Assembly (NCBI GenBank): GCA_007449985.2
Contig: VIIQ02000764.1
Location: 1 to 64,000 of the forward strand
Reading direction: 5' to 3'
Source: Desmodesmus armatus
Lineage: Eukaryota; Chlorophyta; Chlorophyceae; Sphaeropleales; Scenedesmaceae
Length of the DNA: 64,000 nucleotides
The notes beneath the pieces were generated by a model that saw nothing but the letters and a program-made list of their open reading frames with translations, was not told where the DNA came from and did not search any database. The translations under genes were made by a program, and so were the position numbers. Shown piece by piece: positions 1 through 64,000 of this stretch (its first letter is position 1; every line of letters starts with the position of its first letter).

Positions 1-122
1 TGTGTGTGTGGGGGGGGGGGGAGGGGTCATGCAGATTTGGTGTGAGGGTCTGTTGGTCGATGGGGCACAAGGGGGAGCAGGTGCAGTGCTTGGATAGGGG
101 GAGGGAAGGAAGGGGGGGGGGG

Positions 123-418
123 GGTAAGGCTGAATGCCAGTGCTTGGGCTTGGTCTGGGTTAGCTGCAGCCTCGGCAAAGCTCTGTGAGGGACTGAGGAC
201 AAGGTCAAACAAGGAAACAACGAGGAAGATACTTAGAGGGTTGGGAGGCAGCACATTGGGGAGGGGGGGTGACAATGTGTGTAATACGACCAGGCACAAG
301 GGAAACATGTGCAGTAGCTGGTGCTAAGGGGAGATGATGAGGGAGATGCCGTGATCCGTGAGGAGGGGGGGGGGGTAAGGCTGAATCCAGCGCCTGGCCC
401 TGGTCGGGGTTGCTTTGC
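123..418. repeat. Pair of diverged direct repeats
   Basis: Positions 123-165 and 372-418 both begin GGGTAAGGCTGAAT and stay similar for about 45 bp. In minus-strand translation they read NPDQAQALAF and NPDQGQALDS, so they may be copies of a further exon of the leftmost gene, but no exon could be delimited. Confidence 0.45.
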
Positions 419-536
419 TCAGGGCTAAGTATGCCATGACAACTACTGAGTAGATCCCCTCTCAAAGGGTGGCCCCCACTGGGGACACCTGCACACACCG
501 CAGCACCCTGGATGCCTTCCCCTCTTCATGCCCTCA

Positions 537-880
537 CTAGAAGCGGGTCATGACAGCACACTGCATGGAAGGGAACAGCTCCATGTCAAGGATATCTGCC
601 CCCCACATACAAACCCCTTCCGCCCTTTTTCCCCTGGTGCCCTCACTAGAGGCGGGTCATGACGGCACAATGCATGGATGAGAACAGCTCCTCGTTGGAC
701 AAGGCCCCCCCCCCTCGACAGAAGCGGGTCATGATGACACGCTGCATGGAAGGGAACAGCTCCTCACCAAGAACGGACCCCCCCCCCCCAAAACACACAC
801 ACACCCTCCCCGCCTTCGTGCCCTCACCAGAAGCGTGTCATGACAGCACAGTGCATGGAAGGGAACAGCCCCACATCAAG
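537..880 (-). repeat. Four diverged copies of the 3' end of the 1026-1121 exon
   Basis: Copies lie at about 828-880, 720-768, 647-694 and 537-590. Each keeps the residues around LFPSMHCAVMTRF, and most keep a GTGAGG donor directly after. Substitutions differ between copies (for example AV to RV, F to L), so they are not exact assembly echoes. Poly-C or poly-G runs separate them. Confidence 0.75.
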
Positions 881-1025
881 GACCCCCCCTCCCGCGTGGC
901 ACGCGTGCCCTCCCTCCCCCCCCCCCCCCCCCCCCCACCCCACCCCCACCCCACCCTCCCGCCACCCCCGCCTGCTGCCCTCCCATCGCCCCCCCCCCCC
1001 TTCTCCCCCTCCATCCTGCCCTTAC

Positions 1026-2848
1026 CAGAAGCGTGTCATGACAGCACAGTGCATGGAGGGAAACAGCTCCACATCAAAGAAGGGCACAGCCCCCAGCATC
1101 TGTATCACTGCATGGGCAAACCTGCAGGCAACAGACAACACCCAGGGCGCAAATTCGGGGTTGTGTGTGTGTCAAGGGTTTGGCGTGTGGGCGGCAAGTG
1201 CTTGTTGTTGGTGGCAAGTGTTTTGTGTTGTGGATGCCCTTTGCAGGAAAGGACTTTGTGGCTTTACATGCGCTGGTCAAAAGCTGAGTTTCCCACCAGC
1301 TGCTTGGTTACTGCAGAGGCACAAACTGCAACAGGGAGCAGCCCCTTCCCCCTTCCCTGTGGGGGGGGGGCACCCCACAAAGACACTCTCACTCTCAAAC
1401 CCTGCACCACAACGCCCCCCAAACCCTGCATGTCATACCATCAGTGCGAGCGCGTCTGCTGCTGCCCTCCTCAGTGACCGTCTGCAGTGCATCAAAAGCC
1501 GCAACACCCGCTCCCCCCCCCCCCCCCCCAAACACCGAATGCTGGAGGGTGCTGGAGAGACTGGAGGCCAACTGATCAGGTGAAAGATTTCCTTTTATTA
1601 TTGATGATTGAATACGTTTTCACTGTGCGCCCCCACGCACTTATACCCAACTTCGGAATGTCACATCCTTGGATGGTTGATGCATTGGCTGGATGCACTC
1701 CCTGTGTCTACACACACATGGATGTAACTCATGTGTTTAACACACACTCACATCTGCACACCCCACGCCGCCGTCCCCATCTCCCCCCCCCCCCCGTGAT
1801 TACCTTGCATTGTGAACCATCAGTGCGAGTGCACCTCATCAGAACTGCAAGTGCGAGATCAGAACTGCAATTGCGTCTGCTGCTGCCCTCCTCAGTGACC
1901 GCAGGGGGGGTCCCGACGCCCCCCCCCCCCCCTCGCACCCCCCTTCACACCCACCTAACCCCCCTCCCCACTTGCACACCCCCCCCCCCTGCCCTCCTCG
2001 CCTTACATCGTGGATGATCTTTGTGAGAGTGTGTCTGCTGCTGCCCTCCTCAGTAACCGCACGAGCCCCCCCCCCCCCCCAACTTACCCACACACTCCCT
2101 ATCGACACCCCAAACTACAATCCCCCTGGTCACCTTGCATCTTCGATCAGAACTGCGAGCGCGTCTGCTGCTGCCCTCCTCAGTGACCGCAGGGGGTCTT
2201 TGGCTGCACCTGTCAATGAAGCCAGGCGCTGGCCGCTGAGTGGACCCCATGCCAGCACAGCTGGGTCAAGGTCAAGTGACAGCTGCAGGACACGGTCTGC
2301 AGAACAAAGATGACACTTTGAGCTCCGAGATGAACATATTTTGGTGTCGTTGTGCAGATTCAACTTCTAGCTGTCCAAGCAGGTCTGGTCCAAGAACAGA
2401 AGATTGCAATGGACAACCCTCAAACACCCATATTTCCTGACCAAAGCGTTTTCTGAGCGATCGTGGTGATGCTGGAAGGAAGAAAGGATGGAGGCATGGC
2501 TTGAATTGCGCTGCTTCCCACCAAAGATGACTTGCTAGCCTGGTAGGGCTGGCAGGTGCAGTTCCCCTGCTGTGTCGTCACCACCAGCCTGGAATGCTGG
2601 CAGTTGCTTGCATTGCCAGAGATATGCTACGTACCTGACTCACACTCGGACTTATCAAACTCTGCTCCTGCTGGCCAGTCCTGCCGAATCAGCGTTCCGA
2701 GGGTGATAGGCACAGCCCAGTCCAGGTACTGCTGCTTCTCTGCTGTTGTTGCTGATGTGGCCCAGTGCGTCCCTAATCGCAACACTGTCAGGATGCGTTG
2801 CTCTAGTTCGACCTTTTCATCCACTATTAGAGCGATATCAGCCCTGGA
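1026..2848 (-). CDS. Unidentified protein, partial (three exons; possible helical-repeat protein)
   Basis: Three exons are supported by splice sites and matching phase: 2635-2848, 2134-2296 and 1026-1121 (donors GTACGT, GTGACC and GTAAGG; acceptors all end in CAG). Phases are 0 to 1, 1 to 2 and 2 to 2, so they join without a shift into about 157 residues. The middle exon carries SLRRAAADALAVLIEDA, which looks like a HEAT/ARM-type helix, and the third carries FAHAVIQMLGAVPFFDVELF. I do not recognise the family; a karyopherin-like or other helical-repeat protein is only a guess. The 5' end lies between 2848 and the CSP41b start and was not found; the gene probably continues past position 1. Diverged copies of the 3' ends of exons 2 and 3 litter its introns and downstream flank. 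Confidence 0.5.
1441..2062 (-). repeat. Diverged copies of the 3' end of the 2134-2296 exon
   Basis: Copies of the segment coding RSLRRAAAD lie at about 2026-2062, 1862-1905 and 1441-1480, all in the intron between the 2134-2296 and 1026-1121 exons. The 1441 copy is followed by GTATGA, a usable donor. Homopolymer C/G tracts lie between the copies. Confidence 0.7.
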
Positions 2849-3562
2849 CTGCATCGACTTTCGTTACGGTATGCTGAGCGTGTCTTGCAGAAACGCGAGG
2901 GATGCTTGTCTGTGGCGTTTCGCGGTTGTTTGATAAACTGCAGGTCACGAACCCAACGTTGTGCTCAGCACTGCTGTTGAATGTGGTTTGAGCAAACGAC
3001 ATGAACATGCACGGGCAGTAACGGGCATATCACCGCCAATTACAATGCGTGTACTTTGGGTGAGTCTCATTTCACGAAAAAGCTACAGCTTCCACTTTCG
3101 CAAGTGCCCTCCTAGGGTTTGCCCGTGCAATGGGACCAGTGTGGCAGTGCAGCGGTGCTACCACTACTGGCAGCACGGGGTGCCTCTGGTGATGTGCCCT
3201 GATCATACCTCAAAACAGTTTTGTATGTTTTGGCTCTGGTCGAATGCCCAACATGCCTACGCACTGCTATGCATTGCATGCCTACAAGCCCACGACACTC
3301 CCTGATATGTAGGGCACTGAAGCGGACTCCTTGAGGTGTTGGAAGAATTCCAAATGCCAAATTAAATGCGACTGGATGGTCAGAAAGGGCTGAAAGGGCA
3401 GCAACGCAGCTGGAGTCAAAGCTGTCACACTCACACATAGTAGCGTTTGCCGTTGGGCGCCTGGTGCTTGATTCGCAGTGGCACCGTTGCCAGATCACCT
3501 TTTGACTGCTGTTGAAGGCCCCAGCGTGCGCAATTCAAGCACACGCAAAGCCACTCGCAAAG
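2849..3562. other. Intergenic or 5' region between divergent genes
   Basis: This stretch separates the minus-strand unknown gene from the plus-strand CSP41b start. It should hold the CSP41b promoter and 5' UTR and possibly further 5' exons of the minus gene. I see no convincing TATA box or conserved element and no supported exon. Confidence 0.35.
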
Positions 3563-6500
3563 ATGCAGCAGACAATTAAGGCGCCCAGCGCCTTCTCTGG
3601 CGTGAAGGTGCAGGCCAAGGTACTTTCAAACTGCTGTATTACGTCATGATCAAACAGACGCACGTGTGAGCAGCAGAGTCAGCACAGGAGGATACTCGTG
3701 TCACCAGCAGCAGCTTGCAACACCCTGCAGATGTGGATTCATCCATGCTCTCAGCATTGGATCCGTAACCCCTGCAACGCATCTCGACATGCAGTATCTT
3801 TCCAGTCTATTCCCAGCAGCAGCTGCCGTGTCCTGCACCTGCCTTCCTGCGTTCCTGCTGCGCAGGGTGTGCGCCATGCCAGCACAAACAGGGCAGTGCG
3901 TGTGTCAGTCAGCTGCTCAGTGGAGCCCAAGAAGATCCTGATGATGGGTGAGTAATGTTTTTATGCCCTTCTGGCTTGAGCGTAGGGGGAGGGAGGGGCA
4001 GAGGGGGGGGAGGTGATTTGGATGCTGGGTGAGAGGCGTGCAGGGCACGTGGAGGTGAGATTATGAGAAGCCCCTGAGGTAGGGGGGGGGGGTCTCATCC
4101 TGAGGAACATGGTAGCAGGGCAACAGAGGGGATTCAGGGCAGTACGACCGTGCCCAATCGACAGCACCCTCAGACGCTGTAGCTTGTGATGCTGTTGGTG
4201 CACTGCAGGTGCACTGGTTTCTGCTGCTCAGTGAAGGCCGTATAATTACTTAATCCTACTTACTTGATCTCATTAATCAATATTTGATTTACCAATGATT
4301 TACCAGTCTTTGCCAGTCTGCTGTTGGTGAGTGACATGAACATGCCCTACTGCCTTACGCATAATCATGATGGCACATGGAAGGGGGGGGGGGGGGTGAT
4401 CCTCTTGATAGGGGAGCCCGGGGGGGGGGGGGTGTAGGAGGGCAGTGGCACGGGGGGGGGGGGTACACAAGGTGGGGGCCCTTAGATTGACGCACCCCAC
4501 CTTGTAGGGGGCAATGGCACAGGGAGGGGGGGGGGGTAGGTGGGCAGTGGCACGGGGGTGGGGTGGGGGGGGGGGGGTGTAGGGGCAGTGGCACAGGGGA
4601 GGGCACACAAGACTGCCCCGCCAGCCTCAACGCCAGTCACCTTTCATCAGAATCATGCGGTTTGCAGTCAACCCTCCCGTGTGGGGGGGGGGGGGGGAAG
4701 GGTGTAGGGGGGCAGTGGCACAGGGGAGGGCACACAAGATTGCCCCGCCAGCCTCGACGCCAGTCACCTTTCATCAGGATTACTCGTTTGAAGTCACACC
4801 GGGAAATCCTCATGAATGGTGACTGGCGTTGAGGCTGGCAGGTCAGTCTTGTGTGCCCTGTGTGTAAGACACTCAGCTTGATGACAGCCGATACAGTCAT
4901 CATGACACTCAGAACTACTCTCGTAAGGGTGCGTCCAGTCACGCACCGGCAAAAAACGGTGTTGGTTGGATAGTCAAAATGGCAAGCGTGTGTGTCGACA
5001 CAGGGAGTACTTGGATACATGCAAGCTCACTAAGGCTGTCCTACTAGATAGGCAAGCAACAGTGACAGTGACGTAATCCCTCAGCACCGAGCAGTGTGTG
5101 CATGTGTGTGTGGAGGGGGGGGGGGGGGGGTGGCGGGGGGGGGGGGGGGGGGTAATGGTCATACTGAATGGGCAGCATGGGGAACCCTTGAAGAGTGAGG
5201 AGAGGTGGGCACACACAGGCACACAAGCCCCCAGTTGCAGCAGCAGCAGCAGCAAAGGACACAGTACCACAGCTGCCAGCCCAATCACTGCTGGAGCATG
5301 CTTGGACTAAAGAGGGTTGTGAGGGGAATGAGGGGCATGGAAGGCACGGTTGAAAAAGTTGCTCATAGTAGTTTGGCAAAAACAATACCCGCATTCCTGC
5401 CGCATTCTGAACATTGAAAATGGAAAATGGTCTGAATACGTTGACGATGGTATCACGTATCACCACAGCAGCGACTGGTGCAGTGGACACACAGAACTTC
5501 TGTGCGACCTCCTGTGAGCCCCCTGATGTCACTCTTGACGTAGTCAAGGCAGTGCCTCAATGACGAATGATGACTCATCCTGCGCCATGCTGTGCTGTGC
5601 CGTGCTGTGGTGTGCTGTGCTGTGTGCTGCAGGTGGCACCCGTTTCATTGGTGTGTACCTGGCCCGTCAGCTGGTGGCAGCTGGACACGAGGTGAGGTGG
5701 GGGGGGGGGGGCAGTGTGGCGGCAGTGGGGGCCCCGGGGGAGGGGGGTCTCAGGATTTTTTTTGGGGGGGGGGGGGGTACCGGTCAGTGTGATGTCGTGG
5801 CAGGCAGGGGCGTGCGGAGTGGGGGACAGGGAAGGGGGGGGGTGTCGGAGGTAATGTTGCGGCAGTGTGTGTGTGTGGGGGGGGGGGGGCTCATGACGAG
5901 GGGGACGCCAATGACGGGACACCAATGTGGGAGCTAGATGATGGGGGGTACCTTGGACTCCAAGCGAAGGGAGGGGGGGGGTCCAGTGAGTTTGCGCGGG
6001 CCCCTTGGGGGGGGGGGGGCGTTGTAGGGACAGCATGTTTCTGCCTGCCGACAAGCATCGTTGCTTGTGCTGGTTTCAGGGAGGCAGCATGACTGTGTCT
6101 TGCCTGTGTGCGTCCTCATGCCTTGATCTCATGCGTGGTGTCCTGCCGACACTGCTCCTACTGCTGCTTCTGCTGCTGCTGCTGTCAATCCTCAGGTTAC
6201 GCTGTACACTCGTGGCAAGAAGGCCATCACTGAGCAGATTGCTGACGACACCGACCGCAGCTACCAGCAGTTTGCACGCAGCGTCAAGCACATCCAGGGA
6301 GACCGCAAGGTGGGGGCGTGTGCATATTGGTGGTGGTTTGGGGGGGGGGGGAGGGGGTGGAGGGGGGGATGGCAGCTACCAGCAGTTTGCACGCAGCGTC
6401 AAGCACATCCAGGGAGGTCCATCGCAAGGTGTGTGGGGGGGGGGGGGGGGAGAAGGGGGAGCGTGGGCAGGCGGGGAGGGGGAATGCTGCCAGCGTCAAG

Positions 6501-8215
6501 CACATCCAAGGAGACCGCAAGGTGGGGGCGTCCATTCTAGGTTGCGCCTTTCTCAGGCTGAGCCCATTCTTGAACCCTGATGGTGCCAACATCAACACTG
6601 CCACACACCCATGTGTGTATGCATGACCCCCTCCACAATCACCCGTCCCCACACCTCACAGGACTTTGACGATGTTCGCCGCAAGCTGAGTGGCAGTGGC
6701 TTCCAGGTTGTGTTTGACATCAATGGACGTGAGGCAGTAGAGGCAGAACCCATCCTGGATGGCCTGGTATCCTCACCACACCAACATCCCCTCTGCCCCC
6801 CCCCCTGCACTCTGCGCAACACAGAGGACCCTCTAACACAACCCCCCTCCTGCCCCCCCCCCCCGGCCACAGGACTTTGACGATGTGCGCCGCAAGCTGA
6901 GTGGCAGTGGTTTCCAGGTTGTGTTTGACATCAATGGACGTGAGGCAGTAGAGGCAGAACCCATCCTGGATGGCCTGGCTGGCCGTGGTGGCAGTCTTGA
7001 GCAGTACATCTATTGCAGCAGTGCGGGTGTGTACCTCAAGAGCGACATGATGCCACACAGGGAGGAGGACGCAGTAGACCCCAAGAGCAGGCACAAGGTG
7101 GGCTTTTGTTTTGTTTTGTGTGCGTGTGTGGGGTGTGTGTGTGTGGGGGGGGGGATGGTGCGGAGGGGCAACAGAGGGGGAACACCTCAGAGGAGGATGC
7201 AGTAGACCCCAAGAGCAGGCACAAGGTGGGAGTGGGTTGCTATGACCTAGTGCTGACTCCCGTCACCTCATTCCCACATGCGGGAGGAGGGGGGTGAGGG
7301 GGAGGGGGACAGCGCACTAGCCACAGGAGGCTGGATGTTGGTCCCACAAAGGCATCAGGAAACCATTCTCAACATTTGGGAAGAGGCGAGGGGAATTAAG
7401 TAGTGGGGACAGGGGGGGGGGGCTTTCCAGAGGAGGCTGAAGGTTGTCTCACTTGGTGCGATTGATTGCTCTTGACACTGAGGAGCTGCTGCGTCGCTCT
7501 GGTGTGAACTGCACCTCAATCCGCCTCGCAAGGAGGGGCGTACATTGACTCCCCCCCCCCTCCAGGGCAACACTCAAGTGTCAGATCAAGTCATAAGGAC
7601 ATTATGACCTAGATGTCCCTAGGAGTGTAGCACAATGCAGCTGCACACTCAACACAACTGCTGACATGTCCCCCCCCCCCTGTACCCCCCCCCCCTCTGC
7701 TTTCCCCGTCCAACCAACCACAGGGCAAGCTTGACACTGAGGAGTTGCTGCGTCGCTCTGGTGTGAACTTCACCTCGATCCGCCCCGTGTACATCTACGG
7801 GCCCCTCAACTACAACCCCGTTGAGGAGTACTTCTTCCACAGGATCAAGGCGGGACGCCCTATCGTGGTGCCAGGCAGCGGCATGCAGGTGCGTTGAGCA
7901 CATGAAAAAATGTGTGTTTGGCGGGTTTGGGGGAGGGGGGGGAGGGGGGGGGTGTCAGTGGTGCCCCAGTGAAGGGGCGGGCACACAACTGGGTGGCACA
8001 TCATGGTGGAAGGCACCGGCATGACAGTTAAAAAGGGGGGGGGGGGAGGGAGGGAGGGAGGGAGGGAGGACTACTTCCACAGAATCAAGGCAGGACGCCC
8101 TATTGTGGTGCCAGGCAGCGGCATGCAGGTGCGTGTTGGTTGGGGAGGGGGGCTGCCAGGCACACATGGGGGGGGGGGGTGTGAGGGGGCGCGTGTCAAG
8201 GGTGAAGGGTGTGTG

Positions 8216-8287
<72 letters not shown>

Positions 8288-10094
8288 TGTAGGGAGTGCG
8301 TGCGTGTAGGGAGTGCGTGCGTGCGTGCGTGTAGGGAGTGCGTGCGTGCGTGCGTGTAGGGAGTGCGTGCGTGCGTGCGTGTAGGGAGTGCGTGCGTGCG
8401 TGCGTGTAGGGATGTGTGTGTGCGTGTAGGGAGTGTGTGTGTGCGTGTAGGGAGTGTGTGGAGTGGGGAGTGTGTGGAGTGGAGTGTGTGTGGAGTGTGT
8501 GTGGAGTGTGTGTGGAGTGTGTGGAGTGTGTGTAGTGTGTGGAGTGTGTGTAGGGGGGGGGCACATGAGTGGGTGGCCCGTCATGGTGGAAGGCGTGACG
8601 GAAAGGAAGTAGGGAGGGGTAGAGGGGAGGGGTACTTCCACAGGATTGAGGCGGGGCGCCCTATCGTGGTGCCAGGCAGCGGCATGCAGGTGCGTTCAAC
8701 ACATGAACACATGTGTGTTTGGGGGTTTTGGGGGGGGGGGGGGGGGCAAGTGATGCCCCAATGAGGGAGGGCCAGAAGTGGGTGGCCTTTGTGGGGAAGG
8801 CACTGTTGTGACAGTCGGCGAAAGGGAGGCAAAGGGAGTGAGGATGGGTGAGAGGGAGGAGTAGTTCTTCCACAGGATTAAGGCTGGGCGTCCTATTGTG
8901 GTGCCAGGCAGCGGCATGCAGGTGTGTGAATTTCACAGTGACCGGTGTCCTTGTGCAGCCGGCCAATGAAGGCCCCTGATGTCCATTGCTTGTGTGATAC
9001 ATAGGGTAGTCAGCACTGATGTTGCTGGGGGAAAAGGGGGGGGGGTGCAAATGGGGATGCCATTTGAGAAGTTGCATCCAAGCACTCAGAAGAAGGCCGC
9101 CCGCTGACATGTGCTGACTGACGGTTAGGGGGGTGCATCAAAAGCAAGAACATGTTCCAGCCTCCAAGAAGTAATCCTGTCTGTGTTGTCCCTGTGCATG
9201 TGCTGTTGTGTGCCCCAGGTGACTCAGCTTGGTCATGTGAAGGACCTTGCTGACGCCTTCCAGGCCTGCATTGGGAACCCCAACGCAGAGAGGCAGGTGG
9301 GTACAGTGGCTCCTTTTCCCACAGTACATCTTCTTCCCTTCTTTTTGGGACAGTTCTTGTGCCATTGCGAGCGTGAGGCACACTCATTCTTTTTTTGGGG
9401 GTGGGTATAAGGGGGGGGGCGGACCCCCACCGGCTGGCCACACACACAACAGCCGAGGCTGCCGGGAGCCCAAGGTCCCGGCAGGCCTCACACCGATGAG
9501 AGCCGCCGAACACCCTTTCTCACACTCCTTTATCGCAGTCATTCCTGAATTTGCTGGTTGAACCGAGTCTACCAGCCAGAAACGGCCCAGTCGCAGCGTG
9601 ACTGGTGCACAGACAACAGATTTGAACACAACATTTCATGCCTAACGGCAGCTGGCGCCGATCGCATATGTTGTGCGTCGACACGTCGTCATCATTGTCA
9701 CTGCGCACCATTGCTGGGTGCAGTCAAAGCTGTTGTTCTTGTCCCTGTGGCTGTCGCAACATCCAAAGGGACAACAACAACAACAACAACTCAGACTGCA
9801 ACCAGCAATAGTATGCAGTGACTTTGATGATGGTGTCCATCAAAGGGGGTGACTCAATTGTGTGAGGCCCCATTTGAATGCTTGGCAACATATCTGAATA
9901 CACACAGCAGTAATTCACACTACAAACAGAACCTGTTTGGCATTGCTTTACTTGGGAGACCTACTCCCCAGACCGTGCATGTAGGCGATGTGTGCTCCCA
10001 CTCTTGGAAGGCAAGGAGCCGCCTCAATTTGTGTGTGATGTGCTGGCGACGGCATCGCCCGCCCTTTAGGCTGACGTGTTGTCGCATCATGTGT

Positions 10095-10175
<81 letters not shown>

Positions 10176-10909
10176 CACCAGGTGTTCAACATCGCTGGTG
10201 AGCGCTACGTGACCTTTGACGGCATTGCGCGTGCCTGTGCCAAGGCCATGGGGGCACCCGAGCCTGAGTTGGTGCACTTCAACGCCAAGGACTTCGACTT
10301 TGGCAAGAAGAAGGTATGCATGTTTCTCAGACACAGGCTGCAAGGAAGGAGGGGGTGCTGTTTGTGCCCCCGGGGGGGGGGGGGGGGTTGAGTAGGGGTG
10401 AGGGTTTGTGTGCGCGTGTGTGTACTTAGCGTGATGACAACAACCTGTGGGTATGTGGGGGGGGTCGGGGGGCGTGAACAGGCGCCTGTGTCAAGGCCAT
10501 GGGTGCCCTAAGCCTGAGCTGGTGCACTTCAACGCCAAAGACTTCAACTTTGGCATGAAGAAGGTGAGACCCAGGGGGCCGGGGGCTTGAGTAAAAGGGG
10601 GCCGCTGTGGGGTGGGGCCATCACACCTAGACGACCACCACCACACCCATGAACATGCACCACCCCCTTCCACCCCCCCCCCCCCCCGCCCTTCTACAGG
10701 CCTTCCCCATGCGTGACCAGCACTTCTATGCGTCTGTTGACAAGGCCCAGGCGCTGCTGGGCTGGAGCCCCAAGTATGGCCTGGTTGAGGGGCTCAAGGA
10801 CAGCTACGACAAGGACTTTGGACGCGGCATGTTCCGCAAGGCCGCAGACTTTGAGTGCGACGACATGATCCTCAGCAAGCTGGGCAAGAAGAGCTACAGC
10901 TACGCATAA
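3563..10909 (+). CDS. CSP41b: Chloroplast stem-loop RNA-binding protein CSP41b (RAP38 type), 9 exons, 373 aa
   Basis: CSP41b is a plastid atypical short-chain dehydrogenase/epimerase-fold protein that binds and stabilises chloroplast transcripts and rRNA in high-mass complexes with CSP41a. Exons: 3563-3619, 3866-3947, 5633-5691, 6196-6309, 6873-7097, 7724-7888, 9219-9296, 10182-10313, 10700-10909. All phases close, giving 1,122 nt. Residues 1 to about 40 form a transit peptide starting MQQTIKAPSAF. Next come KKILMMGGTRFIGVYLAR (Rossmann glycine motif), YIYCSSAGVYLKSD, SIRPVYIYGPLNYNPVEE, VTQLGHVKDLADAF and the typical C-terminal DFGRGMFRKAADFECDDMIL. Length matches plant CSP41b (about 378 aa). 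The introns carry many diverged copies of exon ends; exon 5 has an upstream in-frame duplicate. Identity is based on remembered family sequence, and the match is extensive. Confidence 0.95.
5579..5632 (+). repeat. (TGTGC)n-like tract before the 3' splice site of CSP41b exon 3
   Basis: Degenerate CTGTG/TGTGC units run directly into the acceptor TGCTGCAG|GTGGC at 5633. The same pentanucleotide precedes other acceptors in this window. Confidence 0.8.
6369..6522 (+). repeat. Two copies of the 3' end of CSP41b exon 4 in intron 4
   Basis: Positions 6369-6428 and 6483-6522 repeat the coding segment for SYQQFARSVKHIQG and SVKHIQGDRK from exon 4 (6196-6309). The second ends in the same CGCAAG|GTGGGG donor; the first has an inserted TCCAT. 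G-rich homopolymer tracts flank them. Confidence 0.85.
6662..6766 (+). repeat. In-frame duplicate of the first 105 nt of CSP41b exon 5 (possible cassette exon)
   Basis: This segment repeats exon 5 from DFDDVRRKLSG to EPILDGL. It is exactly 105 nt, begins after CTCACAG (a good acceptor) and is followed by GTATCC (possible donor). I see only two differences from exon 5, both synonymous (GTT/GTG and GGC/GGT). Because 105 is divisible by 3 and both junctions are phase 0, splicing it in would add 35 residues without a frameshift. Confidence 0.85.
7182..7230 (+). repeat. Copy of the 3' end of CSP41b exon 5
   Basis: The sequence repeats the codons for EEDAVDPKSRHK and the following GTGGG donor of exon 5 (ending 7097), about 130 bp downstream, after a G-rich tract. 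Confidence 0.85.
7467..7530 (+). repeat. Copy of the 5' part of CSP41b exon 6 in intron 5
   Basis: The segment repeats LDTEELLRRSGVN and following codons of exon 6 (7724-7888) with a few substitutions (TGC for TTC after GTGAAC). The acceptor of the real exon is not preserved here. Confidence 0.8.
8069..8922 (+). repeat. Three further copies of the 3' end of CSP41b exon 6 in intron 6
   Basis: Copies at about 8069-8128, 8630-8690 and 8864-8921 code for the FHRIKAGRPIVVPGSGMQ segment and each ends in ATGCAG|GTG, a donor. They differ from exon 6 and from each other mainly at synonymous sites (GGACGC, GGGCGC, GGGCGT); one copy has E for K. The coding sequence CTTCCACAG just upstream resembles an acceptor, so a 46-nt exon could be recognised in each. 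GGGA, TGCG and TG simple repeats fill the gaps. Confidence 0.85.
8219..8550 (+). repeat. TG/TGCG/GGAGTGTG microsatellite block in CSP41b intron 6
   Basis: A (TG)n tract grades into (GTGC)n up to about 8290, then into longer units containing GTAGGGAGTGCG, then TGGAGTG units to about 8550. It produces long spurious reading frames on both strands. Confidence 0.9.
9420..9511 (+). mobile_element. SINE-like dispersed element, copy 1 (truncated)
   Basis: Contains the shared core CCACCGGCTGGCCACACACA and the downstream CCTCACACCGATGAGA block seen in three other places. It sits in CSP41b intron 7, just after a poly-G run. Confidence 0.6.
10100..10174 (+). repeat. (CTG)n tract before the 3' splice site of CSP41b exon 8
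   Basis: An uninterrupted CTG/GCT triplet run of about 75 bp ends at the acceptor GTCACCAG|GTG (exon start 10182). It occupies the place of the polypyrimidine tract. Confidence 0.9.
10483..10563 (+). repeat. Copy of the 3' end of CSP41b exon 8
   Basis: The segment repeats codons for GCCTGTG..AAGGCCATGGG and LVHFNAKDF.FG.KK of exon 8, with two replacements (DFD to DFN, GKK to GMK) and a one-base loss near 10508, and ends in AAGAAG|GTGAGA, a donor. Confidence 0.8.
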
Positions 10910-11167
10910 ACCCTATCATGGGGTTTTGAGGGGTTTGCATGTTGGTGCGGCAAGGTCTCAGTGGTGTGGTGTGCTGGTCTGTGATGCACATGGTTCAAGC
11001 AAAGCCCTCATAGTTTGAGGGCAGAGGCGGGCAGGGCTGTACTTGTTGGAGTGGATTGCTCGGGCGGCATGTCTGCATGTGAGCGTGGAGTGATGGGCTG
11101 GAGGCAGGAAGGGCTTCTGATCGTGTCCTGTGGGCGGGTATGTTTTTGAGAGGTTGCTGCCAACGTC

Positions 11168-11172
11168 TGTAA
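11168..11172 (+). promoter_or_regulatory. TGTAA poly(A) signal candidate for CSP41b
   Basis: TGTAA lies about 260 bp after the CSP41b stop. This pentamer is the usual green-algal (Chlamydomonas) polyadenylation signal; placement is plausible but unproven. Confidence 0.4.
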
Positions 11173-11483
11173 CACGCTGTATAACGAAGTGCCACACAAC
11201 ATGTGGCATGTGGTGTTTCATTGCAGGCCCGGGTGGTTGCATCAGTGGCATGAGACAATGACAGAGTTGTGTGTGGCGTATTGGTTTGGTGTTCTGTTGC
11301 CCCAGGTAGTCAGCATGACCCAGGGAATGAGCGCCTTGAAAAGGCTTCTGCTACTGCAAGTCTGGTCAAAGACCTGGGTCAAACCCGGGACTCAAAACTC
11401 ACCCAGTCCACACCTGCGCCGACATCGTTTGCATCAGTTCTGCAAATCGTTGCATCATTACGCTGCGGCAAACCAACATCACC

Positions 11484-14500
<3,017 letters not shown>

Positions 14501-14513
14501 CTTTTGGCCCACA

Positions 14514-14722
14514 CAGTCAGCCGACAAGGATGCCTTCAGGGCAACAATGCCTGTGTACAGGCAGTGAGCAACGGCAGCAGCAGCAGCAACAGCAGGGACT
14601 GTTGTTGCTGCAGCAGCAGTGCAGCGGGGGCCTTCTCTACAGGCAGCTGCAGCGGCTTACAGCACACACAGTCCGCCGACAAGGACGCCTTCAGGGCAAC
14701 AATGCCTGTACAGGCAGTGAGC
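14514..14722 (+). repeat. Two downstream copies of the TL17 last-exon tail
   Basis: About 14514-14572 and 14664-14722 repeat the ADKDAFRA tail of exon 6. The first copy reads on as TMPVYRQ and stops, which is probably the ancestral C terminus; exon 6 itself lacks one A there and reads through to 14500. Confidence 0.8.
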
Positions 14723-15490
14723 AGCAGCAGCAGAGGGTTGTGTTACTCTTCGTGACAGCATGTGGACAGTGTTGGTGCTGAGAGTGCCGCGTGATATACA
14801 TATGCTTTGCTGTTGCCACCACCCACTGGCATGCAATTAGATTGTCGGGGCTGAGTGGTGGTGGGGTTGTGTACAACGTTTTCCGGGCATGGTCTGTTGC
14901 ATACGACATCTCTTGGGCTGCGTTTTAGAGTGCTGCGCTGGGTTTTTGGGATGTGTGCAGGAGGTTTGGAGGCAGCACCAAATCCTTGCTTTGTTTGTGT
15001 GGGTGTGTACAGGAGAGGTTTTTGGTAGGGTTTGTACAAGTGAAGATATCGTGTGTGCTGGTGATTTTTGCACACAAACTTCAATTGTGTCAGAGGCTGG
15101 GAGTGTGGGTTTAGATGAGCCCTCGACCCCAAATTCTGCCTCAGTGAGTAGTGTCATACTGTTTGCGTGTGCGGGCGGGTTATGGGCTTGTGCAGGGGCC
15201 GCACAGCCCAACCTCAGCCGGGCTTATGATGCACCCAAAGTTTGCCGGATTTTTCAGCTCAGCTGTATTCAGCAGTTCTTGCTGGGCCGCCGGCTGCTGC
15301 TATCTCTTTGTGGTGTTGGGCAAGACCATGTGTCGGACCCCGCCGGCAGCACAGTTTTTGTTACACTATGTGCAACGTCATATGGGCAGCTGAGTCGACT
15401 GGAAAGCAGCAGTGTCTCGAGAGCGCTCTCGCACAATCGTGGTCTCACTTTCAGGCTTGCGTGGTTACACTTGCACCTCCCAGGGATATG

Positions 15491-15532
15491 CTTGTTAGCT
15501 CACACATCTCGCTCAATGTGTGAGCTAACAAG
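15491..15532. repeat. Perfect 17-bp inverted repeat with 8-nt loop
   Basis: CTTGTTAGCTCACACAT (15491-15507) pairs exactly with ATGTGTGAGCTAACAAG (15516-15532). It could be a small transposable-element end, a foldback element or an RNA hairpin. Confidence 0.85.
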
Positions 15533-15546
15533 GGGTGTGGGCCGGG

Positions 15547-15645
15547 CTTGTGTGCTTTGTAGTAAGATCGCAGAGGCTGAAGCTGCCGTGTCTGTCAACA
15601 AAAAGAAGTAGTTAGTGATGCATATGCATGTGCAGCTGAAGCTAG
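15547..15645 (+). repeat. Dispersed repeat, copy 1 (second copy at 52628-52722)
   Basis: About 95 bp containing GATCGCAGAGGCTG and TTAGTGATGCATATGCATG are shared with 52628-52722 at high identity. One frame reads KIAEAEAAVSVNKKK then stop; the second copy stops earlier. It may be a mobile-element fragment. Confidence 0.75.
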
Positions 15646-16565
15646 ACGAGCCGCTAGCCGGGCTTGTGTGCTTGTAGGACAAGGTCAGCTGTCTCCGTGT
15701 GTGGCTGCATATGTACAATGTGGGTTTCTGTGTTCAGCATGCGCTGGGCGATGCCCCAGTTGAATTGTGATTGCCACAGTAAGACTGCTGCCTGTCTGAA
15801 GTCTCCAGTCATGGCGGTCGGATCAAAAACCAAGGTGCCGCCAGCTAACCAAGTGCATTCCCTCTTTACTTTGTGTCAGTGAATAGGTGGACAGCTGGTA
15901 CTGCTTTCAACAATTGCATGCAGCAGGAGCAGCAGCAGGTGCATGTAGCTGTTTGCTGCCAGTCTGTTGCTGCAGCCGTTGTGCTGTGTCAGATATAGTG
16001 CTGAATCACTGACGTCTGCGCACAATTTTTGGCCACATCAGTTACAGCAGGTGCCAAACAGTTCACACTGGGCAACACTCGCACTGACAGCTCCCAAGTA
16101 CGCATTAGCAGTTGGTTGATGACTCAACCAGCACTCCAACCTTCTTCAACAGCCCTGCCCCAGCAGCTTTCAAGCATCAGCTACTCCAGGCCCAGGAGGC
16201 AGTGCCTCACGGGCCTGCCAACTTTGCCATGGCAAGTATGCAAGAAAGTGCTTCCCTGCGCAGGCATGCCCTGCCCTGCCAATTAGTGCAACATGCATGG
16301 CATCGCAGCAGCAATTAGCAACACTGTGAACCATTATACGTCATCCAGCACGCTGCACAAGACACACACACAGGCACACACAAGCAAGCTGAACAGCCAC
16401 AGCAAAGCCATGCGTTCCCAGAGAGCTGCGAAACACAGCTGACATACACTGCAGACCAGTCCAGCCATGAACATCCTCTCTGCAGGGATTGGACCACCCC
16501 CCCCCTCCTCCCTGGCACAACCAACAAAGTGACCCTGCCCGCACTACCAGTGGCTAGCAGCCATA

Positions 16566-16912
16566 GCCCTCACACCCTCCTAGGTACAGCTGCCTCTTAG
16601 TGGGCTCCGCTGTGACACATCTACAGGCTTCCAGCAGGGTTGGGGTCAGGGCAGCCAGCACGCCAACAACCTTGCCACAAGGGTGCACTGCTTCTGCTGT
16701 GCTTTCAGATGTAGCCGCAGCAGAACCATACTCACACACCCTCCTGGTTACAGCTGCCTCACAGTCAGTTTCAGTGCTCTCAGTGTGGATTAGTGCCGTA
16801 ACACATCCACAGGTATCTAAAGGGCCGGGGGCCAGGGCAGCCAGCAACGCGAGAGTGCACTGCTTCTGCTTTCCTCTCAGATGTTGCTGCAGCAGCACCA
16901 TACTCACACTCA
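16566..16912. repeat. Diverged tandem duplication, unit about 175 bp
   Basis: Two units (about 16566-16735 and 16741-16912) share CTCACACCCTCCT..GGT(T)ACAGCTGCCTC, a GTGC.GT.ACACATC.ACAGG block, GGGCAGCCAGCA and CACTGCTTCTGCT. A small frame crosses both on each strand, but neither resembles a known protein. Confidence 0.7.
16748..16752 (-). promoter_or_regulatory. TGTAA poly(A) signal candidate for the giant gene
   Basis: TTACA on the plus strand (TGTAA on the minus strand) lies about 330 bp after the stop of the giant minus-strand gene. Plausible by distance only. Confidence 0.25.
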
Positions 16913-17083
16913 ATACTAGTTGTACACCGACAGACACCGGCGATCTCACAAAGCCTGCCTAAAAGGCAGACGGCACCACTGCCACTCAGCTGGCATCAGG
17001 ATCAGCAGCTGGCATTAGCAGCAGCACCAGCTGAACCCTGACAACAGCAGCAGCTCAACCCTGACATCAGCACTCTTTCATCA

Positions 17084-18729
17084 TCACTTCCTGGAACGGC
17101 GGGTGCCCCTTGCTGCTGCTGCTGCTGGCTCCTCAGCCTCTGCAGCTGCTGCTGCCCCCTTCCTGCCCTTCTTCGGTGCAGCAGCAGCAGCAGCAGCACC
17201 TGAGCCCTCCTCACTCTCAACAGCGCCCTTCTTCCCCTTCTTCTTCTTGGGAGCTGCTGCAGCTGTGGCAGCGGCAGCACCTTCCTCATCACTCTCAGCA
17301 GCAGCAGCAGCAGCAGCAGCAGTGGGGGCGGCGGCCGCCTTCCTTCCCCTCTTGGGTGCCGCAGCAGCAGCACTGCTGTCACCCTCCCCTGTACCCGCTG
17401 CTGCAGCCGTTGTCGATGCTGAGCGCCCCTTGCGCCCACCAGACACAGGGCGCTCCTCAGCAGCAGCAGCAGCAGCAGCACCCTTGCGAGCACGCTTCAC
17501 AGCTGGGGCCTCGGCTGGCTCCTGTGGATCCTCTTCTTCTTCCACTGCAGCAGCAGCAGCAGCAGCAGCTGCTGCTCCTCTGCGGCGACTGGCAGACGAG
17601 CCTTTTTTGCTTTCTGCAGCAGCAGATACTGTGCCGCTGCCTACCCCCTCTCCCGCATCTTCTGTTGCTGCTGGAGCAGCAGCAGCTGACCTGCCCCTCT
17701 TGCCTGCTGCGCCCTTTTTGGCAGCAGGAGCCTCTTCTGCTGCAGGGACAGCAGCAGCAGCAGCAGCAGCAGCAGCGGCGGCAGCCTTGCCGCGCCCCTT
17801 GCGAGCTTTGGCAGGTGCCTCCTCATGTTCTGCCGCTGCTGCTGGCTCCTCCTGCTTCTGAACACCATCAGCAGCAGCTGCCTTGCCCTTGCCACGGCCC
17901 TTTCGTGCAGGTGGTACCTCTGCTGGTGCTGCCTCCTGTTCCTCTACCTCCTCAGCAGCAGCAGCAGCAGCAGTACCGCCAGCCTTGCGGCCCCTGCTGG
18001 CTTTGCCACGGGGAGCAGGGGCTGCCTCAGTTGCTGCATCTGCTGCTGTGGCAGCGTGGGAACTGTCGCCAGCCTCAGCCTCAGCAGCAGCAGCAGCAGT
18101 AGTCTTTTTGGCCTTCTTGCTCTTTGGTGCTGGCGCTGCTGGCTCTGCCTCCTCAGGACCGGCTGCTGCCTCAGCAGCAGCAGCAGCAGCAGCAGTGGTT
18201 TTCTTAGCCCTCTTGCTCTTGGGTGCTGGCACCTCTGGCTCTGCCTCATGCTGTGTCTCCTCAGGGCCTGCAGCGGCTGCTTCGTCAGCAGCAGCAGCAG
18301 CAGTGTCTGCTGCTGCACCACGCTTGCGGGAGCCTCTGCTAGCTGGTGCAGCGGCAGCGGAGGCAGGCTCTACCTCTGCCTCAGCAGCAGCAGCAGGGGG
18401 TGCTGTGCCCTTCTTACCAGCAGCTGCCTTGCGGCCTCCCTTCTTGGTGGCTGCTGCTGCACTGGGCTGCTCCTCGTCAGCAGCAGCAGCCGCATCAGCG
18501 TCCGCCGTCTCCTGCTGCTGCACCCCCTCCCCAGCGTCCCAACCCTCACCCTCAGCAGCAGCAGCAGCAGCAGCAGCGGGTGCCTTGCCCTTCTTGCTGG
18601 CGGCTGCCTTGCGGCCACCCTTCTTTGCCCCTGCTGCTGCTGCACTGGGCTGCTCCTCGTCAGCAGCCGCATCAGCGTCCGCCGTCTCCTGCTGCTGCAC
18701 TGCCTCCCCAGCGTCCTCACCCTCACCCT

Positions 18730-18764
<35 letters not shown>

Positions 18765-20634
18765 GGTGCCTTGCCCTTCTTGCTGGCGGCTGCCTTGCGG
18801 CCTCCCTTCTTGGTGGCTGCTGCTGCTGCCTTAGGCTGCTCTGCAGTGTCCTCCTCCCCCTCAGCAGCAGCGGCGTCTGCTGCCTCTTGCTGCTGCTCCT
18901 CAGCAGCAGCAGCAGCAGCAGCAGCCTTGGCACCTGCCTTGCGGCCCTTTCGGGCTGCTGTTCCTGCCTCAGCATCAGCAGCAGCAGCCTCCTCAGTTCC
19001 TGCGGCCGCCACCACTGCAGCAGCAGCAGCAGCAGGCTTCTTGCCCTTTGCTGCCTTCCTGCCCTTGGCTGCAGGCTCAGCAGCCTCTGCTGCCGCACTA
19101 CCCCCTGCATCTCCTGTGCCGGCTGCACCTGCGTCCTCAGTTGCCGCTGCTGCAGCCTCTGTCGCGGCTGCGTCCCCTGTCTCTGGTGCGGCAGCGTCAC
19201 CAGTGGCTGCTGCTGTTGCAGGCTGTGCTGACTTACCCTTCTTACGACCCTTCTTAGCAGGCTCAGCAGCAGCAGCAGCAGCTGCTGCTGCTTCTGGCTC
19301 CTCATACTGCTGCTGCTGCTGCGCGTCATCCTCAACCTGCTCAGTGGCTGCTGCTGCTGCTGCTGCTGCCTTGCCGTGTGCAGCAGCCTTAGTGGCCTTC
19401 TTCCTGCTGCCGCTGCTGCTCTTGCTGCTGCCGGCAGCAGCAGCAGCAGCAGTAGCAGCAGCCTCGTCAGCAGCCACAGGAGCGCAACCCTCACCCTCCT
19501 CACCACCCTCCTCACCAGCAGCAGCAGCGTCTGCTGCATCGTCTGCTGCCCCCTTCTTCCTGCCGCGCTTGCGTGAGGGGAACTCCAACGCCAGCAGCTC
19601 CTTTTCCTTGTACTCCTGGTAGCTGTTCAGCTCCCCACCCACGTCATCCGCAAACTGCACGTGGCCACGCTTGCGCGCAGCAGCAGCGGCAGCAGCAGCA
19701 GACGTGACTGCTCCTGCCCCTGCTGATGCCGACCCTGTCCCACCCTCACCCTCGCCCTCAGCAGCAGCAGCAGCAGCTGCTGATCCTGCCTCATCCTTAC
19801 CCACAGGATCCTCCCCACCCACTGCCTCCAATGCTGGCTCATCCCCTGCATCACCAGCTGCTGCTGCTGCTGCTGGGTCAGCAGCATCAGCATCAGCCTT
19901 GCCCTTCCTGCCACTGCGGCCAGAGGCAGGGCGGCTGCCGCCATGCTTTGCCTTGGGACCCTTGCCGGCTGGCTCACTCTCAGCACCTGCACCTGCTGCT
20001 GCAGCACCTTCTGCAGCGTCCTCCCCTGCTGCCTCTTCAGCGCCATCAGCAGCAGCAACAGCAGCATCTGCTGCAGCAGGCTTGCTGGCCTTCTTGCCCT
20101 TTGCTGCCTTGCCCTTTGCTGCCTTGCCCTTGCGGCCTGCAGGTGCCGCTGTGGCTGCGGCAGCCTCCTCGTGCTCCTCCTGCTGCCCCTCCTCATGGCA
20201 AGCCCCCTGCCCCTCTGCTGCTGCTGCTGCTGCTTCCTCTTCTGCAGCAATTGGAGCCGCCTCTGCAGCAGCAGCAGCAACAGCAGCTGCCTCAGCATCA
20301 ACAGCTGGAGCAGCAGCAGCTGCAGGAGCATCATCCTCGACATCCTCTGCTGCTGCTGCTGTTGGTGCTTTGCTGGGCTTCTTGCCCTTGGCTGCCTTCT
20401 GTTTCCTTCCCTTGGCAGCTGGGGCTGCAGCTGCCTCTGCCTCTGTCTCCTCGTCTGCTGCTGCTGCTGCTGCTGTTGCTGCTGGTACCGGCTCGACACC
20501 CACTCCTGCAGCAGCATGCAGCACAGCCCCTTCCTCCTCCCCCTTCTCCACCTGTGGCTGCCGCTGTGTTTCTGTTTCTGTGTCTGCGCCCTCGGCAGCA
20601 GCAGATACAGGCTCTACCGCTGCAGCTGCCTCCT

Positions 20635-20671
<37 letters not shown>

Positions 20672-21465
20672 TGCTGCTGCAGGTGGTGGTGTTGCCAGCA
20701 GCACGTTCACAGACACCAGCTGGCCTGCAGGTCCCGCTGTCCCCTGGGTCCCCTCACTTGCTGCACTCAGCTGCACCTTGACAGCCTTCCTGCTGCTCCT
20801 GCAGGCAGTCTCCCTGCCACCTGGCAGTGCTGCTGCTGCGGCAGCCGGGGTGGCTGCTTTGCCCGCAGCAGAAGCATCATCTGCTGCTGGTGCTGCTGCA
20901 GCAGAGGGGCTGGCAGCAGCAACATTCTCTGCATCAGCAGCGGCTGCATCACAGGCGCCCTCTGCTGCTGGCGCTGGCATGCGCTCCGGCTCTTCAACCC
21001 CAGCCTCTGGCTCTGCAACCTCAGTCTCTGCAGCTGCAGCTGCGGGGGCGTCATCTGCAGCTGTAGTCGCCTCCTCTGCAGCTGCTGGCGTCCCCTGTGC
21101 TGTGAGCTCTGTCGTCGTCTCTGCTGCAGGCGCTGCAGCAGCAGGAGCCTCCTCCTCTTCGACTGCTGCTGCTGCAGGAGTAGTGCCGGCGTCAACAGCC
21201 TCAGCCTCAGCCTCAGCAGCAGCAGCAGCAGCAGCAGCTGCCTTTGCAGCGCTAGGCTGTGGCGTGCAGCTCTTCCTAGGTGTGCGCCTGGGCGCCGGTG
21301 AAGCGCTCCTGCAAGCAGCAGCAGCTGCTGCCTGGGCCTCTGGCTCTGCAGCAGCAGCAGCAGCAGCAGCTGGTGCTGCAAGGGGTGTGGTGCCCTTCTG
21401 GGGTGTGGTGCGCCTGGGGGTGGTACCACTGCGCATGGGGCTCTGCAGGGCTGCAGCTGGAGCTT

Positions 21466-21496
<31 letters not shown>

Positions 21497-23458
21497 TGCC
21501 TCAATCTCAGCGCCTGCTGCCTCTTTCACTGCTGCTGTGCTGCGCCTTGGGGTGCGCCTGGGTGTGCCCTGCTGTGCAGGGCTTGCAGCAGCAGCAGCAG
21601 CAGGGGCTGGGAGGGCCTCTGCAACAAGAGACGCCTCAGCAGCAGCAGCAGCATCGGTGCTGCCTGCTGCTGCACAGGGTGCTTCTGGTGCTGCTGGCGC
21701 TGCTGCTGGCGCAGTGCTTTTTCTGGGGGTGCGCCTGGGCGTGTTGCCGCGGGGCGCAGCAGGGCTTGCCGCTACCGCCACCGCTGCAGGTGGTGCATCC
21801 GTTGCTGCTGCATCCGCCACAGCAGCAGCAGCTGATTCCGCCGCCGCTGCCTCACCACCTGGGTGCTGCTTCTCAGGGGCCTCCTCAGCACCCACAGTAC
21901 CTGCATCACCAGCGTCTGGCAGTGCTGTGCTAGCAGCTGCAGGGGTCCCATCAGCAGCAGCAGCAGCAGCCGCAGGGGGACCCGCAGTACCTGCATCACC
22001 AGCGTCTGGCAGTGCTGTGCTAGCTGCTGCAGCCATCATGGCCTGTGCCTGCTCCAGCGCTGCGCCCAGCACACTGCCAAAGTACTGCGCTGCCAGGGAA
22101 GCAGGAGCCTCCTCCTCAGCCTGCTGCTGCTGCTGCTGCTCGGCTGTCATTGTCTCATCTGCAAGCTCCTTCGCTGCAGCTGGGGTCCCAGCAGCAGCAG
22201 CAGCAGCAGCTGCAGGGGTACCTGCTGGCGCACCACCCCAGTGGGACGCCCTGGCATACCACACCAACTCATCAGCGAATGCTGCCAGGGACCGGGGCGT
22301 GGCCGCTACAGCTGCCTTGACTGCACCCCCCGCTGCTGCTGCTGCTGCTGTGGGGGTGGGCATGGGGGTACCGGCCGCTCCACCTTCTGACAGCAGCTCG
22401 TCTGCAAGCCTCCTAAGAGGAGGAGGGGGTGTGGGCAGGCCAGACACCAAAAGCCCCTGCTTGTGCTGTGCTGAGGCAGTAGCAGCTGCCCCACTCTCCT
22501 GCAGGGAATGCTGTCCGGCAGGTGTTGGTGTTGCACCCATGGGGGTGGAAGCCCCTGCTGTTGCCTGCCAGTCGGCCATCTCCTGTGCAAGGGTACGCAC
22601 TGGCGGTGGGGGCGTGGGCATCGCCAGGGCCGAACCGCCACCAGCTGCTGCTGCTGCTGCCGCCGCCGGCTGAGCAGACTCTGCGTCGGCAGCAGTGGCA
22701 GCAGTATCGGCGGCTGCAGCTGCTGCTGGTGCAGACAGCGCGGGGACATGCCTGCTGGACCTCTTGGTGCCCTGGGGAGCACTGGCAGGGGCAGCCAGCG
22801 CTGCTGCTGCTGCTGCGCCTGTGGCGTCTGTAGCAGCTGCTGCTGCTGCTGCCAGGTTGGCGAGCACATCTGCCAACTCCTGCAGTGGTGCTACCGCTGC
22901 AGCAGCAGCTTCGTCCACCTCCTCCACCTTTGCTGCTGCTGCTGCTGCCTGTGCGGGTGCATCCCCAGCTGCTGCTGCTGCTGCTGCTGCCTGTGCTGGT
23001 GGTGCATCGCCAGCTGCTGCCGCAGCCACGGGTGATGCAGCGGCAAAGACAGCCAGCTTGGCAGCGACACTGACCAAACCGCCTGGAGCAGCAGCAGCAG
23101 CAGCAGCACCAGCTGACGCTCCTGTCAAAGCAGTCTGAGGGGTACCCGTGCAGGTGCCGCTTTGCTCCTGCTGCTTAGCAGGCACCTCACAATCAGTAGT
23201 AGGTGTGCCTGCAGGGGCTGCTGCAGGTGCTGCGACGCCGTCCCCTGGGCTACCGGGCTGCTGCTGCTGCTGCTGCTGGGCCTGGCCCTCCCCCGTGGGT
23301 TCTGGCACTGCTGCCACAGCCGCCGCTGCTGCTGCCACTGCTGCCAGCAGGGAGCTGGGCGCGTTGCTGGTGCTGCGGCGGGCCATCTTGGCTGTGGACT
23401 TGAGGGTGGAGGCTGCCTTGGCAATGGCGGACGCCAGCACATCAACAGTCGCCTGTGG

Positions 23459-23509
<51 letters not shown>

Positions 23510-26500
23510 CGGGGGCATACAGGTGAAACGAAAGGGGGTGGAGGTGCATCTTGGCTGTGGACTTGAGGGTGGAGGCTGCCTTGGCGATGGCAGACGCCAG
23601 CACATCGACAGTCGCCTGTGGTAGTGAGTGGGGCGCATACGAGGAATTATGTTATTTGAGTGGGGTGACAGAGTGTGCCTTGGCTGTGGATTGAGGGTGG
23701 AGGCTGCCTTGGCGATGGCGGACGCCAGCACGTCTACAGTCGCCTGTGGCATTGGGTGGCGTGGGGCGGGGGTGGGGGGTGGGTGGGGGTGGGGGTGGGG
23801 GGGGGGAGAGGGGTCGATACGAGGAGTGGGGTGCAGATGAAACAAAAGATGGGTTTGAGGTGCCCTTTGGCTGTGGACTTGAGAGGCTGCCTTGGCATTT
23901 GGCAGGCGCCAGCACATCCACAGTCGCCTGTGGCAGTGGGTGGTGCATCAGAGGAATGGGTTACGCAAATGCGTGAATGCAGGGAAAGTACAGTACAGAA
24001 CAGTACAGTAATTTGGGGGCAGAGTTCCAACCTCGGCACTAGCCAGCAAAAGCTGTGTGGGTGCGTGCGTGCGTGCGTGATAGTCTCAACATGCAGATAG
24101 ACTTTACAGACAGAGCCCCAATCAAGCCACCCCCATAAGCCTCACCAGCCTGGCCCCTTACCTGCGAAGCTGCAGGGAATGCCACAGAGCCTCCGCTGGT
24201 CGCAGGAGTGCCCATTGTGAAGCACGAGGGCGCGCCCATCAGCGGGGCAAACCTGCCAAAGTCTATGGTCCCCCCCCCCCCCCATACCAACATTGCCGCC
24301 GCCAGGCATGTTGATAATTGTGTGCGTGCGTGGGTGCGTGATAGCTTCACATGCAAATGGACCTCACAGAAAGAGCCCCGGTCAGGCCACCCCAACCCCC
24401 ATAAGCTGTATTAGCATATAGCCTTACCTGCGAAGCGGCAGCAAATGCCACAGAGCCCCCGCTCGTCGCAGGTGTGCCCATCGTGGAGCAGGAGGGTGCG
24501 CCCATCAGCGGAGCAAACCTTACAGACAGAGCCCCTACCCAGTCACCCCCAGAAGCTGCACCAGCCTGTCCCCTCCTTACCTGCGAGGCCGCAGGGAACG
24601 CCACAGAGCCGCCGCTCGTCGCAGGAGTGCCCATCGTGAAGCACGAGGGTGCGCCCATCAGCGGCGCAAACCTGCCAAAGTCCATCGTCACCCCGCCAAC
24701 ACTGCCGCCACCAGGCGTCATGCTGCCGATGCCGCCGCCGCTGCCACCAACCCCCCTGCTGGCCTCCCCTGCTGGTGCAGTGCTAGCAGGCGCAGGGCTC
24801 TCCTCAGGAGCGCTCTGACCCCTGTCGCGCTGTGATTTCTGACCCCTGTGTTCTGCATCTGGATCTGTGCCAGGCGCTGCACCACCCTCACCAGCAGCAG
24901 CAGCAGCAGCAGTAGCTCCTGCGGCTGCCTCGGCCCTTGGGCCTGTGGGGGTGGCTGCGCCCACAGCAGAAGTGGGCCTTCCTGCAGCCCCGGCCGCCGT
25001 GGTAACAGCAGGCGAGGCGGCATCTCCACCACCCAGAGCAGCGCCCAGGGTGCAGCCAAAGCTGAAGGAGCCAGCGGGCTGTGAGGACACTGCCCTGGCC
25101 TGGGATGGGGAGGACCCAGCACCACCAGCAGCAGCAGCAGCAACAGCAGGGTCTGCTGAAGCCGCCTCAGTCGCCTCTGTGGCTGCTGCCTTGAGCACCG
25201 AGCCCAGGTTGAGGGGTCCACAGGGGCTCCGAGTCGAGCCAGCAGGGCCCTGCAGGACGCTGGCAGCGGCGCCAAAGCTGATCGACCCTGCAGCAGCACT
25301 GGAGGCCGCCGCCGCTGCTGCTGCTGCTGCTGACCGGGGGCTGCGGCGGGGACTACTGGGGGTTGCCTTGGGTGATGCTGGGACCTGTACGATCTGCATA
25401 TGCATCTGGGCCCCAGGGAGGGATGCAGCACTAGCCTTGGCGGTGAGTTCACCGCCAGCAGCGTCACCAGCAGCAGGTGGTGACAGAACAGCTGCAGGGC
25501 CAGGGCTGCTGAGCCTACTGCTGCGGCGGGGGCTGCGGGGGCTGACACCACCACCTGCTGCTGCTGCTGCTGCTGAGGCAGCCGGCCGTGAGCCCCTGGG
25601 CTTGATGCTGGCTGGGCTGCTGCCGACACCGCCGGCTGCTGCTGCCACCGTACCAAAGCTGAACTCCTTCTCTGACCCCGCTGCTGCTGCTGCTGCTGCT
25701 GTCTCAGCCTCCTGGCACCCTGCTGTATTATCACCACCAGCACCTCCCGCTGCTGCTGGGCCCTCTCCCTCCTGTCCCTCCTGTCCCAGCCCCTGGCTGA
25801 CTGCTCCCCCAGAGGAGGCCCCAGCAAACAGGGACTTTGACAGGCCAGCCGTGTCTGGGCTGGTGCTGTCGACGGGCCTCAGGGCAGAGCTGTGGGGGCT
25901 GCGGCCAGCCTTCAAGCCTGTCCTGGGCCTAGGGCCGTGGGGCTCTGCCAGCACCTCAGGCACCGGGCTGCTCACATGGCCGGCGGTGTGTGTGCCGGCA
26001 GCAGCTGCTGGGGGTTCTGCTGTTGCTGCCGCAGCAGCAGCAGCAGCGTCTGGTGCTGCTGCTGCTGCCGCAGCTGGCTTGTCGACAGGGCGCCTGGGTG
26101 CGGGGAGGTTGACTCCTGGGGAATTGAGGCTGGCGCCTGTTGCATTCAGCCATGCTGTGAAGCGAGCGACAGCGTTGGGGTCGCCAGCCGCCGCTGCTGC
26201 TGGTGCAGCAGAAGCAGCAGCAGATGCAGCAGCAGCTGGTGCAGGAGGGGTCTTGCTCCTGCTCTTGGTACCGGCCCTGCCGGCAGCGTTGCCGCCTGCT
26301 GCTGCTCCCTGCAGAGCAGCAGCTGTCAATGCAGGAGGTGTCTTGCTGCGCTCCCGCCTCACCCCACCACCGGCAGCTGCGCCTGCAGTCCTGCCCCGCT
26401 CTGGGCCTGCTGCTGCTGCCGCTGGCTTCTTCCCGCCTGCACCCATGCCCACCTTACTGCCTCCTGCAGCAGCAGCAGCAGCACTACTTGCCGCTGGCTT

Positions 26501-29500
26501 GCCCCCTGCTGCAGTGCTGACAGTGCTGGCAGCAGCAGCAGCAGCCTTCGCCCCTGCGGCCCTAGGGGACCGAGGGGGTCCCGGGATCCTGGAAGGCGCC
26601 TTGGTGACCACAGGAGCCCGGAACACCACAGTCCTGCCAGGTGATGGCGGCCGCGGCCGCTCTGCCGCGACCTTGGAGCCGTCGCCAGCAGCAGCAGCAG
26701 CAGCAGCTGCAGAAGCAGACGGCTTGCGTGCAGCAGCAGCAGCGGCATCCGCCTGCTTGCTTGCCGACCGGGCAGCTTGCCACTCCAGGAGGGCCTGCTT
26801 CCTGGGCGAAGGCTTGGGGCTCTTGGGGGGTGCGGCCGCTGCCTCTGCCTCTGGGGCTGGTGGGGCGTCACTCTCACGTGTTGGGGTCCTGCTCCTGCCC
26901 CTCCTAGGGGAGGCTGCAGGGTCTTGTTCCTTCTGCTCCTCCTGTGCTGGGGCTGCATCTGTGGGTGCATCGGCCCCTCCAGCAACGGCAGGCGCATCTG
27001 CAGCTGCTGCCGTACCAAAGCTGAACTGCTCCTCCTGCTGCTGCTGCTGCTGCTGCTGAGGTGGCTGCTTTTCTGCGTCTGTGGGAGCTGTGGCCGCAGC
27101 CTCAGCAGCAGCAGCAGCAGCAGCGTCCTTAGCCACGGCGAGGGGGTCAGCAGCAGCAAGGGCCTCTGCGGTGTCTGTGGGGCCCATGGTGCCGTCGAAG
27201 CGGGGTGCTGCAGGCACGCTGCTCCTGGGGCGCCTGGCCATTGCACCTGCGAGACAGCAGGACGGACAGCAGGAGGGACAGCAGCAGCAGCAGCAGCAGC
27301 AGCGGATTGAGCGTCTACGCGCGTATGTGTGACTGGCTGCCCACTTTAATGTGGTGGCGCTGTGCGATTGTTGTGTAAAGTGACAGTGGTGCGTGCCTCG
27401 ATGCGACGAGAACTTGCAGATGCAAGCTCAGTAGTTTGACGTGCAATCGAGGACGTCACAGACACTGTCAGACGTCCACAGTGTGTCAAAAAATTGCGCA
27501 TAATCATATCTCCAAGGATGCAGTCAACCTCACGTGCACACACACGCACTTGCACATCCACACACATACGCACGTACCCACACTCATGCCAGCAAGGCCG
27601 AAGCCAGCCTGTCTTAAACCCACCTCTCGCTGCCGCGCACACGGAGACCGCACCAGGGGGTCCCCTCACACTGGTGTCCAGGCCAGTGCCTGGTGTGGAG
27701 CCTGAGATGCTGCAAGAGCCAGCCACAGACATGGCGGGGGTGGCGCTCACGTCAGGGCCTGCGCGCCCGGCCCTTGCCATGGTGGGTGTGTCGCCAGGCT
27801 CTGAGAGCAGTGAGGCGGTCACAGCAAAAACACGCAGCGGCATAGCAGGGCGGTTGTGTGATTGAAAGTGAGTAATTGCACAAAGGTTGCGCGTGTGCGC
27901 AGCATACTAGGGCAGGGTCAGGAGCCAGCCACAGACATGGCAGGGGTGGCGCTCACGTCAGGGCCTGTGCGCCCAACCCTGGCCATGGTGGGTGTGTCGC
28001 CAGGCTCTGCAAGCGGTGAGGGAAGGGTCACAGCAAAAACACGCAGGAGTACAGCATGGGGGCTTTGCATGCACGTGTGCACAACAGCTGAGCGTGTGCA
28101 CGGTATGCTGGGTCACTTATGGTCACGTCAAGAGTGCGCCGTTGCTTGGCAGGCATTGCGTGAACGGGTGCGGCAGCAAACCAACCCAACCAGCATCTCA
28201 GGAACAAGCACGCATGGCAGCTGTCATTTTGAAAGGCCTCATCTATGACAACCAAGACAGCAAGACACATGAAGCAACCTTTCTGCCTACCAACAAGGCA
28301 TCAGCATTGCCTTGGCTGTGCAGATGTACATGCTGCTGCCACAGCCAGCCACCAACAATCCGCACTCAGTGCGGCAAGATGGTGGCTACGTGAGAAGCTG
28401 GCCTCGATTTGCCATGGCTGTGTAGGTGTGCATGCTGCTGCGACAGCCAGCCACCATTGTGCTGTTGTGGTACAGGTGCAAGAAGGAAACTTGCATCATG
28501 CGACAGTCTCCTTGTGACGCAAGCAGGAGGCGACGTGAAGGGTAATCCGCATGTACCCCCCCCCCCCGCGGGCGTGCTTCATTGTGAGAAAGCAGGAACA
28601 GTCCCCCCCCCCTCTTAGATCGCAGCTGACAACCCACTCTCTCACAATCATGCAAAACTCAATCTCACTCAAGCTCTCAAGTCAAGCAAAATGTAGCCCG
28701 CACTCAGTGCGGCCAGAAGGGGCCCATGTGAGAAGCTGGCCACCACTTGCGGTCTGATCACACAGCACTGCCCTCACCATGTTCTTATTTCAAAGACAAA
28801 GGGGGCGGAACCCCACCGGCTGGCCACACACACAACAGCCGAGGCTGCCGGGAGCCCAAGGTCAACCCTCACACAGATAAGAGACGCCCAACACCCTCTT
28901 ACTCAGGAGGTGCCAGTGCCTGGACCAAACTCACCATCGTTGCATCCAGCAGCCGCTGCAGCTGCAGCCAGGGATGGCTGTGTGCCTGTGGACAGCCGCG
29001 TGCTGCGTCCAAGGTTGATCGAGCCAGGTGTGGCGCCCTTGCCTCCCCAGGCACCCAGGCTGCCGACCTCTGTCTGCTTGGAGGCATCTGCATATACACC
29101 AGAGCACAGCACAGCACAGCACAGCACAAGACACGGGGGTGGACGTCACACTGCAGTGCAGCCCAGGACAGCACGGTCAGCCAGCCGTTGCACCATCATG
29201 GTGCGTACAGCCGGAAGGCGCCAGAGTGCACATGCATGAGCATTCGCTGGCTGCACGCAGGAGGCATTTCCAGACGGCCAGGGGACAGGCGGCACAGCGC
29301 ACGTCAGGGCAAGACAGATTAGGATGCAGGATTGCAACATCTGGGTGTACCGGCTGTCATGAGCTGTGCTGAGAGAGAGAGAAAGGGATGACGCGGTGTG
29401 CCAGGCACACCGCGTTGTTTAAGGGGGAGAACGTGTGTGACTGCGCCGCAGTCGCCACGTCCCCACCATGCCCCAGGTGCAAGAGACACCCTAGGGGTCA

Positions 29501-31371
29501 CGGGGGTTGTTTGAGCTGTGCTGAGATGTAGCACAGCTCATGACAGCCGGTGCAGCCAGTTGTTGCCCCATGCATGCAGATGGCACCCGCCATAACGTTT
29601 TGATGCTGCTGCACAGTTTTCCCTGTCACACATGGTGACTGTACGGCTGATGTGTACGCAAGGACACCACATACATGCGTAAGGGGGCAAGGCGGCTTTG
29701 GCGCACAGCCTGCCACTCATGCGGGGTCCCTGGAGCCAGCAGACCTGCTGACCCATCCCTCACCCTTGCTGCCTCTCACACGGTATGACCGCACAACTTA
29801 TCTTTCGCCAGGGACAGAAAGCATGTGTGACGCACAAGCAGCTTGGAATGTGGTGTGCACATGCAAGAGCATGCGCTGGTAGTGCACGGACTGTTAGCCA
29901 GCTACTAGCTGCTGCCGGTCCTTCTCACCCTTTGTCCCTGTCTTGGGTGATGGGGCTGCGTCCTGACCCTGGGTCCACCCCTGGAAGCTGCCCTCAGCAC
30001 GCGGTGATCCTGCAACATAAAGTGCACATATGTAGTGAGCTCAGAAGGTATTCAGAAGAGAGCATGCATGACGGACAAGCAGAGAATGCTTGATGGCCTG
30101 AGATGCAAGGCTCAGGGCCTGTCAATTGATGTTTGGACAGTCTCAGGGCTCCCCATCCTGCGACAAGAATAAGAGAGGAAAGATGGTGTGCCCTGCTGTA
30201 TTGCTGCATGCACAAACATGGAAATTTCACTCTCGCTTCCCAAGGCTGGGGTCTGCTGGGAGCAGCACCAACACGCACTGCGCACCACCTGTTTGAAAGC
30301 CCAAATGTTGCATGACACATCTTCATCAAGAGTTCATCAAGTGTGGAGAGTACCGCCCAGCGGTGAAAGTGTCCACTTGTAACCACCCCCCCCCCCTCCC
30401 TTATCTTGCGCTGTTCAGGGCTGCTCACCTGCAGCCTTGCTGACGCTGCCACCTTGCGCCTGGCCCACCCAGCCCCCAAAGCTGCCCACAGCTCGCTCAG
30501 ACGTGCCCCCTGCACTCTGTGCTGGTGTGCTTTTGACCGCTGCATCACTGCCATCTCCAGATGCTGCTGCCGCAGCTGCTGCTTGGTCGCCAGCAGCAGG
30601 CTGCAGGACGGACTGTTGGGCAGGAGACCTGCCAGACTTGGCTGTGGCTGTACCCCACCCGTCAAAGCTAGCATCTGCTGCAACGGATGAAGCTTTGCCG
30701 CCCTGCAGGGACAGGCTGCGAGTAGCAGCGGACTTGTTCTGTGCGCCTGGCTCCTGCTGTTGCTGTGTTGGTTCTGTGGCAGCACTGCCCTGCCATGTGT
30801 GGAAGGAGATATCAGGTGTGCCTGCAGGAGAGCATCCACCACGGAAAGGTTGACGAACAGGTTTGCATATATGGTCCAGTGAACAGGACGGCTGGAGCAG
30901 ACAGTGCTTTGGGCATACCTTGTTTGCTGGCGTTGCTCAGCTTGCTGGCAGGGCGCCTCACTGGGGACGCCTTCGCAGCTGACACTGGCCCTGCAGGGCA
31001 AAGGACAAACAGCAACAACAGTTGCAACACCGGAGACTGCACGTGACTGCGCCCAGATAAGGAGCCTGGCAGCTGCAGCTTACGTGGGCCTGCATCTCTG
31101 TTGGTTGCATCGCCCAGTGTCATTGCTGCATCAGACTCCACCTTGTCAAGGGATGGCCCTGCACATGTGCAGTGCATAACAATCACAATCTAATGACGTG
31201 ATTGTCCAGATGATCAATTGCTAGCCTGCCCTGGTGCAACTTGTGGGGCACAACAGCACTGATGGTGAACACTGCTGGCTTGGAACAGCACACACCTATG
31301 GAGGGGGTTGCGGAGAGTTCGGGACCATCCGCCAGGGGGTCAGCCCACCAGTTGGGAGTGTCAGCTGACAT
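17084..31371 (-). CDS. Giant alanine-rich, basic-repeat protein, 9 exons, about 3,353 aa
   Basis: Exons: 31296-31371, 31084-31158, 30919-30990, 30429-30821, 29929-30009, 28935-29087, 27624-27800, 24581-27246, 17084-23452. Phases close exactly (10,062 nt); the first seven junctions are all phase 1. The start MSADTPNWWADPLADG follows an upstream stop. Exons 4-6 carry SFxGW-like motifs (SFDGW, SFGGW, SFQGW, SLGAW). Exon 8 has SRTP/SKTPP sites and four FSFG-type motifs, ending GRFAPLMGAPSCFTMG. Exon 9 begins ATVDVLASAIAKAAS, then has helix motifs RRLADELLSE and ELADE, four TPRRTPRKS-like modules, the unusual segment VQFADDVGGELNSYQEYKEK and dozens of KKGRK/KRGRK patches in poly-Ala. Composition suggests a disordered, DNA- or chromatin-associated nuclear protein; this is inference and no known family was recognised. 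Small exons between 29.9 and 29.1 kb may have been missed. Confidence 0.72.
23477..23508 (+). repeat. Long poly-G run (over 30 G) in the last intron of the giant gene
   Basis: An almost uninterrupted G run, read as poly-C in the transcript sense, sits about 25 bp upstream of the exon 9 acceptor. Length is likely uncertain in any assembly. Confidence 0.9.
23550..23938 (-). repeat. Three copies of the start of giant-gene exon 9
   Basis: About 23866-23938, 23676-23749 and 23550-23621 each repeat the acceptor plus ATVDVLA(S/P)A and following codons (AKAASTLK in two) of exon 9, which truly begins at 23452. All keep CACAG|GCGACTGT. The first copy is the most degraded. G-rich tracts separate them. 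Confidence 0.88.
24168..24520 (-). repeat. Two copies of the end of giant-gene exon 8
   Basis: About 24425-24520 and 24168-24285 repeat the tail RFAPLMGAPSC.TMGTPATS..VAF and the TCGCAG|GTAAGG donor of exon 8 (ends 24581). Both stay open in frame, so either donor could in principle be used. Confidence 0.88.
27276..27303 (-). repeat. (CTG)n tract before the giant-gene exon 8 acceptor
   Basis: A CAG run on the plus strand reads as CTG repeats in the transcript, followed by TCCCTCCTGCTGTCC and the acceptor TCTCGCAG at 27247. Confidence 0.8.
27905..28012 (-). repeat. Copy of the start of giant-gene exon 7
   Basis: The segment repeats acceptor plus EPGDTPTMAR.GR.GPDVS of exon 7 (27624-27800), upstream of the real exon. 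After AMSVAGS the copy meets a TGA stop, so its inclusion would truncate the protein. Confidence 0.85.
28808..28934 (+). mobile_element. SINE-like dispersed element, copy 2
   Basis: Carries the core CCACCGGCTGGCCACACACA, the CCTCACACAGATAAGA block and the GGTGCCAGTGCC.GGACCAA block, and ends right at the donor of giant-gene exon 6 (exon low end 28935). Confidence 0.6.
29101..29128 (-). repeat. (TGTGC)n tract before the giant-gene exon 6 acceptor
   Basis: Five AGCAC units on the plus strand read as GTGCT repeats in the transcript and lead into GGTGTATATGCAG, the exon 6 acceptor (exon high end 29087). Confidence 0.8.
29350..29550. mobile_element. Foldback or MITE-like element with 21-bp perfect terminal inverted repeats
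   Basis: The 21 bp at 29350-29370 (CCGGCTGTCATGAGCTGTGC plus T) are the exact reverse complement of 29530-29550. Inside lies a second palindrome, ACGCGGTGTGC (29391-29401) against GCACACCGCGT (29405-29415). The 200-bp size and terminal repeats fit a small non-autonomous DNA element in an intron of the giant gene; no target-site duplication was confirmed. Confidence 0.55.
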
Positions 31372-33403
31372 CGACGCGCTAGTAGTATTTCATTGTTGCG
31401 GTGATGGGAGTGGGCAAGTTGAGCTGATGTAGTGGTGAGAACGTCGTTGAAAGTCGATCACGACAAACCTTGATACTGTCAAAGCGATTTGCAGCTTGTC
31501 CGCCTGCAAAAGTGCTCTTCAAACATTTCAAACTGAGCAGGGCTTAGGGCATGCGAGGACTTGTTTTGAGCCTTCTCAAGCTTCATCAGAGGTGGCTTTC
31601 CGCATGTTTCTGGTTACGTATCGGCAGCAGGTGCATGACTGCGCCTTCATGCACCACCAGTTGCGGCAGGTCACTGATCTGCTTGTGTTACCCGGAAAAC
31701 GGGACAGTGAGACCCCTACAGCACCTTACTGAGCACAACTGTGAACCCATATTTTCCCTTGTCTAAGCTTGTTTGCCTCTGCAACACAGTGCACACACCT
31801 GATGCCCTGCTCAGCCAGGAGCTCGAACTCCGGAGAGGATCCTCTGTAACTCATATTGGCCTGGACGTTTCGTAGCACTGGCACATCAATGAATTGGAGC
31901 CCCAAGCACTGTCAACTGGTTTCAAACAGCAGATAACCCAGCTGGGGCTTTACACTGTGCGGTACCTGCAGTGAGAAGCCCCCCTGTCACAGTGTGCAGA
32001 GAGCATGCTATTTGTGCCGAGTGCTCAGGCATATGTTTCCTCCAGACACTGTACACATCGTCACAGGACATGGGACCACGCTGCCCGACAATAAGACAGT
32101 ACTGCAAACCACTGCCAAGACCCTGGTCAACACCACCGTCAGTTGCAATGGCCCTGTGACAGCAGGGTGCTATTTTTGCCCCAAAGTTGCTGCACTCCAC
32201 CACGAATAACCACAATGACACGAGATGGGCAGAAACAACAGCAGGAGCGCCATCAAACAGGGCACAGACTGTAAATTAGAGTCCGCACACTTGAAAGTTG
32301 CGGCGGCTGCAGCATATCACTTCACAACGGTTGGCAAGTGACCCCACATTTGTAAAGCCCACCTGCCTCATGAGCAGCCTGATCAAGCCCCATGGATGGA
32401 AGCCCACAATGCATGCGGCAGGCGGGGACAAGAGATTGTGCTGGCGCCATGCCAGCCGGGGCCATGACATAGCCAGGGCATTGTCTCAGATAGGTGATCA
32501 TGCTGGAACAACAGCTTGCAATGATTGCGCAACTGCCACACAATCGTTTGCGAACATCCGTGAAATGTAATGGCTCATAGCCCTGCTGAGCTACTCTGCT
32601 GCAGTGGAAGCAACAGCCTGAACCCTGCTGTAGTTGCAGAACCTCCAACCACAGAGTCTGACAACACTTATCGACCAGAAGTGCCGCGCCACAGGACATA
32701 CTCTGCAAACTGAGTCTTACGAACCGATCATCGGATATATTATTAGCACCAGAGCACCAGCACAAGGGAGTGGCAACCATAATCAGTGCACCCTTGCACC
32801 ACAGCACTAGCCCAAGTCCAAACACCATCATGCCGGCAGCAAAACAAGGTAGGGTATGATGACCACAATGACGCCGGGCCAATTATTTACATCATAATTT
32901 GAACATGCATTGTGCCATATGCTAGCAGCTCGCGCCTGGGCAGCTAGTAGAGCATGCATAAGGTGGCCAGCACTGACCTCCAGCAGGCGCACTTGCAAGG
33001 TAACAGCTGCAAAATGCCCAGACAATCAAGGCCAATCAAGGTGCTGCACATGGCTATCAACCCGATATCGGATATGATTTCAGGTATTACGCGTACCCTC
33101 GCGCAAGTGCAAGTGGTGCAGGTGCAGGTACATCCTGCAGACCAGTACCAGCCAAAGCACCTGCTACCCTTCTTACAAGGTGGCGCATCACGTGCGCACA
33201 CTTCAAGTATTGCGCACACTGGAAGGCTTTCTTCATCCTTGTTCCACGAGTCACACATGGAGTCCCACGCTCTGCATGCAACAACAGTAATCCAGAGGCC
33301 TGGCCTCCTCCATTTCGGGTACCTAAACCCTAAACCCATTGAAAAGTGTGACATCACCACACTTATTCATACATCTTGCAGTAAAGATCATGGGCCGCCC
33401 TTG
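31372..33403. other. Intergenic stretch between the giant-gene start and the MCFS membrane gene end
   Basis: Should contain the promoter of the giant gene (near 31372) and the 3' flank of the membrane-protein gene. I found no supported exon, RNA gene or strong repeat. Confidence 0.4.
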
Positions 33404-33576
33404 TCACTCCTTCTTTACACGCTGAGCATTGTGGGGTTGTCCAGAGGCCTTGCGCCCATCACGGTCATTCCCTGGTGATGCCCGTATGACGTACAGCTCA
33501 GACGCCAGAGCCACGAAGCACATAGCAACTGACAAGTAGCACCACGTGGAAGGCCACTCCAACTGCACCCGTGAGG

Positions 33577-33625
<49 letters not shown>

Positions 33626-36600
33626 AGCAGCAGCAGCAAGAAGAACACACACAAAACTTGTGAGGGGGTCCAATGAACAGCATTTCACCAGCAGCTTGCT
33701 GTTGGGGGGGTGCTGCCGCCCAGGATGCTGTCGGTTGAAGACGTTACACAGCTACCAATGCCCGTCACTACACCCTAACATCCCTGGCCCAACAAGCAGA
33801 CCCCCCTCCCCTGCTCTATAAGACAACTTTACTCAAGTCACTGTAAGTTACTGCCCCCCCCTTACCAATGACTCATCCCCGGCTGATCAGCCTCATGAGC
33901 TATAGCATTTGAGCCTCAGGATCCAGCAGGAATCAGCGCTTCCCTATTCAAGTTGTTGGGGGGTTTTACGGGGGGGGGGGGGGGGGGCTCCCACCGGCTG
34001 GCCACACACACAGCAATCAGGCGCACACCCCACTGCCGGGGGCCCGAGCCAAAGCCTCACACCAATGAGATTCGCCTAGCACCCCTACACCAGCAGGTGC
34101 CCAGTGCCCGGACCAAGAAAGCATGGGAGTTGAACCCACACACCTCCTCGGTGTGCTACAGCGACTTCCCTACTGAGGCCCTCTGTTGGGTGAGCCCCAA
34201 CTCCTAAGTGTGACACAGGCGGCAAGCTTCGACCAAAAGTGTGACATTCTCATCTACTTTTTGGTATCGAAACAGGACAGTCTGACTGCCAGCAGCTCAC
34301 TTGTGAGCTTCACAGCACAGGCATATCATGCATGGGGGGGGGGGAGGAGGGGCGGGGGGGGGGGGGGGGAAGGGGCGGGGCGGGGGGGGGGGGGGGGGGG
34401 GGGGGGGGGAGGGGCAGTGGGAGGTTGAGCTAGTAAGGGCGCAGAAATGGGGGTGCATGACAAGCGCTCCACCAGTGGTCGTGCCCCATGAGCGTGATCA
34501 CCACCAACGTGACTTTTGGTAGAACACATGCCAGTGACTAAACCGCAACTGCCATGACAAATGAATGCCGTTCATGTTCATGTTCCAGGCCTGAGCAGCT
34601 CACCCTGTGTGTTGGCGCTCACATGCCATGCCGGTGACTAATCACAAGCGCTATGACTAATCGGCACCACCCCAGGTCTCAGCAGCTCATCCTGTATGTT
34701 GCTGCGTTGCCAGCAGCCAGCATCTGTGTAGCCGCCAGGGCAGCAAACGCTGGTGACTAATCACAAGCGCTATGACTAATCAGCACCACTCAAGGTCTCA
34801 GCAGCTCACCCTGTATGTTGCTGCATTGCCAGCCGCCAGCATCTGTGTAGCCGCCAGGGCAGCAAACGCTGGTGACTAATCACAAGCGCTATGACTAATC
34901 GGCACCACCCCAGGTCTCAGCAGCTCACCCTGTATGTTGCTGCATTGCCAGCCGCCAGCATCTGTGTAGCCGCCAGGGCAGCAAACGCTGGTGACTAATC
35001 ACAAGCGCTATGACTAATCGGCACCACCCCAGGTCTCAGCAGCTCACCCTGTATGTTGCTGCATTGCCAGCCGCCAGCATCTGTGTAGCCGCCAGGGCAG
35101 CAAACGCCACCAGCATCGTGAACCTAGCTGCTGCATTTCCCAGTATGAGGGGCGGCAGGAACACAAAGCAGAAGTGCGCCCAGAACCTGCAAAGCGGTGT
35201 GACAACATCGCGACACAAGTTGGGTCCACAGACAGTTCCACGCAGGGCAGCTGTCTGCAAATGCAAATGCAGGCGGTGCATTCATGCGGAGGGACATGCG
35301 CACTACACAGACTGCGAAGACTACGCAGATAGTACATGAGCTGCAAGTAGGGCATGATCCATGCAGCACTGGGCACCTCCTGGTATAGGGGTGTTAGGCG
35401 ATCTCATTGGTGAGGCTTTGCCTCGGGCCCCGGCAGTTGGGTTCGCCTGATTGCGCTGTGTGTGGCCAGCCAGTGGGATTACGCCACCCGTGGTAAAACC
35501 ACAAAAAAGATCAAGACAACTAGACGCCTAAGGCTCCTCATCTGGGTGGGACGTCAAACGCAGTATTCTACCAACCAGGGTATGAGCAGAGCCTGCAAAC
35601 AACCAGTGAGATTGCACTGGCAGTGTGATTATGCTGGCACTGAGCCATGATAGCGCACATGCTGAACCAGCAGCAGCTGCTTGGGGAGGGTGCAAGATGC
35701 ATGCCCGTCTTACGTGGGTGCAAAGTAGCTGGCCGGCAGCAGGGGCACCATCCACGCAATGTGGTTCGGTGTGCTCAGCATGCAGACCTGCAGCACACAC
35801 AGCACACAGCACACAGCACGCGCCACACACAGTGGACAGCACACACAGCACACAGCATAAAGTCTCACTGTTGCTCAGGTGGCTTGGCATGAGTCCTGGC
35901 CAAAAGGAAGGTCCCAGCACCTCTGTAGGTGCGGCTGCTGCAGAGTCTATTAGGGCTGTTTGACTGCCGACACTTGTCCAGCATGTTCCTGTCGGCCGGT
36001 GGCAGCACCAGCAGGCATCTCCGCATGACGACACCTACTCAGACTCCTACCCTGTGGAACAGCAGCACGATGGCTGTGGTGCTCTTGCTACCGCACATCT
36101 TTTCTGGTCAATGTAAAAGAAAACACTCAATGTAACACATAACAAGGTTTGAAAAACCACAGTGGCCAGCCTCACCTGTGGACCGCAGCTGACCTCGGTG
36201 CTGCATGCTTCCTTGCTGCCCGCCAAGTCAAACCTGGAAAACTCTGGCCACCGCTGTGCCAACCCGTCCAACAGCCCCATGGGAGCCCCTAGCCACAACA
36301 GCCAAGGCACTCGCATCAGCAGCAGCAGGGCTGCAGATATGGCGCTCATGGGTATCAAAAGGCGGGGTATGTCAGGGCCAGAGATGCCGAAATCGGGGCT
36401 CAGCAGATACCAGACGAGCTGCAGGCACAGCAGTTTGACAAACGCTTTATGAGCTTCATAGCTACAAGAGCGACATGTGTGTGTGTGTGCGTGCGATGCG
36501 CTGCTGACTAGCAAAGATACAAACATGATGTTTGCATAAGGGTGATATTGCAGTATGTCTTGTGCTGTGCTGTACACCAGGTGCCGGCAAGCCTGCCGAA

Positions 36601-37524
36601 ATGTTGATATGCATCTGCAAGGTTCCCTGTTGTGGATGCAACAGGCCCTTGGTGCATGCAAGCTGTATCTGCTGGTAGCTGTTGCAACCAACCCCGGCTG
36701 TGTAGGGTGGAAAACGGGGGTGGGCGACAGGAGTGGCAGCAAGGATAGTTAAAGTTACAGTAATTGGCTCAGCAAAAGCTGAGCAACCCACAAGGGAGCC
36801 AGAGGCTCATGGGGGATAGACTGCTGAACAGCCTCCTATGCTGCAAGATGTCTGCAGTCGCACCAATCACCCATGGTCGCACCAATCACCCTATGCCCCC
36901 ACCTACCACGGGCATCTGCACCAGTGTGTGTATGAAAGCTGTAGGCAGCAGGGGCAGTTGCAGCATGGCATGGCAGCACTCTGTGAGAGCATTGATGCAG
37001 CTGCATCTAGAAGGCAGACAGGCAGCACCAACCAGATCGATGCAGTTCTGATCTGGATGGCATTGCAATGCCAGCAATGATTGGCTGCAAACCTCGATAT
37101 TTTACTGCTACCATGGCTTCCACAACATTCACAGACCCGCACCATACTGGGCTGACAGCGTGAGTCCAAGGTTGCTTCACACCTGCAAATGCTAGTGCTT
37201 TGTTCCACGGGTTGTCACACTGATCAACCACGAAGTACCCCTGCAAGGAGATTGATAAGCTATAGGTAAGTGTGTGCGCACTTCACCATGGTGTGCAAAA
37301 CACCTCCCACAGTTTGCAACACAACTGCTGCAGAGAATGACAGACCTGACAGTAGGCAACACGTGCGCTTACACAGTGCTCACCAGGTATTGAATGAACT
37401 CCATCATGGCAAACCATAGGAAGATGGTGAACCTCCGGGCAGGATGTCCCCTTGCCCACAGGATCAGACCTGTCCCAAGGCCCAGCAGCCCAAAACCGAG
37501 ACTGGCTGATTGACTGAAGCACAT
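33404..37524 (-). CDS. Multi-pass membrane protein with MCFS start (possibly DUF5765-like), 6 exons found, one missing
   Basis: Exons: 37384-37524 (start), 37183-37240, 36907-36938, [one not located, length 2 mod 3], 36176-36461, 35048-35254, 33404-33562 (stop). Phases agree except across the missing exon. The N terminus is MCFSQSASLGFGLLGLG, then FAMMEFIQYL, CDNPWNKALAFA, FIHTLVQMP, several hydrophobic stretches (PMSAISAALLLLMRVPWLL; HFCFVFLPPLILG) and near the C terminus EWPSTWCYLSVAMCFVA. From memory this pattern (MCFS start, ME..Q, D.CD..N, IH...QP-like, EW.S.WC) resembles an uncharacterised eukaryotic/viral membrane family, DUF5765; I could not check this. Role unknown. The last intron carries a 119-bp tandem array derived from the preceding exon. 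Confidence 0.65.
33577..33640 (-). repeat. (CTG)n tract before the last-exon acceptor of the MCFS gene
   Basis: CAG/CAA triplets on the plus strand read as CTG/TTG repeats in the transcript and precede the acceptor GGGTGCAG at 33563. Confidence 0.8.
33985..34206 (+). mobile_element. SINE-like dispersed element, copy 3 (longest, with tRNA-like end)
   Basis: Contains all shared blocks and an extra right part. On the minus strand that part reads CACACCGAGGAGGTGTG (a stem-loop) followed by GGGTTCAACTCCC, close to a tRNA T-arm and RNA polymerase III B box. The anticodon-like loop lacks the usual U33, so it is a tRNA-derived element rather than a tRNA gene. Confidence 0.55.
34336..34412 (+). repeat. 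G-rich tract of about 75 bp
   Basis: Nearly continuous G with a few A and C bases in an intron of the MCFS gene; strong potential for G-quadruplexes and for assembly error. Confidence 0.85.
34580..35108 (-). repeat. 119-bp tandem array made from the 3' end of an exon
   Basis: Units start at about 34633, 34752, 34871 and 34990, an exact 119-bp period, with a degenerate partial unit to the left and the real exon end (35048-35108) as the rightmost part. Each unit contains, on the minus strand, codons for AALAATQMLAAGNAATY(R) followed by the GTGAGC donor and about 58 bp of intron. Identity between units is very high. A GCTATGACTAATC motif recurs in each. Confidence 0.92.
35388..35484 (-). mobile_element. 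SINE-like dispersed element, copy 4 (inverted)
   Basis: In reverse complement it shows CCCACTGGCTGGCCACACAC, the CCTCACCAATGAGA block and CACCCCTATACCAGGAGGTG. It is in the opposite orientation to copies 1-3. Confidence 0.6.
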
Positions 37525-40500
37525 GGTGATATAAACGAACTAACGAGGTTCGACAACAGCTATGGTACAGGTGCCACAGGGCCCGACACTTCCATGGCGC
37601 GGGTCTAGGTCTGTACCTAGGTCTTGGTTCCGAACCTCCGCCGAATGGCAACCAGATGATACGTCGGAGATTGGAGTCAAACCAGTTCCGTACTTCAAGC
37701 CGGTTTGTGTTTGGCTGCAAGGGTTGGGAAGCATGCAAGACGCTTGAAGGTGCAGGCCCAGGGCCCCTCCCTGCCCTGGTGGACCCTCCCCCTGGTGGCC
37801 CCCAGCACCACCAGCATCATCAGTGATGAATGACACCTTGCAAGTATTGTTTACAGTGTCATACACGCAACAATCCAAATTCAACACCAAGCATTGATTG
37901 AGCTGCAACAGCCCCTTGAAGTAGAAAGCAACATTCAAACACACAAATCTCTGGACGAATGATGGTCGTAACAAAATGTCAAACATACACCATCGCCACA
38001 AGCCCTTTGACAGGTGCACCACGTGATACAGGCACTGAAAGTGCACTCAGGTGAACCTCAAACTTATGCAAGTCAAAACATGCAGTTCTGGTTGACCAGA
38101 GCTGCTGACAAGTTGGCAAGCACTGCGATGCCGTTGACTCTGTGCGTGCGCAGTGACAGAATTGTGCAGGGTTGGCCCTCGCCACAACAGCCTTGTGTAG
38201 TCAAAAGATACCCTGACGAATGCCATCCAAATGTGTAGAAGGAGCCCCGACGACGGGCCTAGTATCAACGACAAGGGGTACAAGGAACTCCAGCAACGGG
38301 CCTAGTAGTGCCAACAAGGGGCGCACCCATGATTGAACCAAACCAAGGCGCACACATGCATCACCTCGACACCACCCAAGCAACGCCAAGCTGCAGTGGG
38401 GTTGCTGCCAACAACGGCAGGACAAGATGCCTCGGATGCACCTCATACCGTCAAAGTTGCGCACGGCAAAAGAAGTTGCCACCAGGACAGGCACACACGC
38501 TGTGCTTCATTGCTCGTGGCACGGAGAGCTTAGCTGTGGAAGTGTGCCGACAGTACTAACGGCCGCAAACAGTATCATTATTACCACCATGCGGAGCGTC
38601 AACTTCAAGACCTGCAGGCAACTCAAAATCAGGCATAAAGGGACACCAGTGCCCGTGATGCCGACATCTTCAAAGTGGAAGACGGTGTCTTCCCAGCAGC
38701 AGCCGAACAGCGTGAAGGCAGCTGTACGGCTAGCAAAGCAGACACCTGCAAAGTAAGATGTCGAAATCGAAGGACCATGCATGCAACCTCAAGTGGACGT
38801 AGCTCAGGCAAGTTGCACGCGACATGTTGCCACGATGCTTCACACTGCGATTGACTGCGCATGCCACAGCGATGCTTGCCCCCCTGAGGACGGCCTGCCA
38901 GGCAAACAACCGGCTTCGAGCTGGCGCAACGGAAGCAGGTACTGCCACAACAACACACACAAAAGTCGTGCGGGCTGCAAACCTGACACCACAGCATCCG
39001 CAGCGATTGGACAGACAGGCGCCCGCCAGCAACAACCAACACAAGGCAAAGTAATGACGCCACCAGCAACAATAGGAATGCTCGGTGCAACACTCAGGTT
39101 CAACAACAAAGACTTGCAAGCCCTGCCATCGCACACTAACATAGGTACATTCCCCACACGGCACACCACACAGGGAACGGGAGACGAGTTTGGCACCTGT
39201 GTGGAACCGTTTGGGTGCCTGTGAGTGACAAAGGCAAGGGCTGGACGGAGGCGCAAGCCAGCCTGCACAAAACACAGCCTAGCAGGGCGCAGATACAAGG
39301 ATGGACAACCAGGAAGGATGTATATGTGGGTGGAAAGCCACCCTTCCAAGTGCCTCCTCTACTGCAACTCTAGCAGGAGTGCCAGAGGGCAGGAGTGGCA
39401 GTGCAGTGTGTCAATGCATTCACCAGACACCCGGCTCTCAAGCAATCCCCATGAAACTACTACACAAGCAGTTCCTCACAAGGCACACGCTGAGGGGCAC
39501 ACGCTGAAGCAAGCACCCCCCTTGAAACCTACACAGGCACTCCCACACAACAACAAGGCCAAAACGGCCCAGGAAACACAGCTGCGCATAGTTGCACTCA
39601 GCTACAAGTCATCAAAAGCAGCCGTGAAGAGAACCCCAGACAGGCCAAGCTGCCTCACAAACCATCAAACTACCTCAAAGACGGTCCAGCCTTTAAAAGA
39701 AATTTCCACAAGGGAAGAAATTGCACCACCCACCACCCAACCAACACAGTGCTGGCTCTTCTGTAGGTTTTACACGGCGGCACAGAGCCCACAGGGCAAA
39801 GCACAGCATGCAACACAGCATACAAGCAGAAACCGCTGCACAAGGTTGACCTGGTGTTGTGTCACCCTGCACATAGCAAATTGCCAAGTACAGCGCTGGA
39901 TATCTGCCTCATACGGCCTAGCAACCATGCAGGAGAGAGGGCACGACTCATCCAAACAAGCAACTCAGACACAAAAGCGTGCGGACAAGAACACGTAGAT
40001 AACGGTATACAGATCGTGTCTCAGCCTGAGAAACACCACCCAATGCTGGGTGTGCTGCAAAGAGTACACCGGCGGCAACCGTGCCCAACATCACTGATCA
40101 AGCAACCAGCCACAAACTGCAGGAGTGCGAGCAACATGTTCAAGGGATGGCTATGCATGCAAAAACCTGTTCAGGTTGTTGCAAGCAGGAGCAAACGCTC
40201 TGCAGGTAGACAGACAACATGACACACTGGCTGTATCCCTCCCCACTTGAACCCTGAAGCACACTTGATCTGCAGAAACCATCAACAAGCTGCAGCATAT
40301 CAGCTGGCTGCATTTCTCAACCTTACTTGTTCACCATCTGCTGAGCAGAACTCTCCCCCTGTCCCCACCCCTTCAAAAAGCAATGCTGTACCCACCTTCC
40401 CAACAAGCACCGCAAGTGACCATGAGGGAACAATATGTGATTCACGGTGTCAATCGACCCAAGATCTTTCAACCTGAATCACCCAACAGAAACAGACTCC

Positions 40501-41300
40501 ACCCACAATCACCCTCCTCCAATCAGGGACGGCTGCTGGCTGCTCTGGACCCACCAGCCAAGTTGACGCCCCTCTCCCCACCCTCACTCCCACTGGTTGA
40601 CAACCAAAACCAGCAGAGCGCTTCCATCAAGAACCCATGCACGACTGACCCAAACAAAACAGCACCAAGTGGAGGCAGAAAAAGGCAACAAATGCTTGTA
40701 CACATACACACATACACACGGACGCGAACAAAAAGTCGCACACAAAGGCAAGCTTCTGCCACGCACCAGCCTGGCCAAGAATACATCCAAGAAGCAATCA
40801 ATCACTCGTGCAGATGCAGACAACCTGCACAACCTCCATGGCCACCTTTCCAGCCCATCATGCCAAAAAAGTACAAAGAGGCCCACCCATGCCGCCCACT
40901 GCCGCGGCAGCACAACCTGCCTTCTGCCGCAGGCCTTGCTGCTGCTCACTGCCAAACCGTGAGAGACAGCCCCACGTGCTGTAAGCCTTGCTGCTGCTGT
41001 ATGCTGCTGCACACAAACAGACCAACAAAAATCAGCTGAGCACGCTGTTTCACGACGTTTGGAACAACAACCCAATCTGTCAGCGCATGGCTCTGACAAG
41101 GCCTGCCTGACGACACAAGACCCGCGCTGCTTACTGCCATGGCCGTACAAGAGTCTGCATGCTTCCCACATGCATGTCACTGCTGAGCACTGCTGCTCAC
41201 GGCTCTGACAGCGCCTGCCTTGCAGAAACACTCAAAACACCCATACAGCGTGCTGCCGTTGCCGCACAGCCTGCATGTTGCCCACTGCTCAGGTTTGCAG
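37525..41300. other. Gene-poor, C/A-rich stretch
   Basis: Open frames at 39225-39998 and 40383-41039 (plus) and several on the minus strand have no recognisable domain, no clear splice context and compositions rich in T, P, Q and N. I see no supported gene. It would hold the 5' flank of the MCFS gene and the 3' flank of the kinase gene. Confidence 0.4.
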
Positions 41301-41304
41301 CCCA

Positions 41305-41770
41305 CTGCTCATCCTGCACTGCTCGGCCAGGGCCTGGCAGATGAAGTCCCGCAGCGGCGTCAGCACATCCAGCACATCCTTGAAAGTGGGCTGGTCCTCG
41401 GGCCGATGGCTCATGCAGGCCTGGCCCAACTCGACCAGCGCCTCAGCCCACTCCCAACTGCTGTAGCTCACTGCCAACTGCTATCAGCCCACCCCTCACT
41501 GCTCAGTCAGGGCCTGCCTTGCAGAAACACCCCTGAAATGAACTCCCCCTGACACAGCGTGCTGCCGTGGGTGCACAGTCTCCACGTTGTCCACCCCTCA
41601 CTGCTCGGCCAGGGCCTGGCAAATGAAGACCCGCAGGGGTGTCAGCACATCCAGCACATCCTTGAAAGTGGGCCGGTCTTCGGGCCTGTGGCTCATGCAG
41701 GCCTGACCCAACTCCACTAAGGGCTCAGGGGCGTCTGGCGGGAACTGCCGCACACACCCCTCAGGAGCCC
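41305..41770 (-). repeat. Two downstream copies of the kinase last exon
   Basis: About 41601-41770 and 41305-41460 repeat the segment ELGQACMSHRPED.PTFKDVL to FICQALAEQ of the kinase C terminus. The first copy is open, is preceded by GCGGCAG (possible acceptor) and ends in its own TGA; the second loses the stop and reads on. Several replacements relative to the real exon (Y to H, R to K). Confidence 0.88.
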
Positions 41771-41829
41771 GAACTTTCACAAGCCCCCCGGCTGCTCGCT
41801 GCTGCAGCCCACAGCTCACCCCTTACTGC

Positions 41830-42450
41830 TCACTGCTCTGCCAAAGCCTGGCAGATGAAGTCCCGCAGGGGTGTCAGCACATCCAACACGTCCCTGAAAG
41901 TGGGCCGGTCCTCGGGCCGGTAGCTCATGCAGGCCTGGCCCAACTCCACCAGGGGCTCAGGAGCGTCAGGCGGGAACTGCAGGCTCTGCCGCTTGACACA
42001 CACGGCGTGCACAACCCCGTGGTGGCTTAGGCCAGCCCAAGCCCTGCATAGCACAGCAAAGCACAGCATGGCACAGCGTGAGGCAAGAACATGTGCAGAC
42101 GTCCGCAGCTTGGTGGGCAACGGTCCCCAATACCGCATGTGACTCAAGCCCTGCTCCCACGACCCACCTCTGCCAATCTGTGCATGCGGCCCTGGCACAC
42201 ACAGGAAAATGCACACAGAACTTGCGTAATTTGTGTGCTGCCCTGGCACACACAGGAAAAGGCACACAGACCTTGCGACCAAAAAAGGGCTCACGGCGTG
42301 CAGCTACGCAGCCGTCTTGCTCAACAACTGTGCACGCACCTGCTGCTCGCCAGCATCTGCCACAGCAGCACCCCAAAGGAGTAGACGTCCACAGCCTTGC
42401 TGGTCACGCCATGCTCAAGGGTCTCGGGGCCCATGTGTGTGATGGTGCCT

Positions 42451-42482
<32 letters not shown>

Positions 42483-43494
42483 GCAACCATGTTATTGTAA
42501 GGTACAGATGTGAGTGTGTGAGATACAGGCAACATGTGTGCGTGACATCAACAGACATCACCTGCCCCTCTTTGATTCACCGGCCCATGATATCAAGAAA
42601 CTGCAATGCACTTGTGCAACGTTGATCTTCGACGTAAGCTCACCGTATGTCTTGGTCAGCATCTTGCTTTGACCACCCATGGGGCGAGACAGGCCAAAGT
42701 CAGAGATCTTGGCCACAAACCCACGGCCCACAGTGGCAGCAGCGTCAACCCTGGCAACAGCAGCAGGCAGCGCACATGAAACACAACCACCACAGAGTCA
42801 GTCCCCAACCACACGCGGGCAGTTGCAACATTGCCGCTCTCCTCGCACTTGCTGCACGGTGCAGAAGCACGAAACAGGGGGTTTGGTAACCTCCCCTGCC
42901 TTGTATACGGGAGGTAGGACTCAAGGCCAGTGTGCCTGCGTGCCTGGGTCATGGTGGCATGTCATGGTAGCACAAAACAACAAAAACCCAACCACACATC
43001 TTGATGGTATCTCACACCGCAAGCATATAACCCACAGCCCTCGCACCCCCATCGACACGTTGCCCCGCCAATGTGTTGTTGGGGGTCATTCTGGGGTGAT
43101 TCCCAGTGTGCTATCAGACGACTGCTGTCAAATCTGCTCTGATACGTCTATATTGATACATCTATGACACTGGTACCCCCTGAGCCCCGCTCACGTCCTC
43201 CGTACAGGGTGTTCAGGCACTACCTGAACCACGAGCCACAGGCACAGGGACAGAAACAGTGACAGCACCCCCAGACGCACCCGCTGAGCAGCACGTTGTA
43301 AGGCGACAGGTCTCCATGCACCACGTCAGCCTTGTGCAGCGTGAACATCCCTGCCGCGATCTCTGTGGCTGTCACAATGACCTTGGTGAGGCTGACAGGG
43401 CCCGAGGAGCCCTCTCGCAGCCAGCCACGGTCGATCGCATCTTGCAGGCACCCCTTGTTGCAGTACCTGCAGAACCGCCGCCACAGCAGCAACA

Positions 43495-43525
<31 letters not shown>

Positions 43526-46500
43526 TCTGGAAGTGAACCTTATTGTGCACAACTACAGCAGCAGCCGCAAGGCGCCAAATCATAGTTCCCATATAACAGC
43601 AGCCAGGGCTGTAGCAGCCACAGCAAGAAGAGCATATGCTGACCGCACAGTCATAGGTGTATACAGCAGGATGGTGGTCGCGGAAACAAAGCAGGTCGCC
43701 TGCAGGTCCAACAGCAAGCAACATCCACCTTTCAGCAGCAACACATGGACACTGCTCGACCCCAAACCCCAACACATGCAGATGCAGCATGCGTTGATGC
43801 TGTCCTTCCCAAGGTCTGGCCGTGGTGAAGGTGTACAGGACAGGAAGGTGTCAGAAGAAGCAAAAAAAAAAGTCCGCTGCAGAACTAACAGCAAGCGCAA
43901 TCCACAGCACGCAGCAACACTGCAAAGCTCCTGGACCCCCCCCCCTCCCCAGCTTATAGTGTCCTTCGTAGTCTGTGCGCACTCACTCGAGCACCAGCCA
44001 CGTCTCCACTGTCAGCAACAACAGATAGCAACAGGGAGAACACAGCAGACAGCCGCATGACCAACAGAACGCAGATTCCTTGAGCAGCAATATGTACTTA
44101 CTCAAGCACCAGCCACGTCTCCGCTGTCAGCAGGCTGCTGGCGATACTGTCCTCGCTCACTACCTCCATCGACGGCAGCTGCTGCGACACACTCGCCATG
44201 TCAACCGACGCAGTACGAGTGCTCAGGCTACCGCCGCCGCCATGCACACCGCTTCTCTGCTGCTGCTGTTGCTGGTCGAGCTGTGGGGCCTGGTCTGCGT
44301 CGGCACCGGCTGCGATCGCTGCCTTGTTCTGTGGAATGCTTGGCTTATCAGAGCCGAGGGTTTCGCCCCACAGACGCTTTCCCACAGACAGCTTGCTCTG
44401 CGGGTGTGCACGAGGTAACAAGGACGACGAGCAAGACAGGAAGGTCAGAACTACATCGCAGCAGGCCGCTGTTCACCCCAGCGACGATGGGGCTTGCATG
44501 AAACAGCACAAGCTTCGATAGGGCCGTCTGCAACGACCTTGTCAGACCACACTGGCCACAGCCACCACCTGAAGCCTGCTGCACAATGTCACCAGAAACC
44601 AAGGGTAACAATGCACACCAAGGCATAGCGGTGCTGCACTGCATGCCTACACTCTTCCAATTCATAAGATAGTAAGATAGTTGGACGGCATGAAAAGAGC
44701 CACCCAACCTTCTACCAGACCGTTGCGCATCCAACAAAGGACGACTGACCTTGCCGGTGACCACTGCCCATGCCAGGGTGGAGATGATGTTGGGGTGTCT
44801 GCAGACAGGCATACAACAGCGGCTGGTTCTGTGAGCCACAGGGATGGGACGCAGGAGAGGCATCAAGGACACAGCCTGCGCTATGTGCCGCACACACTGC
44901 ACAGGCATTGTGCATGTTGCTAGCCATTTGAATCGTCTAGTCACAACGATAGCGGCAGCACATCAACACAATTCACATGCTGCCTGGAAGCACGTTTGTG
45001 AGATCAACATGTCAGCAAGCTGTGCATGTTGCCGCCCCGCCGCCCCCCCCCCCCCTCACCTGAACTTCTCCCCAAGCAGAGCTTCCAAACACAACCCTGT
45101 CACAGTCTCCCGCCGAATCACTGAGTCACTCTCCAGCACCTTCACAGCAACCTACGATACAGCACAGCGCAGCACAGCACGACACATCACATCAGTACAC
45201 AGCAAACATAAGAGTGACATGTTGGGCAGCAGTCACTGCAACATGCCATCAACAAGGGCGTGTGACAGCAAGGTCACAGACCTGGCGGGTTGTGGGTGCT
45301 GCCAGCGCCCGACCGAGCATGCTGCGTGCAGGAATCCGCGCAAACCAAGACACCCTGGCGTGCAAAAATCTCACGGGCGTGGTTGCTGCCAGCGCCCGAC
45401 CATGCATGCTGTGTGTAGGAAGTCCGCGCAAGCCAAGACACCCTGGCGTGCAAAATCTTACGAGCGTCGCCTCCCCTACCCTCTGCTCTCTTGCTCCCCA
45501 TCCCCAAGGCAGCCCCAAACCACCCGCAAAGATCACTTACTATTGAGCCATAATAGTCCCCTGTGTACACGCGGCCATACGAGCCAGACGCAATCAGCCC
45601 TCCCATGCGCAGCCCCTCAATCTTGCTGCACACTGCACGAGCAGCAGCTGCCCCTGTGCCACTCGTGATGCTCGTGATGCAGCTCCCAACCAGACTGGCT
45701 GCCGCGATACTGCCGCTGTCCACATTACTGCTGCTGCTGTTTGTCACGACGTTGGTGTTGCAGCCGCTGGTGTCGCTGTTCAAGCGACTGAGAGGCACCA
45801 GGTTACTGTCATCGTAGACACAGCGAGCAGCGCCCTCCTGAACCTGCCCAGCGCTCGGCAACGACAGGGAGATGCGGCCGCTGCTGGCCGTGCTGGCAGC
45901 GCTCTTGCTGCTGCTGTTGCGGCGGCCGGAGCCGACGGAGAAAGTGCCACAACTGGACGCCTGGTGCAGTCGGACACGTCAGCAGTAGCAGCAACACGCA
46001 GATACAGGGAATGATATGGAGAATTGACACACAACCTTTACAGATGAACATCCCACAATACATCAAGAACAACGCAATGACTGAAGCACGTGGCATGCCT
46101 TTCTTTGTTTAATGCACAGGGTGGCACCCACAGGGCAGGCCAAGTATGGGACACCGCTGATACCGGAGCCTGCTGTTGCAGTGTACAAAGTGACCGCAAC
46201 CGTGACAGCGCCGACAACAATGGCAGCAACAGCCCAGCCCTACCTGCGGCAAGTGCTTACGCCCGATTTCGTATACAAGAAATGATGTCCTCTACATGTA
46301 AGAAATGATGAGGATTCTACATAAAAACAAACTAAAAAAAGGGCGCACCTGTGTTCCTGGTAGCTTCACGTGCAGCCGCTCCCCAGGCGCCTCCAACAGC
46401 ACTGTCACAAAGTACAGGGTCTGCCAGGGGGGGCAGGCTGTGTTGGGGGCCGCGCCGTCTGCTGCGCCGGACTGCAGGGCCGCTGCTGCTGTCGCGACAG

Positions 46501-49500
46501 ACCCCGACTGGGGGACCCATGTGGGCACACAGATGCTGACAGCCCCGTCCAGATCACTCAAGCCAGCAGACCTGAGAGTGGGGAAGGGCAGCGAAAGCGT
46601 CAGGCAAAGGAAGGCAGGCGCAGTTGCATGAATAATGGAGCAAGATGGAGCGAACACAGCGACGCCCAGGTAGACACACAAATGCTGACAGCCCCGTCCA
46701 AATCGCTCAGACCAGCAGACCTAAAGGTGGGGAAGGGCAGCGAAAGGCGCAGATGTTTGAAGGCAGGCAGGCGCAGGATGGTTTGCAACGACAGCAAACA
46801 CTGCGGGAAGTATGTCCACACACAGACCTTGAGAGAGTGCTCAAGCTCATTCAGCAATCAACCAGCAAGTCTGAAGCACAACCGCAGACGTGCAACAGCA
46901 AACACATCTGCACTGTGGTCCGCAAACGGCACAAATGCAGCCCACAGATCCTCAGCAAGGCTCCTCACCTGAACACCAGTGTGACAGCAGCACCCCCAAA
47001 ATCCTCCACCTCCACCCCATGCAACTAAGAACAAACCAAACACCAGAAAAACCGCACGCAAACACTTTGACCCGCACGCAGCGCAACACATGCAGCTCAC
47101 CCCCCCCCCCCAGGGGCTGAGTCAGCCAGGCTCCTCCCTGGCCTGGCCCTGACGCAGCCTCCTGGTGAGAAAAGTATAGCAACTGTAAGAGTATAAGTGT
47201 AACAAAGGTAAAATGCTCACCTGAACACCAGTGTGACTGCAGCACCCCCAAAGTCCTCCACCTCCACCCCATGCAGCGAAAATGGCTGCTGCGTCGGCAG
47301 CAGCCGCTGCAGCTGCTGCACAATGCTGACCCCGCCGTCGAGCTCCTTCGCTAGCTGCTTCTCAATCAGCGGGAACAGCAGGCGCCCGGTGATGTTACAG
47401 ACATTCTCCACGCTGCTACTGCCATGCAGCGCACCAGACTGCTGTGGCAGGAAGCTGCTGTTGCTGCTGCCACTCACGCCACCACCAACCCCGCCAGCTG
47501 CGGCTGCAGCAGCGGCATCTGTTGACAGGACAGCGTTGGAGGCTGCACTGGCAGCAGCAGAGGAAGGCTGGCCGGGTGGGGCGTCTGCTGCATCAGCGTT
47601 GACCCAGTCCTTGGTGGCCTGTGTCTGCATCATCTGCTCAACCATCCGCTGCCAACCGCTGTTGGCGTAGCGAACAACCCAGCCTGTGGTGGCGGTGTCG
47701 ATGAGGAGCACGGGACTGCAAGAGGGGGCAGGGGTACACGCACAGAACAGCACAGACGTGGACATGAGACAGCAGGTGACGGGCCAAGCGGTCACTTGTA
47801 TGTGTGTGGTGGCAGTGTTGATGAGGGACGGGCCAACTGGTCACTTGTATGTGCGTGGTGGCAGTGTTGATAAAGAGCACGGGATCAAGCTGGTGCGCCC
47901 TACCCCTCACCTGTTGATGCTCCTCAACGCCATATGATCCCGATGCTTCTCCTGCAGCTGCCTCAGCGCCTTCCTCAGCGCCTCCCACAGCGCCTGACTA
48001 GGCTTCCCACCATCCCACCCATCTCTACAATGTTACTTTCCCTGCCTACCTGGCCACACCTACCCCACCACCCTCGCCCCTCACCAACAAAGAAACCACA
48101 CTTACATAAGTGCACGAATCAACCTGCAGTCTCCCCATTCATCAAGGTCATGCACCCCCACCCCTCACATGTTGATGCTGTCGATGCTCCTCGACGCCAT
48201 ATGATACCAATGCTTCTCCTGCAGCTGCCTCAGCGCCTCCCACAGCGCCTCACTAGGATCCACCATCCCACCCATCACTAAAGTGTATACTTCCCTGCCG
48301 ACCTGGCCGCATCTCCCCCACCACCCTTGCCCCTCACCAACAAGGAAAACCGCGCTTATCCCCTATCCTGCAGCATCCCCATCCTCGAGCTGGTGCACCC
48401 CACCCCCACCTGTTGATGCTGTCGATGCTCCTCAAAGCCATGTTATATCGGTGCTTCTCCTGCAGCTCCCGCAGCGCCTCGCCAGGCTTCAGCATCTGCT
48501 GGTGGTGCGCCACCACCAAGTCCCGTTCCAACGCCCGTGTGACGAGCTCGCTGAAATTGCACAGCAGCTTGAGCGATGCGTCATCAAACACGCGCGGCTC
48601 GCTGTCAGCAAAGCACAGCGTGCCTAACCGGTGGCCGCTGCTGGACACGAGGGGTGCACCCACGTAGAAGCGAACACCGTACTGCTTGGCGACTGGGCTG
48701 TTGCAGAAGCGCGCGTCCTGCGATGCATCAGGGACAGTGCGTGCGGTGCTTCAGGGACAGTGCATGTGATGGGAACCCCCAGGGTGAATCCGCGGTAGGC
48801 TTTCAGCTTCCACACAAGCATCTCCAGCCGACCTGATATATGTCCACTCGAGTTAACCCCCAGCTTTTACAGGAAGCCCCTGACGTCACCCCGCGTGGAG
48901 GCTTCCAGCCCCGCCGTGAGCATCTCCGGCCTACCTGGTGCACGTCGTTCACGATCATGACGCAGTGCCGCTCAGAGGTCATGGTCCACCCGCACATGCT
49001 GTAGCGCCAGGGGAAGTCGCCCTCCTGACAGCACAAACAGCAGCAGCAGCACAAGCACACGGTGTTGGTTGGACTCATAGAACTGCTTGCATGAGACTGA
49101 TATGTTGCTTTCACGCTAGCTACACATGTATTCTCCGTGCCTAACACACGCAGCACAGCATCATCAGCAAGAGACCAGCATGCAGGATTGATGACCCCTG
49201 TCATAACACCGGGCAAGCCACGTGCTGCGGTGCCAAACATGGCTGTTGCAAGTGCACCAGGCGCGAGCATGCGAGGTTTTTTTACTGCCAGCTTACAGCC
49301 GGCCTCTCAAGTGCCTGTCGTCAGCATCCCAAATCGCCCTTCCACCTCAATCATGTAAGCTACTTCTTCACCCTTCCACCCCGCATACGGCATCCCAACC
49401 CACTCATGTCCACTCCTTCAGCCTTTCACCCCCGCGCGCACAGCATCCCACAATTACACTAGTCATGTCCACGGCTTCTTCGCCCTTCCACCCCCCGCAC

Positions 49501-49746
49501 GCACGGCATCCCCACCCACATGGAAACGCGACTGCTCGACCCACTGTGCAGCACGCGCGACAGTGGGCCCCTCGCCCTTCTCACCTGGAACACGCCTGTG
49601 CCGTCAATGATGTACACGTTGCGGTCAAAGAACAGCGAGACGAGTGCGTTCTTCACCCTGAACATGGCGCACACCAGCCTCAGGATGTTGGCCAGTTCGT
49701 CCTTTGGGGCAAACTCCAGCAGCTCCCCCAATGACACTGCTCCAGC
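41830..49746 (-). CDS. GAF-PAS-TKL (Raf-like) protein kinase, 13 exons (N terminus unresolved)
   Basis: Exons: 49585-49746, 48935-49024, 48410-48717, 47221-47715, 46349-46571, 45541-45960, 45060-45151, 44750-44798, 44102-44397, 43281-43466, 42644-42750, 42340-42448, 41830-42043; all phases close (916 aa). The first three exons form a GAF domain (ERHCVMIVNDV, FYVGAPLVSSSGHRLGTL). The fourth begins a PAS-like segment (PVLLIDTATTGWVVRYANSG). The kinase domain follows: glycine loop GLIASGSYGRVYTGDYYG, VAVKV lysine, HPNII, hinge LVLEYCNKG, catalytic loop VVHGDLSPYNVLLSG, KISDFGLSRPMG, GPE in place of APE, DVYSFGVLLWQML and RPEDRPTF. The catalytic loop has HGD and S where HRD and K are usual for Ser/Thr kinases; the catalytic D and N remain. 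Likely a cytosolic signalling kinase with a ligand- or redox-sensing GAF/PAS input. Confidence 0.88.
42045..42480 (-). repeat. (TGTGC)n and (CTG)n tracts at two kinase acceptors
   Basis: At 42045-42078 degenerate AGCAC units (TGTGC in the transcript) lead into CTATGCAG before the last exon. At 42451-42480 a CAG run (CTG in the transcript) leads into TGTAG before the 42340-42448 exon. Similar tracts precede the exons at 43466 (43497-43525, CTG) and 45151 (45157-45182, TGTGC). Confidence 0.8.
43978..44020 (-). repeat. Copy of the 3' end of the kinase 44102-44397 exon
   Basis: Repeats the segment coding TVETWLVLE and the following GTGAG donor (original ends TAETWLVLE at 44102), with a few substitutions. 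Confidence 0.75.
46655..46723 (-). repeat. Copy of the 5' end of the kinase 46349-46571 exon
   Basis: Repeats TTTAG|GTCTGCTGG and SAGLSDLDGAVSICV of the exon beginning at 46571, about 100 bp upstream of it, with an acceptor-like CACCTTTAG retained. Confidence 0.8.
47796..47998 (-). repeat. Copies of two neighbouring kinase exon ends (GAF exon tail and PAS exon start)
   Basis: 47908-47998 repeats ALR.LQEKH...MALRSI and a GTGAGG donor from the 48410-48717 exon. About 47845-47890 and 47796-47830 repeat PVLFINTATT or its remnant from the start of the 47221-47715 exon. The intron is thus built largely of both neighbours' ends. Confidence 0.8.
48168..48256 (-). repeat. Second copy of the GAF-exon tail
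   Basis: Repeats EALRQLQEKHWYHMASRSIDSIN and the adjoining GTGAGG donor; it lies between the real exon end (48410) and the 47908 copy. Confidence 0.8.
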
Positions 49747-50227
49747 CTGCACGCAAAGCGCAAGCATGAAATGAGGGTTGCATGCGCAAGGGAATGGGGT
49801 TTGCATGAGGCAGCATCGTGGTGTGGGCCACCTGTTGAAGGATGCCGATTTTGAGATTTGAATAGAAATGAAGCGCAAGCCAGCATGGAGGACGCATGCA
49901 CATGGCAGGCTGCTGCAAGAGGCAGGGCTGTCTGTGGTCTCATCAGGAGTGGAAGGGCGTGCCGCGGTAGAGTGACCAGGAACATGTCTAATCATGGCCT
50001 GACTGGCCATGACAGTTGAATCTGCACCACGCTGCTGCTGCTGTTGCCACGCTGCCACTGTTGGCATGCAGCAAAGACCCACTGCAGAGACGTCCGGCCA
50101 CCTCATAGCAACCCCAATCATTGTCTTATTGCGTCCTGAACTGAATGCTTGAGCCCCAGCCACATCCCTGCTGCTGACATGTGTGACACACAGCTGCTGC
50201 TGAACAGTACGCCAGCTGCACACACCT

Positions 50228-51010
50228 TTCAGCCTCACAGCCTGGCAGTGGAGGTCCGCTCATCGAGACATCATACACGGCCCCAGGCTGCGGTGCCATG
50301 CCCAAGCAGCAAGCAAGAGTAGGGTCCAGGCCTCCTTGGGGCCCTGCTGACTGTGCTGGGCCTCCTGCATCCTCGGTGATCGCCCCTGCATGCTGCTGCT
50401 GCTGCTGTGGTTGCTGTTGCTGCTTCGCGGTGCATGTGGCTTGCACAGACGTGTAACCATTCTTTGAGTGGGATCCAACTGCTGTTGGCTTGCTGGGTGC
50501 AAACAGCAGCTCAGCCTGACCAACTTGAGAGGGTGAGCCCTGCACAGTAGTGGGGGAACAGCAGAGCATATCTGGCGGGTCAGCACAGCGCTGGCCACTG
50601 AAACGTGATAAACGCGTACGATACATGAGATCTTGTGCCATGGCTGCACGAGAGGCGACCTGGAAGAGTCGTGAGCCGTGCCTTCTCACCTGGAAGCACG
50701 AGACAGTCTGTCCCATCGCGCAACTCAAATCTACGCATACGTCTGAAAGTTCAACATAACATCCGCAAGAGAGCAGTGTGGACAACACCCGCGTCTCCTG
50801 CGTACGATTTGATGATCCTTGTTTGCGCTCAAGTTGCTCGTGAAACAGAACTGGAACCATGTACCCAGGGGTAAAGCTGCGTTCTAGCGTCCTGGTGAGG
50901 TATGGCACGGAACTGCACAGCCTGTCATGTTTGACTCGCCCATCGGAACAGATATTGGAGGATCCTAGAAAAATCTTATCACCACCACCACCACAACTAC
51001 CCCCTTCCAC
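50228..51010 (-). CDS. Probable N-terminal exon(s) of the GAF-PAS kinase
   Basis: An open frame from an ATG at 51010 to a donor near 50227 (GAAAG|GTGTGT) codes a low-complexity region ending GAVYDVSMSGPPLPGCEAER. The PPLP..EAER pattern is what commonly precedes GAF domains (P.PE.EA.RL), and the kinase GAF domain starts 480 bp downstream on the same strand. The donor phase (2) does not match the next exon (0), so a small exon is missing or the junction is wrong. An internal GTGAGA donor after VSCFQ is also possible. Confidence 0.4.
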
Positions 51011-51474
51011 TCTGCCTTGCTCCCACCTGCCCCCCCCCCCCCCTCCCGCCCTGGTGGTGGAGGACCCCCACCACCCAAGAGCCCCTTGTCTCGTTCAGCA
51101 CTCTTTGTGGTGATGGCAGGATTTTGTCACAGGCAGTCTTGAACAGCTAAAGCATATTGAGGAGAGATGGCGCCATGCAACCGCCCGGTTACAAGACCCC
51201 ACGGGCGTTGAGGATGGAAACAAGCTGCAAGCCATCCTCAGACACATTTACCCACTGTTGCCTTGCACAAACACACTTGTAATTGCAACTCATGTGAATT
51301 CTCATATGTTCTGTGTTCAACACTGAACAACCAGCACACAACAGCGGTGCACGCATGCACCAACCATACGTTGACCAAACAAAGCCGCTTCCGGCAGCCA
51401 TCACTCCATCGCACCACCGCATCACACTATGATGAGCAAGGTGCCGTTGTGTTGCATGCAGCTGCCATGGCCTC

Positions 51475-51640
51475 ACACATACACCTCCACACTGTGCCAG
51501 GAGTTGCTCCCTGCACCCCTGATGTTCCAGATTGTCACACAGATGCTGCCCTCCTCCCTCGGCTGGGGGTTGTAGTGTGCATCCACTGCCCTCACACTCA
51601 GCCTTACCAGCCGCTGCCCCTGCTGCTCCAAACCGGCCAC
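51475..51640 (-). repeat. Downstream copy of the 51748 exon tail
   Basis: Codes LVRLSVRAVDAHYNPQPREE then GSICVTIWNIRGAGSNSWHS and a TGA stop. Compared with the upstream copy it has a 9-nt insertion (CVT) and silent or conservative changes, so both copies stay open. Confidence 0.8.
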
Positions 51641-51747
51641 CCCACTGGTGTCACTAGCAGCCTGGGGTGACCCCCACTGGCAGCAGCACCGGATGCTGTC
51701 ACTGCTGCCACTGCTGCCGTTCAGGCTGCATGCAGCTACCAGATGCC

Positions 51748-52197
51748 TTACACGTACACCTCCACACTATGCCAGGAGTTGGTGCCTGCACCCCTGATGT
51801 TCCAGATGCTGCCCACCTCCCTCGGCTGGCTGTTGTAGTGTGCATCCACTGCCCTCACACTCAGCCGCACCAGCCGCCGCCCCTGCTGGCCAGCCACAGT
51901 ACCAGTGTCACTAGCAGCCTGGTGACCCCCACTAGCAGCAGCACCAGCAGGTGCTCCCCCTGCTGCTGCAGCAGCAGTATGTCCCTCAGACCCCCTAGCA
52001 CCGCTACCACCAAGGGACTGTGGGCCACCGCCATCGCCCTCCTGTCCCTGCTGTGCCGCCTGCTGCTGCTTGTCCTGCTTCTGCTCTACTGCTGCCTGCA
52101 TTCCGGCCTGTTCTTCCTCATCCTCTTCCTGCTGCTGCTGGAAACCTGCCTGACCAACCTGGACGTCTCTGCAACTATCCTTTGTTAATTTAGACAT
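51748..52197 (-). CDS. Terminal exon of an unidentified gene
   Basis: An open frame ends RRLVRLSVRAVDAHYNSQPR..GSIWNIRGAGTNSWHSVEVYV then TAA. The N-terminal half is Q, E, A and G rich. It may start at ATG 52197 (149 aa), but an acceptor-like TAGTTGCAG near 52160 suggests it is the last exon of a longer gene to the right. The conserved-looking C-terminal 45 residues are duplicated at 51475-51640, which argues that it is real coding sequence. I do not recognise the family. Confidence 0.45.
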   Translation of the reverse strand: MSKLTKDSCRDVQVGQAGFQQQQEEDEEEQAGMQAAVEQKQDKQQQAAQQGQEGDGGGPQSLGGSGARGSEGHTAAAAAGGAPAGAAASGGHQAASDTGTVAGQQGRRLVRLSVRAVDAHYNSQPREVGSIWNIRGAGTNSWHSVEVYV

Positions 52198-52627
52198 GAA
52201 ATGAATGTACCAAAAGCCAGGAATGTTCAGCTGGGGCTCACGTGGTGTTGTTGCAACTCAAATGATGTGTGACAGCTGGACTGGCTGAGTCACCTTTTAA
52301 AGGTGCTGATAGCAAAATTGCCACTGAAACTGGTGCCCATAGTGTATCCTGTGGGCTCTTCCTGCGAGCAAACTGTGGCATGCTATCCACTTGTGCAACA
52401 GACAGCCTGGCAAGCACATGTACAGCCAGCCCACAATGTACCGTACATCCCAGGCTGCAGCTCCCACTGACTTTCAGAGTAGATGTGCTCATTCATAGGT
52501 GTGACACTGATAAAAATCCACCCATAACCCAAGCACACATTCGCAGGATACCCAGGCAATGCTTGGCTGTTCCTTAGGGTTCGCAAGAAGCCGGCTGCGG
52601 GTGCACGTGGGAGTCACTGTGCTTCAC

Positions 52628-52722
52628 GGAGGGCTTTGTAGTAGGATCGCAGAGGCTGGAGCTGTCGTGTCTGTCAACTAAAACAAGTGGTTAGTGATGC
52701 ATATGCATGTGCAGCTGAAGCT
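52628..52722 (+). repeat. Dispersed repeat, copy 2 (first copy at 15547-15645)
   Basis: Same orientation as copy 1 and about 37 kb away. Differences are scattered substitutions (AAG/AGG, GAA/GGA, GCC/GTC), so it is an older duplication rather than an assembly echo. Confidence 0.75.
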
Positions 52723-54128
52723 TCGGGGCCCTCAAACCCTTGGCTCACTGTGACACGACGGTGCCTGGCCAGTTGCTGCCCTTCTGCTGGGCTGGATGTT
52801 GCATCAAAGCTCCACTGTGATCATCGGTGCTGGGTCATGCTGGCTGTTCCGCCTGCTGGCCTGGGCTGGGCTGCTGCTGTCAACAACAACACTCTGGCAT
52901 GAGTACTTTGCGCTACAGTTTCGTAGACATGTCTAACTACACAGTTGTCGTATGTATGTCACCCTCATCAGCCTAAAATTTGAATCCACTGCAGCGCAAA
53001 ATCACACGTGAAGGTCTGCCTTCCTGTGGTGCATTCAGTGTGTAATCAGTTACAACACCTACCATCACAAACCTTGATGCATGAGGTCGACCCAGGTCAT
53101 GGTGAGGTTGTCACCACACCCAGGCTGTGCCACTCGATACATGTCAGTGTGACCACCAGTACTGCTACTTCTGTAGATCAGTACCGCCTAAAAGTACTGC
53201 TATTGAAAGTACTGCTAGTGCAAGTTCTGCTAATGCCCCACACCACGGTTGGTACCGTGCAGTACACAGTACAACTCGTGTACAGTACAGCTACAGGTGC
53301 CACTGCTTTAAAACACCAACACACGTCACCGCGCTGGCTCTACAGCGCAGCTTTTGAGCTCACTTCTCAACAACTTCTCGACAACTCTGGATGGAATGAC
53401 CCGGATGGAATGACCCGACCTGAATGATGATGATGGAATGCGGCCGTGTCAATGTATCATGCGTTGTGTTCGCTGTGTGCAGGGCCAGCAAGGGCTGGTC
53501 GCACACACCACTGGCAAAGCCTACCACAAAGAGCAGCACGTCAGTCCTAACAGTCAGTCCTGTCTGAGAGGCCAAATCAATGTGCCACACACGTGCCCCT
53601 TTGCAGGGGCCGACAACCTCGGCGGGCGTACAGCACTCATCACAACACACAATCAATGTACTTGCCACAAAGTCTGTCGCAAACTGGCTAAGCACCTACG
53701 GGGCTGCATCCGTTGCTTATGGAAAGGTGAGAATCTCAAGCCCGTGTGTTCCATGCATGCTCCTTTTTGCAAGGGCTGTCAGGGCTGACAGGGCCGAATG
53801 GCATGGCATCACAAAGAGTGCAGTCACAACGACGCACAAGCCAGGGTCAGGCAATCCTATAGGCAGGTTTACCCTCCACCCCACGATGGCGCAATGCATC
53901 TGTTGCTGCTCAACAGTGACTGCAGTGTGCCTGTATCAACTTTTTCACTCTGCCTGCTCCGTTCTTCTGGTGCAAAGCCACGTCAGAGGGCAAGCCGCAT
54001 GCAACAGCACGCATCCACCACCACACGGCTTCTTTCGGCAAGGCAACTCCATGAAACTGACAAACAGTCGCAATGCAACAAGTAGGTAGTTGGGTAACCT
54101 TCAACGGTTGCCGCGGCCAGCAGTTCCT

Positions 54129-54163
54129 GGAAAGTGTGAGGCTCTTCAGATATCACACTTTCC
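54129..54163. repeat. Perfect 11-bp inverted repeat
   Basis: GGAAAGTGTGA (54129-54139) pairs with TCACACTTTCC (54153-54163) across a 13-nt loop. Confidence 0.7.
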
Positions 54164-54328
54164 ACATCACAACTCCACATCACAACACAACTCGTCACAG
54201 GTCTTGGGGAGATATTACCTCAACTTCCGAAAGCGATGCTGAGCGCTGCTGGAGGGTTGCACGGCTGATGCTGGGCTTGAACTGGTATGGGGGGAGGGGG
54301 GTTTGACCCCGTAGGGAGCCAAGGAGGC

Positions 54329-54790
54329 TCATGGGGCATCGACATCATAGAACGCATCTGAATAGACATCGTAGCACTCATCTGAGAATGCACTGACGAA
54401 CAGATCGGACACGTTGGGGGCCAACCCATCCCCAGCAACACCCATGAGGGTATCAGCTTCCTCAGCTGACAGCCCGTCAGCAAACAAAACCTCCAATGGA
54501 AGGTTGGACCACTGACGCTGGCCACACTCACGCAGAAAGGCACCAACACGATGGGCAGGCTGGTGCATGAAGGACCGCAACTGGGTTGCAGACACATGGC
54601 ATGGGAACTCCATCCACCCACCAAAGTCAGCAAAAAGAGCAGCATGCGAGCGCCTCAAAACATCATAAGCCTCACACTCAGCAATCAATAAAATCCCAAC
54701 TGAAACAAGCAACTGGTAAGGTACTGCATCCACTACTGCCGTCCAACAACTACCCATTGGTACACCCACCACAGCGCCAACAACCAACAT
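54329..54790 (-). CDS. Hypothetical open frame, 153 codons
   Basis: The frame has a protein-like composition (LLVSVGILLIAECEAYDVL, FADFGGWMEFPCHVSATQL, an acidic end DVYSDAFYDVDAP) unlike the low-complexity shadow frames nearby. No domain was recognised and no splice partners were found; it could be a transposon remnant, an exon or chance. Confidence 0.3.
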   Translation of the reverse strand: MLVVGAVVGVPMGSCWTAVVDAVPYQLLVSVGILLIAECEAYDVLRRSHAALFADFGGWMEFPCHVSATQLRSFMHQPAHRVGAFLRECGQRQWSNLPLEVLFADGLSAEEADTLMGVAGDGLAPNVSDLFVSAFSDECYDVYSDAFYDVDAP

Positions 54791-55768
54791 GCATGGTGCT
54801 GCATCCGTAGCCTCAGATGAGACTCAGAGAGGCCCGCGCTGCACCCATTGACTGGAGTGCAGCAAGGCCGGGGAGGTGGAAGGGGTGAGTACCACATGCC
54901 ACTCACTGAGCCGACAACTGCCGCAACCGACAACTATCCCTGGTTATTCCTGAACACTTACAAACACGTACACACACATGGTTGGATCTCATGTGTTGGC
55001 AATCCCCAGGCATCCCATTTCTCTTAGGTCCCCAAGCAAACCCATAAGTTGTCAACACTCCCTCTCAACACTCGCGGGGCCGCAGGAAATGATGCACCCG
55101 CCGATCACCATGTCTTGATGCCACTAGGTAAAGTTGTCAGCCCCGCGCTTGCGCCCTAGGGCATGCAACACTCGCCATATTCACACACAGGCAACAAACC
55201 TCCAACTATGCTGATAAACCGACTGCCAAACCGTCAAAGCGACACTGTTATGCATCCCTACGTCCTATCCCCGGACTGCATGCCATACCAAGCAACACTC
55301 CACAATCCTATCCTGCGAGACGGCAAACTCTACCACCCTGCCCTCCCACCACAATCTTGCCAACGCAACTCAACCACCATCCCATGGTCAAACCCCAACC
55401 GTCACAAAGCTTGCAAAACTACCCTGTACCTCACCACGTCAGCTGCGCAAGCCTTGCTTGCGTGCCGTTCACACCTCAGCTTTCTTGGCATGAAAGGCAC
55501 TCTGCCCAACCCCAGAAGCTGCAAGCAGACACTCTTTGCCGCATTCGAAACGCACGGGAGGAAGCTTTGGGGCAAGGGTCGGCTGCTTGTTGCCCTTTCG
55601 CACTGTCGCAGCCACTCTCATTGTCCCAGTGACCAAGTGCAGGTGCACTTCCTTGGTGCATTTGCAGACAATCGGACAGCTCTGGGGCAGTAGCTTTGCA
55701 GCTGCTGCCATTGCCGTTCGCGTGGTAGCAGCTGGCGGCACTTGTGGTGCTGTTCTGGGCGCCAGCAT

Positions 55769-58700
55769 CTATACTGGTGGTTTGCACATTGGCTGTGACT
55801 GGTTCCTGGGGTCTGTATAGTTGGGGTTGCCAACACACCATGGCACCATCATCTCGTTGTCCTCGTGCTCAACAAGGTGGCTGGGGGTGGGTGGAGGGGG
55901 GGGGGGGGGGGGGGGGCAGGACACAGCAGCGGGAGGAGGGCGGTGTGAGGTTGGTAATAAATTGCAGGATGAGAAAACACTCAGCTGGAGAAAAATACAA
56001 AAGGCAATCATCTCGTTGTCCTCATGTTCAACCAGGTGACTTTGTGTGTTTGCAAGGGAGGAAAGAAAGAGGGGGAGGGGGGAGGCAGACAGCAGAATGG
56101 GATACACACAACTGCCAGTGTCAGCAATTTTGTAGCCTGAGACGCCGATGCACCCGGGCACCATCATCTCGTTGTCTTCGTGTTGTCCTGTGAAAGGGGG
56201 GGGGGGGCATCACGGGATCCAATGAAAGGAGTATTACCAATTTCTATGACATTAGACGTACCAGTAAGCGGAGGGATCAACACAACCGCTACTTAGTGCG
56301 CAAACCTGAATGCAATCGGCGCAGATCATGATGCTGTTTCTTCCGGTACTCTCGCCGCACAGGGCTGAGGAATGATATAGAAGGTCAGATTCTATCAGCT
56401 GGGGCTTACCAGTGCCACACGAAAAGTCCAGGGGCGTGTCCAGTCTTGAAAATGATGCGCGTACGCGTGTAAGGGGGGAACTGCGCGACGTCAACAAATG
56501 CCTTGCAGGGTCCGGTCGGGCAGTTGAGGTTGCGCAACTTGTCCAGCTCAAAGTATGGAGCGGGAATTGCTGTGTTTGTGAAGTCAAGGACGGTACCGTC
56601 TGGCCCTGCTTGTCCCTGGGTAACTTCAGTACGGTCGACAATCTGTATGCGGCAGCGCAAACAGCACATAATGCAAACACAACGTGTTTTCCCTCAGTAA
56701 ATGGTTGTGCCGCATTGACAGCAAGCATGGCGTGTTTGCTCTGATCTCACAAACAACAGAATCTGCACACTGTGTCGCTGGGCGTCGTTGATGTGTTGAT
56801 TAGAGCACATTATTGCTCAAACAAATCCCCAGTGGTGCTAAATTAAATGAAATTGAATTAATTAAAAAAATAAAATTAAATAAAATTAAATTAATTAAAT
56901 GAACGTGCACAGCCCTTCATCACGTACCTGGTAAACAACCTCGTGCAAGTGGATTGGATGGGCTGCAGCAGTTCAGGACAAGACAACAACAACACAAATC
57001 AGTGAAGCCATCAGCTGATGTTGCTGTTGCCGAATGACTGCTGGACAGCTCTATACACAATCAGACCAGCATAAGAGAAACAGGTGTCACCAAGTGCTAG
57101 TACAAATTAAATTTGATTGCATTGATTTGCAAACCTTTTATAAATAATGCTTGTGGCCATTATAATCAGGTACATACAGTCTGCATTGTCTGCATTTATG
57201 ATGATATTCCAGATAAGCCACAATGCGGCAGAGCTCGATACTGTTCACTCACAATCGGGCGTCAAGTTGATGATATCCCACTGTTCCGTGGTCAGCAGTG
57301 GTGATACGATGCGAGGTCGCTCCATCCAAGGCTGTACAACCGCGGTGCCGGTGCCACCAGGCGGGATAGGATCGTTTGTGAGGTCATTGACTGTGCCAAG
57401 CAGCACTGCCTTGACGTCACCTGCAAAGAAACACGCACAAGTGGATGGACAGACAGGCGTGAGATCACGCCCCGCACTGCCATGTACCGAACAGAATTTC
57501 TGACATCTGTCAAGCTCACCGTTCGCACTGTTTTCCTCGATGAGAGCCATCTGCTTGACGGGCCTGCCGAGGGTGGCGACCAGGTCTGCAGGCGCTTCCA
57601 AAGCAAGCGCTGCATCCAAGATGCCTCGGCGCGTGGCATTGAAACCTTCGGCCGGCCTGCTGCTGGTGGCAGTGAAGGTGAACTTCACCAACTGCGGAGG
57701 CACACAAGTACACACAAGTACAAACACACACGTCAGACCACTTTGGTCTTGAAAGCGTTTGTCACAAGGCCTCGTTGGCTAGTACTGTCTGTTGATGGGG
57801 GAGGGTTTGGTGCAGCACGCAAGGTAATGATGAACCCCAGCCGTGTCAGCAGCAGAACTGCAGCACAAAGTGAAGGCTGGCTTTTTGTGACCGTGCCACG
57901 AAGAAGCATAGGAAATTGGTCAACCGGTTCTGCAGTTTGGGTTGATTTGAGGTTCAGGGTTGTTTCCCCAACCGTAGCCATATGCGCACCCCCCCCCCTA
58001 CCTGGGAGGTATGCTCGTTGGTGTCGCCATAGGTGACGCCGTCAAATGGACCCTCAGAGCCAGTGTTGATCATGTAGACAACTTCAGCGGGCTTAACGTC
58101 TGCAGACAACATGCATAAAGCGCACAGCACACACATGAGGTGGAATGGGGCTGCTGTTTAACATTGGCATACTGGGGACAAAGCAGCTGCAGCTGTGCTC
58201 AGTCTACTACAGTCTGAAAGTCTGCTTCTTCCCAGGGACTGGCAATCCTGCAGCATGTGTTTTGCTTTCTGATCAGATTGGGGGGGGGGGGGGGACCCCC
58301 AGACACCCACCCACACCCGCTCATATCCCTTGCCAGCTAGGTCAAGTGCAAGCTGGTACGGTTTATGACATGCCCCCAAAGCCACCTGAGCCGGGGATGG
58401 TGCTGAGGTCTTACCAATCATCCCCTGGTTTGATGGTCACAATCGTGCTGTGTCTTTTGTGGTGACTAAAGGACCCTACCTGACATGTCTATAATGATGT
58501 CAAGACGCTCGGCCTGTCCCAGTGTAACCTTGTCGAAAGGACCCTGCAAATCAGACACAACGCCTCTGTTGACAAATTTGCATGCGTGTGGCAGCACAGT
58601 ATGGGGAGGGCTTGGTCTCGACTCTGCCGTTGGTGAACCATTAGTGCACATTCATGTCTCCATTGCTTAGTTTGATTTGGCTTGACTCTGAATGGGAACC

Positions 58701-61700
58701 CCTTTCATGACATTGCAAACCCACAGAACGGACTCACCTGCATTCTGGGGAGGAAGCCAACCCGGCACCAATTATTAATGTTTGAACCCCCATAAACCCG
58801 ACAGCGTCTCCATTGCTAAATATATCTGGGATTTTGAACGACAAACCCCCTTATATACATTGCAAACCCCCTGCATGACACTGAAAGGTCCCACCTGTGA
58901 TTGGGGGAAGAAGCCAGCCTCAGTACCAATGACCCAGAAGGGCACCGGATTGAAGTCGGCAGGGGGGGTATTGGCATCGACCAGAATCGTGTCTTCGGGG
59001 CCCCTGCAGAGCAGACATACACGGCACAACTCATGATAGTCCAAGGAATGACGCTTGAGTCCATGCCTCAGGCTGTTGCACAGCAACTTCGGCCACCTGC
59101 ACGCTGAGGGTGGCAGAAGTGTGCGGCACTTCTTCCAAAGCCCTTTGTTGAGGGGCGCCGATGTGTGCAACGCATTGTTTTGCACATTAAGGAGTGGCCG
59201 TGAACAGAGGAATGATTCAGATGCATGCAGCGCTGTTGCACAGCAGTACTACTGTTGAATCAAGCCACATAGCCTATGGTTCAGTGCACCTGCCCCGCTA
59301 TGTGTACTACAGTGTAGTGCAGTGAACCGAAACGGCTGTGTGTGACATGGGATGGGCGAGCTGATTGGAAAGGAATGGCCTGAGGAAACAATCAGTTCAG
59401 GACAACATCCATGCATCATGCTGTGATCAGTCCATGGTACACTGCTGGGCACACACAAGTGGCTTGTGATCAACTCTGAATGGAGGTTTCCTGTCATGAC
59501 AACACCGACCTGGACATTGGATAAACATGAGTACGAAAGATATTTTCGATCATAAAAGATACCTACCTGAGGAACCCGATCTGCAGGACACGGGCATTGC
59601 ACCCGTTCAGTAGACGCAAGCGGTACGTATTGGGCGCGAGATCCTGTGTGCAGCATGGACAAACATACACATACAAACAGCAAGCAGCAGATGTTGGCAG
59701 GGTGTGGAACTTTGCCAAATTCACAGCCGGTGATGGAGTGACAGGAAAGGAACAGTGTGTGTATGTTGCCACTTGAAACATCTGCAGCATTATCTTGGCA
59801 GCCTGAGCAGTTGATGCTATCCTACATTGAAGCCAGCCCCCCACCCGAGACAAAGTGTCCAGCCTTTTGTACAACTAGAGGTGGCAACTGTGCAGTCCAG
59901 ACAACAGCATGGTTGCCCCTGAACCGTCATAAGGTCTGCAAGTTGAGTGTGGTGTCTATCAGAAGCTTAGGTGCATACTGATCTCCCCGCAGGGTTGTCC
60001 AACCTCAAACCAGCCCTCGTTTCTCACCCTTTTGGGCCAAGTCCTCCCATTGACTGTCATCATCATTGGATTGGGGCTTCCATCAAAAAGGAACTCTGGG
60101 ATCCAGGTTGGCGGTTGGTTGCCGTTGGGGTAGGCAACATCGGGGTCGACAGAAGCCTGTTGTATACATATAAACAGAGCAACCACATGAGAAGTTTGAA
60201 GGTGTGCAACGCAGATAGGAACATAGCTTGACATTGACAGGTACTTTTACCGGCAAAGTGCTCTGGTTCACTCCCACTCATTTCTCACTATGGCTGCATT
60301 CCCGGCTGGTTATCAACACAATTGTGCAAAGGTGGATATGATGAAACTCCAACCCCATCTGAAAAACCCGGGCGTTATACGTTCTATGGGGCACAAGCCA
60401 GCGCTGAATGCACCCTGACCCAACATATGTGACGCCCTCACCACCACCACCACCGCCACCACCACCACCACCACCGCCAACACCCAAACCTCACAGGATG
60501 CTGAACCCGCCCTTCACACCTGACTGCATTTTGTAACACCGCTGTGCCAAGGTGGATTTGTCCAGGAATCTCACACCATCTAATCCACTTGGGATCAGCA
60601 GGGAGCTGACCAAGGCCACCCTGTTTCTGAGCGGCGAGGCAGGGGGGGGGGGACCCTAAACGCCTATGAACACCCTCTACACAACCAACCATGGGGAGCA
60701 CTGCCCAGCGCTGAATTCACCCTGCCTCGCCATATTCATTAACCCCTCACCACCACCAAAGCATCACAGCCGAACAGATGCCTCCTTGAATGCTCACCCT
60801 CCCCCTTTTCTTCCCGTACCTGAGGGTACCAAAGCTGACCATTGGAGTCAAAAACACGGTCCTGAATGACCAAGGGCAGCTCAAGAATGTCAACATCATT
60901 GAGGGCACCGCCCGGTGGCGGGTAGGGCAGACCGCGGAGCTCAGGGCCAGTGTCTTTGGGTTTGTCGTAGGTGGGGAAGAACTTGCGGACGAAGTAGAAG
61001 CCGGCCAGACCAGCTGCAGGACAGTATACAGCAGGACGGCGCAGCGTACAGCTTGAAGCAGTGTAATGTGGTACAGTGCGGTACCTAAACAGTACAGTGA
61101 TGTGCAGGTCATGGCCGCACAAGTGTGGGACAAATCAAACGCACAGTGCAGTACAGATCGGTCATCATGCAACACTGCATGCAGGCGTGGATGTTTGGGG
61201 TTGGGGCAGTTGTTCTCTAACACCAACAATCCTGCAGCTCACCGTACACGTTCAGCCTTGTCAGTCCCAGTCTGCACATACAAGGAGCGGCACGAGCAGC
61301 AAAATGTTGAAAATATACCAACAGGTTTACTGCTTGAGGTGTCTGAGGGAGCAGATAGTTGTTGTCAGAGACATGGCGCTGGCTATTAGCCACACTTGAC
61401 AATTCCAACAGCAGCGTTTGAAGGAAACTGCCCCCCCCTTGACAGGACATCTCCTTTACTGGACATAGTTGTGAGGATGTGACAGCATCATCTGCGACAG
61501 ATGTCCTATTTGATGGTGTCGCTGCTTGGAGTTTGGTGTTGTCTTAACCCAATCCGTCTGAGCACCAAAGCAATGGCCAAGCACAGCAATATACTCCATT
61601 CGGGCCTATCCGTTGCTGCCCCAACCTGTCCCATATCATCCTGAACCAGACTAGCCTGGCCATTACAGACCATACAATAATGGTACGACACAATACAGTA

Positions 61701-63557
61701 TATGTACCGTACCATTACAGAGTGCACCACAATGATGCAACAGCAACACACTTACGTGTGGTCGTGATACCAAGAAGTTGATGGCCTCTGTGTGTTAGGG
61801 TAGATGTAGTCTGCTGTGCCTGCCTCGTAGACCTGGCCTCCTGTGGCCTTCTTGTACTGCTGCTCAAACAGCCTATACCAGGTGCCCTCCTGTTGACACA
61901 GCAGTCAGAAACAACCAGACATATTGACGACATAGAATGGAACTTGCGCGTTGCCAACCGTTCAGGGATATCAACTCAAAAGAACACTGTGGCAGCAACT
62001 GCAAGCAAAATCAGTCAGGCACCTATGCACCTAGGACAATCCACCGACACGGGCCGCCCAGTTGAGCTAAGTGCGGGGCTTTCATTACAGGGTTCATCAA
62101 CTGAGCCTAGTCAGTACACCAGCCCCCAACACAGATGATGGGCTTACCCTTGACGTGGTATCGGGGATGTTGGCGTTAGGCAGGTACCAGGCCTCTGTGT
62201 AGCCATCAGAGTAGTCGCCCACATCCTCCATGCCGTGCTGCAAGCAACAAGGGTGCATGAGGGTGTGGGGTTGGGAAATCAGAAGTATACAGGGAACAAG
62301 CATACCCTCAACAGGCACGGACATCCTCCAGACCGTCCTGCAGGCATTGGCATTTTCAACCACAGTACACAAACAGCCAGGACATACAATATGCCTAGTG
62401 ACCAGTGCAGGCTGTTCCAAGGTGGGGCAGTGTTTCCTGTAACAGCTAGACGTGCTACCACAGCTGCTGATGCTGCGTTCAGTCTGCGTTGGCATCAATA
62501 GTGTTGCACGTGGGGCAGCGAGGCTCCAGGAAACCAGAAGGACACCATTAGCATGTTCTCGTAAGGGATTGAAGCTTGCTGTGCTGATGGCCAGCACAAC
62601 GTCACACAGGTGTCTAGCACTGCGCTGCGGAACCGTCAACTTACCACATGAGTGACAATGGGGACAGGACCAGTGTAGTTAGTGAGTATGCCACTGGCAG
62701 CTGAGGCCCTACAACACGCGAAAATGTGCAGTGGCAGGTAGTAAGTTGTACAGCCCTTGAGTAGCTGGCTTATGCCGCGGCCATGCATGATCAAACATCT
62801 CACAATGCCATTGCTTGAAGCACAGTGCAATAGCACATGCAAAGCTGTGGTGGACGAAAAGAAACTGTGAATTGTTACTTTTGATGCATGGAATGAACGC
62901 TCCCTGCAGCATGATTGCCCATAGGTAACAGTGCGGCGGCAGCCATCCCACACTTGGCAACTTACTCAGCACAAGCAGTGTTGGGACAACCAGTAGCTGG
63001 GCAGTCCATGCAGGGGCTGTCGTCAATCCTGCTGCCACCGATTCCCTGCAGGAAGGACGGCATCAAAAGAACTTCCATCAGGGTGCATGACAGCTATGCC
63101 ACAGTTGTCAGGGTGTTTGGGGTCAGGGCAGCAGAACATGTGTGGGTCGATCCTGACATCACACAGAACAACCTGTCATGCGATACATGCAGTCACTGAT
63201 TGCCCTGCACGCATGCTGCCTGGGGTTCCATTGACAGATTGCTGGCTGCACGTGAACATATCAAAGCTGGGTGCTCATGGTGGCAATGAAAAACAGACAC
63301 ACTTGTGCTGACCAAAACTTGTCCAGAACTCAACAGACAAAGTGTTTCCTGCCATTGCGGGCCTACTGGGCAGCAGTTGCTGCATAATCAAGGGCTTCAA
63401 GGTTTGGAGTCCACTCCCTCAACCCTCAACCCCCATTGCCTACAACCCATCACCCTACCCTACGTACCTCGGGGTTGGCCCTGATGTTCCAAGCAAGAGC
63501 GGCAGCACAAGACCAGAGCAACAGGCAAGGCAGCACAGCAGTTATTTGAGCAGACAT
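55769..63557 (-). CDS. Secreted multicopper oxidase (CotA/bilirubin-oxidase-like laccase), 17 exons, 625 aa
   Basis: Multicopper oxidases oxidise phenols, bilirubin-type substrates or metal ions and reduce O2 to water. Exons: 63468-63557, 62966-63045, 62645-62708, 62148-62237, 61756-61889, 61243-61271, 60820-61013, 60028-60156, 59567-59643, 58895-59003, 58480-58543, 58002-58099, 57520-57691, 57253-57420, 56928-56962, 56410-56642, 55769-55880. Phases close exactly (1,878 nt). A signal peptide (MSAQITAVLPCLLLWSCAAA) predicts secretion. Copper motifs: HVHG (split between exons 3 and 4), WYHDHT, HPIHLH, and WHCHLVEHEDNEMM (split between exons 16 and 17), with Cys ligand and a Met at the axial position. 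LPLVIQDRVFDSNGQLWYP and AERLDIIIDMS are typical of CotA-like enzymes. A Cys-rich insert (CMDCPATGCPNTAC) follows the signal. The physiological substrate cannot be told from sequence. Confidence 0.95.
56003..56189 (-). repeat. Two copies of the oxidase last-exon start (copper-ligand segment)
   Basis: About 56150-56189 and 56003-56040 repeat (HLV)EHEDNEM of exon 17 (55769-55880). Both lie in the last intron. The 56150 copy begins CAG|GACAACACG and the 56003 copy CAAAGTCACC, so neither would restore the HCH motif cleanly if spliced. Confidence 0.8.
56836..56902. repeat. AT-rich island
   Basis: About 67 bp of AATTAAAT/AAAATTA-type sequence in an intron of the oxidase gene, in sharp contrast to the GC-rich surroundings. 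Confidence 0.85.
58736..58785 (-). repeat. Decayed copy of the end of oxidase exon 10
   Basis: ATTGGTGCCGGGTTGGCTTCC..CAGAATGCAG|GTGAGT parallels the exon 10 end (GTACTGAGGCTGGCTTCTTCCCCCAATCACAG|GTGGG, 58895) in intron 10. Confidence 0.6.
60331..60420 (-). repeat. Decayed copy resembling the end of oxidase exon 9
   Basis: Codes YNARVFQMGLEF, compared with CNARVLQIGFLR of exon 9 (59567-59643), but lies upstream, in the intron between exons 7 and 8. A second, weaker relative with GCCCAGCGCTGAAT.CACCCTG lies at about 60690-60725. Confidence 0.55.
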
Positions 63558-63828
63558 GAGGCGGCATATTCACTCTGCGTGCTTTCACCCAATCGACCTC
63601 TGAGCTGGCCAAGCAGAGATCCATGTACCAGCAAAGCTGACTCTGGAGACAAGGGTAAGACACGCAGGTCCTATGGCCACCTCATGGCCGCTTGGCTAGC
63701 TGGCTAGTGCCGACGCTGAGACTTACCCAGGTGCCGTGCTGTCTGTACTGTCTGTACTGTCCAGTGCTGTGCTGGGGGTCCACCACAAACCTAAGACCAG
63801 GGGGGGGGGGACGCCAAATATGCTTCAA
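63558..63828. other. Upstream flank of the oxidase gene
   Basis: Should contain the 5' UTR and promoter of the minus-strand oxidase. A short CTGTCTGTACTGTCTGTACTGTC repeat (63738-63760) and a 13-G run are present; no clear promoter element. Confidence 0.3.
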
Positions 63829-64000
63829 CCCCTCCCCCTGTGTCAATCTTAGGCTGTTTGGCGCACAGACCCCTCCCCCCGTGTCGGTTTTAGGCTGTTG
63901 TTAGGTACTGCTGCTTCCCCCGTGGGGCAGGCCGCTGCACCCCTCCCCACTCCAAAAATTAGGCTCGTTCTCCGATTGACCCCTCCCCCCGTCCAAAGAA
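63829..64000 (+). repeat. Degenerate tandem repeat upstream of the oxidase gene
   Basis: Four units begin with CCCCTCCCC (about 63829, 63870, 63940, 63980) and most contain TTAGGCT downstream. Unit length is roughly 40-70 bp. The array runs off the window end. Confidence 0.7.

Follow-up and report, generated by a model that had tools for sequence, protein, structure and literature searches.

Exon-edge copies in the genes of the window

The window, meaning the whole stretch of 64,000 nucleotides of Desmodesmus armatus DNA that was analysed, is part of a 115.8-Mb, 831-contig assembly and contains no N. It carries, among others, a CSP41b gene (5.6-10.9 kb), a TL17-like pentapeptide gene, a GAF/kinase gene on the minus strand and an oxidase-like gene. 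Within introns of several of these genes, partial copies are found of the end of the preceding exon (END copies) or of the start of the following exon (START copies), in most cases together with the adjoining splice site (Table 1). CSP41b, whose exons were located by tblastn using an Arabidopsis CSP41b protein, holds nine of them: seven END copies with a donor lie in the following intron and two START copies in the preceding one, one of the latter keeping its acceptor and one being devoid of it. A second CSP41b gene copy as their source was rejected, since a DNA search of the assembly gave none among the best candidates listed. The TL17-like gene has one START and one END copy, and copies accompany three further exons of the GAF/kinase gene besides its terminal exon, the end of which, including the stop codon, is present in three tandem copies. 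The first of these is presumably the one in use; pairwise synonymous to non-synonymous differences among the three amount to 11:3, 10:5 and 11:4. As a similar pattern is thus found 3' of a stop codon, splicing is not required for it, and the copying process is probably not specific to splice sites.

The first-pass annotation of this DNA had attributed such copies to at least six genes and, more weakly, to the oxidase. This is confirmed for CSP41b, the TL17-like gene and the GAF/kinase gene; at the four scored exons of the oxidase-like gene, no copy was found. For the leftmost and 'MCFS' genes, where the regions searched yielded no scored exon, as for the giant gene, the analysis shows only local direct repeats.

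Table 1 Exons and exon-edge copies in the window (positions in window coordinates)
Feature	Position	Strand	Family or basis
CSP41b exon (VTLYTRGK...GDRK), donor at 6310	6196..6309	+	tblastn with Arabidopsis CSP41b; splice sites read
END copy 1 of exon 6196-6309 with donor; net 4-bp insertion	6372..6424	+	
END copy 2 of exon 6196-6309 with donor	6491..6521	+	
Upstream copy: acceptor and 106 bp from the start of exon 6873-7097, differing at 2 synonymous sites	6662..6767	+	
CSP41b exon	6873..7097	+	tblastn
END copy of exon 6873-7097 with donor	7190..7225	+	
Upstream START copy of exon 7724-7888, acceptor lost	7471..7528	+	
CSP41b exon	7724..7888	+	tblastn
END copy 1 of exon 7724-7888 with donor	8065..8128	+	
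END copy 2 of exon 7724-7888 with donor	8626..8689	+	
END copy 3 of exon 7724-7888 with donor; in-frame TAG	8856..8921	+	
CSP41b exon	10182..10313	+	tblastn
END copy of exon 10182-10313 with donor; 1-bp deletion, 4 non-synonymous changes	10484..10565	+	
Upstream START copy of TL17-like exon 12965-13126, 72% identical	12809..12862	+	Pfam pentapeptide
Downstream END copy of TL17-like exon 13393-13509	13587..13634	+	
END copy 1 of GAF-domain exon 48410-48717, downstream	48170..48238	-	GAF by Pfam
END copy 2 of exon 48410-48717, downstream	47911..47971	-	
Two short upstream START copies of exon 47221-47715 (47855-47884, 47805-47826)	47805..47884	-	
END copy of exon 47221-47715, downstream	46969..47028	-	
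Short END copy of exon 44110-44397, downstream	43995..44017	-	
End of the kinase terminal exon, stop codon included; first copy in a tandem set of three	41829..41960	-	
Second copy of kinase terminal exon end, 3' of first stop codon	41597..41728	-	
Third copy of kinase terminal exon end, stop codon changed	41315..41446	-	

Other repeats were observed in the window as well. A giant low-complexity coding region on the minus strand (17087-27427), with open reading frames 2287 and 1026 codons long, contains many internal repeats; the stretches inspected abound in alanine, glutamine and lysine. A 119-bp unit is repeated four times at 97% match outside the scored exons (34633-35107), and a 90-bp pair of 93% identity lies 37 kb apart (15554-15643 and 52633-52722). 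Moreover, a dispersed element of about 100 bp occurs at 9384-9534, 28801-28897, 33978-34107 and, inverted, 35366-35489, as well as in at least 31 other places with 82-91% identity. Neither Rfam nor tRNA searches gave a match in the window.

Loci and exon sets

Besides the window, 20 kinesin loci, 10 light-harvesting loci (of 20 originally intended), two HSP70 loci and loci from a DNA search were used. The homology-anchored set comprises 123 exons, of which 7 belong to CSP41b, 19 to HSP70, 76 to kinesins and 21 to light-harvesting proteins, these being the ones among 121 kinesin and 49 light-harvesting matches that fall in the loci used. An ab initio set of 216 exons was compiled in addition, leaving out L001, L005, L006, L008 and L011 for overlap with other loci and two predicted exons which are themselves copies. 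Three of the 40 copies found on the expected side (END downstream, START upstream) had no anchored alignment and were excluded, so that 37 copies were analysed, with 6 bp trimmed from the inner end of every copy for codon counts. All p values are rough, since edges within one gene are not independent. Early counts of whole-exon matches were superseded; these had stood at 4/76 for kinesins, one match being 2.3 kb off, and at 8/21 for light-harvesting proteins, four of which reflected internal homology of the protein. A shuffled control on kinesins (20/76) was discarded because kinesin exons match their own paralogues, and introns of foreign families were used as control instead.

Side, orientation and frequency

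In the anchored set, END copies were found downstream of 13/123 exons and upstream of none, while START copies were found upstream of 14/123 and downstream of one (a weak match, E=6e-4). Copy-bearing edges thus number 27 on the expected side and one on the wrong side, and inverted copies are absent from all four classes of 123 (0/492), as is to be expected for a direct duplication spanning the exon border; after such an event the intact exon ends in the END copy that comes first, or begins with the START copy that comes last, so that the remaining copy falls in the intron by construction, and all that selection has to maintain is use of the outer site. Comparing exon edges with introns of other families likewise gave 0/492. 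Two to four copies are present at 8 of the 27 edges; together with the kinase last exon, nine edges hold three to five versions, the exon included. The ab initio set gave END copies downstream at 20/211 edges and upstream at 3/210, START copies upstream at 17/215 and downstream at 2/216, and inverted copies at 0/852, where the right-side counts include L028 matches (65-69%) which seemingly belong to the same repetitive stretch as the wrong-side ones. The wrong-side matches are low-identity stretches in L028, L030 and L032 (71-79%), a weak match in L023 and a whole-exon copy at window positions 51554-51619. Exon-edge copies in introns are hence a genuine, non-random pattern, and direct duplication across the border, with the outer splice site kept in use, would result in the observed side and orientation.

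Copies occur at 13/39 edges of the window and at 12/40 edges of the two HSP70 loci, a rate inflated for the latter since these loci were picked for visible copies, which does not affect the side rule. At unselected loci, 12/347 edges have copies (kinesin 7/277, light-harvesting 4/59, others 1/11). Profile matches read by eye revealed protein-visible copies in 3/10 HSP70 contigs; among contigs with elongation-factor-type GTPases, reading by eye likewise gave at least 1/18 (C597), and among HSP90 contigs 0/2. Copies are therefore widespread but clustered by gene, common in few genes and rare in most, and the designation as a genome-wide habit in the first-pass annotation was too strong. An effect of expression, judged from light-harvesting versus kinesin edges, did not reach significance (p=0.11). 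Overlapping profile matches alone point to additional probable exon-edge copies in the same assembly, at C55:480361-480920, C566:215116-216523 and C597:48462-48960. Pairwise comparison of 32 loci for allelic contigs gave two pairs above threshold, both paralogue-like.

Two structural classes of copies

The exon part of the copies measures 22-106 bp and covers at most about 61% of the respective exon. GT is present at the aligned edge of 18/20 END copies and within 5 bp of it in the other two, and AG at the edge of 12/17 START copies (both read by eye). None of the 37 copies is a complete in-frame exon with both splice sites, and several are frameshifted; new exons, which had been raised as a possible outcome, are not seen among them. 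A possible exception to the rule of incomplete copies is the terminal exon of the kinase. As a separate observation, the first HSP70 exon of L051 has a probable GC donor (CAG|GCAAGC, positions 237-242).

According to the intron side, two classes can be distinguished. In class 1 (17/37 copies), intron-side homology extends over 12 bp or less while the exon part is 83-98% identical; in class 2 (20/37), it extends beyond 12 bp. Local alignment scored intron homology above 99 of 100 shuffles for 3/17 class-1 and 13/20 class-2 copies. Homology of the whole unit including the intron part is thus not a property of the set as a whole, and as it is lacking in most class-1 copies, the set was not classed as plain tandem duplication. 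Such a duplication in cis predicts homology beyond the splice site, exactly where that of class 1 stops. In 14/17 class-1 copies unrelated sequence follows, which corresponds to the terminal repeat with filler between copies expected of staggered breaks. Class 1 would fit a copied exon edge separated from its exon by DNA that is new or from elsewhere, as from staggered-break repair or a double template switch, while class 2 would fit tandem duplication. An origin from introners or mobile elements was considered and is unsupported: in the one stretch tested (L051:2930-5112), the matches elsewhere, among those listed, are HSP70 exons and short tracts of 26-87 bp, with no intron-sized family.

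Divergence of the copies

Mismatches in the 37 copies are distributed over the codon positions as 24:25:92 and comprise 89 synonymous versus 52 non-synonymous changes, which bears out the earlier remark that substitutions are often synonymous. Since 26/37 copies differ from the exon by at least one non-synonymous change or by a gap, and 11 by neither, the copies look like relics. Polarisation by the HSP70 paralogue, done for 21 HSP70 copies, assigned 19 synonymous and 37 non-synonymous changes to the copies and 32 and 0 to the exons, with 12 ambiguous. Copies hence decay while exons stay constrained.

Differences counted once give 80 synonymous to 50 non-synonymous changes, or 67:36 with 12 bp trimmed, and copy-to-copy differences give 50:28. 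With a constrained exon and a neutral copy, a synonymous share of 0.41-0.50 is expected under several mutation models (p=1e-6 to 0.006). GC-biased mutation as the cause of this excess was rejected, as it lowers the excess but does not abolish it. Owing to the synonymous excess, part of the divergence seems older than the duplication and acquired while still coding, which suggests that a copy was often taken from a diverged haplotype. The stop of homology and the synonymous excess would both be accounted for if the copying had drawn on a diverged haplotype or, alternatively, if the assembly had mixed haplotypes.

G/C runs and intron composition

A G/C run of at least 7 within 300 bp is present at 24/37 copy-bearing edges versus 37/389 copy-free ones (odds ratio 17.6), so that the separation of copies by poly-G/C asserted in the first-pass annotation applies as a tendency. 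At unselected loci, copies occur at 5/19 edges with a G/C run versus 7/328 without (p=2e-4), in support of the suggested systematic process linked to G/C-rich tracts. Introns at copy-bearing edges contain 42% G in their first 100 bp compared to 32% elsewhere, and 43% C in their last 100 bp compared to 29%. The flank preceding END copies is G-enriched relative to the same intron (0.485 vs 0.392, p=0.006, n=20 copies); C enrichment at the START-side junction is not significant on its own (p=0.11). For 22 introns from CSP41b and both HSP70 genes (L051, L052), 21.5 pairs are predicted between the intron ends versus 9.8 after block shuffling, about a twofold difference; for the first 30 kinesin introns of the list, the values are 13.8 and 11.1. 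These predictions are no more than suggestive of a model in which the G-rich start of an intron pairs with its C-rich end, looping out the copies and perhaps bringing the outer splice sites together.

Proposed mechanism and alternative explanations

The reading we somewhat favour over its opposite is that of recurrent, genuine local duplications near G/C runs, which are tolerated through use of the outer splice sites and then decay. The analysis shows that the copies exist, on which side and in which orientation they lie, that they decay and that they are associated with G/C runs, whereas we infer the break or switch step and that the outer sites remain in use. Near a G run on the 5' side of the intron or a C run on its 3' side, a break, a stalled fork or a switch of template would cause roughly 20-110 bp of exon edge with the splice site to be copied again; this stretch would enter the intron as a direct repeat, and at times a whole exon-plus-intron unit would be repeated. 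As long as the outermost donor or acceptor (in the last exon, the first stop codon) is still used, the duplication would be tolerated and the copies would become intron or 3' flank; they would subsequently decay, lengthening the intron, while later rounds add further copies. The underlying activity is probably a repair or copying process linked to G/C tracts and filtered by splicing. More tentatively, and with considerable doubt on our part, intronic G/C tracts might sustain a standing recopying of exon edges, partly from diverged alleles, so that introns would be time-stamped archives whose length is largely set in this way.

Several properties of the copies, namely coding-like differences, homology often ending at the splice site, donors retaining GT and proximity to G/C runs, would equally be expected if fragments of diverged haplotypes or strains had been laid end to end at assembly breaks in G/C runs, the copies then being allelic exon ends. 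Such an artefact is unlikely in our estimation: three to five versions at nine edges are too many for a diploid echo (at L051 edge 5113, two of the copies do not differ in the codons compared), CSP41b and the L051 HSP70 stretch are devoid of a second close copy among the best candidates listed, most copies have a non-synonymous change or gap, and no N interrupts the window. If the duplications are genuine, they might still have arisen in trans, by unequal exchange between homologues in a very polymorphic species. The synonymous excess and the diverged introns would thereby be accounted for, the distances among the kinase copies are near star-like, and the data would be matched by alleles that differed by a synonymous divergence near 0.1 when the copying took place, followed by decay. 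Exchange in trans is nonetheless improbable, given that the required diversity is extreme and that polarised synonymous changes are fewer on the copy lineage than on the exon lineage.

Selection on the copies as functional alternative exon ends or splicing regulators could be read from the retained GT and AG dinucleotides and from the synonymous excess; against this, all 37 copies are incomplete, polarised copy changes are mostly non-synonymous (37/56), and frameshifts and an in-frame stop are present, making such a function very improbable. Hardly credible, finally, is chance similarity or ordinary minisatellite growth touching exons by accident, despite the long tandem arrays in the window: besides the foreign pairs without a single match and the strict side and orientation, of 15 local direct pairs found across 37 loci, 7 reach a scored exon edge versus 2.5 expected, a comparison in which exon parts stay recognisable longer.

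Intron lengthening and the origin of new splice sites are usually studied via single cases. With dozens of exon-edge copies of differing age tied to G/C runs, one could trace directly how decoy splice sites arise and decay, and the copies would also reveal how the splicing machinery selects the outer site among near-identical ones. Should they turn out to be an assembly artefact, gene models from G-rich genomes of algae would have to be viewed with caution.

Relation to known systems

The first-pass annotation knew of no described system of such regularity. This holds only in part: an incomplete literature search gave no description of this exact pattern, but related cases are known, the closest found being that of Daphnia (PMC4202315). 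According to the sections of that article considered, new introns arise there by staggered double-strand-break repair leaving exon-terminal direct repeats of 4-12 bp, and introns gain further repeats, and grow, through secondary breaks within them (PMC4202315). The present copies are likewise direct repeats of the terminal bases of the adjacent exon, which in Daphnia sit at the other end of the intron; in contrast to the 4-12 bp of Daphnia, the exon part is longer here, with up to four copies per edge linked to G/C runs (PMC4202315).

As far as the portion of the potato study drawn upon here describes it, a tandem genomic duplication across the intron-exon structure of an RdRp gene gave a new intron and exon (PMC4974935). 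Both cases share a direct duplication over an exon border carrying splice signals; while the potato gene is a single case with a new exon, many incomplete copies and no new exon are found here (PMC4974935). In the Rogers model, as summarised in the same portion, an intron is gained via duplication of an AGGT-bearing exon segment (PMC4974935). Tandem duplication near AG|GT is common to both, yet the segment in our case spans an existing border and would lengthen an old intron instead of creating one (PMC4974935).

For C. elegans, the part of the source used describes how breaks, among them those at G-quadruplexes, are followed by tandem duplications and by templated patchwork insertions; in helq-1 mutants, tandem duplications ranging from about 100 bp to 10 kb arise spontaneously (PMC8654963). 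Breaks at G-rich motifs and templated repair would be the shared elements, whereas the C. elegans case concerns an animal in a mutant setting and, in that part of the source, is not linked to exon borders (PMC8654963). On this partial comparison, the pattern appears close in kind to the Daphnia type of repair and to boundary-spanning duplication, but larger, recurrent and clustered by gene.
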